Shown here: piece after piece, positions 1 to 64,000 of the stretch
Numbering within the stretch: position 1 is the stretch's first letter
Layout: every line of letters begins with the position of its first letter
Assembly: GCA_030765065.1 (NCBI GenBank)
Contig: CM060977.1
Coordinates: 95,683,795 to 95,747,794, forward strand
DNA length: 64,000 nt
Source of the DNA: Deroplatys truncata
Taxonomy: Eukaryota; Arthropoda; Insecta; Mantodea; Mantidae
Direction: 5' to 3'
Made by a program: the position numbers and the translations under genes
The notes under the pieces: generated by a model
What the model was told of the DNA's origin: nothing
Databases searched by the model: none
The model's input: only the letters and a program-made list of their open reading frames with translations

Positions 1-926
1 TAGAGAAAGGCGTACTACACCTAGAATGTAGATCTCTTTAAAACACAACTTTTATTTAAATATTTTTTGTGGCGTCAGCCATTTCCGAGATATTCGTCAT
101 TAATTGTTCGAATTGTTCAATACTTAGCCGTTGTTTTAAAATTCGGTCAATTTTTAGCTGTTTCTAGTGGTCCTCCTTAGGGGAGGGGTTCCGACCCCTA
201 CAGCTGCCATGGTGTGGGCGCTGCGGATCCCTAACACTCGTGGTACTCTAACGTTACTAGAAGTATGTCTGGCCGTACGTTCGAGCCCCTCCCGTTGGGG
301 AATCGTTCGGATTGCGTTGGTCTCGACGGGGCAGTGGTTCCCGATACCCATGGGAGATTGGGTACGACGGTGTGGTTTTCCATGCAGCCGGGGTTGTGAG
401 ACGCCTCAATGTCCTCCGGTTCTGCCCTGAAGAGCCAGTAGACGGCATGCTAGATTGCTGTTGGTCCCACCGAGGTTACCGGCAATCGCCCTTCGGGGAT
501 GACGCGCGTAAGTAGCGTATCTACTTCCATCTCCGCGTAAGCGGGGGGGGGGACCTTTATAGCCTTTAGACATTGGCCTCATAGAAAACCCCCACGGATG
601 GAGGGCCACTCGGTTGGCGCTATCCCTGGGATTCAAAAGGGGGGTCTGGGCTTTGGCTCTTACCCTGGTAGACCTTACTCAACATGTTTTTAGTGGTCGT
701 GAAATTTTAAAGCCAGCATATAGAATCCGGTTCTTAAACATCTGACCATCAGTGTTTATCTTGTATCTATAACGAAATGTGTATTGTGGCTGTTCCTACA
801 AGGATTTTTCTCGATTAAAATGAAGTAAATACAAACGTAGGCTTTTACAACAGTATTTTCCATACACTATAATAAACGATGGACGGCAGAGAGGGTTATG
901 TGAACGTAACACGTACAATTTTTTAA
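1..926 (+). repeat. Rep850 copy (5' truncated), split by a GC-rich insertion
   Basis: This entry defines the family called Rep850 here. In forward orientation a full copy begins near TACTTTCTCTACTACGTATA, passes CAGCATAACTCAAAAACGAA, TTGAATTTTCTGGGAATAGC and CATTTCCGAGATATCCGTTA, and ends near GTAGAGAAAGTCATGTGAAT followed by ACACATCAGATTTTTT. The first and last landmarks hold inverted versions of TACTTTCTCTAC, so the family may be a non-autonomous DNA transposon. Subfamily a carries GCGTCCAGTTCTTAAACATT; subfamily b carries CATAGCAACCAGCTCTTAAA and CCATATTCCCCTTGCA. No open frame is conserved. This copy is subfamily a: it starts at the ACTACAC...GTAGATCTCTTTAAAACAC segment, is broken by the element at 173-690, and resumes to about 926. 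No match to a named family was recognised. Confidence 0.75.
173..690. mobile_element. Unidentified 518-bp GC-rich insertion with 8-bp target duplication
   Basis: A sharply GC-rich block interrupts Rep850. The octamer TAGTGGTC stands at 165-172 and again at 691-698, and the Rep850 sequence is continuous across the junction once one octamer and the block are ignored. That is the pattern of a target-site duplication. The left end starts CTCCTTAGGGGAGGGG and the right end finishes CAACATGTTTTT, so the ends are not inverted repeats; a short T run favours a retroposon. An 8-bp duplication would also fit hAT or P elements, but their terminal motifs are not seen. Open frames of 60-90 codons exist on both strands and none resembles a protein I know. 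No second copy lies in the window. Confidence 0.6.
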
Positions 927-930
927 AGAG

Positions 931-1420
931 AAAGGTGCATGTATGTGTGTGTGTGCTTTAAAATTAACAGCATTACTCGGAAACAAAATTCAGGTAAACA
1001 CCAAACTAAGTGCATGTTCCAAGATACGACATTTCAAGCATTTCAAAAATTTGAAGAAAACCCCCCACCATTCGTTAGTAGTCGTTTGTCACTATTAAGA
1101 AAATCAAGATAAATTAATAAAGATTTCCATGTAAAAGTGGTTTAAGATGGGGTAGTTTATCTAAAAGTTTTCAAATGCTATTTCAAAACGGTGTCTGACA
1201 GGAGTATGAATTATACAACTTTAAATTTTATTTATGATGTAAATATCTTTAATATATAGTATTTTAATCAAAATAATTTGAGCTCTTTTTCTGAAAGTAA
1301 AGAATTTCCGAAAGCCTTCCAAAGTGAAGTGTAGTATGGGGCGAGGTGATTTTCTAGAAAATCTTCGTATCCCATCTTTCGAATGTACTCAACTTAAACA
1401 CAAAAGTAATTAAAGAGGAA
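931..1420 (-). repeat. Rep850 fragments, mixed orientation
   Basis: A forward fragment (about 940-1075, with a short TG tract, ACAGCATTACTCGGAAAC and a C-rich end) abuts a reverse fragment (about 1100-1420, containing TAATATATAGTATTTTAATC and GGTGATTTTC). Both are clearly diverged from the other copies. The 180 bases that follow (1421-1600) are AT-rich and unassigned. Confidence 0.6.
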
Positions 1421-1599
1421 GTTCAAATGACACTGCATAAAAAACTAAAGCTGATTTTTTTGGCATTTAGCTTCCTTAAGCTACCTTAAGCTTGATGCAA
1501 TTATTTTTTAACACCAACATCAAAATGGTAGCTATGATACGTGACTAAGAATACTATAACTTGAAGTCAAATTTTCATTAAACGTCTGGAAAATGATGT

Positions 1600-2507
1600 T
1601 GATTTATTGTTGCTGTTTGGACCATATTTTGCAGGAGATATGTTTCTTGGAGTGTTCGCCCCACGTACGATACAATGTTTCCGGTGGCCTTTGCCCCACA
1701 CTAAATTTTTCGGTGGCCTTTGCCCCCAACGTTTAAAACAAATCAAATTTGTATTTTAATGTTTATTTAAATATTATATATGTATAACTCGGCTGCATCA
1801 ATAGTAATTTTAAAACATGTATCTCTTAGCAGGGGTAGTACGGCTAAAGATTTAAGGGTTACACAAATTATAATGGTATTTAACTCCGTTTTATTAATCT
1901 TTCGCACGATTAAATAACACTTCACTGATGTATCCTTCTGTAGAGCTGTGAGATTATTGTTACTTGTACTTTTTAACACATAAACTTTATATTATTCACG
2001 CCGTAATGAAATGTTTATGTCTCACACTGAATACGTATAAAATTGAACTGCTCGGGAACGCTCCCTTCTAGCGTCTAGCGTCTAAATTCGTATATTTCAT
2101 CTACTTCAAATCTCTGATTTTTGCTAATCCTACTGCAATAGAATACTTTTATTTAACTTAAAGCTTCTCTAGTGTTTAATTGGCAATTTATAAACTGTTT
2201 TAAATATTACATTATTGTTCCAAGAATTATTAGTAGCATTATTAAGCTTTACAATTTATTGTTGTCCCAAGGTTACCTCATTGTTAGCAAATTTCGGCTT
2301 CTATTCTCACAGCTCCTACATTGTTAAAACTACGTAATGCATTCACATAACTTTATTATACGTGTACTTAATACTATAAACATAATACAGGGATTGTTAC
2401 ATATATTTTATATATTATTACATACACATATTGCTTTAAGGCGGGCTGTTATTTTTTATATTATATAATTAGATTGATATCATTTAAGTGATAAAAATAC
2501 TGCCTCA
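1600..2507 (-). mobile_element. LTR retroelement fossil, type A, copy 1 (LTR plus leader)
   Basis: The sequence is collinear with 16800-17682 over about 850 bases; shared landmarks include ATCCTACTGCAATAGAATAC and CATATTGCTTTAAGG. On the minus strand it starts TGAGGCAGTATTTT, the same start as the type B LTR fossils at 18629 and 60245. The other side runs into a leader containing a CGTACGTGGGGCGAAC block that resembles the putative primer-binding site of the other copies. I read it as a lone LTR with a little leader, from an LTR retrotransposon of undetermined superfamily (BEL/Pao or Gypsy-like). It is broken and visibly diverged from its partner, so it is old. No gag or pol is present. Confidence 0.55.
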
Positions 2508-3394
2508 AAAACCTTTCAGTTTCTGCTTCCTACATAAAATTTCTTCATGGTGCACATTCAGAATACCGCAGACCACTTTTTCGCTCTTCTCTGAAACATC
2601 ATTACTTTTCCAGAAGAAATAAATCTCGCAATAAAGGACCCCAGTATCATTAATGGGGTACTTTCAGGAATTCCTAAACCTTATCCCCAAGATCTGTAGA
2701 AAATGGCTTCCTTGCTTCAAATGCTCTTTTACCCTCTCAGAGGAGATGGCTTGACGCAAAAGGACACTAAATTAGACAAGATATAAAGAATACCATCCTT
2801 CCGCATTACCTTCATTCTTTCCTTGTTCGAATAAAAGTCGGGAGACACAAAATGATGTTCTTATGGCATTGTTAGTTGGTTACAAGGTTTATGCTTAAGG
2901 ACGGCGAGGCCTGCCCTCCGACAATTTTTACGACACTTTGGGATGGGGAGGTACGCGACGAGAAAAATGGCCACGTATGTCGCGTCCAAGTGCCCCTTAA
3001 TGAGACTTGGAGGGACTTTGTCCATGGCAACCGACCACTCATACAGAACAGGGCTTCCCAAAGTCTTTCTGCTCATCTTTTTTCCTTTTATTTTGAGGTT
3101 TATTTACGACCTTAATATCTTTTGCCGGTTACTTAGCTCCTCTTTTTCTTCACTTCATGATCTCAGCATGAAAGGTACTTGTACTTCATCCTTTACATAT
3201 CCTTTCGTGGGGCACATTGTCGTCTTTATAGGAGGCCTATACTAAAAAGGTTTAGAATGCCATGCTTCGAAAAACAAATGAAATGCGCTTATACTTGAAA
3301 TCTGTTTTATAATATTTTGCGAGTTGCTTGCTTAGCGGTTTGTTCGATTTTCTCTTAACAGTTTCTTAATTATCATCATTTAAAGATTTTGTGT
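2508..3394. other. Unassigned AT-rich DNA
   Basis: No recognisable gene or repeat. Overlapping short open frames at 2861-3245 on both strands have no familiar motif and no supporting context. The stretch at 2880-3060 is more GC-rich than its surroundings and may be an old, unrecognised insertion. Confidence 0.5.
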
Positions 3395-4440
3395 TCACAC
3401 AAAAATGCGTTATACTAAAGAACATTTCCAGGCTATGATTTTTTTTACAGTTTTAAATCGTCATTAACACCTAAATAATGTATATATTGACTTAGAAATG
3501 CATTTGGCGAAGAATCCCCGTCTAAGTCAACAATTTATAATTGGTACAGCGAATTCAAAACTGATCGGTTTTTTCTTAGTGATGCATTTCGTGAAGGACG
3601 CCCAGTATTCGAGGAATGCTTGAAGAAGATCGACGGATATGTTATGCATTTATTGGGGAGACATTAGACATTGGTATGCGTCAAATCGAAAATATTTTAC
3701 ATCAAAGTTAGACGTGAGAAGACTTTGACATAAACTGACTCCCGATCAAAAACAATGATTGCTGCAGAAAATGCTCCGGAAAAATTCCAAGACGGTATTT
3801 CAAATTTGGTCTGGAATATCCTTACTGATAATAGATCCTGAAAAGAAAAGTCAATCGGCCCAATGGGTCTTTCGAACAGAACTTCAGCCTAGAAAAGTCC
3901 ACGAATTCGCAGTGATGGAAAGAAGATGAGTGGTAGATTTTTTCTAAAACGGCTCATATTGCTAATGTAGCATTAGAAAATAGACTACCTTACTACCAAT
4001 TAGTACATAAATGTCTGTTTACCAAAAACTTTTTGAAAAGTTGTGAGAAACACCCAAAAGGAAAACTAATGTTACATCATGACAACGTATCGTCGCATAA
4101 GCTAAACTGAGTATTTGGATGCGCTTAAAGTCAGTACCGTGGACCCTCCACCATACAGCCCTGACCTAAAACCTTGCGATTTTCTTTTGTTTCCAAAAAT
4201 TAAAGAAACAATGATCACTTTCTCGTCATCAGATGAAGTAGTGGAACATTACAACAACCTGTTTCTGAAGTGTCTCAGGAAGAGTGACATCATTTCTTGA
4301 AGGACAGGTTTCATGAACTGCAAAAATGTATTGAATATTTTGAATAGCAATAAAATCATTTCAAACCAATTTTTTAAAACCAATCCTTGTATGCTTTAAA
4401 AAAAATCAGTGTCGCCCTCATACTTGTTACTTACTTTCTT
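3395..4440 (+). mobile_element. mariner transposon remnant (DD34D transposase, decayed)
   Basis: Translated pieces in different frames follow a mariner transposase in order. A helix-turn-helix segment lies near 3400-3600 (YTKEHFQAMIF, then SDAFREGRPV). A central piece at 3838-3935 reads DPEKKSQSAQWVF. The second catalytic aspartate is in HHDN near 4079. The third is in PPYSPDLKPCDFLLFPKIKE near 4147-4208, and the end reads FHELQKCIEYFE near 4310-4345. Stops and frameshifts break it many times, and a GDES-like first aspartate is degraded (TDNRS near 3820). No clear paired inverted ends or TA duplications were found, so the limits are approximate. A normal element is about 1.3 kb; this one is shorter. 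Confidence 0.85.
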
Positions 4441-4743
4441 TAATTCTTTCTCTTTTGTATTAAAAATGTTACGACCCTGTCCAGTTTGTTTGGTACCTTA
4501 GGCTCGCCTACCTATTAAGAGGATTACTGATATAACGGCGTACTTAATTCTAATTGCCTGCTATTCAGTTATCGCCTTCGGTCAGTTATAGAATTAATAA
4601 ATTAAGATTCCACACTAGATTGGATCTCGAACGTGATGTTAGAACTGTTTAATTCACCTACTCATATGCCGAATTAACTAAAGCATTATTACTCTCATAG
4701 TTTTCATTCCCCTGCCATTTATTACTTCCTATTTAAGAACCAT
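4441..4743. other. Unassigned AT-rich DNA
   Basis: Between the mariner remnant and the next Rep850 copy. No gene or familiar repeat is seen. Confidence 0.5.
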
Positions 4744-5895
4744 TTAATTTCTCTACCACGTACCTAGTATGTAGGATGTGTTTATCGGAGGCGGACACCT
4801 CGCCACCGTCACTACGAACAGCCTGATCTATTGTGGCTACGCCCCCCCGGAGCAGGGATGAGGTAAAGGATCAGTAGAAAGTCGCAGGTTCACAGGCAGG
4901 CGCACAGAAGTCCCTAATATTTCCAGTTTGAGCACCCGCGCAGCAGAATCCCGAGAAAGAATCCCGAGAGAAGCGACGAAGCGACCTTAACGGGCGCGAC
5001 AATGCTCTCTGGCGTTCACAGGGAGAAATCGTTACAATGCGCAAGAAACTACGCCATCTTCCTGACACCGTCAACAGCTCAGGACCCAAAGACACACTTG
5101 AAACGTGAAAGGGAGAAATGAAATTAGAGGAATGGGGGGAAGAAGGAATAGTGGTACAATACTCCACCCTTCCATTCGCCTAGGTAACCAGAGGAAAATC
5201 ACGAAAAACCCTATGGTCAGAATGGGCAGTTACCGGGAATTGAATCCGGCAGTTCCGGGATCTCCAGAATACGGACCACAGAGTCTGCCGTCTGAACCAT
5301 CCCGCTCGGTCACCTAGTATGTAAGAGGAAGTATTGTCTTTCACCTAAAAATTAGAAATATGGATTTCACCACAAATACAATTACTTTGAGTTCCATTGA
5401 ACCCCCACCCCAAAGCAAACATTTCAGATCACATTTCTATGTTTATCTGTTTCTGTGAACAGAATAACTCAAAAATGAAAAGTCAGATAAGTACCAAACT
5501 TGGAATTTAAGATCAGTATCTTCCAAACGAATGACACGAAGATATTGAATAAAGTCCCCACCCCAGCCTAGACATATAGAAAGGTTTTCTAAATTTTAAA
5601 TTGTTTCTAAAATTACTGAAGCGATTCTGATTAAAATATATGTTTAAGGTACTTGCATGACAAAAAAAAACGCACTCTGGCATTTTCTGGGAATAGCCTG
5701 TGAAGTCCTCTTAATTCGTAAGAAAATTTATTTCGTATTGCATAATTGGTAAACGTTAAACGATAGACGAAAACGTACTATACAGAAAATGCAAATCTCT
5801 TTAAAATACAAAATTTATTCCAGTAACTTTTGTGCAATTAGTCATTTTGGGGATATACGTTATTATTGGCTTTAATTATTGTATTTTTTTCATTT
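4744..5895 (+). repeat. Rep850 copy split by SINE2
   Basis: The first bases are at 4744-4773 (TTTCTCTACCACGTACCTAG); the copy resumes at 5312 after a SINE and runs to about 5895. The join is exact once one copy of the 12-base target duplication is removed. It includes ACAGAATAACTCAAAAATG and a C-rich tract, and ends in TTTCAT before another Rep850 begins. Confidence 0.75.
4774..5311 (-). mobile_element. SINE2 retroposon, tRNA-derived, with 12-bp target duplication
   Basis: A GC-rich 538-bp block is flanked by ACCTAGTATGTA at 4762-4773 and 5312-5323. On the minus strand it begins ACCGAGCGGGATGGTTCAG, a tRNA-like A box, followed by a B box GGATTCAATTCC, then a conserved stretch equivalent to GGTTTTTCGTGATTTTCC. 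The body differs from SINE1 and carries a tail motif (CTAGGGACTTC-like, read from 4900-4915) shared with 9745-10143 and 16358-16706. It is an RNA polymerase III type retroposon that depends on a LINE for movement. Overlapping open frames in it are not genes. Confidence 0.8.
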
Positions 5896-6575
5896 ATACT
5901 TTTTCTATTACGTATAGAATTGCATTGCATTCCATCCAAAACTTCTAAAATAAAATTTCACCGGAAATATATGTTTTGAGGCGCCCTGAATCCAACTCGA
6001 CCATTTTTTAAAAAAGTGAGAATTGGAAAATTTGGAGGAAAAATGAAAGAACTCTGGATAAATGCCATAATTTGTTATTTCAGTTTAGTATCTTCCAAGG
6101 ATGCGAAACGAAGAAAATAACCCATCCCTAATTAACCTTTACATGGAACATTATTCGATTAAAATGCCATATATATAAGCTGTATACATGGCAAATAAAA
6201 TGTATATCTTGAATTTTCTGGGAATAGCGTGTTCATTTGGGAGGAATTGTGCACTCATGTACAACTAGTAAACATTAGGGATAGACGAAAACGTACACAC
6301 ACAAAATGTAGATGTCGCGATTTATTTCAAATACGTTTTTATGTAGCATAAGTTGTTTCTAAGATATCGGTTATTACAGGTTTTTATTGTTCAATACTTA
6401 TTGTTTTAAAGTTACATCGATTTTTAGTAGTTTTTCGTGATTGCATGGAAACAGTATGGAACACCTGACTATCGTAGTTCCCTTTGTATCTATAATGAAA
6501 TATGTAATGTAAATACATAGTAAAGAAATTAATCTGCAATAAAATAACCCATTCTCGTTTAATCAAAAAGTGTTA
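5896..6575 (+). repeat. Rep850 copy, subfamily a
   Basis: It starts at TTTTCTATTACGTATAGAAT, includes TTGAATTTTCTGGGAATAGC and the TTGTATCTATAATGAAAT segment, and reaches the reverse copy that begins near 6576. The CA-rich tract is almost absent here. Confidence 0.75.
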
Positions 6576-7375
6576 TATTCACATATTTATCCACCCTCTC
6601 AGATTATTATTACAAATGTTTATTTTCCTATCTACTTCATTTTACTCGAGATGAGCCTTTCCGGAAATGCATGTTACACATTTCGTTATATATAGATATA
6701 AAGGGAATAGCGATAGTAAAACGTTTAACAACCGGGCATATATGGTAGCTTTAAAATTACACCTTTTCCATGTAATCGCGAGAAGTAACTTAAAATCAAC
6801 AGGACTTTAAAAGAATTGGCTAAGTTTTGAACAATTCGAACTACTAATAACGGATATTTCGAAAATGGTTTAGTCACAAAAAGAAGTTATTTAAATAAAT
6901 TGTGTGTTTCAAAGGATTTAGATTTGTTTTGTGCAGTACACTTTTGTCTATCACTTAACGTAAACCAGGTATAGAAGATTATATAGATTTCCTTGGAAGC
7001 TATTCCCAGAAAATTTAAGATATACATTTTACTTGTCATGTAAATATATTTAATATATGGTATTTTAATCAAAGTATATAGAGCATTTTCAGAAAATCAA
7101 AGAATTGGAAAAATATTCCACGTAAAAGTAGTTTACGGTGTCGCCTCCATGTCGCACCTTTGGAAGGTAGTGAACATAAACACCAACTTTGGTAATTATC
7201 TCACATTTCCTTTTTGAGTTATACTGTTCACACACACAGACATTTTCTAAAACTGCTTTTTTTTATTTAGGAGCCACGAATCATGTATTTCCCGTGAAAT
7301 CTCGATATCGATGCTTTGGGTGGAATGCAATACCTTCTCTATGTACTGTGTGTACACGGTAGAGAAAGCAAAGAA
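6576..7375 (-). repeat. Rep850 copy, subfamily a, reverse
   Basis: The copy runs from TCACATATTTATCCACCCTC to CACGGTAGAGAAAGC. It contains the reverse of every landmark, with a short CACACACAGACA tract near 7231-7243. It forms a tail-to-tail junction with the forward copy to its left. Confidence 0.8.
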
Positions 7376-8271
7376 AAAATCTAATGCGTTGCACTCACAT
7401 GACTTTCTCTACTCCTGTACTCCTTCATGTTAATCAAGATAAACATTTGCAGAAACTATTTTAATGCTAATTTTCTTGTAGGTGCAAGGGGAATATGGTA
7501 GGCTATAAGCGACAGTCAAATTCTATGCTATGTGGAGTGTTCCATTCTCCTTGTATGTCCAGGACATGAAAAAAAATCTGATGTGTCGCACTCACATGAA
7601 TTTCTCTACTCTTGTAAAAACTATTTATAGAAACGCTTATTCTCCAACTACTTCATGTTAATCGGGATATCGAAATGTTAATCTTGTTACTAATTCTCTT
7701 CTAGGTGCAAGGGGAATATGGTAGGCTTTAAGTGACAGTCAAATCTTTTAAGAACCGGTTGCTATGTGGAGCAGTCCATTCTCTTTGCTTGTCCAGGACA
7801 TAAAAAGTAATTAACGAATTCCCATTCGAGAAAAAGTTTAACAAACAGTATCTCGAAAATGGTTCAATCCACAAAAAGAAAAGAAAGAAAAAAAGTATAT
7901 GACGTAAATTGTGTGTTTTAACGGGATCTACATTTTTTGTGTAGTAAAAGTTTGTCTATCTCTTATGGTTTACCAGTTATGCAAAAGTCGTTCACAATGA
8001 AGAATACTTTTGGAGATATTCCCAGAAAATTCGAGATATGCAATTTATTTGCCATAAATATGTCTTAAACTTATGGTATTTTATTCAAAATCATTGCAGC
8101 CATTTTTTGAGAAAATTAAAATTTTCGAAAAATGTTCCATGTAAAGGGTAAACTGGGGTTGGGGGATTTTGTTGAAAACCTTTGTTTCGCATCTCTGGAA
8201 GATACTGAACCTAAATATCAAGTGTGGTGTTTATCCGACTGTTCCTTTCTGAGTTATGCTGTTCACAGACC

Positions 8272-8327
<56 letters not shown>

Positions 8328-8500
8328 CACAGACAGACACACACAGACAGACACACACACGGACATGTTTCCAAAATGCTTTATATGCATTCCGTGCACC
8401 TCAAAACATGTATTTCCTGTGAAATCTTGGTATTGAATTTTTGGGTGGAATGCAATACTTCCCCTACTTACTATACGTAGTAGAGAAAGTAAAAAAGAAC
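7376..8500 (-). repeat. Two joined reverse Rep850 copies, subfamily b
   Basis: A partial copy (7376-7572) is followed directly by a full one (about 7573-8500). Both begin with AAAAAAATCTGATGTG-like sequence and TTTCTCTACTC, and both include GGTGCAAGGGGAATATGGTA and GTCCAGGACAT. The first stops at the GTCCAGGACAT segment, exactly where the second starts anew. The second carries a long CA array at 8273-8325 and ends with CTATACGTAGTAGAGAAAG. Confidence 0.8.
8273..8325. repeat. (AC)n microsatellite inside Rep850
   Basis: About 26 AC units without interruption, followed by a degenerate CAGACAGACACACA stretch to about 8362. It sits just past the GAGTTATGCTGTTCACAGAC landmark, the position used by most other Rep850 copies for their CA tract. 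Confidence 0.95.
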
Positions 8501-9007
8501 CCGCAGACCATGGGATATAACAATAGCTTAAGTAAAATATGTAAATCTGGCTAAAATACACAATTGAGGTGTTGGTTGGAAGGAACTCAATTCGAGTTAA
8601 GCCGTTCTTGCCTTTCTTGAATGATGTGCTTTTAAAACGATGAATAAATTACCAAGTTTCACAGAAGGTGCAGTAGAGTGCAAGAGAATGCATAAAAGAA
8701 GAGGTTACCCAGTCGTTGCTCCACTGAACCTCTTATGTTTCTAGGTTAGAGCTCAGTTCGTCTATTATGCAGCTAGATTTCCAAACTTAAAAAGTTTAAG
8801 CTTTAAAGTGCATTCATAAATTCATGGCATATTTTGAATCTTCTTTAAGTAATAGGTGTAACGTCCTTTTGTTTTTTACCTTTGAGTATTTCATAGTTCT
8901 GCATAAAATATAACTCTTGTGAATGGAAAGTTAACAGTAACATCTATATTTTAACGCCCGTTTGGGAAGGCAAAAACTGATATATTTGTTCTTCCTGCCG
9001 AATTTGA
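8501..9007. other. Unassigned AT-rich DNA
   Basis: No gene or recognised repeat. The region lies between two Rep850 blocks. Confidence 0.5.
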
Positions 9008-9030
9008 GAAAAAAATCTGATGTGTTGCAC

Positions 9031-9590
9031 ACACAAGTTAAATTTAAAGGATGTGAACGAACGGAAGGGCCCAGAAGCCAGACCATAGCACCATAAGTAG
9101 GCCACAACGATCCTTCTTACTTCTAGCGTGTCCCCTGGGAGGAATAAGGGGTGAGATCTGACCCAGATGCCGACGGGCGCAAGCATACAAGGGGTACATA
9201 AGGTTTCCAGATCAAACGCATTTGACGCCGCCCGAGCCCACCCACAAGTTCCTATTTCCCGGGAGTCCCCCGAAGGGACGCCCGTCTGAGAACATCCGGA
9301 GTCGGATCCTAACTGATCAGCCCCGCAACGACGCCAGTGAACGCTTGTACACAACCCACAGACACCGCCCTGTCGCAACTCGCTGAACTCCGACGCCTGG
9401 TCCTAAACCTCTCTGTAACAGATGACAAGGAAGATGATGGCTACAGTAAAGTCATGGTAGAAGATGAACCTCACCAGTATTCGCTTGTCGACCCGGAGTA
9501 ACCTCAAAATCCCATGGGTCAGAGTGGACGGTCACCGGGAATCGAACCCGCTGATTCATGTTACTCGGCACCAGCGGCATTAGCATTATT
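9031..9590 (-). mobile_element. SINE1 retroposon, about 550 bp
   Basis: On the minus strand the head contains a B box GGGTTCGATTCCCGG and then CCATGGGATTTTGAGG. The body is collinear with 15812-16348, 34697-35257 and 36886-37439: a region with GGACCAGGCG-like sequence, a GCGGCGTCAAATGCGTTTGA-like central part and a tail near GGGCCCTTCCG. The A box is eroded. A 144-codon minus-strand open frame here is fortuitous. Confidence 0.75.
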
Positions 9591-9744
9591 TTTCTACTCT
9601 TTTACAAAATATCCTTATAATCTTCATCTACTTCTTGTTCATACAGATAAAAATAAAGAGTACCATACAGACCATACAACGCAAGTGGTTACACATCTAG
9701 ATCTACTGCAGGCTACCCCTCTCCAAGTATGAAACGAACGATCC

Positions 9745-10143
9745 ACAGGAGGCTACAGGCAGCAGGCATGCAAGTCACAGGGACGCGCAGAAGTCCCTAG
9801 CACTTCCTGGCTCGAAGATCCGTCCCAATATTCGAGATGCCCAGAGACAGAAATGAAGGACTCGTCGAATCAGGAAATGTTCTACTGTCCGTGGGAATTA
9901 CTCTTTCCTTGAAGAGAACATCTGCGCTCTCTGGCACCATTCTAGCGCCACGAAAGCTAGAAGTACACCTGAGTTTGAGAAATAAACTGAATGAAAAATA
10001 AATGAGAGAAAGAGACCCGCGTTAAAGAAAAAGCCACTCCGACATTCACTTACCGACAAGGAAAAACCCAAGGTTAGATTGCGCGGTCGACAGAATCGAA
10101 TCAACGACCTCCCGAATACAACCCTCACACTTTACTGTGCATC
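9745..10143 (-). mobile_element. SINE2 retroposon, partial
   Basis: It is collinear with 4774-5311: the tail segment GAAGTCCCTAGCACTTCC at 9790-9807, CTCTCTGGCACC at 9928-9939, and the head segment with GATTCGATTCTGTCGACC (minus strand) near 10085-10102. It is shorter and more eroded than the copy at 4774. Confidence 0.65.
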
Positions 10144-10365
10144 CAACTGACTTCCTAACTTAAAGTGACGGTCACATTTTTAAAAATTGAATATCTATGG
10201 GATGGATTTTAAATTCCATGCTCCTTGCATCAACACGGGGAACAAACGAATAGTGACTTACCACTTGAAGTAAGCATACGCGTTGAAAATTCAATCCATA
10301 ACAAAGAGTATGTAGGAAATGTGTAACGACACAACAATTTTATTTCACATAAATTCTGCGAAATC

Positions 10366-10496
10366 TATAGTTTCTCTACTACGTATAGCAATTAGAGGTG
10401 TTATATTTCACCCAAAAATTCCATATCGAGATTTGACCGGAAATATACTCCTTTAAAGGCATCTAGATTAAGAAAAAGCATTTTACGAAAAAGGTC

Positions 10497-10548
<52 letters not shown>

Positions 10549-11215
10549 TGTGTATATATGTGTAGGTGTCTGTCTCTTGCGTGTGTTTGTCTGTGAACAG
10601 CATAACTCAAAAACGAAAAGTACCAAACTTGGTAAGTATCTCCCAAGGATACGACACCAAGATTTTAAAGAGAATTACCCACCAACTATCCTTTACACGG
10701 AATATTTTTCGCACATTTTGATTTTACAGAATACCATACATATCTGTATGATAAACAAAATTTAAATCTTGAATTTTCTGGGAACAGCATTTGAAGCTCT
10801 CTTCATTTGAAGAAGTTTTGTACAATCTTGTGTAACTGGTAAACTACTACACAAGAAATGCTGATCTCTTTAAAACACATAATTTATTTCAAATATCTTT
10901 TTTGTGGTATACATCATTTCTGAGATATCCGTTATTAATGCTTCGAATTGTTCATTTCTTGGTCATTCTTTAAAATCCTTTCACATTCACTTGTTTCTCG
11001 TGATGTCAGTATGTGATTTTAAGGCCAGCATAGAGCGTCCAGTTCTTAAACATGTGACTATCGCTGTTCCCTTTGTATCTACTTATATAGCGAAATGTGT
11101 AATGTAGTTATTTCTACAAAAGGTTTAATTGGACTGAAGTGCAGTAAATAAGCTTTAGTAAGAATAGTTTGTGTACTCACTAATAAAGGATAGAGTGTAG
11201 AGAAACACATATGAA
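10366..11215 (+). repeat. Rep850 copy, subfamily a, nearly full length
   Basis: It begins TTTCTCTACTACGTATAGCA, has the TG array at 10499-10544, CAGCATAACTCAAAAACGAA, TTGAATTTTCTGGGAACAGC and the GCGTCCAGTTCTTAAACATG segment, and ends around GATAGAGTGTAGAGAAACAC. Confidence 0.85.
10499..10544. repeat. (TG)n microsatellite inside Rep850
   Basis: About 23 TG units, followed by an imperfect TG/TA continuation to about 10590. It lies immediately before GTCTGTGAACAGCATAACTC, the equivalent of the CA arrays seen in reverse copies. Confidence 0.95.
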
Positions 11216-11484
11216 TGTATAAAATCAGTCTTTTTGTGTAATAAGGTACATTCTATGTCTTACGGTTTATACATTTAAAAAAAGGCATTAATATACATTT
11301 TATCATGCAAATATTATAAACATATAGTACTTAAATCAAAATTAGAGCCATTTTTGAGAACATAAAAAATAACAAAACTCTTCCATGTAAGGAGTACTTT
11401 GTGGAGGAGTGATTTTCTTGAAAATGTTTGAGTCTCATCCTTTGAAGATATACTTAATTTAAATACAATGTTTGGTTCTTATAT
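11216..11484 (-). repeat. Rep850 fragment, reverse
   Basis: It contains TTTTTGTGTAATAAGGTACA, the TATAGTACTTAAATCAAAAT segment and GGAGTGATTTTCTTGAAAAT, then stops where the tandem duplication starts. Confidence 0.65.
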
Positions 11485-11772
11485 GACTTTTGTTTTTTGA
11501 ATTCTGGAGTTCAAATGCGTGCATTCAGGGTGAAACATAAGTTATTGCATTGTTTTAAACCAATTAAAGATTTATTTAAATGTAACATTTTTTTAGCGAT
11601 GATCATTTCCTGCGGAAATATTTTAGGTGACTTTTGTTTTTTGAATTCTGGAGTTCAAATGCGTGCATTCAGGGTGAAACATAAGTTATTGCATTGTTTT
11701 AAACCAATTAAAGATTTATTTAAATGTAACATTTTTTTAGCGATGATCATTTCCTGCGGAAATATTTTAGGT
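11485..11772. repeat. Exact tandem duplication, 2 x 144 bp
   Basis: 11485-11628 and 11629-11772 read as identical, each starting GACTTTTGTTTTTTGAATTC and ending GGAAATATTTTAGGT. Because 144 is a multiple of three, an open frame at 11497-11787 contains a 48-residue block twice, but nothing suggests this frame is a gene. Identity of the two halves means a very recent duplication or an assembly artefact. Confidence 0.95.
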
Positions 11773-12236
11773 TTTTCGAGAACATAAAACAGAATAGCGG
11801 GCAACGTTGCATCAGTTGCTGACCCATATAAGAGCGGGGTTGTCACTTTCACTTTCAAAACAATTACAGGACACCGCCTAAACAGGTTTCTCTTTCACTT
11901 TTAGTGGCGTGTGTCTCATGAGGTACACAAACAAACGTTTCGTGTGTGCCATCTCCTAATAATTGCATCAGGATCTTTCAATGCGCATTTTGTAAGCTAA
12001 ACTTACAAATTACGCATATTTTTATCCGCTCTTTCAACATAAAACTTAAATACTTTTAAATTGGTTCTGCTGTAATTAATAAAATGCTTATCTGGCATGG
12101 AAACACAGAACTACATCGTAAAGCTCTTACAAATCCTACTAAATGGTAATTTTAACATGAGTAGCAAATGCATTATTTCAACAATGTATTTAAATTGTGA
12201 AACACGTTTAATTCTTCCATATTTAGTTTCTATGTA
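11773..12236. other. Unassigned AT-rich DNA
   Basis: No gene or recognised repeat before the Tc1 element. Confidence 0.5.
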
Positions 12237-13606
12237 CAGGGTCGTTTGTGAAAATTTCAACACCAAGAAATAATTTCCCGAATAACTCCAAATTTGGTGG
12301 AAGTGTAGAAGAGTGTGCAAGCAATAAGGATTAGGTTTGCAGAGAGATGGGGTACACGTAGGCCGTGTAGCGCCCTCTCGTGTCGATCACAAGGTCAGTG
12401 TTGCGCCCAGTGTAGTCAATGCAGCTCTGTCAAATAAGATGGAAATGAAGTGAGTGCCAGTATGCCTCGTCGACGTCAAAGGTAGCCATATCGGCATTGA
12501 GTGGGTTCGAACGGGGCAGATGATCGGTCTCCGGGAAGTGGGTTTGTCATATCGTGACATTTCGGCTCATACAGGGCATGCTGCTACGACAGTGATGCGT
12601 GTGTGGAATCAGTGGATAGATGAAGGTCATACGCAGCGAAGAGCGGGTACTGGACCACGGAACATGACCACAGCACAGGTTGACCGTCATCTTGTCCGCA
12701 TGGCCATAACGGACCGTATAGCTTCATCCACAGCGTTGGCTCGACCCTGGAGCACTGCAACAAGTGTGAACTTGTCTGCATCAACGGTTCGTCACCGTCT
12801 GCTGCAGGTTGGACTGGTTGCATGCATGTCACTACGTCGACTTCCATTGTCCAGAAACCACAAGCTCCTCCCACTGCAATCGGCACGTTGACACCGTCAC
12901 TGGGTTGCTGAGTGGCAAAATGTAGTCTTTTCGGACGACTCCCGTTTCAACGTGTCCTACAGTGATGGCCGCATATGTGTACGGCGGTACCATGGTGAGC
13001 GTAACCTGGAGGGCTACATTATTTAGAGCGGCATAGCGGACAAACACCAGGTGTGATGATTTGGGGTGCCATTGGTTACAACAACTGATCTCGCCTCCTA
13101 CGAATTGAGGGCACTTTGAACAGAAACCTACACTTAACGGTGATTGTAGAGCCTGAGGTAATGCCCCTGCTTCAGGCATCTCCACAGGCCACATTTCAAC
13201 AGGACAATGCCCTTCTTCGAAGAGCGACGGGTACCATTGCTTCCCTGGCCTGCAAGTTCGCCTGACATGTCGCATATCGAACATGTCTGGGATTTGGTTG
13301 GTTGTCACCTGGGAGTCACGGTCCTCCAGTAACCAGTGTCACGAATTTGTGGGCTCGAATACAAACTTCGTGCAGGGAAATCCCTTAGGAACTTACTCAG
13401 AACCTTTTTGATTCAATGCCACGGCGTACAGCAGCTCTAATTGAAGCGCATGGTGGCCACACCGAATAGTGAGTATTAGGGCTCAAAGGTGATGTATATA
13501 GATTTGAAAGTTTACCATCTGCTACTTGTCATGTACCTAACCTGTGGTATTAAATTCATTGAATTCATGCGTTTCCTTCATGGTGTTGCAATTTTTACAA
13601 ACAGTG
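12237..13606 (+). mobile_element. Tc1-type DNA transposon, inactive
   Basis: The left end CAGGGTCGTTTGTGAAAATT is mirrored on the right by AATTTTTACAAACAGTG; the element is flanked by TA at 12235-12236 and 13607-13608. The length, about 1,370 bp, suits Tc1. The transposase begins near 12454. Residues 20-140 include a helix-turn-helix region (GLREVGLSYRDISAHTGHAA) and the GRPR-like zone RRAGTGPRNMTTAQVDRHL. The reading frame is lost around 12885-12900. Farther on, FSDDSRFN-like sequence (about 12930) and a QQDNA-like segment near 13198 mark the catalytic core, and HVWD lies near 13280. At least three frame changes or stops interrupt it. The C-terminal reading IEAHGGHTE lies at 13440-13470. Confidence 0.92.
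12454..12891 (+). pseudogene. Tc1 transposase, N-terminal half
   Basis: An open stretch of 145 codons encodes the two DNA-binding domains of a Tc1-like transposase (HTH_Tnp_Tc3 type), with VGLSYRDISAHTGHAATTVM as the first recognition helix region. It ends by frameshift at RNHKLLPLQSAR, where intact relatives continue into the DDE core. Normal length is about 340 residues. Confidence 0.85.
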
Positions 13607-13942
13607 TATTTGATGCTTGTTAACTGCACGAAATGTATGCAGTTTCTTCAAAGGATATCTGTTGACCGATTTTCTCTTCAATTTCATTTAATGGTTCAAT
13701 CTATTTTTGAACTGTTGGGATGTTACGAGTAATTTCTCTGGTAATGTAATGTTTTTTTAATGTTGAGAATTGTTTCGTGTTCACGCCATTCTTGTATTAC
13801 GTTTTCAAGGGCAGAATTAAGAAGTGAGGAAAGTTCTTTCCCCTTGTCTTACTCCTGTTTTGACTTCGAAGGTTTCTGAAATTTCCCCAAGAATTTAATT
13901 TTATCCTTTGTATGAGTTAGCATCTCTTTAATAGTGGCCACG

Positions 13943-14026
<84 letters not shown>

Positions 14027-14465
14027 CTAAGCAAAGGGACCGCGATACCATGATACTGCCGATATTTGGTGGTATCGAAGTATATCTATTACTTTGAGAT
14101 AAACCTTTAAATTTTCAACTTTTGAATTATTGAAGGTTGTGTTTAATATATGTAATACTAATAAGGAATGAATGAGTAGAGACTTCACATTTCAAGTGTC
14201 CCCAAAGAGTTGCTGGACTATAGTTCTTAATAGATCTTGACTACAGTTTCTGTGAATGAATCAATGCAACATTCCATAGGCTCTTGTGTCTACATGAAAA
14301 CATGCAAAGCATTGAAGGAAGGAGTAGAGGTACTTATGTAACATGCAGCGTTAACTGAGTTGTGATGAATTTGATTTAGCTGAGCACCACATCACGTTTC
14401 TGCATTAGCCTGGCCTGGTGACTCATTCTCATCCATTACATTTACCTGCTCCGGTGACCAAAATA
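13607..14465. other. Unassigned AT-rich DNA with an AAT microsatellite
   Basis: No gene. The AAT array at 13945-14022 produces a spurious leucine-run frame on the minus strand. The remainder, 14023-14465, shows no recognised element. Confidence 0.6.
13945..14022. repeat. (AAT)n microsatellite
   Basis: About 26 uninterrupted trinucleotide units between CACGG and AAAAAACTAAGC. It is not linked to a Rep850 copy. Confidence 0.97.
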
Positions 14466-14765
14466 TGTGAACCCAGCAGAAAAATCACAATATTTTCTAC
14501 GTAAAGGATAGTTGAGATGGGGAATTTTCTTGAAGATCTTCGTGTTAGGTATTTTGAAGGTAATTAACGTAAATACCAAGTTTTCGTTTTTTAGTTATGC
14601 TGTACACACACATGAGGAAGTTTTTATAAAAACGCTCTTCCGGGGGAGGATCAGGGAACCTAAACACACGTATTTCCGGTGAAATATTGGTATGGAATTT
14701 TTGGTTGGGATGCAATATCTCCTCTACCTACTATATACGTTGTAGAGGAAATAAAAATGATAGTG
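14466..14765 (-). repeat. Rep850 fragment, reverse, one terminus kept
   Basis: It contains GGGGAATTTTCTTGAAGATC, TTTTTAGTTATGCTGTACAC and the terminus TACTATATACGTTGTAGAGG. Only the part from the C-rich tract to the TCTAC terminus remains. Confidence 0.7.
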
Positions 14766-15811
14766 ACATAGGAAATAAAATGTGAAAACCCAAGTGTTTA
14801 TCTGTTTCAACATAAAAGCCTACAGTATATATCTATCGAGGGGGAGTGCCTCAGGAATTTACTAATATTATTATACTGAACTCCTTTTATATTTGGTTAA
14901 GTATTTTAGTAAAGTAGTTTGAATATTCAACTCTTTGCATACATCCGCTAGCAAAATGAAAGTAAACATTTTTGCATACATTTTCAGCATGCTGTATAAT
15001 TGCTGCGAATTGGGAATACGTGTAATGCAAGAGAACTGCATGTTGAACACGTCAGCTAAATCTGATTCGTTACTCGGTAATGAAACCAATAATTTCGGCT
15101 GGTAATTTTTGGCATCTCATAGCCAGTGAGAGGATAGCTGCCAACCATTTTCGCCCTTATCCCTTTTTAACCAGCTGAGACTACGCGACGGTTTCACCTT
15201 GGCTAATAGAGCCCTTCGTTTTATGCTGTTTGTACTGCACACGCTCAAGTTCCACATCATATCTTTTAGGGGATGGGAATATGCGCTTGTAACTATATAC
15301 AAATGTTGCTTTCGTAATTTGTGCTACCCCTCGGCGAGGGTTTTAAAATAGGCTCTCTGTTTCTACAGCGTAATTAGGCTCAGTTAGTTACTACATTGTT
15401 TACAATGAAAGCAGCCGTAAATAGAGCGTGTTTTGCTTAATAAGCTGAAGAGGAAAAATAAAGGTTTTAAAAACTGAAATCTCACATACAGAAGACGGCT
15501 AATTTTAAAGCGGTTATAAAAATCCAATGCGTAACATTAAACCTTCCCTACGCGGATATTTTACTAAAAATTCAGAACGGTCATTTTGCTCTCATCACGA
15601 TAAAATTATCTGCATAGAAATGAACATTACCATGGTGATAGACATCAGGGTGAAACAACAGTCACTTGTTTATAAACAAAACCTATACACCAGATGAATC
15701 ATTCTTCCCCAAGGGCTCGCATTTGATCTGTGCAACTGGACTTACATTCAAAACGTTTAATCCTTTCCTATGAGCTTCAAAGGGATTCCTGAGACCCTTA
15801 GTTACAGATAA
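14766..15811. other. Unassigned DNA
   Basis: No gene is supported. Short open frames at 14871-15089 and 15117-15302 (minus) have no recognisable motif. Confidence 0.5.
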
Positions 15812-16348
15812 TAAGACGAGCGGGATGGTTCAGGCGGCAACGTCCGGGTTCGATTCCCGCCATCGCGAACTCTGTCCCATGGGTTTTTCGTGTTTTCCCC
15901 GGGTCGAATGCTGAGTGGTTTATCTTCTACCACAACTCTCCATCCTCTCATTTCCTGAACCCATCACTTTTCTTGTCATCTGTTTCAGGGTTGTAGGACC
16001 AGGCGAGGGTGTTCAGCGCGTTGCGGTTGGGCGGTGGCTGTGCGCTCTAGAGGTTTCTACACTGGCGTCGCTGGTAGGTCTCTCCTTCGAGTGGGTTTTG
16101 TCTTTGGAGATTCGGTGGCTTGTGGGCAGGACCGGGTAACGTCGGATGCTTTTAATCTGGGAACGTTATGGACCCCGTCTGTCCTTGCGCCCGTCGTCAT
16201 TCGGTTCTGGTGGCCCTTACGTATCCCCCCTCACACCTCCCTCCCGGGGATTGCTGACAGAAACTCAAGGGGTTCATTGGCCTGCGTGCGGTGCTTTGCT
16301 CCAGTTTCGGGAACTCTTCTGTTCTTTGCCTTTACCTTCCACATGTAA
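15812..16348 (+). mobile_element. SINE1 retroposon, near full length
   Basis: It starts GAGCGGGATGGTTCAGGCGG (A box TGGTTCAGGCGG), has B box GGGTTCGATTCCC at 15847-15859, then CCATGGGTTTTTCGTG and a long unrelated body with GGACCAGGCGAGGGTGTTCA and a tail ending near 16348. It is the clearest head among the four SINE1 copies. Target duplications were not identifiable because SINE2 follows within about 10 bases. Confidence 0.82.
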
Positions 16349-16357
16349 TAAAGCGAA

Positions 16358-16706
16358 CGATATGGCTCCGCGGTAATGTATGAAGCTTGCATTCCAGAGG
16401 TCTCGGGTTCGAATCCCGTCGAGCGCTCACACTGACCTTAATTTTTCCGTATGTAGGCGAATGCTGGGATAGTTTATCTACCATGGCTTCCTTTACATCG
16501 TTTCCCTTTCATTCCATTTCCTTCTCATCTTTCAGGTGTGCTTGTAGGTTTCGTGGCGTATGGCGGTGCCGCAAAGATGGCGCGGATGCGTGGAGTACTC
16601 AGTCGACGGGTCGCTCATCGCCCTCTCCAGGCAGCTCCACCAGTGTGACGGGTCTTCGACCCTAGAACTGTTAGGGACTTCCGAGCTTCACTGTAGCTTT
16701 TTTCTG
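16358..16706 (+). mobile_element. SINE2 retroposon
   Basis: The head ATATGGCTCCGCGGTAATGT has a weak A box; the B box GGGTTCGAATCCCG lies at 16407-16420. The tail segment AACTGTTAGGGACTTCCGAG (16668-16687) matches the reverse complement of the 9745 and 4774 copies. It lies head-to-tail directly behind SINE1. Confidence 0.72.
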
Positions 16707-16799
16707 CGGCCTATAACTTCCTGTGTTTCCTTCATTTCATACCTTCCTCCCGGGTTGTTAGTCACAGTAGATTTATGTAGGTCATATTGCACGAGGTGT

Positions 16800-17682
16800 G
16801 AAGTAAGTTTTGTTTCTGTCCCACGTATGGAAGCCAATTTCAAGTAGCTGCAATCGCCCGTATGGAAAAAAAATTCCGGTAGCCTTCGCCCCAAGTTTAA
16901 AAATATTAACTTTTTAATTTTGACTGTTTCTTTAAATATTATATATTTATATTTGCCTCGGGTGCGTTAGTGTTGTTGTTAGAGATATGGATTTGCAGGA
17001 GTAGTGCGACTAAGAATGTAGGCTCACACAGATTATAATTTTTAATTCACTCCTTTTTATTAATTCTTGACACGATTTAAATAAAATTTCACTGATATAG
17101 AGAGCTGTAAATTTATTTTATTAATTACTTGCACTTTTTAAACATGTAAACTATTTTCGTCTCACACTGAATACATATTAAACCTCTCGAGGACGTGTCT
17201 CGCGTCCGGTTAGTAACGCTGTCTACAAGCAACTGACATCTGAATTTGTACAATTTGCCCTATTTCAGTTTCTGGTTGGCTAATCCTACTGCAATAGAAT
17301 ACTTTTATTTAACTTAAGTTCTTTTCTGGTTCTTGATTGGCTATGTATAAAATCTCTCAAAAGTTACATTATTGATGCTCCAAGAATTACCAATAGCATT
17401 ATTAAACATTCTAATTCATTATTACCTCGAGGTTACCTCATTTCTACCTCATTGTTAGCAACTTTTAACCTATCATTCTTACAGCTCCTACATTATTAAA
17501 TCATGTAATACATTTTCATAACATTATTGAACATGTGCATAATAATATAAACATTAATACTATGACTGTTACATGCATTTTATATATTATATTATACACA
17601 TATTGCTTTAAGGTGGGCTGTTATTATATTTTATATTATATAATTTGACTGAAATAATTTAAATGTTAAAAATACTGTCTCA
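16800..17682 (-). mobile_element. LTR retroelement fossil, type A, copy 2
   Basis: It is collinear with 1600-2507 through AATCCTACTGCAATAGAATA and CACATATTGCTTTAAGGTGG. The minus-strand start, TGAGACAGTATTTT, matches the other three LTR fossils. On its internal side (16800-16870) it holds TTGGCTTCCATACGTGGGAC on the minus strand, matching the putative primer-binding zone of type B copy 1. It is an LTR plus leader only, broken and old. No coding region is left. Confidence 0.55.
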
Positions 17683-18628
17683 GGTGTTACTTTAAATTGT
17701 ATAGCTTGAACATATAATAAGCTTTGGTTTTATTTTTAAAGCATTTATATTCTATATTGTCTAAAATATCCAAAAAGCTTCTGCATTTACGGGGAAGATT
17801 AAATGGCTAATATTGCCATTATGTACTGTGAATTCAGAACCACTTAATAAAAAACATTTTGTTGTGATACACTCACATATCCTTCTCTACTCCCTATCTT
17901 TTATTAGTGGGTATACAAAATATTTTCACTATAGGTAGCTTATTTTCCTATCTACTTCATTTTAATCAAAATAAACCTTTACAGAAATAGCTGCGTTACA
18001 CTTTCGTTATAGATACAAAGAGAACAGCGGTAATCAAATGTTTAAGAACTGGACACTATATGCTGGCTTTAAAATTTCATACTGTTTCCATGATATCGCG
18101 AGAAACACCTGAAAATCGATTGGACTTTAGGAGAATGAAATAGTAATAATCAATTCGAACCATTAATAATGGATATCTCAGAAATGACTTATGCCACAAA
18201 AAACCTTATTTGAACTGAATTGTGTGTTTTAAAAAGATTTACACTTTTTTTGTAGTATGTTTTCGTCTATCGCTTTACGTTTACCAATTAACATGATTGT
18301 ACAAAATTCCTCCCGAATGAAGAGGAGTTTACAGGCTATTCACAGAAAATTTAAAATATATATTTTATATGTGATGTAAATATCTTTAATATATGGTATT
18401 CTAATAAAAACATTGGAGCCATTATTTAGAAAATAAGAAATTTCGATAAATGTTCCATGTATAGGCTAATTGGGGACGGGAATTTTCTTAAACAGCTTGG
18501 TGTCGCATTGTTGGAAAATGCGAACTCAATGCCAAGTTTAATACTTAACTGACTTTTTGCTGTTGAGTTATGCTGTTCATGCACAGACGCACATACGGAC
18601 ACATAGACATAGTCGCACATACGGACAC

Positions 18629-19611
18629 TGACGCAATATTTTATATCACAACACTGTGAATGCCAGAGTAGTGTAAATTAGCATTATTGTATGACAATGA
18701 TTTGAGATGTTTGTTACTTATAAGCATTGTTAGGAAATAAGTTTACACGACCTCACTGAAACTGATAATAAGAGCGGGTAACAATGTAGCGAGGGGGTGA
18801 GTTGTTTATTAATTAGAACAGGCAAGCAAATGACGTCAGATTAGCGCGCTTTTCTGTAGAAATGGAGGGAATTTCTTCCCTTGAGCATATGTGTTCGTAA
18901 TTTTGATTGGATGTAAAAATAGACGCTAATGTTGGCGCATTTTATTAACCAATAGCAGCTCGGTTATAATCTTTAGGCATATCGGGGTGCGGGAGTATAA
19001 AAAGCTAAAGCCAGAGGCAAGTATTGTCCAGTTCAACAGGATCATTCACGCATTACATGTCGCTCAGTTTGACAGAATATTTCACAAGGTAAACGTCGCT
19101 CAGTGCAATAGAATCATACAAAGGTTATACGTCGCGCAATACTACAAAATCTCTCGTGTTGTAAAGTTAGTTATAAATGTGAAATACGCGAATTAATAGT
19201 GTGCAATAAATAAGTGATTATAGTGATATTAGAAGATATAACACTTTCAGTTTGGCGTGTATCAAGAGTCATTATGTGAAATCAACTAATTGTGACGGTA
19301 ATAAAAGTGTAAAAACAAGTTCTTTTATCAGTGTTATTTTTCAGTAACAAATCCTTTCCGTTTACACACCCTGTTTAAGAGATTTGCTCGACTGAATAAT
19401 AATAATAGCTAGCCGGAGGACAATGAACCCAAAATACAAAATAATAATAATACAATAACAGGCGCCCAGCAATAGATAACACGAAGTGACCGCGATAAAT
19501 TGGCTCCCATACGTGGTGCAGATAAACATGAAGCATCTTCCAACTACCAACAAAAAATATTCTACTTCAAATTGGCTCCCAAACGTGGGGCTAACAAACC
19601 ATCTACTTCAA
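18629..19611 (+). mobile_element. LTR retroelement fossil, type B, copy 1 (LTR and 5' leader)
   Basis: It starts TGACGCAATATTTTATATCA, close to the starts of the other LTR fossils. A TATA-like GGAGTATAAAAAGC at 18990-19003, 36-bp tandem repeats from about 19030, and AATAAA-like signals downstream give the layout of an LTR. Beyond it, TTGGCTCCCATACGTGGTGC and a second close version, TTGGCTCCCAAACGTGGGGC, resemble the primer-binding region seen in insect LTR elements. The piece ends abruptly at about 19611 in CA-rich Rep850 sequence. It is broken: no gag or pol. The superfamily is uncertain (BEL/Pao or Gypsy-like). Confidence 0.65.
19030..19150 (+). repeat. 36-bp tandem repeats within the type B LTR
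   Basis: Three diverged units of about 36 bp, each with a GTCGCTCAG or GTCGCGCAA core, lie downstream of the TATA-like box. The equivalent region in copy 2 (59690-59880) has about five units of the same period. Confidence 0.75.
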
Positions 19612-19768
19612 CACACAGACGCACATACGGACACAGACACACACATGGACGTTTTATCTAAAAATGCTGCTTTTGGTCTCAAAACGTGTATTTCCAGTGA
19701 ACTCTCGAATTCCAATTTTTAGGTGGAATGAAATACCTTCTCTACCTACCATGTATGTAGTAGAAAAA

Positions 19769-20605
19769 ATTTTCTGATGTGATACATTCACATTGCTTTC
19801 TCTACCCTCCGTCGTTTATTATTGGGTATACAAATTATTCTTACACAGCGTAGTTTTATATACTGAGATAAAATAAACATTTGCAGCAATAGGGATATTA
19901 CAAATTTCGTTATAAACACTAACAGAATAGCGATAGTCAAATGTTTAGGAACTTGACGCTATATGCTGACCTTAAAATTCCATACTGTTTCTATGACATT
20001 GCTAGAAACAACGGAATGTTGAAAGCACTTTAAGAGAATAATCAAATGAACAATTCCAACCTTTAATAACGGATATCTCAGAAACGACTTATACCACAAA
20101 AATTAATTTTAAATAGATTGTGTGTTTTTAATAGATCTACATTGTTTTGAGTAGCACCTTTTCGTCTGTCCCTTAACATTTACCAGTTACACAAGATTGT
20201 ATAAAATTTCTTCCATATCAATTGGCCTTCACGAGCTATTTCCAGAAAATTCAAGATACACATTTTATTTGTATGTACGGTAATTTTAATCAAAATTTTA
20301 GAGCCACATTTTGGAAAATCAAAATTCTTGAAGAATGTTCCTGGGGACAAGTAGTTTCTTAAAAATTTTCTTGTCGCATGTTTGAAGGTACTGAACTTAA
20401 ATACCAAATTTGGTGTTGATCCGACTTTCGTTTTTGTGTTAGGTTGTTCACAGACACACAGACACACACACAGATAGACACAAGCTCATTTTTCTAAAAA
20501 TGCTTTGTTTAGTTTCAGGCTGCCTGAAATCATGTATTTCTAGTGAAATCTAGGTATCGAATTTTGGTGGAATGCACTGCTTTCCCTACTTATTACACTA
20601 AAAGA
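19769..20605 (-). repeat. Rep850 copy, subfamily a, reverse, full length
   Basis: About 837 bp, from TCTGATGTGATACATTCACA to CTAAAAGAGAAAGTAAAA, with all landmarks and a short CA tract near 20453-20480. It directly abuts the previous reverse copy head-to-tail. Confidence 0.85.
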
Positions 20606-21258
20606 GAAAGTAAAAGGCATTTTTAGACAAAAAAAGATGTCGGTGTGTCTGTGAACAGCATAATTTAAAAACGAAAGGTGGAATACACTCCAAACATGGG
20701 ACTCTTTACGATATACTTATTTTAAAAAAAAACGTCTGTAACGATTTGGATTAATATATTAAAGGTATTTACATGCCAAATAAACTGTTGATTTTGAATT
20801 TCCTGGGAATAGCGTTTGAACTCCTGTTTATTTGGAAAGAATTTTGTACAATGTTGTATAACTGGTAAACGTTAAGGGATAACCCACTACACAAGAAATT
20901 AGATGGGTTTAAAGTGCAATTTGAATAAATATTTTGTGGCTTCAGCCATTTTTGACATATTCGTTATTAAATGTTCGTCATTTTTAAGGTGCTTTCAACA
21001 TTCAGTTGTTTCTCGTGATGTCATGAAAACAGTATGGACTTTTAAGAAACGCATATAGTATGCAGTTCTTAAACTTTTGACTAGCGCTGTTCTCTTTGTA
21101 TCCTAACGAAACGTGTAATATAGCTATTTCTGCAAATATTTATTTGGATTAAAATGAAGTAGATAGAAAAATAAGCGTTAGTAGGAATGGTTTATATACC
21201 CACTAACAAGCTATAGAGGGTAAAGAAAATCATGTGAATATAGCAGATAAGATTTTTA
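20606..21258 (+). repeat. Rep850 copy, 5' truncated
   Basis: It starts near the TG tract position (GTGTGTCTGTGAACAGCATA) and continues to GAGGGTAAAGAAAATCATGT, so the first 150 or so bases are missing. It joins the reverse copy at its left, making an inverted pair. Confidence 0.8.
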
Positions 21259-21915
21259 GAATATATGTACCTGCACAAATCTCTAAGTATATATCAGATA
21301 AAAAGATTTACATACTCATGTAGAGTTAAATGTTTGAATGTTTTCACGACAAATCCTCAACGGTACATGTTTCTCTACACAATATTTAGTTTCAATGCAA
21401 ATAGCTTCCATTTCCTGGCGTTTTTATGAAAACAAAAAAGAGTACGGTAAATCACATTTCATACTTGTTTCTCGTTTGTACGTGCATGTACAAACAGTAA
21501 TAATAAAAAGTAACTAATGCGCACTGGCGGTTCGTTTTATGCCGTAGAAAGGAGAAGTGCTGTTTGTATGGCCGTAGGCATTCCAACTACGCGCCAAAGC
21601 GCGTGTTTTGTTATTCCTCGCTACAAGGAAGTTCAACAGGTGGAAAAAAAAGGGTTTTGTTTTCGCACAATCCATGATTTTAAAATATGTTCTCCCTTTT
21701 TGAGAGATATTGCAGTATATACCTAGGTGTTAGGAGCTTTGAGAATTTAGCTTGAGGCTATAATCCTTTGCAGTGAGCTAAAAAGCAGATAAGCCTTCTA
21801 AACTTTATCCGTGCGTACGTTTAAGCTTGGAAATTTGAAGTGAGTATAACCAGTTATATTTTCTTGGCCCAGCCTAATAGCCTTAAGGCTCAGCGTTCAT
21901 TGCTTTGAGACGTTA
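21259..21915. other. Unassigned DNA with one short open frame
   Basis: No element recognised. A 69-codon open frame at 21517-21726 starts in a locally GC-richer patch but resembles nothing I know and has no visible splice or transcript signals. Confidence 0.5.
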
Positions 21916-22095
21916 TTACTTTCTCTAGTACTCACCTATAGGAAGTAAAGGTAGCAAAAATTCTACACCGAACTTTTAACGGAAACACATTTTTGAAGCT
22001 CTCTGAATCCATTAACGGCATTTTACTTTGTCTACGTACCTCCAAAAATTTGATACCGAGATTACATGGAAATAAATGTTATGGCGTCCCACGAA
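21916..22095 (+). repeat. Rep850 5' fragment
   Basis: It begins TTACTTTCTCTAGTACTCAC and includes GATACCGAGATTACATGGAA, then is replaced by a reverse copy. Confidence 0.7.
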
Positions 22096-23640
22096 TAAAA
22101 AAGAAATCTGATGTGTTATATTCACATGTCTTTCTCTACTCTTGTATAAAATATTTTTACAAACGCTTATTCCCCGTCTACTTCATATTAATCGAGATTA
22201 ACATTTTCAGAAACAATCTTATTGCTAATTTTCTTATAGGTTCAAGGGGAATATGGTAGGCCTTATGGGATAGTCAAATTTTTGTAGATGGGTAAGGCAT
22301 CTTTATTAGTTTCAAATTATGAAGTTATTACACAAGTATTTAGTGCATGGGTCATTGACCGTACATGCATATTTAAGATACAAGTAGGGTAACAAAATAA
22401 GCAACAGAAAAAGAAAACAAAACAAAATAGGAACAAGAACAAGGAAAATAGAGATAAATTACCTTCGCTTAACTAAATAAATTTGACCTAGCTTCGCGCA
22501 CTTTAGCCAAAAAATTTTCGATGTTTTGCCAGTTCCTCTGGTCAGCCAGTAGCTCTCAACATGCCAATCTCTTTCTAGAGGGACTTAAAATTTTTTCTTT
22601 GAGTTTACTCGTTCGCTTCTTCTCCCACTGTGCACATTCTACCAAAATATGTACCCAGTCCTCATCCAAATCGCAGAATGGGCAGATTCTCCTGCCAAAA
22701 TCGTCAGTATTTTTTCTGTGCGCTCCAGCCCCCCAGTCGAAATCATGGCATTCTCGATCTTTCCTTTCTTCCTAAATTAAGTATATGTGCCTCCTTACCC
22801 CAGTTCAATTTTATTTCATTTTCTATGGTTAGAGAAGGTCTAATTTCACAATCGGATTCTGTTTCCTGTTAGTTGATGTCTCTTAATCTTCTTTTGACAC
22901 CTTTCCATATGTTTTTGTCATTTGTTTCAGCTCTTTGCCATACTGACTCCATTCCTATTCTCCTCAAAGAGCTGCTTGCTATGTGGAGCATTCCATTCTC
23001 TTTGCATGTCCAGGACATAGAAAAACGAATAACGAATTTCCATTTGAGAGAAAGTATAAGTATTGGAAAATTCAAACAAGGAATATCTCTGAATTGTTCA
23101 CTCTATCCCCCCTCAAAAAAACTATATGACATAAGTTGTGTCTTTTAACAAGCTATACATTTTTTGTGTTAATAAAAAGCTTGTCTATCTCTTACAGTTT
23201 ACTAGTTATGCAAAAGCCATTCAGAAGAGAGGAGAAGACTTTTAGGGACATTGCCAGATAATTAAAGATATGAATTTTATTTGTCATGAAAATATCTTAA
23301 ATATATGATATTTTAATCAGAATCAATAGAACCATTTTTGAGAAAATTAAATTTTTAAAATCTGTCATTGTAAAGTTTAGTCTGATTTAGGAAATTTTCT
23401 TGAAAATTTTTGTATCTCATTGTTTAAAGACACTGAACCTAAATACCATTGGTATTTATTCGACTATTCTTTTTAGTTATGATGTTTACAGTCACATGGA
23501 CACAGCACGGACGTTTTTCTAAAAATGCTTTTTTGTAATTCAGGGGCCTCAAAACATGTATTTCCTGTGCAACCTTGGTATAGAATTTCTGGGTGGAATG
23601 CCATACTTACCCTGCTTACTATATGTAGTAAAAAAAGTAA
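22096..23640 (-). repeat. Reverse Rep850 copy, subfamily b, split by a LINE tail
   Basis: The left arm at 22096-22276 runs from GAAATCTGATGTGTTATATT through TCAAGGGGAATATGGTAGGC. The right arm resumes at about 22968 with GAGCTGCTTGCTATGTGGAG and CATGTCCAGGACATAG, and ends at TACTATATGTAGTAAAAAAA. Comparison with the unbroken copy at 7573-8500 places the insertion between the GTCAAATTTTT and GCTATGTGGAG segments. Confidence 0.8.
22277..22967 (-). mobile_element. LINE 3' fragment (C-terminal ORF2 remnant)
   Basis: Minus-strand translation near 22740-22590 reads CPFCDLDEDWVHILVECAQW, the cysteine/histidine-rich motif (CPxC...HxxxxC) found close to the C-terminus of many non-LTR retrotransposon ORF2 proteins. 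It continues as EKKRTSKLKEKILSPSRKR and then stops. Upstream (22970-22750) weaker similarity continues in more than one frame. Only the last few hundred bases were inserted, consistent with 5' truncation. The clade cannot be told from this fragment. Confidence 0.65.
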
Positions 23641-24425
23641 AAAAAAGGATCTTTACAAAAAGGTATATGTCTGTATGTGTCTAAACAGCATAACTCAAAA
23701 ACAAAAAGTAGGATAAGTCCCAAACTTGCTATTTGAGATATGAAGCTTCCAAAGATTTGAAACAAAGATTTTCAAAATATTCCTCACCCGAAACTACCAT
23801 TTTCATTGAACATTTTTCGTCATTTTTCATTTCTTAAACATGACTCTAATGGTTTTGATTAACATACCATATATTAAAGATATTTACGTACATGTCAAAT
23901 AACATGTCTATTTTTAATTTTCTGGAAATAGTATGTGAAGTTTTCTTCATTTGGACAGAATATTTTATAATCTTGTATAAATGTTAAACGTTAAACGATA
24001 GACGAAAAGATACTTCACAAAAACGTAGATCTCTAGTAAACACATATTTATTTCAAATAACTTATTTGTGCCTTAAGCCATTTTCGAGATATCCGTTATT
24101 AATTATTCGAATCGTTCAATACTTCTTTCATTCTTTTCAAATCCTTTCGATATTCAGTTGTTTGTCACAATGCCATGCAAAGAGTATGGAGTTTTAAGAC
24201 CAGTACATGGTGTCCAGTTCTTAAATATTTAACTATTGTTATTCCATTTGTATTTATAACGAAATATGCAATGCAGTAATTTCCGGAAGGTTTTATCTCG
24301 ATTAAAAGTTGTAAATAGAAAAATAAAACTTTCGTAAGAATACTTTCTATACCTGCTAATACACGATCGAAGGTAAGGAATGTCATGTGAGTATAACTCA
24401 TCATATATTTTTATGTTTTGTCTTG
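23641..24425 (+). repeat. Rep850 copy, subfamily a, 5' truncated
   Basis: It starts near GTATGTGTCTAAACAGCATA and includes AATTTTCTGGAAATAGTATG and TGTCCAGTTCTTAAATATTT. It ends at GGAATGTCATGTGAGTATAA. It faces the preceding reverse copy, so the two form another inverted pair. Confidence 0.8.
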
Positions 24426-24759
24426 TTTATCTTTAAAAATTTGTACTTAAGAATACCGCATGAAACCATATGGGATGAAAAAAATATAATATTTTGATAA
24501 ATGTTTGCAGTGCGTAAAATATAAAAAATTTGGATCACCGGAGGTACAAAAGGAACATTTTTAATTTCATTTAAAATGACACCATTTGAACCCCATGATC
24601 TTTTATAAATTGTCAGTTAAAATAAAAGTTCAGGCACTGAAACATTTAAACAGATGTACACAAAGGCAAATGTACAAAACGTACACCTGTACAGTACCAA
24701 TTACAGTCTTGTTCAGCATAGTGCGCACTAGTTTCTCATTGTGCACCAGTACTCATTAA
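24426..24759. other. Unassigned DNA upstream of the LINE remnant
   Basis: AT-rich with no recognised repeat. It may include the 5' leader of the following LINE. Confidence 0.4.
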
Positions 24760-26345
24760 TTGAGACTTCGCTTCGAGACTCCGCAGAGGCAACATCTCTA
24801 CGTTTTGCGGAAACAGGAAAATGAAGAAATCGTTGAGCCACTGAAGGATCCACCGCTGCTTCCCCGGCTTCCGTTGAGAAGTTCACTGCTCTCCGGTCGC
24901 AGACCCGCCGTCTCACCGGCAACTCCCTCGGCATCCGACGGGCAGGCTGCTTCACCTCCATTGCTGCCTGGGCCTAGCTACGCCTCGGCCACTGATTCGC
25001 CCCGTCACAGCTTGCAACGATGGAGCCTGATTTTCCAGCACCACAGCTTGCCACCAGCCCTGCTACTTCTACACAGAGCTGTACTACGCCACCGACTACC
25101 GCCGGGTTACCTCCGCCAACGGGGGCGAGTCCACTCTCACTGCAGACGCACCCTTCTTCAGATGGCCGCCACAGTGTTGTCATCTGTGGAGTGCTAGAGA
25201 GCTTCCAGCGCGCTTCATGCTGGAATCTGCAAAGCACCACTGGCGCTCTGCTATTCGTGCTTCCCGAATAACGTCAAACAGAAGGCCAACGCTTCCATCT
25301 GGGTTCCGCCTCCTACGCTCAGGAGGCCTTGGTATCAGGCCTGCCTCTATTTGGGCAGTGCTTGCGTGTCGAGGACAGCAGGAGTCAACGTCCGGCACCC
25401 TGCCGCCGCTGTTGTGCCTTCGGTCACACAGCGGAAGCATGCAGCGCTACACCTCGGTGCCATTACTGCGGGGCAGGTTGTCTGACAGCAAACTGCACCG
25501 CCCACGACCTCCACCGTCGTCGCCGCTTCTGTGACACCTGATTCGAGCTTACGCACTTCACAGGGCAGGCTCAATTCCCCCTGTACCCCGCAGCCAACAA
25601 CCAATTGGGTCATCTATACTGACAACGGCCACTCAACTGCCTCCACCGACGACGCCCCGTGTAAGGACCAAGTCTCAACTAACAGCTCCTGGCTCTACAA
25701 CACAACCCGATCTGCAAGCCACTCTGTCTGCAATGCAGGCAACGTTCCAAGACTTCACCTCTCGCTTTGCTGAGTTACGCTGTGCAACCTACACGCGCCT
25801 TGCGGCAGTGGAGGCCAAGCAGTGGACCTCGGCCAGAGCAATCAGCGCACTCTTAAAGCAGATCGGGAACCTCCAAGGTGATGACGGGATTCTCGCATCA
25901 GTCCAGCACAAGCTGACACGCATCGAGTGCCATCTCGTTGAACCAGACGACGCCGAAGATGGAAACGACGACCGACCCTTGAGACCTCAGTCGAGGGGTT
26001 TCGAGAGCTCCAGACCGAAGCAAATACCTACATCTCCAATTCCACAGCACAACTACAGAACACTCTGTCGAGTGCGGAATTCCATGGCATCATCGCCGGA
26101 CTCAACATCACACTAAAAAGAATCGTCAATGAATCCACTTCTTTAGGAACCTTCACCAACCAGACGCACATCCAGCGGACTGGCCGGACGCAATACCCAG
26201 AGGCCGCGTTAGGCACCCTAGGAACTCCTGAACAGCACCACACTCCACTTACTGCGGCAGCAAGCTGGGCCTCGTCCAACCTGCCTACTGTAACACTATT
26301 CTTCTCATACTTTTCCTTCACAACTCACCTTCAAATTCCTAAGGG
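24760..26345 (+). pseudogene. LINE ORF1-like (gag-like) remnant with zinc knuckle
   Basis: A GC-rich block codes, in shifting frames, for a proline/serine/threonine-rich N-terminus (about 25020-25200), then a short region ending LVSGLPLFGQCLRVE near 25325-25370. A CCHC knuckle follows, CRRCCAFGHTAEAC (C-x2-C-x4-H-x4-C, about 25397-25440), and a second cysteine cluster, CHYCGAGCLTANC. Downstream, 25733-25950 encodes a helix-prone segment (FQDFTSRFAELRCATYTRLA) that could be a coiled coil. The arrangement resembles ORF1 of Jockey/I-like non-LTR retrotransposons. No endonuclease or reverse transcriptase follows. A different gag-like origin cannot be excluded. Confidence 0.55.
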
Positions 26346-26377
26346 CGCAAGTAGGGCCTTGGTCATGCTTGCGTCCT

Positions 26378-26588
26378 GGCACTGAACTGCATGCCGGTGT
26401 AAACCAGTAGTTGAAGTTGCAGGCGGCAGATTTCTACAGAAAGGTATTGAAAAATGCCTCAATTTGAATGGCGAGTATGTATAAAATAGCTTAAGAGTGT
26501 ACCTTTGAAATGTAGATAATAAACGTTGATATTTGCATTTTGTTAATTGTTTATTTCAAAACGTCTGGGACTTTCTGGATTACCCTCG
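26378..26588 (+). mobile_element. mariner 3'-terminal fragment
   Basis: The translation reads ELHAGVNQ, then QAADFYRKGIEKCLNLNGEY in mixed frames: the C-terminal end of a mariner transposase. The tail AACGTCTGGGACTTTCTGGA ends at CCCTCG followed by TA. The last 80 bases match the reverse of 36098-36180, so both belong to one family. It joins the LINE remnant on its left without visible target duplication. Confidence 0.82.
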
Positions 26589-27126
26589 TAATAATATGAT
26601 AATAAAATACAATATAATTAACATTATATACAATGCTTCAGTTGGTGACTAAGGTGACTTGCAAGGTTTGAACAACTAAAAATATAGAAACAGGGCGCCA
26701 ACGTAACAGATGCAAAATAACTTATCCTCCCAATGCAAATAACAGGTGCGAATCTGCAGAGGAGTTGCCGGTTGTGAATAGAACCTAAAAACCTGAATAT
26801 GGATATTCCTTTGAACATGTCAATCGAGTTATTTTCAAGTCTGAGGAAAGCCTTGTGCTCATACGTGGTAAGGGAGGGAGCTCATGTCAGCTTTACAGAA
26901 AGATGCCGCTAATTTAAAGAAAACGAAAAGTAAGTATGAAACAAACTCGCCTAAAGCTGATATCTAAACGAGCAATGTTAGTAGTGATTCAATTGTTTAT
27001 AAAAACATTAAAGCAACACAGAAAAATTATACAAATGCAGGGGGTTCCGCTTATAGATGAAATAAAAGAAATAACTAATTCAAAACTGGAGATGAAACCA
27101 CTTGCAACAAATAGTGAAAAGTAAGA
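26589..27126. other. Unassigned AT-rich DNA
   Basis: No gene or recognised element. Confidence 0.5.
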
Positions 27127-28110
27127 ATTTGTTTGGAATATGGTTCCTTATGATTCATAAACTTCAACATTACTGACATTAGTGGTGTGGGATATGTCCA
27201 GCCCGTATTCAACCTCACCCATGCGTTATGTAGCATCTGTGGCGTAACATTGTTGACAGCAGCATAAACTCTTTGTCGTAAGTCTGCCAAATCACGTACT
27301 GGTGTCCTGTAGACCTAATCCTTAACAAATCCCACAGGAAAAAAATCAGGTGGTGTCATGTCTAGTGATGTGGCAGGCTATGTGATGTACGGTGATTCTC
27401 TTTCGACCCTTGTTCAGGGAACTGTGTGTCCAATAATGTCCGAACTACATATGTTGGCAAAGAGTGGTGGTGCCCCATCTTGCTGGGAGGTTGTTCCATA
27501 AGGAAATTGAGGCACAGCATACAGCTGCAACATAGCTAAGTACCTGTTTGAAGTCTTCTTAGCACAAAAATAGAAACCGATGATTCTGTCACGCATGATC
27601 CCACACCAAGCATTCCGTTTAGGGAATCTCGCTGCTGTTCAAACGACACCCGGATTTTCAGACTCCCAGATGCAACAATTGTGTTACTGTTCCACAGACA
27701 TTGAAGTTGACTCATCTGAGAAGCAGACTCGAGTTAGGAATGTATCGTTATCGTCTACTTTTACGAACATTGTCTCCACAAAGCCTTTTAGTGCAAATTT
27801 ATCATTCAGCGTAACCTTCTGGTGAAGTTGCAGCTTGTACGCTCGCAAACGCAATCTTTTATGGAGCACTGTATGCACTGTTATTGGTGCGATGTTCGGC
27901 TGCACATTAGCCTTGCGAATGAATTTCTGCCGGCTTCTCTGAAATGTCTCGCGAATGTGCTCAATATGCTTTCAGATACTTTGGAATGTTTACCTGCATT
28001 TGACACCAAACTTCCTGTTTCTCCGAGCTGCCTATCCCATTTGATTATTGACACCTACCACAATCGCTACGGTTATACTGACGAGGAAACTGGCACTGCA
28101 TAAGATTTAC
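27127..28110 (-). mobile_element. DNA transposon with DUF4817/DDE-type transposase, decayed
   Basis: Read on the minus strand, the order is: a helix-turn-helix-like start near 28060-27950 (GETGSLV..., degraded); VHTVLHKRLRLRAYKLQLHQ at about 27880-27820; DNDTFLTRVCFSDES at about 27755-27711, with the first acidic catalytic residue in SDES; CGIMRDRIIGFYF near 27605-27567; and MLQLYAVPQFPYGTTSQQDG ending in QQDGAPP near 27475, with the second catalytic aspartate. A C-terminal region with FFLWDL near 27345 and VYAAVNNVTPQMLHNAWV near 27270-27215 completes it. This matches the large arthropod family annotated as DUF4817 or DDE superfamily transposase. Several frameshifts and stops break it. Terminal repeats were not found. 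Confidence 0.8.
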
Positions 28111-28474
28111 CGACTTATGTTCTACTTATGCTAGCACATAAAATACTTTTTGCTGTGGCGTCCACATACCGATTTATGAACGATCTGATAGACGCACTCC
28201 TATGCAATGATCTGCGCATGCGCGCGCGATACGTGACTGTCCTTAACTTTACAACACCCATAGATTAAAACTTTCCAACTTCCTCTTTTAAATGGTATCA
28301 ACCTCAATCCATTTGTATGCATAGTTTTGAAATTATAAACGTTACTTTTATTATACTTATAAGCGGAACACTGTGTACAATACTTAATAAAAGCCTAAAC
28401 TGGTCCTAAAACTAAACAACACTTAACTTTCCTACTTTAAATCTAATTTAAAGTACTCTTAAAGCACTACACTA

Positions 28475-29345
28475 CAGCTCACATGCTCCTGATGTCCTCA
28501 CTCATCTCTTGATGGGGTTCTGCTTTCCGATTCTTGCAGTCCTGGTGCCGCAAGTATTCGGACAGATATTCGTCCACCTGGTCACGTCGAATGCCACCTC
28601 TAGACAATCGGTGCCATAGACTTCGCCAGCGCGATTCTATATTGTTGGTTTGCGCATTGGTCATCGGATCCACGAAGTTAACAGAATGGTTTACTGTTAA
28701 ATATGCAGCAAATCTACCAATCTAGTAACTTGTCTAGCAATCGGTATGTATGGTAGTGGCGAACTTAACGTGTTACCATATCAGGTGGTAAAGCGTTGCG
28801 TGTAATCTTCGATTATTTGGGTAAATTTCCGTTCCCACCTCATTTGTGGCCACATCGATCATTCCATGGATCCAATTTCCTTCCACAACTTTGTAGCGAT
28901 TGAATTTTCTTCGGCCAATCTTACACTCTTCTACCTACACGACGTGACCAGGATCCCCTATTCTGCCCCTGTTGCAGAATTTCGTGTCAGTGGAGATCAT
29001 GCAAACCTCCCGGCAATAGCTTAACCAATCAACTACTATCCTGTGACTTATTTGCTGATCTCCAAATGAACACTCCGTCACTGTGATTTACAATGCGTAA
29101 ATAGAATCACTTGAACTGGCATTATTTTGCGTTTAGCAAACCACGTTCCTACTGCCACGGATTGCGTGAATTGTTCATGCCCACGTTTACAGAAGAACTG
29201 TGGGTAAGGGTGGTCCCTTTTAATCACGGGATGAAGAATGGAATCGCATTCGCGACACAGCATTCTTGTTCCTAGAAGACTCTCGTCGAACAGAAATTAC
29301 AGACACGCCTCTTCGCTACTGCACTGCGGAGCAAGGTCAATTTTA
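28475..29345 (-). mobile_element. Merlin-type (IS1016/ISXO2-like) transposon, decayed
   Basis: On the minus strand the N-terminus (29263-29078) reads RECDSILHPVIKRDHPYPQF then CKRGHE, a zinc-ribbon-like segment usual in this superfamily, followed by VGTWFAKRK. After a degraded middle, KFNRYKVVEGNWIHGMIDVA (about 28910-28850) matches the catalytic block following VDE. The end NHSVNFVDPMTNAQTNNIES, then RWRSLWHRLSRGGIRR, matches the ISXO2/IS1595 C-terminal motif in which TN-IE carries the last acidic residue. It is frameshifted at several points. Inverted ends with 8-9 bp duplications, expected for Merlin, were not located. Confidence 0.82.
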
Positions 29346-30364
29346 CTTGTGAAGCAACTCATTTAACTTTTATACCAGAAATTTTGCTACAGAATGAGGT
29401 GGGCAGGCCAGAAAAATCATTTTTGGGTCAACAAATTTCGAAACAGATGCTCCTAACAATGAAATATCTGTTGCACAGATGTCGGTACTGTGCGTTATGT
29501 TGTGCACGTATGTCTGGGGTTTTTATTTGTGGTTTGGGGTTTAACGTCTAATGTTGGCAGCATTGAAATTGCAGGGAATGGTTGCGCATGCGCATTGCAC
29601 TGAGATTGAAGTTAGAAAATATCCGGAGCTGGTTTACATGTTCGAAAGAAGAGCCCCTGAATATCACCAGATTCTAGTGAATTATCCTGTAATGCTTGGG
29701 AAATGTAAAATTTGCACTTTAGTAACTTCTCTATAGATACGAAAGAGGGAGATGGAGGAGGAAGACTGAGTAAGAATTAGAAGACTGAAGAGGGATAATT
29801 CAAGGGAAGCGGCGGTTTCTGCTTGTATTGTTAAGCAAAACAGTCTGTAAACGTTTATACTATGATTTTACAAAAAGATTATTCTTTCCTGTTTCAGGTT
29901 TGTGCTTTATCACTACTGTGTTCTGGAAGTTATTTTCGCCATGTAGTAAAATGACATAATTTATTTTAAAACAAGCTATTGTTGAAGTGACAAGCTGGTT
30001 ATTTACAGCACTATATTTATTAGTGCAGCAGGCCTGTTTTCAGCAGATAATTTACCCCTTTACTCAGTGAAATATAACTGTCATCCATTCGTCAGATAAA
30101 GGACTAAGTTCGTCATGGCGATTAAAATCGTAATAAATGCAGTACAAATATTCTGCTGTTAGCAGTGAAAGGCCTTCCTCTATCAGTTAGCATCTATATT
30201 CACTACTGCTGCATAATTTTTTTTAACAAAGCCGTATTTTTGTGTGCAGTATTTGTAAATATTGACAAATATTCACCGGAAACTATATTAGTGGAGTTAG
30301 CGAAAATCTGCCCTTAAAACCATGCCCAGTACACAAGCCTTGATAATGTTTTCTGAGTCGGTAA
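29346..30364. other. Unassigned DNA
   Basis: No gene is supported. A GGTTTGGGGTTTAACGTCT segment near 29529-29547 resembles a motif common in arthropod SINE tails, but no head was found. The 61-codon frame at 29551-29736 has no recognised motif. Confidence 0.45.
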
Positions 30365-31208
30365 GAAGTAAAAATTATCCCATGTGTTACATTCACATGG
30401 CATTTTCTGTTCTATGTTATTTATTGAGGGTATACAGACCATTCTTACTACATCCCATTTTTCTACCTACTTCATTATAATTGAGATAAACGTTTGCAGA
30501 AATAGCTTACAAGGAAACAGCGATAATCAAATGTTTCAAAATAGATCGTCATATGCTGGCCTTAAAATTCCATACTCCTTCCATGTCATCAGGAGAAACA
30601 GCTGGTTCTTCACAGACCTTAAAGGAATTCTAAAAGTATTGAACGTTTCGAATCTTCAATTAATAACGGATATCTCGGAAATGGTTAATGCTATGAGAAG
30701 TTAATTGAAATAAATGGTGTATTTTAAAGGGATCTACATTTTTGCGTGTGTGTTTGTCTATTATTTAAGTTTACTAATTATATAAGATTATTATAAAATT
30801 ATTCCAAATGAACAGGACTTCACTGGCTACTGTCAGAAATTTCAACATATACATTTTATTTGTCATGAAAATATTTCTAATATATGGCATTTTAATCAAA
30901 ACCGTTGGAATTATTTTTAAGAAAATCAAAATTTTGAAGAAGTTCCATCTAAAGAGTAAGTTGGGAAATTTGCTTGAAAATCACTCCATCCAACATAAAT
31001 ATGAAATTTGGTATTTGTCCGAATGTATGTTGTTTAGTTATGTTGCTCACATGCACACACACACACATATATATATATATATTTTTTTTTCTAATAATGC
31101 CTTTTTATATTCAGGGAGGTCCGTAACATGTATTTACGGAAATCTCGTTATGGAATTTTTGGGTGCAATACAAAACTTCCTCTGCTTAATGTAACTACGT
31201 AGTAGAGG
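30365..31208 (-). repeat. Rep850 copy, subfamily a, reverse, full length
   Basis: About 845 bp, from the ATGTGTTACATTCACATGGC end to AACTACGTAGTAGAGGAAGA. The microsatellite position holds CACACACACA followed by a short TA run (31054-31080). Confidence 0.85.
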
Positions 31209-31426
31209 AAGAAAAAACAGACTTAAAATTTCAACAGCTTATCGCTCATACTGATGGAAAAATGAAACAAACAGGCGAAATTCTCTTGGAAATGTAATAA
31301 TATACATACACAAATTACCTATCCTAATGACTTGAACCTGCTGTGTGGTTAGTATTTTGTATACTTAATTGTTTCTTATTCTTCTTCAACGGACTACGCT
31401 TCTGTTTTTACACACTAAGGAAGTCA
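31209..31426. other. Unassigned DNA before the satellite
   Basis: AT-rich, no recognised feature. Confidence 0.5.
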
Positions 31427-32484
31427 ATGCTTTGTGTCAGTATCTTTCGAGGAGCAAGCCAACTATGGATCATAGCATGTTTAGGATGAGTGAAGAGTCC
31501 AATGCCTTGAGTCAGTAGCCTGTTGAGGAGCAAGCAAACTCTAGATCATAGCATATCCAGTATGTGTGATCAATCGAATGCCTTGAGTCAGTAGCCTGTC
31601 GAGGAGCAAGCCAACTCTAGATCATAGCATATCCAGAATGGGTGATCAGTCGAATGCCTTGAGTCAGTAGCCTGTTGAGGAGCAAACAAACTCTGTATCA
31701 TAGCATATCCAGGATGGGTGATCAGTCGAATCCCTTGAGTCCGTAGCCTGTCGAGGAGTAAGCCAACTCTAGATCATAGCATATCCAGAATGGGTGATCA
31801 GTCGAATGCCTTGAGTCAGTAGCCTGTTGAGGAGCAAGCAAACTCTAGATCATAGCATATCCAGTATGTGTGATCAATCGAATGCCTTGAGTCAGTAGCC
31901 TGTCGAGGAGCAAGCCAACTCTAGATCATAGCATATCCAGAATGGGTGATCAGTCGAATGCCTTGAGTCAGTAGCCTGTCGAAGAGCAAGCAAACTCTAG
32001 TCAAAGCATATACAGGATGGGTGATCATTCGAATGCCTTGAGTCAGTAGCCTGTCGAGGAGCAAGCCAACTCTAGATTATAGCATATCCAGAATGACTGA
32101 TCAGTCGAATGCCTTGAGTCAGTAGCCTGTCGAGGAGCAAGTCAACTCTAGATCATAGCATATCCAGAATGAGCGATCAGTCGAATGCCTTGAGTTAGCA
32201 GCCTGTTGAGGAGCAAGCAAGCTCTAGATCATAACATATCCAGGATGGGTGATCAGTCGACCTTGAGTCAGTAGCCTGTCGAGGAGCAAGCCAACTCTAG
32301 ATCATAGCATATCCAGAATGGGTGATCAGTCGAATGCCTTGAGTCAGTAGCCTGTCGAAGAGCAAGCAAACTCTAGTCAAAGCATATCCAGGATGGGTGA
32401 TCAGTCCAATACCTTAGGTCAGTAGTCTGTCGAGGAGCAAGAAAACTCTAGATCACAGCAGATTCACGATGGATGATCAGCCCA
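31427..32484. repeat. 76-bp satellite array, 14 units
   Basis: Units start at 31427, 31502, 31578, 31654, 31730, 31806, 31882, 31958, 32033, 32109, 32185, about 32258, 32334 and 32409. Each begins ATGCCTTGAGTCAGTAGCCT and includes GATCATAGCATATCCAG. Two unit types mostly alternate: one with AGCAAGCAAACTC and one with AGCAAGCCAACTC, giving a 152-bp higher-order period. The outermost units are the most diverged. Units at 31958 and 32334 share a one-base-shorter variant (CTAGTCAAAGC). No protein is encoded, and the repeats have no unique spacers. Confidence 0.97.
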
Positions 32485-33119
32485 ATGTCGGGAATGGCGG
32501 TGAGGAAGAAAGAAATGAAATGTAGCAATGAAAGGGATGATAGGAGAATTTGCGGATCAAAGTATCTAATCCGCATTCCCTAGCGAGCGAGGAAGACCAC
32601 CAAAAGACCTTCGTTCATATTGGTCTCTCCAGAGTTACAGGAAATTCAATAGGAACTAAATGGACTTAAAGGGTTGCATGAAAATATTTCAATATAAAAA
32701 TTATATATATTGTTTGTGTAGGGAAAATGCGTGAGAATCTTTGCTCTACAGCCTTTTAAAATGTTGGACATAGAATTAGGAAGGAAGGAGACTTAACGCC
32801 TCGAACTACGAAGATATTTTGGCCTAAACTCCCAGTGGGGCACCGGGGTGGGAGGAAAGAGGTGTAGAGGAGATCAAGAAGCGGCTGGATCAAGAAGCTT
32901 GACAGAGCAGAGGGTAGGATCCTTCCTTTTACCAGATTGAAATTCCCCGGATGACAGCTGGTACAACCGGCTCCCTTCCGCTGCAGGCTTGCACATCCCA
33001 CTGGGGGGCTTGGGACACGAAGACCGCCCCATCACGAAATCTTAACAGATCGTCCTTTTCCCCTGCCAAGCAGCGCCGAGACCCACCGATTCATTACAAT
33101 CCTCAAACAGACAAGTAGA
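32485..33119. other. Mostly unassigned; includes a weak SINE-like piece
   Basis: About 32500-32620 (AATGAAAGGGATGATAGGAG, then CATTCCCTAGCGAGCGAGG) resembles the reversed head-proximal part of the SINEs, as at 33140-33220. The rest, including an 81-codon minus frame at 32756-33001, shows nothing recognisable. Confidence 0.4.
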
Positions 33120-33325
33120 TGAAAAGTAAAGTGAAATAATAATGAGGTGAAATGGAGGGATAGGAAATTCGCGGGATGTAAAGCACCTTCTCAGCATTCG
33201 CCTAGTGACCCGGGGAAACCCCAGAAAGAATCATGGGTCATGAATGTCTGTCACGAGGATCGAATCTCTTCCGCTCGAATGCGGGCAAGGACGTTGCCGC
33301 CTGAGCTATCCCGCTCGGTTGCTGG
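33120..33325 (-). mobile_element. SINE head fragment (SINE1/SINE2 type)
   Basis: The right end reads on the minus strand ACCGAGCGGGATAGCTCAGG with a CGGCAACG follow-on. The B box (GAGATTCGATCC) is near 33250, and the CATGATTCTTTCTGGGG segment follows. This is the common tRNA-derived head. The A box TAGCTCAGGCGG is the best conserved in the window. Confidence 0.75.
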
Positions 33326-33683
33326 ACTTAAATACAATTTTGATGTTTAGCTAATTTATCTTGTCGAATGTAGTTTGCGCACACGCACCCACCCAACCCC
33401 CCCCCCCCACACACACACTATAGGAGTTGCTGAGGCCGTTAAAGCATGAACGTGAGGCCAGTGGTTGAATTTGCAGGTAGAGTCGTCCATTTCAACTGGT
33501 TTTTTTTTTCATGTTTTCCTCAGTTGTTGTAGCTAGCGAATGCCGTGTAGGAACCCTAAACTTAGGCTTTGAAAGCTTCCTTCCAAGTTTCCTTTACAAT
33601 TATCATTTCATTTTAAGTATCATCAGTGTCCATCATCGTTGGTGCCGTATGTGGTAAGAACGGGAGTTAAACAGTATTAAACG

Positions 33684-33687
33684 AGCG

Positions 33688-33745
<58 letters not shown>

Positions 33746-33870
33746 GGATTTCTGAAAACAAATTACCTTCAGGAATATTTCAGAATCGTATATCCAAAAT
33801 TGTATATTTCAGTAAAATCTGGACATTGAATTTGTGTGTGTAAAGAATACCCCATCTATTCCAGATCAGT
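33684..33870 (-). repeat. Rep850 fragment with GC/AC microsatellite
   Basis: A short (GC)n run at 33685-33695 passes into about 24 AC units ending at 33743. The sequence after it (TCTGAAAACAAA..., TATATTTCAGTAAAATCTGG, GAATTTGTGTGTGTAAAG) is a degraded Rep850 terminus in reverse. Confidence 0.6.
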
Positions 33871-33986
33871 AGTAGCAGTTCATTGACTCACTCCATCCTA
33901 GGAAAGTGATTTTCGAAAACAACTAATAACATTTATATCTCCAAGTCCAATCATGAAGTCAAGTTTTCCTATAAGTGTATATATGT

Positions 33987-34560
33987 ACGAGTTTTTAAAG
34001 TAAGTACCGATAATTTTTTTAAAAAATAGCAAAATATTAATTTCCAAATTCCGTGTTATCATTAATTTCTCCACCACATAGTAATCGCCGTTATACAGGC
34101 ACTTGTCGTAATGTAAAACCAGCTTTTGTGTACATTCTCAAAGTAATGAAAGCCAAGTCTGCACTTTTTGTTTCACACCATCATCATTGTTGAAATGTTT
34201 TCCACCAAGGAATTTCATCAAATGAAAATGGCTTAGCGCAAAATCTGGACTGTAGGGAGAATGGTCGAATTGTTCCCACCAAATGGTGCGATCAGATCTT
34301 GAGTTTGTGTGGTTGTGTGTGGCCGGACTTTGTTACTCATTACTGCTTCCTCATAAGCCTCGCACAATTGGCAATGAATATTTACTGGCGAAAAAGTTTT
34401 CGCATTCAAAAGGTATCACTGATCTGACTTCATATTTGGCGGTTCGTTCGATTATTTTGAAGAGTTCGAAACCCTTACAGCTGATTCTGGCTTCCTAATA
34501 AACGGAGGATGTGATCGCGTAGCGGCAAAATCTTAAAGTGATACTTAGTTGAAAACCACG
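33987..34560 (-). mobile_element. mariner fragment (C-terminal part)
   Basis: Minus-strand reading: VRPHTTTQTQDLIAPFG at 34342-34292 (the second catalytic aspartate position is degraded), FDHSPYSPDFALSHFHLMKF at about 34270-34212 (the third aspartate position reads H), GGKHFNNDDGVKQKVQTWLS at about 34206-34147, then YTKAGFTLRQV. The left end has ACGAGTTTTTAAAGTAAGTA following TA at 33985-33986, like a mariner terminus. The right limit is uncertain. Both key aspartates are altered, so it is inactive. Confidence 0.75.
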
Positions 34561-34667
34561 CCACGTTTATACAGTTTTACAAATTCTGAATCTGTGAATT
34601 AAAACGTGTATGACGTTAGCAGTCTGATATATTACCAAGCAGCAATCTCTTACTCTCCAAGTTCATT

Positions 34668-36095
34668 TACTTTCTCTAGGGCGTGCTTACCTACAGTAAT
34701 AGGTAACGGTAAAAAACGAACGGAGGAGCCCATGCAACCGGGGCAGAGCATCTCAATTGGGCGGCAACGGTCCTTTTTATTTCTACCGTGATCTTTGGGA
34801 GGGAGGGATGAGGGAAGATTTCCGAAGAGTGACCAGATACGGATGACAACGGGCACAGACATGAACGGGGCCCTTAGCGTTTCCACTTCGAACGCGTCCA
34901 ACGACGCACGGCCCAACCACAAGCCTCCATACTTACGACGGTCACCCCTGTGCGGCACACTCAGAGTCGGAACCTAACTGAACAGTCCTGCTACGACGTC
35001 AGGGAAGAATCCTGTAATGAGGGCACAACCACCGCCCAGTCACAACCATCGGAACACCGTGGCCTGGTCCTACATTCCTGAAACAACGAAGATGATGGTA
35101 ACATAAAATCGTGATAAAGAGGAACCACCTCACAATTCACCTGTTGACCCGGGGAAATCACGAAGAATCCCTGGGATAAACCGTCGTCACGGATCGTTCC
35201 TGGGATCTCTCGAATACGAGTCACACACGTTACCGTGGCGCCAACTTGCTGAATTCCTACCTACAGCAAGTAGAGGATATATTATATTCTACCCTTAAAT
35301 TAGATATGTACGTTTCGAGGCTTCCTGAAACATAAAAAGGATATTTTTAGAAGAACTATGTGAGTGGTTGTGTGCATGCGTGTGTCTGTATGATCAGCTT
35401 AGCTCCAAAACGTAAACTTCTTTAAATACCACATGTGATATTTAAGTTCAACATCGTCCAAGGGTGTAACACGAAGAATACCCCCTTAAATTACCTTTAC
35501 ATATTTATATGAAAAATGATTTTTCCCCTCAATATTGGTCGTATACATATAAATTAAAATACAAAATGAAAAGGCGTTTTCATGACCAATAAAATGTGTA
35601 TCTTGAATTTTCTGGGAACAGCCTGTAGAGTTCTCTTCATTAGCAAGGAATTTTGTATAACTTTGTATAAATGTTAAACGTTAAGTGATAGACAAAAATG
35701 TACTAGACAAAAAATTTAAATACCTTAAAAAACAATATATTTCAAATAACTTTGAGTCGTATACATTTCCGAGTTATTGGTTAATAAGTTTGGAATTTTT
35801 CAATTCATTCTTTAAGGCCCTGTCGACATTCAGCTATTTCTCCGATTGCTTTAAAGCAGCATGGAATTTTAAGGCCAGCATATAGCGTCCAGTTCTTAAA
35901 TGTTTGATTATCGCTATTCCCTTTGTATCTAAGTCCGTAATGCAGCTATTTCAGAAAAGGCTTATCCCAGTTAAAACGCAGTAGATAGGAAAATGATCTT
36001 TCGTAAGAATAACGTGAATACCACTAATAAGCGATAGATGGTAGAGAAAATCGTGTGAATGTAACAAAGTTTACATTTCCTGTGAAATACCGATA
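34668..36095 (+). repeat. Rep850 copy, subfamily a, split by SINE1
   Basis: The terminus TTTACTTTCTCTAGGGCGTG lies at 34668-34687. A SINE interrupts after TACCTACAG, and the copy resumes at 35258 and runs to ATGGTAGAGAAAATCGTGTG near 36055. A small extra Rep850 piece (TTCCTGTGAAATACCGATAT) follows, into which the next mariner jumped. Confidence 0.8.
34697..35257 (-). mobile_element. SINE1 retroposon with 9-bp target duplication
   Basis: TACCTACAG flanks the insert at 34688-34696 and 35258-35266; one mismatch later the match continues for two more bases. The head is at the right (B box remnant GGAACGATCCGTG on the minus strand, then CCCAGGGATTCTTCGTGATT), and the tail is at the left. Collinear with 15812-16348. 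Confidence 0.82.
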
Positions 36096-36097
36096 TA

Positions 36098-36824
36098 CGA
36101 GGATAATCCAGAACGTCCCAGACGTTTTGAAATAAACAATTAACAAAATGCAAATATCAACGTTTATTATCTACATTTAAAAGGTACACTCTTAAGCTAT
36201 TTTTCTACATAATCGCCATTCAAATTGTGGCATTTATCGTACCGTGGCGCAAGGTTTTCAATACCCTCTCTGTAGAAATCTGCCACCTGAGACTTCAACC
36301 GCTGGTTTACACCGGCATGCAGTTCAGCGTCAGTTTCAAAGCATCAATTTTATGCACCAAACTCCGTGATATTTGGGGAAAATGTTCCAAAAGTTCTGTA
36401 ATCGTGAAACGACGATTTTCACGAATTTTGTCATTGATTTGCATTGACAGTTCATCAGTCATAAGGCTAGGTCTACCACTGCGATCCTCTCGTGAACATT
36501 GGTACGGCCATTTTTAAAATCAGTGTACCATTGCCTGACTCGGCTTTCACTCATTATTCCCTGCCCGTAAACATCACAAAGTTAACGATAAATTTCAATT
36601 GGTTTGTTCTTTTTAGCCAACCGCACTTCACAAGTGGCGGGATTTCCTATTGCAGCGCACATTTTAACAACTCACAGAGAGCACAGTAAGGAAGGCACAG
36701 TCCTCACGCTACCACAGCTGGATGCGTACTGAATGTAAGAACGTTCTGACACCAAGATGGCGGCTCTAGACCTACTCATCGCCACGATAGGCCATAACGT
36801 CTGGGACCTTCTGGACTGCCCTCG
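36098..36824 (-). mobile_element. mariner internal-deletion derivative, 727 bp
   Basis: Termini CGAGGATAATCCAGAACGTC (left) and, reversed from the right, CGAGGGCAGTCCAGAAGGTC form inverted repeats; TA stands at both borders. Minus-strand translation starts MCAAIGNPATCEVRLAKKNK (about 36663-36604), continues through the first DNA-binding domain to QWYTDFKNGRTNVHERI, then jumps to the C-terminal part ELHAGVNQ...FYREG. The whole catalytic core between these is missing. The right part matches the fragment at 26378-26588. Confidence 0.88.
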
Positions 36825-36885
36825 TATAATTTCGTAGTAGAATAGCATAATTTCTACAGCTATTGAAGGTAGATGCCAGGGAAAA

Positions 36886-37439
36886 AGATAAAGGTAAAGG
36901 ACGTATCACGGAGGTGCACCCGAAATTGGGGTAAAGAATCACACGTAGTCCTGTCGGCCCATTGTGCTTCCAACGTGACGCCTGGGAGGGAAGTATGAGG
37001 GGAGGGTCCCGACTAGATCTAGATGTCGACGCCGCAAGCATGGAGGGGTCCCTAACATTTGCAGATAGAACACATCCGACGCCGCACGATTCTTGTCCAC
37101 AAGCCACCAACCTCCAGTGTCCCCCGGAGAAGCGCCCCACGCTAAGGAGAGACCTAACTGAGTGGTACCGCAGCGACGCCAGGGAAGAAACGTTTAAAGA
37201 GCGCATGCCACTTCTCAGTCGCAACCCACTGAACACCGTCGCCTGGTCCCTCAACCCTGAAACAGATGGCAAGAAAGATGATGGGCACAGGGAATGAAGC
37301 GTGGTAGAAGATGAACCTCCCCAGCCTTCGCCTGGCGACCCTGGGAAACCACGTAAAACACATCGGCCAGGTAGTCGCCGGGGATCAATTCCGGGACCTC
37401 CTGAATGCAGACCAAAGACGTAACCGCCCCATTCCGCTC
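36886..37439 (-). mobile_element. SINE1 retroposon with imperfect 18-bp target duplication
   Basis: GGTAGATGCCAGGGAAAA at 36868-36885 and GGTAGGTGTCAGGGAAAA at 37440-37457 flank a GC-rich block. The minus-strand head has a GAGCGGAATGGGGCGG A-box region and a GAATTGATCCCC B-box region, and the body (GGACCAGGCGACGGTGTTCA) is the SINE1 body. The two differences between duplications suggest moderate age. Large overlapping open frames here are incidental. Confidence 0.82.
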
Positions 37440-37457
37440 GGTAGGTGTCAGGGAAAA

Positions 37458-37545
37458 TAAAGATGTTTTCTCTCTCTCTCTCTCTCTCTGTTTCTCTGTC
37501 AGGAGGCCTGTAAACAGATATTTTCGATTAAATATCGTTATACAA
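37458..37545 (-). repeat. (TC)n microsatellite and short Rep850 fragment
   Basis: About 11 TC units at 37468-37489 are followed by AGGAGGCCTGTAAACAGATA and TTTTCGATTAAATATCG, a degraded reverse Rep850 terminus. Confidence 0.6.
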
Positions 37546-37619
37546 TTTTCCCTGCAATCCAGTAATTCATCTGTTATTTTGTTTGAAGGAGTTTTATGTG
37601 AATAAGTTAAACCTTGGGA

Positions 37620-37692
37620 TGGTTCCATAGCTCAGTCGGTAGAGCAACTGCCTGCTGTGCGAGGGGTCCCGGTTTGATTCCCGGCTGGGGGT
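37620..37692 (+). other. tRNA-like sequence, probably a SINE head
   Basis: TTCCATAGCTCAGTCGGTAG has a good A box and GGTTTGATTCCCGG a good B box at proper spacing. The anticodon stem and the acceptor ends do not pair well by eye. With so many tRNA-derived SINEs nearby, a retroposon head is likelier than a working tRNA gene. Confidence 0.5.
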
Positions 37693-38597
37693 GAGAATTT
37701 ATCTGTAGCCAAGATTATTCCATATCCTCCACAAAGTCTGGAAGTGTGTGTGTTCTAATAATTAAGATCTCTAAAGTACAATAAACCCAACGACAAAGGT
37801 TGCACGGGTTAACATGATTGCCAGTAGGCATTCAGTTCAAAGGAAAGGCCGCAGATAAGACCAGTGTAGGCAAAGTCGTGGTATAAGTGGAATACAGAAC
37901 TCTTAATGGGATTGATTAGACGTAACCAAGGAGTTTTTGAAATTAACACAAAAATTGAAGCTGGTGTAGCGAACGAGGGGAGCTGTGTTAAGAATTAAAC
38001 TGTTTGTTCACTTCAGCCCCATCACATTAACTTCGTTTAAGCATGGTCTAAACCGTAGTTTTCAATTTCATCCCCATTTTCTCCTTTCGGCCGGTAACGA
38101 AGTTCGTAATAAAGGTTTCTTTTTTGGGCGAACTCTACCGAATGGGAACTCGTTACAGAAGTTTTATTGAAATGTTGTACAGCGACCCGTAACTTTTTAC
38201 TGACCTTCTTTGCCTTACTTTCATGGCAGCAGAGAGCAGCAAAATTATTACTCTTAATGACCCATAAAGCTGCATTAAGCTAATAACACTAAACTTTCTT
38301 TCAAGTTAATATTTCATGATTTGGGACGGCTAACCTGTTTTAATATGCAGAAGCTGGGATTATACCAAGCTCCATTTGTGTAGGAAGGGCTTTTTTAACG
38401 TTTGTTTCCTCTTTTTGTTTTCAGCGCTACCTTCGCCTGCGGTTATGCGAGCTGAAGAGATGACTAGTCCTAATGCATCAGGACAAAAAGTTATCTTTTC
38501 ATAGAAAATGCTAAATTTATTAATGATCTTCACCCGATGCGTTCATGTTCTGCTTTTGTTAAAAGCAGGATAGCAGGACACTTCCGCTATCAATACC
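37693..38597. other. Unassigned DNA
   Basis: No gene or recognised repeat beyond what could be a body of the preceding tRNA-like unit. Confidence 0.5.
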
Positions 38598-38770
38598 GAG
38601 CGTGGTGGCTCTGCGGTAACGTGTGAGGCTCGTATCGAAAGGTCCACGGGTTCTAGTCTCGTAGGACTATCAAAGTTGACTATGGGATTTTCGTGGTTTC
38701 CCCGGGTCGGTAGGTTAATACCTTAATTATTTTTCAGCTGTTACACTTCATGTGTTTCAGTGTTATAGAC
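38598..38770 (+). mobile_element. SINE head fragment
   Basis: TACCGAGCGTGGTGGCTCTG, a B box near 38648 (GGGTTCTAGTCTC), and CTATGGGATTTTCGTGGTTT with CCCCGGGTC are the head-proximal order of SINE1/SINE2. The body beyond about 38770 is not recognisable. Confidence 0.7.
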
Positions 38771-38879
38771 TAGATAACAGCGGTTGCTATGTTACGACAC
38801 CACCATCTTACAATCAGCGCACAAGTGTTTTAACTATATAATCAAATATATGGTAATAAACAATAGGAAAAGAAATATA

Positions 38880-39275
38880 TAGTAAGAAATCTAATGCGTT
38901 AGAACCACATAAAGTTCTCTACCCTCCATCGTTTGGGTATACACATGTTTCTTACGAAATTAATTTTTCTATCTACTTAATTTTAATACAGATAAACATT
39001 TGCAGAAATAGCTTCATTACACATTTTGTTAGAGTAAACAGACAACAGAGATAATCAAATGTTAAAAAAACTGGAAGGAATAAGCCGATCTTCAAATTGC
39101 GTACCCTTGTATGACATCGCAAGAAACAATTGAAAATACACAATTTAAAAGAATAATAAAGCATCGAACAATTCAAGCCATTAATAACGGATATCTCGGA
39201 AATGTTAAAAAAAATTTATTTTAAGTAAATTGCATGTTTTGAAGAGATGTAATTCTTTTGCGTAGTTTTAGGTGC
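38880..39275 (-). repeat. Rep850 fragment, subfamily a, reverse
   Basis: It runs from AATCTAATGCGTTAGAACCA through the CAGATAAACATTTGCAGAAA segment to the GAAGAGATGTAATTC region; the rest is missing. Confidence 0.75.
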
Positions 39276-40830
39276 ATTTTTATTTTCTGCACCACGTACA
39301 CAGTAGTTAGAATACGTATTGAAATCCACGCAAAAATTAGATACCGAGATTTCACCATAAATACATGTTTAGAGACGCCTGAATCCCCCTCCAAAAGATT
39401 TTCAGAAGAAGGTCATTGTGTATGTCCATATGTCTTAATATCAAACATTTTTCGAAATTTGTATTTTAGAAAAGTTAATAAGCATTTTGATTAAAATATC
39501 ATACATTTAAGATATTTACATGGCAAATAAGTTGTATATCTGAATATTCTGAGAATAGCCTGTGAATCGATTTTGTGTAATCGGTAAACATTAAGCGATA
39601 GACAAAAACGTACTAAGCAAACATTGTAGTTCTCTCTAAAACACGTTATTTATTTTAAATAATTTTTTACCGCATAAACCATTTCCAAGATATACGTTAT
39701 TAATTGTTCGAGTTGTTCAACATTTCTTTATTATTTAAAGTCCTGTTTATTTAAAACCAGTATATAGCATTCATTGGTTAAACATTGGACTATCGCTATT
39801 CTCTTTGTAACTGTAGGCATAACGAAATGTGTAATACAGCTATTTCTCTAAAGCTTTATCTCGTTTAAAATGAAGAAAAACAAATTTTCGTAAGAATAAT
39901 CTTTATAAACACTAATAAACGATAGCATAACGAAATACATGTGAATATGACTCATAATATTTTCACTTTCTCTACTACATACCTATAGTAAGTAGGGGAA
40001 GTATTGTATTCCATTCAAAAGTTCGACTGAGGTTTCACCGGAAACACATGTTTTAAGGTGCCCTGGATCCTAATGAAGCATTTTTGGAAACATGTCCGTG
40101 TATGTGTGTATCTGTCTGTGAACAGCATAACATAAAAACGAAAATTCGGATAAATACCAAAATTGGTATTTGAGTTTAGTATCTTCCAGGTATACAACAC
40201 CAAGATTTTCAAGAAAATTCCCCCACCCCAGACTAAACTTTATAGGGGAAATGTTTCTTAAATTTCGATTTTCTCAAAAATGGCTCTAAGAATTTTGATT
40301 AAAGTATCATATGTTTAAGATATTTTTATGGCAAATGAAATTTATGTCTGGAATTTTCTGAGAATGTGCTCAAACGTCCTCTTCATTCTGAATGACTTTC
40401 ACATAACTGGTAAACAATAAGAGGTAGATAAAATTTTACTTCACAAGCAATGTAGATGTTTTTAAAATACACAATTTATGTCATATACATTTTTTTGTCC
40501 AGTGAACCATTTCCAAGGTATTCCTTGTTATTTGTTTGAATTTTCTAATACTTACATTTTTTCTCAAATGGAAATTTGTTATTCTTTTTTTATGTCGTGG
40601 ACATGCAAAGATAATGGAATGCTCTACATAGAAACCAGCTCTTAAAACATTTGACTATCGCTTAAAGCCTACCATGTTCCCCTTGCACCTAAAAGAAAAT
40701 TAGCAGTAAGATGACTTCTGCAAATGTTTATCTCGATTAACATGAAGTAGATGGAGAATAAGCGTTTGCAGAGTAATTTGTACAAGAGTAAAGAAATCCA
40801 TGTGAGTGCACACATTAGAATTTTTTCACT
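39276..40830 (+). repeat. Two forward Rep850 copies in tandem
   Basis: The first (39276-39962, subfamily a with internal deletions) runs from TTTTCTGCACCACGTACACA to AATACATGTGAATATGACTC. The second (39963-40830, subfamily b, near full length) runs from ACTTTCTCTACTACATACCT to AGTAAAGAAATCCATGTGAG. The copies abut head-to-tail. Confidence 0.8.
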
Positions 40831-41840
40831 GTAGTGTTGTTAAGTGAAATGAGATGACATAGGATTATTCCATACTTAAAGCCAGAGTTGTAACAAATAA
40901 GTACAGGTGCGCTAATCCCCTTATTTGCGTAATGTTCAGCAAGTGGCAGTAGATTACTCCCCGTTTGGTAATTGTCTAGTACAAAGCTATTATTTATTTC
41001 ATTAATGTGCTGTGCCGGTCGCTTATTCTGGACGATATATAGGTAATTATATTCAACAAATGATTGTTGGGCTAAATGAGGGCATTGGTTGCACTGGGGA
41101 GCTATGTTTTAGGTACGTCTGTAGTAAACAGAAATTTCCGAATTGCAGTTTTCCCTTGACGAAATATTTTCCGGGTACAATGAACAATCGGCTACATTGT
41201 AAGAACTAAAAGAAAATATGCAACGTGGCGTCCTCTCTTACATTGCATACGCTCCATTACGCATCCGTTGTTATATTCGTTATCAATCTCGAATAACATC
41301 ACCTATTAGTACTCGTACAGAACCAATTATCTTCTGAAAGTTAACCCACCCTAGAGGCCCAAGTTTGGTTTGGTTTTGTTTTCTTACATTTAATGTGAAT
41401 CCAAATAAATTGAACAATTCCTCTCGATGGAGAAATTTGTAATACATGAATGACCTGTATAAAACATAGCTCTTTAATATAAATTTACGATAAGAATATC
41501 GTAACGAATCATATTACAATATGAGATTGTAAAATTAACTGATACCCAATCGAGTATTGTAATCTGTAGCTACGATATGTGTATCGTACAGCGCTTTGTC
41601 TACTTTAGTTTCGTAATATCAATAATTTTATTTACTTTGGTAAATTACAAATTTATTTCAGGTGTAGTATAAGGAATTACTTAAACAGTACACTACATTG
41701 ATACATAGTTGATATGTGTTTAGTGCGCCATGCGTAGTTTGATAGAGGATTTGTTTGTTAGGTTCTTGATTAAAACATAACTTGAGTACTAGGTGAATAA
41801 AATAAAATTTGAAAAATTACCTTTGACGAAGGAATTGTAA
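40831..41840. other. Unassigned AT-rich DNA
   Basis: No gene or recognised element before the tRNA-SINE. Confidence 0.5.
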
Positions 41841-42133
41841 TAATTAAATTGAGCTTTATTTATGGACGCTCTTTAACTACTACGGTCCTTAGCGTCCCAT
41901 TCTATATTGGGCGTGAAACACCGGTAATTTTGCTCAGAGGCCTCTTTATCAGGCTTGAGGTTCTTTTACGTGCCGTAAATATACGACACGGGACCACCTG
42001 CTTCACTTCCCTTCCGAAGGAATCCTGCTAAGGATGTTTACACCCGAAAAAATCCATCGCACTCTGCCGGGTGTGAACCCGCGACCGTGGGAACTAGAGG
42101 CTAGCACGGTACCACTAGACCACGGAGGACGAC
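41841..42133 (-). mobile_element. tRNA-derived SINE, 293 bp, exact 11-bp target duplication
   Basis: AGGAATTGTAA stands at 41830-41840 and 42134-42144. The minus-strand 5' end reads GTCGTCCTCCGTGGTCTAGT, with A box TGGTCTAGTGG and B box GGGTTCACACCC, typical RNA polymerase III promoter boxes. The body contains GGTGTAAACATCCTTAGCAG and ends toward GGGACGCTAAGGACCGTAG. The head and body differ from SINE1-3. The exact duplication marks it as one of the younger insertions here. Confidence 0.88.
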
Positions 42134-42144
42134 AGGAATTGTAA

Positions 42145-43029
42145 GCGCAGCTAATTATGTTATAGATAGTTTAATTCCTAATAAATCCCAAATTATAATA
42201 AATTATTTTTTTATTTTGTATATTATTTATATAGGTATGGTTCACAATATTGTATATTATTTATATATGGTTATATATGGTTCACCAGTTTCGTGATAAG
42301 AGTTACATTACAAAAACATTGCGTAATAGAAGCTTCATTACGAAACTAGTTGCATAATAGGGTACAATTATGATACTAGTTAGGTAGTGAGTAGGTTGAC
42401 GTTCTTTTAGCATTATAAAATTGACATTATGTAGCTAAAGGAGATAAAATTCATTAACAAATTTAATAGCCTGAATATTGCAATTTAATGAAAATACTTT
42501 TCTTCTTAAAGTCATTCACTTTTCACTTTCGTTCATCAGCCAAGCCTAACTTGCATATTTACGTACATTCACTTTACCAAATTGTTCCTTTTCATGCGTA
42601 ACTTTTACACTTGAACTTTAAACTTAATTCCTTTACATAACTTAGTTACAAATCTTTTGGATGCCCATACGACCACCGATTCTTTGTTCACTGAATCTTT
42701 CTTCAATGGAACGTTTTTACGGGATTTATTTTCAGCTATAAGATTCAGGTGATGTCCGGATAACCGCCCTGCTAGTAGTCCTAACGTAGGACGATCTGGT
42801 GAAACCTCTTCTTAACCTCTACGGGGGCGACAAACTTTTCCAGTAAATGTCGGGGTTTTTCTTCACGTCGTCTCTGAGTCAACAACTTTCTCAATGTCGT
42901 ATCTACATAAAACGTTTGTTGACCAAAGCTTCATTTTACCATTGCCTGGCTTTGCTTGTTCTTCTCGTTTAATATAGATTCAGTATCCTCAAAAGATGCG
43001 ACACAAGGATATTAAAGAATATTCCTTGA
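42145..43029. other. Unassigned DNA with a small Rep850 piece
   Basis: About 42975-43029 (TTCAGTATCCTCAAAAGATG, then ACACAAGGATATTAAAG) is a Rep850 fragment. The remainder shows no gene or known repeat; 42224-42290 has short local duplications of TATTATTTATATA. Confidence 0.5.
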
Positions 43030-43150
43030 CCCCAAATTATAGATGGAAGTGTAGAATCGGAGTAAAAAATGCAATGCCATAGCCGGGAGTTGAATCAGGT
43101 ATCTTCCAGCTTCCGTATGGTTGCAGTAACCAACAGACATACCGCCACGA
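43030..43150 (-). mobile_element. SINE3 copy, short tRNA-like
   Basis: The minus strand reads CGTGGCGGTATGTCTGTTGG, then GATTCAACTCCCGG (B box) and a tail CTCCGATTCTACACTTCC. It shares order and tail (CGGATTCTAC) with 60345-60485. Confidence 0.6.
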
Positions 43151-43314
43151 TATTAAAATCTCCAATTGTTTTCTGATAAAACATAAGGAAATCTCCCGAA
43201 ACTTAAAAGTACTTACCACATTGAGGTATCATCTCAAACTGAATTTAAAATCCCTTTGTGGTTTACTGAGAAAAATGCGAGTCAGTTGGAGAATGTAACG
43301 TGCCATATCTGCTG

Positions 43315-43440
43315 GTATGCTGGCATGGTAGCTCAGTTGGTTAGAACAACCAGACCCAGAAGTTCCTTGGATTAAATCGAAGCTATGACATTAAATTTTC
43401 AGTCTGAGTGTACAATTCGAATCCTGCCTTAAACAAGCCT
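43315..43440 (+). mobile_element. SINE3 copy, tRNA-like head
   Basis: GCTGGCATGGTAGCTCAGTT gives a clear A box (TAGCTCAGTTGG); GGATTAAATCGAA is the B box. The reversed copy at 60345-60485 begins with the same GCTGGCATG motif. A tail with CAATTCGAATCCTGCC ends near 43440. Confidence 0.65.
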
Positions 43441-43526
43441 TGTGTGAAATAAGAATTGATTTCTTTAAATTCTTTTATTTTCCTAAACATGCTTCTAATG
43501 GTTTCCATCAAAACACCATGTATATA

Positions 43527-44185
43527 CACTATATGATCAAAAGTATCCGGACAACCCCACAAACACACGTTTTTCATCTTAGGTGCATTGTGCTGCCACC
43601 TACTGCCTGGTACTCCTTATCCGCGACCTCAGTAGTCATTACACATCGTGAAACAGCAGAATGGGACGCTCCTTGGAACTCACGGACTTAAACGTGGTCA
43701 GGTGATTGGGTGCCACTTGTGTCAGAAGTCTGTACGCGAGAGTTCGAAACACTCCAAAACATGCCCAGGTCCACTAATTCTGATGTGATAGTGAAGTGGA
43801 AACGTGAAGGTACATGTACAGCATAAAAGCGTACAAGCCGATCTCGTCTGTTGACTGACAGAGACCGCCGACATGTGAAGAGGGTCGTAAAGAGTAATAG
43901 CCAGACATCTATTCAGACCATCACACAGGAATTCCAAACTGCATCAGGATCCACTCCAAGTACTATGACAGTTAGGTGTGAGGTGAGAAACCTTGGATTC
44001 CATGGTCGGGCGGCTGCTCATAAGCCACACATCACGCAGGAAAATGCCAAACGACGCCTCGCTTGGTGTAAGGAGCGTCAACATTACACGATTGAACAGT
44101 GGAAAAACGTTGTGTGGAGTGACAATGAAGCTACACAATGTGGCGATCCGATGGCAGGGTGTGGGTATGGGAATGCCCGGTGATG
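43527..44185 (+). mobile_element. Tc1-type transposon, 5' half only
   Basis: It starts at the Tc1-type terminus CACTATATGATCAAAAGTAT preceded by TA. Transposase sequence follows from about 43660 with frame changes: RSLELTDLKRGQVIGCHLC, then RRHVKRVVKSNSQTSIQTIT and AKRRLAWCKERQHYTIEQWK, then VVWSDN at 44107-44124, the first catalytic aspartate region. The coding sequence stops around 44180 (MPGD) where reverse Rep850 sequence begins. The remaining catalytic core and right terminus are gone. On its left the element sits in a Rep850 fragment (43480-43526). Confidence 0.88.
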
Positions 44186-44189
44186 TCGT

Positions 44190-45725
44190 CGTGTTTATCT
44201 CAGAAGTGAATTATGTCACAAAAAACTTAATTTGAAATAAACTGTATGTTTTAAAGAGATCTACATTTTTTGTGAATTACGTTTCCGTCTGTCGCTTTAA
44301 CATTTTCAGTTATACAAGTTAATATGAAACTTCTTCCAAATGAAGTATATTTTACATGCTATTCCCAGAAAATTCAAGATGTACTTTTTTGTTGCGTAAA
44401 TATTTACATTACGGTATTTTAATCCAAACCGTTAGAGACATTTTTAGAAAATCAAATCAAACTTTTCCAGGTAAAAAGTGTATTTTGGGGTAAAGGGATC
44501 TTCTCGAAAATATTCATGCCGCATCTTTGGAAGCTATTGAACTTAAATACCAAGTTTGGGTTTTTATCCGACTTCTCCTTATTGAGTTATGTTGTTCACA
44601 GAAAAACATACACACACACACACACACACACGAACCTTTTTCTAAAAATGTTTTTTTTTCCTTTCTCTACTACGTATAGTAAGTAGGGAAGTATTGCATT
44701 CCCCCCCCAAAACAAAAATTCAATACCGGGATTTCATCAGAAATACATGTTTGAGCTGGCCTGAATCCAAATAAAGCATTTTTGGAAACATGTCCACGCG
44801 CGCGCGCGTGGTGTGTGTGTGTGTCTGTGAACAGTATAACTCAAAAAATAAAGTCGGATAACTACCAAACTTGGTATATTAGCTTAGTATCTTCCATGGA
44901 TGCGTCACGAAGATTTTTAAGAAAATCTTCCCAACCCAGACTACCCTTTCCATGGAACATTTTTGGAAAATTTTGATTTTTTCAAAAATGTCTTTAACAA
45001 TTTTGTTTACAATATCATATATTTAAGATATTTCCATGGCAAATGAAATATACATCTTGAATTTTCTGGGAATCGCGCCAAAAGTGCTCTTTATGAATGA
45101 CTTTCACATCTGGTAAACCGTGAGAGTTAGACAAAGTTTTACTACACAAAACATTTTGATCTTGTTAAAACACACAATTTAGGTCACATATACTTTTTTG
45201 ATCTAGTGACCCATATCTGAGATATTCCTTGTCATTTTTTCGAATTTGGAATACTTATAATTTTTATTAAATGGGAATTCGTTATTCGCTTTTTTATGTT
45301 CTGGATATGCAAAGAGAGTGGAATGCTCCACATAGCAACCAGCTCCTAAAATATTTGACTATCGCTTAAAGCCTACCATATTCCCCTTGCACTTAAAATA
45401 AAATTAGCACTACGATACTTTCTGAAAATGTTTAACTCGATTAGCATGAAGTGTACGGAGAATAAGCATTTATAAAAATAGTTTCTATATGTGTAGAGAA
45501 AGTCATGTGAGTGCAGCACATCCGATTTTGTGGATCTGGGTGCCTCGAAAGCTATATTTCGGTGAACTGTCGGTATCGAATTTTTGGGTGGAATGCAATA
45601 CCCTCTATACCTACTATGTAGAAAAGCAATATGCTTCGTAAAAATACTTGTAGAGGCTATTTGGGATTAAATTATAGCAAGTAGAGAAAGTCATGCGAAT
45701 TAAACACATCAGATTTCTTTTTTCC
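44190..45725. repeat. Rep850 copies: reverse, forward, then a reverse fragment
   Basis: The reverse piece, 44190-44655, includes a CA tract at 44607-44629. A full-length forward subfamily b copy at about 44656-45530 starts TTTCTCTACTACGTATAGTA and ends GTGTAGAGAAAGTCATGTGA, with a CG/TG tract at 44796-44826. A reverse fragment, 45531-45725, carries GGTATCGAATTTTTGGGTGG. The first two form an inverted pair. Confidence 0.8.
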
Positions 45726-47168
45726 GATTGCGTTAGCAAAACTAACAAATAAGGAGAAAATATAGGATAAGAAGAACGTGAACTCTGAACTGCTTGGGGT
45801 AATTGTGTATGTTAGGTGAAATAACGACTGAGGAACATCATTTTATAGTCACTTGTTCGCATTTTCGTAGATCGCTGTTGAGTGTTTCGAGCGCCTCGCC
45901 TTTGGATTGGCTAAACTGAATTCGAGACACTTTTATCTCTAACCCATTGCCTGCTACCTGTTTGTGTCAGTTGTGGTCGGGATGGTCAGTCGAATGGCGA
46001 GCATTACGACAGCAGCAATCGGTTTTCTGCATTAAGGTAGGGATTTCCTAATATTTTTCTTAATAAATATCCGCAAATAAACGTTGCTACGCGCATGCAA
46101 TAAATTAGCTTCTAACTCCATTACGGAACCTTTGACAAACAAAATTGGTAAAAACGTAATCAGCATAAGAGAATCTACCGTTAACACCGGAATTCGTTGA
46201 CTTTTTTCGAGCGGCCCTAGTTCTGCATAATAACCGCCTTTTGTTAATAATTTAGAACCTATAACATATTATACCGTGGTATTTTCCATTTACGACCTTA
46301 ATGGAGTACCTCGTGACTCCACATGAAGCCCAGAAACACAAAATAGTGGTATGGGAATCCATAAATTGATTTTCTAGGAAACAAAAGTTTTTCACATTTT
46401 TCAGTGTATAAAATCTTTCTCGTATACGCAATTTTTCAGCAATATTTCTGAAATTTGCAAAAATAGGCATAAAAACATAATCAAACAGCTTAGAATATCC
46501 CTTTTTCAAAAATATTTGAATCCTTCACATATAACATTGTATAAGTTTTCAAAATAAGTAAAGTTTTGGGAATTTTTCTGTATAATAGAAGAAAAACGTT
46601 TCTTTTTGGTTAAACTAATATGGAAAAAAGGAAGATATCAACAATAATTAATATCTGCTAAAGTGTTTCTACTAGCTACATGAAAATTTGTAACTAGATA
46701 TAAAATATGGTTATAATTTCAAAATAATTGGTTAGAATTACGGAATTTGGAAATTTCACCTCAGGTATTGCCGTAATTTCAATTTTAATATTTTCTTGGC
46801 CACAACAATGTATACCTTAGTGCGTGTTTGTTGAAACAGAATAGAAACCAAATTTGAGTACCAGGTTCTTATTTAGGTCCCAGACTAGTATATTTTATAG
46901 GATACACGATATAATCTGTGTCAAGTGATGTTATTTATTCATTTCATTATAGCATTCATCTTGCGTTTTTTAAATTAATATCTCAACTCTAGCAGTTATG
47001 AGGCGAGCGAATGTCTTGATTATTGAATGCAGGACCCTTGGTGTTAACATCAAGGTCGAATGGGGCTAAAGCTGTAATACTCGGGAGGTTCTCTTCCCGG
47101 TTATTTAATTATTTGCTACGTAATTTTGACGAAGTGGAAATATTTCTTGTTACATTTTCGTGTTTACC
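45726..47168. other. Unassigned AT-rich DNA
   Basis: No gene, known repeat or tRNA-like sequence was recognised. A moderately GC-rich patch at 45880-46000 has no long open frame. Confidence 0.5.
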
Positions 47169-47170
47169 TA

Positions 47171-47821
47171 CACCCCCTCAAGAAAATATTCGTTTGAATT
47201 TTAAAAATTTGTAGCAGCCAAATCAATGAAGAGAAGAATCGAAACTTATTTTGACATAAGAATTAAATGGTAAGACATTTTACGTGTTTTGGCGGTTTTT
47301 TCAGATAATTCATGTTATCAGTTTTATAAATGTTTGAATATGCCAAAATTGCAGGTACTTTCAAAGTTATTTTTCATACATTGAGTAGAGTATTTTTTGT
47401 ACATGAATACATACGCTTTCATTACCATGTGACTTAAACTGGTGGAGAAATAAATTCATGAAGTCGTAAAATGTGTAAGATGATGAATTAAGCCACAAAC
47501 TTTGAAAATTCCCAAATTTAACGTTTATTCCTCCGTTAAGTAAAATATTTTCACCGCAAATCATGTAATACACAAACAAAAATTTCTATACCGAATTCAT
47601 GTAACATAATTTTGAACACACCATGCACAAAAAAGTTGCAATTTTGGCATATTCTTCAACAGTTTCTAAAACTCATAAAACGAAGGATCTGAAAAACAAA
47701 ACAAAACACGTCAACTGCATTACTATTTATTACCTATGCCCCCCAAAATTAGATATTTCCCTCCATTAATTTGGCTGATAGAATTTTTTAAACTGCAGAC
47801 GAATACCTTCCTGAGGGGGTG
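47171..47821. mobile_element. Fold-back/MITE element, 651 bp, with long inverted arms
   Basis: The left end CACCCCCTCAAGAAAATATT is mirrored by the right end, which reversed reads CACCCCCTCAGGAAGGTATT. The arms extend roughly 190-200 bp each: left 47171-47370, right 47620-47821. Shared landmarks are GCAGCCAAATCAATG / TCAGCCAAATTAATG, ACGTGTTTTG, and AATATGCCAAAATTGCA near the inner edge. TA flanks both sides (47169-47170 and 47822-47823), pointing to a TA-targeting superfamily such as Tc1/mariner. The centre of about 250 bp has no coding capacity. Confidence 0.85.
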
Positions 47822-47829
47822 TATTCATT

Positions 47830-48790
47830 TATTATAACTTGGTATTTAGGTTCAGTACCTTTCAAAGATTTGACACGAAGACTTACAAAAAAAAAATATT
47901 CCCCACTCCAAAATACTCTTTACGTGGAATATTTTTCAAAGTCTTACATCTACTTAAAATAGGCACTAGGACTTTGATTAAAACGCTACATATAAGTTAT
48001 TTATATGACCAAAAGATGTATATATTGAATTTTCTGGAATTTTACTTTCTCTACCACGTATAGTAAGTAGGGGAATTATTGTATTCCACTCAAAAATTTG
48101 ACACCGAGATTTTACCGGAAAAACATGTTTTGAGACCTCCTGAATCCAAAGCAAAGTATTTTTGGAAACATGTCCGTGAATGTGCCTGTGTGTCTGTGAG
48201 CAGCATAACTCAGAAACGAACAATCGGATACACACCAAACTTGGTATTTAGGTTCAGTATCTTCCAGAGATGCGACACGAAAGTTTTCAAGAAAATCCCC
48301 CCATTCCAGATTACCTTTTACATGGACAATTTTGTAAAATTTTTATTCTCTCAAAAACAGCTCTAACGATTTTGATTAAAGTATCACATGTATAAGACAT
48401 TTTTATGGCAAATAAAATGTAGATCTTGAATTTTCTGGGAATGTCTCCAAAGTATTCTTCATTGTGAACTAATCTTGTATAACTGGTAAACCACAAGAGA
48501 TAGACAAACTTTAAAACACAAATATGTAGATCGCGTTAAAATACACAATTTATGTCATATATTTTTTTTGTTGAGTGAACCATTTTCGAGATATTGCTTG
48601 TTATTCCATTAAATTTTCCAATACTTGTACTTTTTCTCAAATGGGAGTTTGTTATTCATTTTTTTGTCCTAGATATGCAAAGGGTATTAATCTGTGACAA
48701 TGAGAATGGTGCTGGACATAGCAACCAAATATTAAGAGATATGTATATGCCTAAAGGCTACTGTATTTCTATATTTCCCTTGCAAATACA
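47830..48790 (+). repeat. Rep850 fragment and forward subfamily b copy
   Basis: A middle fragment (47830-48045, with GGTTCAGTACCTTTCAAAGA) is followed by a copy starting TACTTTCTCTACCACGTATA at about 48048. It extends to the CCCTTGCAAATACAAAAC region near 48790, where it meets a reverse copy. Confidence 0.8.
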
Positions 48791-49425
48791 AAACAAGGGG
48801 AACACAGTACGCCTTAAGCGATAGTCAAATATTTTTAGAAATGATCGCTTTGTGTAAAATGTAATTCTCTTTGCATGTCAAGAACATAATAAAAGAACAA
48901 CAAATTCTCAGTTGAGAAAAATTGTAAGTATTTGAAATTTTAAGAAATAACAAGGAAAAACTCCAAAATGGTTCACTTTACAAAAAAAAATGTTTGCAAA
49001 ATATAGTGTGTTTTAACGAGATCTACATTTCTATGTTTTAAAATATTGTCTATCTCTCGCGGTTTACCAGTTATGCAAAAGGCGTTCCGAATGAAGAGGA
49101 CTTTTAGAGATATCCCCAGAAAATTCAACATATACATTTTATTTGCCATATAAAGGTCTTAAACTTATGATACTTTAATCAAAATTGTTTAAGCCGTTTT
49201 TGAGAAAATAAAAATTTTCGAAAAATGTTCCATGTAAGGGGTGGGGGAATGTTCTTGAAAACTTTCTTGTCTCATCCCTGAAATATATTAAACCTAAATA
49301 CCAAGTTTGGTGTTTATCCGACTTTTCGTTTTTGAGTTATGTTTTTCACAGCAGACAGACACATACAACAGACACACAAGACATACACACGGAAATGTTT
49401 CCAAAAATGCTTTATTTTTTATGTC
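48791..49425 (-). repeat. Reverse Rep850 copy, partner of an inverted pair
   Basis: It begins with the CAAGGGGAACACAGTACGCC junction and contains GTCAAGAACATAATAAAAGA, CGGTTTACCAGTTATGCAAA and the GTTATGTTTTTCACAG tract. It ends near the ACATACACACGG region around 49400. Confidence 0.8.
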
Positions 49426-50009
49426 CTGGACATGCAAAGAGAATGGAATGCACCAAATAGCAACCAGCTCTTAAAAGATTTGATTATTGCTTAAAGTCTA
49501 CCATATTTACCTTACACCTACAAGAAAATTATCAGTAAGATAGAGTCTGCAAATGTTTATCTGGATTAACATAAAGTAGATGGAGAATAAGCGTTTGTAA
49601 ATATAGATTGTACAAGAGTAGAGAAAGTCATGTGAGTGTAACACATCACATTTTTTAATTTTTTTATATGGGCCATTTTCGAGATATCCATTATTAACGC
49701 TCCGAGTTGTTCAATACTTTATCGTTCTTTCAACGTTCTTCGATTTTCAACTGTTTCTCGCGATTGCATGGGAACAATATGGAATTTTAAGGCCATTATA
49801 TGCCTAGCGTCTAGTTCTTAGACATTTGACTATCGCTGTTCCCTTTGTATCTATAACGAAATATGTAATATAGCTATTATGGGAAGGTTAATTATATAAT
49901 AAAATGATGAAAATATAAAAAACCTTTCGTAAGAATAATTTGTATACCCACTAATAAGCGATAGAGGGTACAGAATGTCTTGCGAATGTATCCTATCAGA
50001 TGTTTAAAC

Positions 50010-50048
<39 letters not shown>

Positions 50049-50430
50049 TCTCACTGATACTTTCAGACTCTGGGGAGGATCGCTAGTAATGCTGGCAATG
50101 GGATAGTTCCCATTCTCCAGCCGGGAATCGAACCTGGGATCTGCCTATAGTTTGTTTTTAGTTATCACAATTCAATAGTAATATGTTATATGGCTTTTTA
50201 ATTGAATTTGCATATCCAATTACTAGATTACTTGTGTCCATAGGAGTTTTAATTAATACAGAGTAATTAATTTGCGGTACCTGATTAATTAATCACACAC
50301 GGATGTTTCTTTAAAAATGGTTTTCTTTGGATTAAGGGGCCTCAAAACATTTATTTACTGTGAAATATCGGAATGAAATTTGTAATACCTTCTCTGTCTA
50401 GTGCTTACGTGGTAGAGAAAGTAAAATTCG
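49420..50430. repeat. Rep850 pieces around a CA array and a SINE-like insert
   Basis: There is a forward subfamily b 3' part (49420-49665, ending GTAGAGAAAGTCATGTGAGT), a forward subfamily a 3' part (about 49666-50012), a (CA)n array at 50017-50046, and a reverse terminus at 50299-50430 ending CTTACGTGGTAGAGAAAGTA. Confidence 0.75.
50048..50298 (-). mobile_element. SINE-like insertion between CA tracts
   Basis: The minus strand carries CAGGTTCGATTCCCGGCTGG (B box) around 50120-50139. The segment interrupts the CA tract of a Rep850 copy. The A box is not convincing and the body is AT-rich. It could be a degraded tRNA-derived SINE. Confidence 0.4.
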
Positions 50431-50681
50431 GGAAAAATAGTTTGTATCACAATAAAATATTTTTAATTTCTGACTTTAAGGGTTTTTTTATTTGGCGCAT
50501 TTAAAATTCCGATAAAGTGGAGGTTCAAATAAACAGGCGCATGCTTATTAATAGGCATGCCCAAAATTAAAACTTATTTTCTCGCATTTATGTTCTAGAT
50601 TTTTCCATACTGAACACACTCCACAAGTGGGGTTATTTTACTCTAATTTGTTTTGAAAGTATACACTTCATATCAGAAATA

Positions 50682-51074
50682 CATGGTTATTCAAAAAGAA
50701 GGAACATATTTTAAATATTCATTTTTAATGAACGACAATAGATAGCGGCAAATACAACACATCATTGAATAGAGGAAAGTTCAAATTTTGTGCTGCATTA
50801 TGCAAAGAGTGAATCTATTATTTCATTTTAGCTTGCATTTAGTTGTAGGTTCAACAACGAGCCGCCTCGTCATAAAAAATTTGCAATTGATACAATAAGT
50901 TCGTAGAAGATGGTTGCGTATGCAAACGGAAATGTACTGGTCGTCCTCGCATAAAAAATGGTGCTCATCTTGAACACACAAGTTCTTGTATCACATGTGT
51001 CGCCATCTATTGTCGCCCATTATAAAGAAATATTTAAAGTCTGTTTCTTCTGTTTGAATAACTCTGTATTTTAA
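50682..51074 (+). mobile_element. Miniature DUF4817-type transposon with about 60-bp inverted ends
   Basis: The left end AATACATGGTTATTCAAAAA and the right end, reversed AATACAGAGTTATTCAAACA, continue matching through TTTAAATATT and CGACAATAGATGGCG-like sequence for about 60 bp. Between them only a transposase N-terminal remnant remains (NEPPRHKKFAIDT, then FVEDGCVCKRKCTGRPRIKN in another frame), the helix-turn-helix region of the same superfamily as 27127-28110. The catalytic domain is absent. Confidence 0.8.
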
Positions 51075-52000
51075 TGAAATTGACCTATACTTTTTAAAAC
51101 GGGTTCCAATTTTGAGACAATTTGTTGAAATTTAAAAAAAAACAGTTATTTTGAAAGTATAAAATGCAAATATTTCTTCTAAGATAATTGGGAATTAATA
51201 CACAAAATCCAATATGATAGATTTTATTGTAAACATTAACTGTAAAAACCGCCGCTTTTTATCTGAATGGTTTGAAAACTGCATCGTGTGAAGAATTTCG
51301 TTTCGAAGAATCAGTTTACATAATAAAGGAAGTAATATTTAAGCAGCCATGCAAGCTAAAATTTAGAAACAAAACAGAAAATTTGCTGTTATTATGCAAT
51401 GATACCTAGCACAAATTTAAACAGGATATGGTATATGCTGAGAATTTTTCCCATTACATAGATGCAATAGCCTAAAGCGTGCTCAACACTGACTTTTTCA
51501 TTATACAGGATATTTCTTTAGGAAGGAATTATGCAAACAAAAGTAAAATAAATTCATTACTTTAAAAGATTCTGCAAAATTCAATATTTTGAAGGCAAAT
51601 TTTACAAAAAAGAAACAAACTCCTCAGAAATTATTCATCGACAGAAATTTTAATAGTAACACATTTTTTTTCTATTTTTACTTCTCAAAGATTATTACCT
51701 CCACAATTTACAGAACTCTTGTAACAAATAAAATTATGATGTATTAAGGTGTTCAAAATGCTGCCAATTTACAATTTAAAGCGTGAATTCTTGTTGAACA
51801 TTTTCAGTCGCTGCTGGTGGTATATTTCTGATTCTCATTCTTAATGCTTCCATATTAGCATGCCTCGTAAAAACATCTACACTTCAAATATCCCCTTAAA
51901 AAGGTAATCAAGTAGAGAGAGGTCTATTCCCATAGCAAACAAACATTTTGTTTGAGACAAATGAAATTGTTCACGAAAATAAGTAAGATAAATACATTTC
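51075..52000. other. Unassigned AT-rich DNA
   Basis: No recognised feature. Confidence 0.5.
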
Positions 52001-52755
52001 AGAAAAAGAAAAATCGGATGTATTGCATTCACATGACTTCTCTACCCTCTAATGAGTAAACAAATTATCTCCTTCATTTTGGACGAGCTTAAACCTCTCC
52101 TAGCATAGATGCATTACACATTTCGTTATATATTTAATGGGAATAGCGATAGTCAAATGATTTAGAACTGAACTTATGGCCTTAAAATTCCACTCTCTTT
52201 CCATAACATTGCAAGAAACACCCAAAAATTGAGTGGACTTTAAAGGCATGCCTAAGTGTTGAACAATTCCAACCATTAATAATTTTTAACTCATAAATGG
52301 CTGATACCACAAAAAAGTTATTGTAAATAAATTCTGTGTTTTAAAGAGATCTACATTTATTGTCCAGTACGTTTTAGCCTATTGCCTAACGAATACTTTA
52401 AAGGCTATTCCTAGAAAATTCAAGATACACATATTTGATATGTAAAAATCTTTAATATATGGTATTTTAATCAAATTTGTTTGAGCCATGCTACAGAAAA
52501 TAAAAGGTTTCGAAAAATGTTCCATGTAAAGGTTAATTTGGGGAGCGAGATTTTCTTGAAAATTTTTGTGTCATATCCTAGGAAGGTGCTGAACCTAAAT
52601 ACCAAGTTTGGTATTTATCCCACTTTTCGTTTTTGAGTTATACTGTTCAAAGATACACACATAAATAGGCATTTCCTGTGAAATATCGGAATCGAATTTT
52701 GGGGTAGAATGTAATGCCTTCTCTACGTACTACTTACGTAGTAGAGAAAGTACAA
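52001..52755 (-). repeat. Rep850 copy, subfamily a, reverse, full length
   Basis: It runs from AAATCGGATGTATTGCATTC to TACTTACGTAGTAGAGAAAG with all landmarks and a reduced CA tract near 52650-52665. It is one of the most complete copies. Confidence 0.85.
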
Positions 52756-53195
52756 ATGAATATCTTAACAGAAGTTTTAAATAGATCGTTAAATTTTTGT
52801 GTGCAGTATATGCTTTACGTTCTAAGTGGTAACAAAGTCAAAGCAATCTAAAGAAAAGTGTGGATTTTTGGACGTTAACAGATAAATTTCTTAAATAGCC
52901 AAACAACAACATACACACCACCACAATATTCTCCTAAAAGCAATGTTCACAGTGCGTCTCTTGAGCAGTGGATACAGTATATTCGGGCTGTTTCATGCTT
53001 CTACCATTTACTTGGCGATCAGCACGAGCTGAAAGCACTGTTGTTGCGGTTTGACCGCTAATTGCACCAGTGATTATATACATGCCTCACAGCAGGCAGC
53101 TAACAAGACGTGAAACTTCTGTGAATCTCAAACCATAGTGCACCTACCTCTAGAGATTTCTCTTTCCGTCAAAGTATCTTTCAGACATTTCGTTT
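52756..53195. other. Unassigned DNA
   Basis: No gene or recognised repeat. Confidence 0.5.
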
Positions 53196-54532
53196 TTTAC
53201 TTCCTCTGCCACGTACATAATAGGTAGAGGAAGTATTGCATTCCATCCAAAATACCGGTACCGAGATTTCACCGGAAATACCTTTCGAGGCCCCTTAAAC
53301 CATTTAAAGCATTTTTAGAAAAAAGTCCTGTTTGTTTCTGAACAGCATAACTGAAAAACGAAAAGTCAGATAAATCCCAATCTTGGTACTTAGATTCCAC
53401 ACCTTCCAAAGATACGAGACGAAGATTTTCAACGAAATGCCCCACTTCAAATTACCCTTTACGTGGAACATCTTTAGGAATGTTTAACTTTCTGAAAACT
53501 GGCTCTAACAATTTTGATTAAATACCATATATTAAACATATTTACAATTAAATGTGTATGTTGAATTTTCTGGAATTAGCCTGTGAAGTCCTTTTCATTC
53601 AGAAGGACTTTTGTATAATCTTGTATAACTGGTAAACGTTACACGATAAACGAAAACATGCTACAGATAAAAACCACAAACTATTCCCAAAAAATTCAGG
53701 ACACACATTGTATTTTCATGTAAATTTGTTTCATATATGATATTTTAATCAAAATCGTTAGTACCATTTTTTAGAAAATCAAAATTTTAGAAAATGTTCC
53801 GTATAAAGGGTAATTAGAGGTAGGAGATTTTGTTGAAAATGCCGTGTCGCATCCTTGGAAGATAGTAAACTGAAATACCAAGTTTGATATCTATACGACT
53901 TTTCGTTTTTGAGTTTTGCTGTTCAGAGACATACAGACAGACATATAAAACACAGACATACATACGGGCATGTTTCCAAAAATGCCTTATTTGGATTCAG
54001 GGAGCTTCAAAACATGTTTAACCGGTGGAATCTAGGTACTGAATTTTTGCGTGGAATGCAATACTTCCCCTACTTATTATATAACTAGAGAAGTAATAAA
54101 GCTTTAGTAAGAATAGTTTTTATAGCCGCTAATAAACGATAAGACAGTAGAGAAAGCTAAGTGAATGTATCGCATCAGATTTTTTAGAAAAAGCTACACG
54201 TGCGTGTGTGTGAACTGCATTACTGAAACGAAGATTTGGATAAACACTAAACTCGGTATTGATGTTCAGCACCTTCCAAGGATACGACACGAATATTTTC
54301 AAGAAAATCCCCCCACCTAAACTACCGTCTATATAGATCATTTTTCGATTTTCTAAAAAGCGGCTCTAACGATTTTCATTAAAATACCGTATGTTCAAGA
54401 TATTTTATCACAGAATGTATATCATTAATTTCCTGGTTATAACCTGTAAAGTCCATTTCATTCAGTAGGTGCTTTGTATAATGTTGTATAACTGGTTAAA
54501 CTCTAAGCCATAAACAAAAACGAAAAAAGAAT
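53196..54532. repeat. Rep850 inverted pair plus trailing copies
   Basis: A forward copy (53196-53675, ending at the ATAAACGAAAACATGCTACA region) meets a reverse copy (53676-54095, ending ATAACTAGAGAAGTAATAAA). A forward 3' end (54096-54180, ending with ATGTATCGCATCAGATTTTT) and another forward middle part (54181-54532) follow. A mariner interrupts the last. Confidence 0.8.
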
Positions 54533-54534
54533 TA

Positions 54535-55768
54535 GGAGGGTTGTTTGAGAAGTTCCCGGAATGACACAACTGACCTCATCCAGATGATTTTTAGTTTTCA
54601 ACGTAGTCGCCCTGTATACTAATGCACTTGTTCCATTCATCGGTTCCAATGTCTTTTTCCCATCTCGAAACTGAGATTGTTCCAAGACTGCAAAATACTC
54701 GTGAACTTCGGATATGAGTTCTTCATTTGAAGAGAATCTTCGTTCGTTCACTACGGAACTTTTTGGGCTAAGAGAAGAGGTGGAAGTCTGATGGAACCCC
54801 ATTAGGTGAATAAAGAGGGTGTGGGATCAATTCATACCTTTCTTCATGAAAATGTTTGTCATCGCAAGGATGCATGTGTGCGGACGCGTATTGTCTTATG
54901 CAGGATGATTTTCTTCCTTGTTAAACCTGGCATTTTTCACGTATTTCTTTTTTTGTAGTTGTCCGGGAGGTAAGCACAGTATTCTCACTTAATTGTTTAA
55001 CAATTGGGAAGATAATGTATCAACAGAGTCCCTTTCGCATTCCAGAAAACTGATGCATGACCTTTCCGGCTGGCAGTATTGCCTTTGCTTCCTTTAGTGG
55101 TGGAGAACCAACAGATTTCCACAGATTTGACTTATCTTGATCTCTGGGGTGTAGTAGTGGACCCTGTCTCATCTGTGGTCACATATCAACGCAAAAAATC
55201 TTATGGGTTTTTTCTGAAAACGGGCCAAACGTTTCTCAGACATCTTTGATCTGTGTTAACAGTCGCTGCTTCCACCTACAAGATAATTTTTTCATACACA
55301 ATTCTGCAGTAAAACTGTAATATGCCTACATCCCTAGAGCATCAGCAGTTTGAGTAGGGAATCCTCCAAAAGCATACCGTGCACTTTTGTAATCATTTCT
55401 GGGATGCTGATACATCTTGGCTGACTACTACGTGGATCATCTTCTAAGCTCTTCCGACCAAATTTAAACTCATTGATACACTTGGAAACAGTTGAATAAG
55501 GAACAGAGTCCCACAGTGTGTTCTGAAAATCGGCATGAATTTCATATGCTTTCATACCTTTCTTTACGAAGTACTTTATCACGAACCTCGGTGTTTTCCA
55601 TCTTCAAAAATCACTACAGGGAACAATAGAGAGGAGTCGACACCACAGTACCCAGAGTACTGATATTCCACGTGTTTACCCAAGAAGGATGGCCAATTAT
55701 TACGTCAGATCTGGATTCCGCTAGCAGTAACCTGTGTTGGTGATTCGGGAACTTTTCAAACAACCCTC
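54535..55768 (-). mobile_element. mariner transposon, full length but inactive
   Basis: Inverted ends GGAGGGTTGTTTGAGAAGTT (left) and, reversed, CGAGGGTTGTTTGAAAAGTT (right) are flanked by TA at 54533-54534 and 55769-55770; length 1,234 bp. The transposase starts near 55600. MIKYFVKKGMKAYEIHADFQ and YSTVSKCINEFKFGRKSLED form the DNA-binding region (55582-55430). The core is broken by many frame changes and stops. YSPNGVPSDFHLF near 54800-54762 holds the third catalytic aspartate, and SSNEELISEVHEYFAVLEQS (54730-54670) is near the C-terminus. It sits in a forward Rep850 copy, whose sequence resumes after 55770 only briefly. Confidence 0.92.
55334..55582 (-). pseudogene. mariner transposase, N-terminal part
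   Basis: An 82-codon open frame covers the first DNA-binding domain (VKKGMKAYEIHADFQNTLWD, then STVSKCINEFKFGRKSL) and the DDPRSSQPRCISIPEMITKV linker (GRP-like region). It stops where the second helix-turn-helix should continue. Intact relatives are about 345 residues. Confidence 0.85.
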
Positions 55769-55770
55769 GT

Positions 55771-56699
55771 ATAGTGGTAGGAGAATTAAAGACTCACGTG
55801 AATATTTCTCAAGCAAAAAGCTAGCATCATCCAGTTCTTAAGGTTAAAGATTACCTCACGGGGTACACGTTGTCCAGTGTGCCAGAAATGTTAGTTACAA
55901 TTAACAAGTATGCAAGAAGTAAAATCCACATATTCTCACGTGCATTTGATATTATTAAGATATATGCTTTTAATATTTTGAGCATAATTTACAAGAAATA
56001 GGACGTAAAGACACTATACGATAAGAGCAGCATGAACACGCGGAAGTAGCAATGTCAGATTTCGTTAACCCCGAGCCATTACCCGGTAGATAGCCGAGTT
56101 GCAGGTAGAGCTTTAACCAGAGTGGTAATGTATTGGCTGGCTAGTCAGATTTTGTTTACAAACCCCTCGTTCGGGATCTTGTCTTTGATTTGGCTTCTTG
56201 CTACACGAATCCACGACGGTCGTCATGACGAAAATACAAGCGGTCTAAAGTTTTTTTTTTAATTGATGATACTTGAGAGCACCACGCTGCATCACGCTTC
56301 AAATAGGTAAGAGATTTACTCAATTATTCTGCAAATTCCTCTGCGGCATTGAGACATGCTTTACAATAAGTTATATATTTTTTTAGGATTGTGGAGTGAT
56401 ATGCGAGTGTTTTAGCTCGATCTGGTCAACTGCGCGCGAGTCATTGGAGGGTAAACATGTCAGCTGCGTGCGAGCAGGTATATGACAAATATGTCAAATG
56501 CTTGCGAGTCTTTCTCAAGTAAGCAACAGAAATGTTGCACCACTAGTAAATATTGTTAGTCATTTGTTTTGAGAATAGTTGTGGTTGTAGGTTATAGGGA
56601 TCATAGTACTGTTAACGACTGTCAATTGTTCCGAGTGTATGTAATGACGTGCTGTGTTTCTATAGAGCAGTAGATTCCAATGTTTCTCTGCAAGTTATG
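55771..56699. other. Mostly unassigned DNA
   Basis: A few bases of Rep850 (CATCATCCAGTTCTTAAGG near 55827) remain at the left. The rest, including the tRNA-like-sounding but unpaired stretch at 56080-56130, holds nothing I can support. Confidence 0.45.
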
Positions 56700-57369
56700 A
56701 AAAGTCAAAGGGGACAAAGTTTGGTTATTATATATAGATGGATATAAATTTCGCAAAGACAGGGAAGCACAGCGAGGAGTATTGTGGAGGTGCGCTGTTA
56801 AAACATGTAAATGATACTACTACTTACATTTTATTTAGTAATGAAGTAAGTCATAATCACGAAACCGTTCATAGTTTGTATAGGCGAGTCATCTCCAATA
56901 GTGTAAAGCGTAAAGCTGGTATTGAATTGTTGAAAGAACATTAAAGTTGGTTCGCAAAGAACTTTCCTGTGAAATCGTTGACATTTAAAGTACAGGAATG
57001 AATTGGATTGGGAAATGTATACATCGCGCTAGAAGCTCAATTACTAAAAGCGCTAGACGAAGTTCACAAAGTTTTGCAGGAAATGCCATTTTAAGTATGA
57101 AAAATAAATACTTGCTTCTGATGAACGACAGTGACATAAACATCGTTTACTTTGCGACAGAGAGCAATCTAAGATCGCTGTATCAGAGCAATAAAATTCT
57201 TGTAGATACTACTTTCGATTACTGTTGTACCTTTTTTACCAGTTCTTCACAATTTATGTATGCAATGAGGGTCAGTATATTCCATTAGTTTTTTTTTTTT
57301 TGCTTATTGCCAAACAAAACAGCAGTCACGTACGAGAAAGTGTTGCACTGAAATCGTAAATGCCTGTGA

Positions 57370-57450
<81 letters not shown>

Positions 57451-57835
57451 GTTTGAATCTTCAGCAGTTGCGGTTGATTGAGGTAGCCATGCATAAAGCC
57501 GTTTGTCCGGTGTGGCCGTCATCGGCTATAGTAGGTGGTAGGCTTCATTTCATACAGCCTTTGGAGAAAAATTAAAACCTTAGGGCTATATTCTGAATAT
57601 AAACAACACTACTCATGTGGGTAAATGGCTCACTGGGTGTTCGGTTTGCTTTGCTCTCTCCCGAGGAAGTAGGAAATGCCTTTGTAGAAGATTTAATGAC
57701 CATAAAACTCAAGGATCCGAATGTTTTGCAGATTATTTAACAAATACTTTCATAGGTTCTGATACTGCGTTTCCTCTAGAAATTTGTACTTCTGACCGCC
57801 GCGCGCAGTTGACCTATACCCAAAACTGACCTTGC
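56700..57835 (+). mobile_element. MULE-type transposase remnant with FLYWCH-like finger
   Basis: In mixed frames: VWLLYIDGYKFRKDREAQRG then VLWRCAVKTCK (about 56719-56812), followed by SHNHE at 56848-56862, form a FLYWCH-type zinc finger (C, C, H-x-H). Next, SIHRARSS-like and then LLLMNDSDINIVYFATESNL, then QSNKILVDTTFDYC (57190-57230), where VDTTF matches the start of the MULE domain with its first aspartate. After an ATT array, MHKAVCPVWPSSAIVGGRLH (57489-57547) and EEVGNAFVEDLMTI (57662-57705) continue the family order. The array replaces the part expected to hold the second acidic residue. It is broken by several frameshifts. It could be a MuDR-like transposon or a domesticated relative's pseudogene. 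Confidence 0.75.
57369..57449. repeat. (ATT)n microsatellite inside the MULE remnant
   Basis: About 27 trinucleotide units lie between GCCTGTGAT and AAGTTTGAATC. They separate two recognisable transposase segments and give spurious homopolymeric frames on both strands. Confidence 0.97.
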
Positions 57836-57837
57836 GC

Positions 57838-58745
57838 TTAGTCGGGGTCGCCCGCCCTGCATACCTTCCTCCAATCCGGTTTTCCGCACGAAATTATAGA
57901 ACCCTGCCAATGAGCTAGGGGCAGGGGAAATGCTAGCAGATAGCGGTCGGAAAGCAAGCCCGGTCCTCTGTGAGTTTCCCCGTAAAGCCTTGTACAGACG
58001 GATACATTTCTTGTACAATAGATGGCGCCATTCGATGATACAATATCTTGCGCCACTGACTTGTATGCCATGTAGCACGCTTGTATGTGTACACGACACC
58101 GTTCAGATAACCCCAAAATTACTGTTGCTTGAGAAGCTCCATCGCTCGTGCAGTAGCCATGCTGATCCCTTTTGTGGGCTGAACGTGGTCCTTCAGAAAT
58201 ACCTATTTTTCAACGCACTAGATTGTGGGCTTGTACATTTTTTGTCCTCCAGAGCCACTTTTTGGATTTATTTACTTCGTTAAACACTGCAACAAAAGTG
58301 GTACGTTTTCATCTTATTTGTGATTTATACATTTAATAAAGGCCTTATTTCCTTCAACGCATTATATAATTCTTCGAAGCCCTTTTCTTGCATGCTTATA
58401 ATACAAGGGCGAGTTATTGTAGAGGCTCGGTGAGTACATCTATCGCAGCTTTGGACCACTCCATGTTTAGAAATGTGTATGAAATTATAAATAAGCACCA
58501 ATAGTATAACAAAAAGCTTAAGTACCTCAGCATAAATATAAAATGAAGGTTGCGATCGAACAACACTCTCGGGATGGCTACCATGGTAAGGAATATAGCC
58601 TCGTTCACTGACATGCCATTAGATGGCATAGAAGATCAAGCACACACGGAGAGATTTTCTGTATGGCGTCATCTCTTGTACAAGACATGTCTCCGTCTGT
58701 ACAGAGCTTAAGGAAACTCGCAAGCAGAGGCGTTAGCCCCGAGTA
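57838..58745. repeat. Inverted pair of an unclassified short repeat
   Basis: The reverse complement of about 57960-58040 (GGCGCCATCTATTGTACAAG, then ATCCGTCTGTACAAGGCTTT) matches 58655-58720 (GGCGTCATCTCTTGTACAAG, then CTCCGTCTGTACAGAGCTTA). Matching spans about 65-80 bp and the arms are about 600 bp apart. The left arm continues into a GC-rich block to 57838, directly behind the MULE remnant. It may be a terminal repeat of an unknown element. The middle, 58100-58600, is unassigned. Confidence 0.65.
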
Positions 58746-59334
58746 TAATTCACGGCGGGGTTATGGCCCTATTGAAGCGACGCCGTAGAGTGTCTTTCCC
58801 AACATCTTAATGCACAATACTGCAGGCTGCATGAATAATGAAACGCTTCAGTCAGGCACATAGCAACAGTGAAGTGTATAAACGTTATTTGAATTGAACA
58901 GGGAAGACATGTTAAAATTCTCAGATTTGACTTTTTATCAATCTTATCTTTAAGTAACCAACGGTTACTTTCCGATATACGCCTTGCCAAGAGATACTTT
59001 CTTTATTGAGTAGTTAAAGCTAGCCTGAGAATATTTCAGATGACGCAGTCATGACAAAGGAGGTCGTCGTGACAAATATGAGTTCACACACACAAAGGTT
59101 TAGAAATGCCAGGACGCCATAGTTATGTTGGGCCTAGCTACGCCTGACGGCCTCCGTTCGCCTTCTATTTGTTTTCGTAAGCACACACATTGTGATATAA
59201 TATAATATGTTGACGACATATCCATGTGCGAATAAAATATAAGGTAAACAACTGTTGACGAAATGTCGATACTCGTAATGTACCTTGACCAAAATATAGT
59301 CTGTTGGCGTCCTGCTTTTACTAACGTTTGAAAG
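58746..59334. other. Unassigned DNA
   Basis: No gene or recognised repeat. Short minus frames at 58769-58990 and 59134-59337 have no motif. Confidence 0.5.
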
Positions 59335-60245
59335 CAAAATACTAAGAAGAATTTTGGTTTGTCGCGGTAATCTGTTCGTGTTATCTTATTTGCTGAGCGC
59401 CTGTTATTGTTTTTTTAAAATTTGGGTTCTTTGTCCTCCGCTAGCTATTATTACTCGGTCGAGCAAATATCTCTGCGCAGGACATGTAAACGGAAAGGAG
59501 TTGTTACTAAAAGATAACACTCATAAAAGAATTAGTTTTCACACTTTTATTGCCGTCACACCTAATAGTTTACATCTGTAATCTTTATACACGCCTGACT
59601 GAAACTTATATTTGCGAATGTAATTACTCTCGTATTAGCTGCCGCGTACTTCCCATTTTATAACTAACTTTACGACGCGAGAGATTCTTCCAAACTGTAT
59701 GACATTCACCTCACGAGAGATTCCTCAAGACTGCGCGACGTGTATCTCGTGAATGATTCTTTAGAACTGCGTGATGTGTACCTCGCGAGAGATTGCCGAG
59801 AACTGCGTGATGTGTACCTCGTGAATGATTCTGTAGAACTGCGTGATACATGCTTATGGCTCGAGAATATATACTCCTTTACCTCGAAATGCCTAAACAT
59901 TATAATAGAGCTATGATTGGTTACTAAATCACGCCAACATTAGCGTCTGTTTTGTCAGCCAATTATAATTACTAACACATATGCTCTAGGGAAGATATTC
60001 CCTCCATTTCTAAAGAAAGGCACACTAGCCTGACGTCATTTCTTTGACTCTTCTTAGTGATAAACAACTCACCCCCTCGCTTCATTGTTACCCACTTTAT
60101 TGTCAGTTTCAGTGAGGCCGTGTAAACTTATTTCCTAACAATGCTTATGGCTAACAAACATCTAAAATCATTGTCATACAATAATGTTAGTTTACACTAC
60201 AATCACTCTGGCATTCACAGTGTTGTGATATAAAATACTGCCTCA
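59335..60245 (-). mobile_element. LTR retroelement fossil, type B, copy 2
   Basis: On the minus strand it starts TGAGGCAGTATTTTATATCA and is collinear with 18629-19500: shared TGTGAATGCCAGAGT, GAGGGGGTGAGTTGTTTATC, GACGCTAATGTTGGCG, a TATA-like GGAGTATATATTC, 36-bp tandem repeats, and the leader motif CAATAACAGGCGCTCAGC. It stops just before the putative primer-binding region. It is broken and old; only the LTR and a little leader remain, and there is no coding sequence. Confidence 0.65.
59690..59880 (-). repeat. 36-bp tandem repeats within the type B LTR, copy 2
   Basis: About five units with GAACTGCGTGATGTGTACCT (plus strand) at a period of 36 bases. Because 36 is a multiple of three, a 12-residue repeat appears in a short minus-strand frame; this is a by-product, not a protein gene. 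Confidence 0.85.
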
Positions 60246-60344
60246 GGTTACAAGGACAGAAAGAAATGGTAACTGAGAATCAAGAATTAATAATGACATA
60301 CCTTCGAAATAACGAAGAAAATGGTAATTATTTTTTCACACCAG

Positions 60345-60485
60345 ACGTGTGTATGACAAGGTGTGAGAAAGGTAGAATCCGATTGAAAAATTAAAATTCC
60401 ATATTCGGGATTTGAACCACCAATTTCCGGTTACCAACTGTTTGCTCTAACCAACGGAGCTACCACGGGAACATGCCAGCACGAA
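60345..60485 (-). mobile_element. SINE3 copy
   Basis: The minus strand reads GTGCTGGCATGTTCCCGTGG, then TAGCTCCGTTGGTTAGAGC (A box), GGTTCAAATCCC (B box) and a tail with CGGATTCTACC. It is the best-preserved of three SINE3 copies. A working tRNA is unlikely because acceptor pairing is lacking and the tail is shared. Confidence 0.7.
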
Positions 60486-60499
60486 TTGAATTCCAAAAT

Positions 60500-60865
60500 A
60501 ACTCGCAATTTGCTTTAAAACACACAACTTATTTCAAATAGCCTCTTTTCTACAATGCTGTTTCAGAGATATGCATTATTAATGCTTGGAATTGTTCATA
60601 TCTTTGTCAATCTTTTAAAGCCTTGTCATTATTCAGTTATTTCTCATGATTGGATGAAAACAGTTGGGAATTATGTGGCCAGTATATATAGTCTGATGCT
60701 TAAGCGTTTGATTATCACTATTTCTTTTGTGTCTAAACCGAAATGTGTAAGATTTATCTCGATTAAAATTAAGTAGGTAGAAAAATAAGCTATCGTAAAA
60801 TTAGTTTGTTCAGCGACTAATAAACAACAGATGGCAGAGAAAGTCTTGTGAATACTGTGCTATAT
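60500..60865 (+). repeat. Rep850 3' portion, subfamily a
   Basis: It begins at TTTAAAACACACAACTTATT and includes GTTTCAGAGATATGCATTAT and ATTAAAATTAAGTAGGTAGA. It ends GGCAGAGAAAGTCTTGTGAA. Confidence 0.8.
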
Positions 60866-61778
60866 TTGGCAGTTTTATTAAGTTATATTATAATTTAGCT
60901 GTTAGGGTAGTAAGTGTTAATATTGTTAAATTCGTTAATCTTGTAAAGAATTCTGAGTTATGAACCGACCGTTTAGAAGTTGCTAGAACATTCTGCAACG
61001 AAAAGCGATTCTGCGCATGCCAGTAGTCGCACTACTCTCTGTATGAGGAGCGTGAGTGTGCTCGTCTTCCTTTGGGCTGCCATTTTGGAAGTTGCCGCGA
61101 GTAATCATATAAATAATACAATATTTGCTCCACATGTAAACTCGTCTGTTTAAGATGCTTTGATGCAACATTCAGGCCCCATAAGTTTTAGCTATGTGAT
61201 CCCTTTAACTCTTTAATGCATGAATAAATTTGCTACATATGCCGCTCTTGCTCTGATTCTTAAAGCGGTTTTATATCCCTTTCACAGGCATCACAACCGA
61301 AGAGACTCGAAGAGCCCTGATTGTTAGAGCTCTAGCAAATGGACTGCCCATCCATTCAAAACCAAACGTCGCGTGTTGAAGTACCAGCGACTGCAGTCAA
61401 ATGTACTTGTGGTAAAGGACGGGGAGGGCCCAAAAAAATAATCGGTGTGATGGCACGCTTGTATGCTGTGGGAGTTACATTTGATTGCAGTCGTGTGGAT
61501 TTTGCTTCTTTAATTAAAGAAAAGTAAAATTTTATTGAAAAAGTTAATATTGTTGCAATATAAAACCATGAATAGCTTAATTTTCTTGCTGAAGATTAGT
61601 ATAATACGAAATTAGCAAATGTTCTAAAAATAAATTCTTAATATGCACTTTTCACATCAGCAAAGCAGCGCATTTAAGAGTTAAGTTTGAAATAAAATGC
61701 ATTACTTGTTTGAGCGTCCTCTTAGCCAAGCGAGTGTACCACATATTTGCACTATGGTGTAGTTTTGTGTTTAATGTA
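60866..61778. other. Unassigned DNA with one unexplained open frame
   Basis: A 62-codon frame at 61339-61527 encodes a segment containing IGVMARLYAVGVTFDCSRVD. It weakly recalls a short stretch of type I fatty acid/polyketide synthases (RLYxxGV), but the resemblance is too short to rely on. It could be an exon fragment, a processed pseudogene piece or chance. The remaining bases show no recognised element. Confidence 0.25.
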
Positions 61779-63053
61779 AGGACTGTCAAGAAAGTAACCT
61801 CCATTTTGAAATAACCACGAAACTGGTATACATAAAAAGGTTTATTATATACATCTGAATACTACAGGTTTTGCTAAATTTTTTTACGTAGTCTCCAAAC
61901 ATATTCAAACACTTGTCATGCCTTTTCATAGTGTTTGAAATACCCTCTGTATAAAATTCTGCCTCCTGTGACCTAAGCCAGCCTGTCACGGAGTTTTGAA
62001 GGTCTTTGTCATTGCCAAAGCACTGAGCTGCAAACACTTTTTCATGTGCGGGAACAGATGGAAGTCGCTAGGGGCCAAGTCCGGGCTGTACGGGGATGGT
62101 AAAAAAGGTCCCAACTTGGCCAAAAGTTCATTTGTGTTTTTTGCAGTGTGAGGGCGAGCGTTGTCATGCAAAAACACAACACCATATGTCAGAAGACCAT
62201 GACGATTTTTTTGGATTGCTCTTCTTAAACTTTTCAGAGTTTCACAGTAGACTGCAAAAGTGTTAGTCGTACCATAAATTCAACGCAAATTCGCATCATC
62301 CCAAAATAGAGTTGCCACGATTTCCTTTGCTGAAAAAGTCTGGCGGGCTTTCTTTGGCTTGTGTAGAGAACCGGTATGTCCCATTGCATTGACTGCTGTT
62401 TTGTCTCGGCATTCACGTAGCCACCCAAGTCTCATCGCCAGTAACAATCCTGTTTACAAGGTCTTCCCTTTCAAGTGATACCGAGAAAGAAAGTCTATAG
62501 CAGAATTCATTTATTTGGTTTTGTGGTCGTTGGTCAGCAGTTTTGGTGCCCAACGAGCACAAAACCTACGATAACCTAGGTTTTCAGTCACTATCTCGTG
62601 TAAAAGACTCCGAGAATTTCCGAAAAATGAGAAGAAAGTTCCGTGATTGTGAACCAACGATTCTCACGAACTCTAGGTCGTCACTGGCAAGAGAAGACCT
62701 ACCACTCCTGTCTCATCGTGAATATATGTTCTTGCATTTTAAACATTCGTACCCATTGAGGACAACACCTTCACTCATAATGTTTGGACCATAAACCGCA
62801 CACAATTGAGGATGAATTTCGGCTTCTGAGTGATGTTTCGCCCAAAGAAATCTTATTACGCCAAACACTTCACACTTGGCGGGATTTGTTATTTCGGCGC
62901 AGGTTATAACTAGCAAACACGTGACAGTAAGATGTTCCACCTTGCACAGCTAGAAGGGTATTGAGTCACTGCGCACGCTGATGTCGAAATAGCGGCGCTA
63001 CACCCACTACTTCGCTTGCTATGCATGAACGGAGGTTATTTTCTGGACACGGG
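61779..63053 (-). mobile_element. mariner transposon, full length, three catalytic aspartates readable
   Basis: The left end reads AGGACTGTCAAGAAAGTAAC; the right end reversed reads CCCGTGTCCAGAAAATAACC. TA is at 61777-61778 and 63054-63055; length 1,275 bp. On the minus strand the transposase opens near 62915 (CAEITNPAKCEVFGVIRFLW, a DNA-binding start, then EIHPQLCAVYGPNIMSEGVV). VTGDETWV near 62445-62420 holds the first aspartate, LHDNARPHTAKNTNELLAKL at 62174-62115 the second, and PYSPDLAPSDFHLFPHMKKC at 62096-62037 the third. YTEGISNTMKRHDKCLN at 61957-61907 is close to the C-terminus. Several frameshifts lie between these blocks, so it is inactive, but it is less decayed than the other mariners here. 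Confidence 0.93.
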
Positions 63054-63055
63054 TA

Positions 63056-63689
63056 TAATAACTGATTTTGTAAGTTCGTGTGACATTATAACATATCATA
63101 TTTTTATTATTGTAAGTTTTTATCACAAATAAAAAAATAACATAACTGTTGATTTGGTTTCTATGGAGTCACTACTAAAATAAAGCTCCCTCTCAGAAGA
63201 AAACTGTAAGACTATAGCAGAAGATTTAAGGGTAAGATGTTGTTCAGCCAGAAATAAGAAGGTACTGTTGAGATAAGCCTCAGTGAAGATTGTTTACTGA
63301 GGGGTGAACATTTTTGTTTTTAAAGTAGTATTGTTAGACATACGTCACCAGTAAGGTGCCGTATTTTAACCGTCGTTTCTCGGCAGACTTCTCGAGAGTG
63401 TTGCTACATCGTGCACTGCAGCATGTTGTAAAGAAGGCTATTGCACCTCTGCCAGTTTGTTCTAGAAAGTTTTTACTAGAAGCGTTCAGAACTTAGCTTA
63501 CAATTGCAGTTAGTCACTTATTTCTACAAATAAACACAGCAAGCCACTTCTGAGAGCTTTCTTGCGAGATGCACTTGCAGCAACAGCAACATGTAAATGT
63601 GGTTTGCAAACAGATGCACTAGGAAATGGGGAGTAACAGATCAAAAGTACTGCGCCAGTAAGCTGTTCTAACAAAAACTTGCTCTTCTG
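63056..63689. other. Unassigned DNA
   Basis: No gene is supported. A minus open frame at 63510-63767 has no recognised motif and overlaps a Rep850 fragment. Confidence 0.45.
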
Positions 63690-63935
63690 TCTGCTTCTTG
63701 TTAATAGAGATAAACCTAAATTTACTGTCGGTGTAAGAAAGATTCTGTAGGAAAGCGATAGTTGCACATTTTAAGAGCGCGTTGCTATGTGCTGGCGTTT
63801 AATTTCCACGATCTTTGCATGACCACGAGAAAAAACGAATACTGACCTACCATTTGAAAAAAATTACAGTATCTGTTATATTCATATGTCTTTTTCTTCT
63901 CCCTCCTCTACAAAACATTATTTCAAAGGCTTATT
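63690..63935 (-). repeat. Rep850 fragment, subfamily b, diverged
   Basis: The segments TTCTTGTTAATAGAGATAAA, GAAAGCGATAGTTGCACATT, GCGTTGCTATGTGCTGG and GACCTACCATTTGAAAA are in subfamily b order read in reverse. A following TATTCATATGTCTTTTTCTT hints at another terminus. Confidence 0.55.
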
Positions 63936-64000
63936 GTTTGAGCTATTTTCCGTAACCTGCATTGAACTACGGCCAACTGTTACATTATCCCCTTCCATAA

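Follow-up and report, generated by a model that had tools for sequence, protein, structure and literature searches.

The repeat family Rep850, which occupies much of the 64,000-nt stretch of DNA analysed here (the window), is very probably a HINE, that is, a non-autonomous Helentron of the rolling-circle, DINE-1-like kind. The features looked for in such an element were all found: subTIRs, a 3′ palindrome, a T-rich target that insertion leaves unmodified, and ends held in common with an autonomous Helentron. The initial annotation had been unable to recognise the family, which is nevertheless recognisable, as its structure fits that of HINEs (PMC4067079) and the genome also holds a protein-coding element whose ends are the same. 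The earlier suggestion of a non-autonomous DNA element was broadly right, although the ends are not ordinary cut-and-paste TIRs but asymmetric subterminal repeats with a 3′ palindrome. With the family classified and a partner at hand, seemingly complex rearrangements are explained by nesting in T-runs.

Rep850 is clearly an interspersed, non-coding repeat whose ends are defined. A profile of 880 positions, derived from copies in the window together with random pieces of the genome, gave 52 matches in the window, which are fragments rather than whole copies and together cover 19,936 of the 64,000 bases. Forty-five lie within 4744..54532 and seven beyond (five in 1-1404 and two in 60504-63866). 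In the reversed window there were two matches at E ≤ 1e-3, and in 38 reversed genome pieces none at E ≤ 1e-4. The observation of one family filling much of the sequence holds. The lack of coding capacity was likewise confirmed in six complete or near-complete window copies, where no stop-to-stop frame exceeded 138 aa. The 28 complete copies from the window and 38 genome pieces span 483-982 bp, the length first noted being about 750-920 bp. Outside the window, 30 of the 39 best places in the genome align with a window copy from its second base to its last or last-but-one base.

Work on the ends showed TTTTT immediately before ACTTTCTCTAC at the 5′ boundary and GTAGAGAAAGT-hairpin-CAGATTTTT at the 3′ end. 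Among 149 profile matches in the window and the 38 pieces, 58 start at model position 3 or earlier and 56 stop at 875 or later; Rep850 thus has common termini. The 5′ subTIR is the 11-bp ACTTTCTCTAC, after which comes an imperfect palindromic partner. With up to two mismatches it was present in 54 of 58 heads, as against 0.4% of random 20-mers, and the 3′ subTIR in 49 of 63 ends, as against 2.9% of random 80-mers, a contrast that is somewhat flattering because heads and ends were chosen by a profile that itself contains the motifs. The inverted motif described earlier is real, but it is asymmetric, with the 5′ copy at the very terminus and the 3′ copy subterminal. The latter stops 24 nt short of model position 880 in 25 of 58 placeable ends (five more could not be placed), and its distance from the end is about 27-38 nt, depending on the measuring point. 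Of 63 ends, 37 have a stem of at least 5 bp close to the 3′ terminus, compared with 6.3% of shuffles, while the folding energy of six end pieces was mostly not outstanding (z of +0.26 to -1.18 in five and -3.55 in one). The 63 ends fall into 32 of type B, 23 of type A and eight unclassified, in keeping with the proposal of at least two subfamilies; these types are defined by the 3′ segment alone, and two-group clustering of 51 long copies split off only five and did not recover them. Copies placed in the window include the following, with model positions in brackets.

1..169, plus: fragment (477-648), outside 4744..54532
699..917, plus: 3′ fragment (665-877), type A, outside 4744..54532
5311..5890, plus: copy (13-606), its head tip at about 4746-4773 beyond a SINE-like insert
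5899..6544, plus: copy (1-786)
6570..7368, minus: near-complete copy (1-872)
7378..7573, minus: 3′ part (637-880), 9 bases from the head of the 6570-7368 copy
7575..8489, minus: complete copy, type B, a long microsatellite splitting the matches 7575-8298 and 8328-8489
10371..11228, plus: complete copy, type A, with microsatellite (matches 2-163 and 144-877)
17860..18612, minus: copy (129-876), type A, separated from a head (19614-19768) by an insert of about 1 kb
19614..19768, minus: head (2-163), probably of the 17860-18612 copy
19773..20610, minus: complete copy (1-878), type A
20612..21254, plus: copy of type A (106-212 and 284-880), directly adjoining the complete copy 19773-20610
22105..23637, minus: copy (matches 698-880 and 1-701) with a non-family insert of about 680 bp inside
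23639..24405, plus: part (103-878) of the outer copy, type A
30377..31211, minus: complete copy (1-879), type unclear
35255..36066, plus: near-complete copy (8-871), type A
38889..39266, minus: partial copy (490-879), type A
39284..39959, plus: type A copy interrupted by an internal gap (2-160 and 289-878)
39966..40821, plus: complete copy by profile match (1-878), type B 3′ end
44196..44658, minus: part (104-571) of an older copy cut in two by 44661..45527
44661..45527, plus: complete copy, type B, within the older minus copy at about 104-108
45526..45628, minus: part (3-108) of the older copy, on the far side of the 44661..45527 insertion
48045..48800, plus: copy (1-747) without 3′ part
48778..49418, minus: copy (103-740)
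49414..49651, plus: 3′ part (636-879), type B
49659..50001, plus: 3′ part (544-879), type A
50294..50421, minus: head (1-137)
52012..52750, minus: complete copy (1-880), type unclear by score and A-like by eye
53200..53728, plus: copy (1-545)
53639..54090, minus: inverted partial copy (5-465)
54092..54181, plus: 3′ end (802-880), type A
54181..54522, plus: partial copy from 114, immediately behind a 3′ end
60504..60853, plus: fragment (503-865), outside 4744..54532

Of the stretch beginning at 4744, only a tip at about 4746-4773 belongs to a Rep850 copy, whereas 4774-5311 is a SINE-like insert flanked on both sides by the 12-bp repeat ACCTAGTATGTA. A genome search with window positions 4744-5600 gave 40 matches, and since all 39 non-self matches lie within query positions 18-581, that is, in the SINE-like insert, they were not counted for Rep850. 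Rfam at gathering scores found no match in the window, ARAGORN found no tRNA, and a Pfam scan of six of the 20 window ORFs of at least 110 aa found HTH_Tnp_Tc3_2 in two and no match in four.

Rep850 inserts into T-runs. On the 5′ side, T stands at -2 in 45 of 49 flanks and A at -1 in 44 of 49, and on the 3′ side T occupies +1 to +3 in 41, 40 and 42 of 44 flanks. None of the 28 complete copies has an adjacent repeat of non-T bases, and the exact adjacent repeat averages 3.07 nt, compared with 3.22 (sd 0.20) for shuffled flanks. Empty sites agree in showing insertion into a T-run without duplication. At one of five nested sites (L009_5035), about 16 bp are missing from the target. Rep850 itself contains T-runs near model positions 105 and 638, and the minus copy 22105..23637 lies at about 103-106 of a plus copy (22039-22101 and 23639-24405). 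A head-to-tail joint, CACATCAGATTTTTACTTTCTCTAC, is present in both L009 and L017. The direct joins between copies, correctly observed at the outset, are mostly insertions into the T-runs of older copies.

Rep850 has a partner elsewhere in the same genome, a protein-coding element of about 10.4 kb with ends of the Rep850 type. Its frame (L047:692-7603) encodes 2,303 aa of Rep/helicase/endonuclease, with Pfam matches to PIF1 (1.8e-28) and Helitron_like_N (1.2e-27) placing Rep and helicase in one protein. The C-terminus matches Exo_endo_phos_2 at 2.9e-6 (27.6 bits, against a Pfam cut-off of 27.4), a family absent from the nine found by the whole-protein scan at 1e-3, and no separate RPA frame of at least 150 aa is listed in L047. 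The 5′ end bears the Rep850 head twice (1-638 and 1-746) and the 3′ end bears model positions 843-880, the 3′ match appearing only with filters off, since default filters gave no match of L047 to the profile. Both subTIRs are identical to those of Rep850 (11/11), and the last 35 nt equal its consensus except at one base. All four partner copies examined have both ends in common and differ in the flanks beyond; one, on C4, sits inside a Rep850 copy, exactly between positions 639 and 640. Compared with four Rep850 copies, the partner is 67-74% identical in its last 60 bp (41/61 to 46/62), below the 80% of the subfamily rule, and the type A and B segments that precede the last ~40 nt are absent from it. 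The partner and Rep850 belong to the same family, for which 11 identical bp in the subTIRs suffice, and to different subfamilies, and the direct parent is probably another subfamily, not seen here.

The partner also bears on whether Rep850 might instead be a canonical Helitron, with 5′ TC, 3′ CTRR and insertion between A and T. This is highly unlikely. Helitron_like_N and PIF1 occur in both groups and neither duplicates its target, but the S rather than L between G and P in the partner's Rep motif (VEFQMRGSPHEH) is the sign of Helentrons, whose signature is RGSPHxH (PMC4067079), and the C-terminal endonuclease match points the same way. The canonical combination was not found in Rep850, which has ACTTTC and CAGATTTTT at its ends, a T-run as target, and subTIRs.

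Even less probable is a MITE, a non-autonomous cut-and-paste transposon that has terminal inverted repeats and duplicates its target. Such an element would account for many non-coding copies in which a motif of 11-12 bp lies inverted close to both ends. The motif, however, is terminal only at one end of Rep850 and subterminal at the other, none of the 28 complete copies has a duplication that includes at least two bases other than T, and the protein-coding element with these ends is a Rep/helicase whose Pfam matches include no DDE transposase. Terminal inverted repeats together with a constant target duplication were not found in Rep850. A retroposon, with the T-run as the poly-A tail of a SINE or LINE read backwards, would fit the T-run at one end, the internal microsatellite and the copy number and can practically be dismissed, given T-runs on both sides, two fixed ends (58 and 56 of 149 matches), no variable-length duplication and a Rep/helicase partner.

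As a HINE, Rep850 would be mobilized by the Helentron protein of the partner or of a sister subfamily, which would recognise the common ends (the 11-bp subTIR ACTTTCTCTAC at the 5′ end; GTAGAGAAAGT, the short palindrome and the T-run at the 3′ end), nick the DNA and release one strand of it through rolling-circle replication. That strand would then enter a T-run without duplicating it. Because Rep850 has T-runs of its own (at about 105 and 638), new copies would often land within older ones or end to end, giving rise to the mosaics of the window. Catalysis, the single-stranded intermediate and recent mobility are inferred, while the ends, the target, the lack of duplication and the same-ended partner are observed.

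Elements of this kind are already known, and what is of interest is their amount and chromosomal bias. By sampling, Rep850 would make up about 19% (12-26%) of the 4.29-Gb genome; if that range holds, 0.5-1.1 Gb of DNA would be owed to one Helentron lineage. On the 707-Mb contig C16, Rep850 makes up 2.6% of sampled bases versus 22% elsewhere, and C16 holds one of the best 39 places and none of the 30 long Helitron-type frames listed. It is conceivable, if rather doubtful, that one lineage, of which protein-coding copies with open frames persist, built about a fifth of the genome and was largely excluded from C16, plausibly the X chromosome. Rolling-circle transposition would then face a barrier specific to that chromosome, for example if transposition were to take place in a germline where C16 stays condensed. 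The scarcity on C16 makes such a barrier testable, and the long open Helitron-type frames (at least 30 of at least 1,000 aa, at least 18 of these reaching 2,000 aa or more) may provide a system for studying Helentron movement.

Among known systems, the closest likeness in the sources consulted is to HINE-Mo and Helentron-Mo of the mite Metaseiulus occidentalis (PMC4067079). Rep850 shares with HINE-Mo the palindromic subTIRs, terminal at the 5′ end and tens of nt inside at the 3′ end (38-60 bp in the mite), the short palindrome ahead of the 3′ end, the presence of microsatellites in part of the copies, an unmodified T-rich target, and a partner with Rep, helicase and endonuclease. The end sequences differ, however, and the mantis partner bears the head twice at its 5′ end, with no RPA frame observed; moreover, identity to the partner is 84-99.9% in two mite HINE subfamilies, whereas the partner here lacks the Rep850 3′ segment. 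In grasshoppers, rolling-circle elements are reported to form 7-20% of the repeatomes of gomphocerines and 17-22% of the assemblies of morabines (PMC7486953, PMC7754599), figures that cover the whole class, and the main text of PMC7754599 does not use the word Helentron. Finally, Drosophila DINE-1/INE-1, which also features an extra inverted repeat and a core sequence, is like Rep850 a non-autonomous Helentron with subTIRs, a 3′ stem-loop, a microsatellite and a TT target (PMC4067079).

Rep850, the family of non-coding repeats that recurs along the window, is almost certainly a HINE, that is, a non-autonomous (DINE-1-like) Helentron, with a protein-coding partner of the same family. In the window (C3:95683795–95747794, from a genome of 4.29 Gb in 818 contigs), a first profile made from three window copies gave 50 matches, and a refined profile (the model, of 880 positions) gave 52, covering 19,936 of the 64,000 bases. 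The initial annotation had one repeat family filling much of the window, and this was borne out, with 45 of the 52 matches falling within the span it had assigned to the family (4744–54532). As controls, the reversed window gave two profile matches at E ≤ 1e-3, and 38 reversed genome pieces gave none at E ≤ 1e-4.

The ends of Rep850 are well defined. Across the window and the 38 genome pieces, 58 of 149 matches reached the model start within three positions, and 56 reached its end within five. The 49 printable left junctions, drawn from the window and the first 20 pieces, had the consensus TTTTT-A-CTTTCTCTAC, with A at −1 in 44 and T at −2, −3 and −5 in 45, 42 and 43, respectively; the right junction was roughly CATGTGAnTGTAACACATCAGATT followed by T (+1, 41/44; +2, 40/44; +3, 42/44). 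An 11-bp subterminal inverted repeat (subTIR) with at most two mismatches occurred in 54 of 58 heads (versus 0.4% of random 20-mers) and in 49 of 63 3′ ends (versus 2.9% of random 80-mers). The inverted motif noted earlier is thus present at both ends, but the arrangement is asymmetric, with the 3′ motif mostly set inside the terminus, stopping 24 nt short of model position 880 in 25 of 58 placeable ends. Near the 3′ end, a stem of at least 5 bp was found in 37 of 63 cases (versus 6.3% of shuffles), and the folding energy of six pieces was mostly unremarkable. The available text of PMC4067079 gives the same asymmetric layout for Helentrons and HINEs.

A whole-genome search for Helitron_like_N, with 150 of 291 candidates scored, returned 152 matches; among the matches listed, 30 had open frames of at least 1,000 aa, 18 of these reaching at least 2,000 aa. 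The copy on contig C9 was read through, and copies on C1, C4 and C13 were compared at both ends only. The C9 frame (L047:692–7603) is 2,303 aa long and carries PIF1, Helitron_like_N and DUF6570 domains, a protease-like Herpes_teg_N match close to the N-terminus, and the Rep motif VEFQMRGSPHEH; Exo_endo_phos_2 scored just above the cut-off in the last 283 aa and was absent from the list of the whole-protein scan. The frame also contains a run of ~20-aa repeats (REDEEYKKSERKRNKEYMEQA).

The partner element spans ~10.4 kb. Its 5′ end is a Rep850 head (model 1–638), then a second head (1–746) and internal pieces in both directions, and its 3′ end corresponds to model 843–880, a match that appears only with filters off; from GTAGAG onward, 34 of 35 letters equal the Rep850 consensus. 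The first and last letters are identical in all four partner copies and the flanks differ. The C4 copy interrupts a Rep850 copy exactly at model 639/640, which gives a precise empty site, and the C13 copy comes immediately after the 3′ end of a Rep850 copy. When the final 60 bp are compared, the partner examined and four Rep850 copies are only 67–74% alike, which fails the 80% subfamily rule in the accessible part of PMC4067079; its sequence therefore places it in the same family as Rep850 (11-bp rule, same source) and in another subfamily, and our confidence in the HINE reading is slightly lower as a result. A 5′ head present twice in succession (up to model ~638, with a restart at 1) occurs in the protein-coding element (pieces L047/L048), at L011:7435–8986 and at C1:57941573–57943067. 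Its presence at the latter two places hints that some non-coding copies may derive from the protein-coding element.

Because the ends and the target are shared, a Helentron protein would most likely move Rep850 in trans. One Rep850 strand would be copied by rolling-circle replication, the catalysis and single-strand intermediate being those expected from knowledge of the family, and would then be inserted into T-runs.

In the initial annotation no constant target duplication could be fixed; among 28 complete copies, none had a flanking repeat with at least two non-T bases, and the exact adjacent repeat (mean 3.07 nt) was not above that of shuffled flanks (3.22, sd 0.20). When five nested insertions were aligned to uninterrupted relatives, four lay in or at a T-run, and the remaining one (L009_5035) was also without ~16 bp. 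Copy 44661–45527 lies inside an older copy, which it splits in two at model 104–108, and the exact tail–head joint CACATCAGATTTTTACTTTCTCTAC is present in pieces L009 and L017. Taken with the nested insertions, these indicate that the frequent direct joins between copies, correctly recorded at the outset, result mostly from insertion into T-runs that older copies contain, and some are head-to-tail joints.

Other features of the window, some of them within Rep850 copies, are as follows:
4774–5311, SINE-like insert of ~540 bp within the head of a Rep850 copy
11484–11772, a 144-bp unit present twice in tandem, with 100% matches
12454–12888 and 43827–44180, remnants with a Tc3-type transposase HTH
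18613–19613, ~1-kb insertion into a Rep850 copy
31422–32487, tandem array of 14 copies of a 76-bp unit

The SINE-like insert has a 12-bp repeat (ACCTAGTATGTA) on each side and, by eye, a tRNA-like B-box on its minus strand. In contrast to Rep850, it is well represented on contig C16, which holds 21 of the 39 best non-self matches to it in the genome. The 18613–19613 insertion is bordered on both sides by an identical ~14 nt (CGCACATACGGACA) and is possibly an LTR-type remnant, given the TTGGCTCCCAAACGTGGGGCT-like stretches seen by eye within it.

The proposed division into at least two subfamilies by the segment near the 3′ end also held. With the segment that precedes the 3′ subTIR as the criterion, 63 ends comprised 32 of type B, 23 of type A and 8 unclear, the window ends being 5 B, 11 A and 5 unclear. 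The mean distance to consensus was 0.21 (K2P, length-weighted, 111 matches of at least 150 positions), the median was 0.23 in the window (40 matches) versus 0.19 in the sampled pieces, and, in a set of 51 long copies, the pairs most alike differed by ~5%; the window copies are thus mostly old.

The 38 genome pieces (20 drawn at random from 12 contigs, each below a coordinate known for its contig, and 18 at round positions) excluded C7, C11, C13, C15 and the window itself. Rep850 made up 34,424 of 157,000 bases in the 22 pieces off C16 versus 2,519 of 97,000 in the 16 on it (permutation p = 0.00065), and a bootstrap over pieces put the family at 0.51–1.11 Gb, or 12–26% of the genome. A window copy used as query gave 22,304 first-look candidates, the best 40 of which were scored and yielded 39 non-self places (43 non-self rows); among these best matches, 30 of the 39 places have alignments that start at query base 2 and stop at 869 or 870, and one place is on C16, which holds 16.5% of the genome. 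None of the 30 long frames among the matches listed is on C16 (P = 0.0045 under random placement), where at least 16 other Helitron-type matches, mostly broken, are among those listed. The Rep850-poor C16 (707 Mb) is the largest contig seen. Many katydids are X0 with 15 autosomes, and from contig numbers and sizes we guess that C16 may be the X of such an X0 insect. The bias against C16 is the least expected part of the analysis, and it rests on modest samples and best-of lists.

The kind of element is already known, HINE/DINE-1-like elements and Helentrons being reported from many invertebrates in the available text of PMC4067079. In the accessible portions of the respective sources, Helitrons account for 7–20% of the repeatomes of gomphocerine grasshoppers (PMC7486953) and 17–22% of morabine grasshopper assemblies (PMC7754599), and Gomphocerus sibiricus has 8% RC (PMC12693501). 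Given this high content in grasshoppers, the share taken by Rep850 is striking for one lineage, yet paralleled at the class level.
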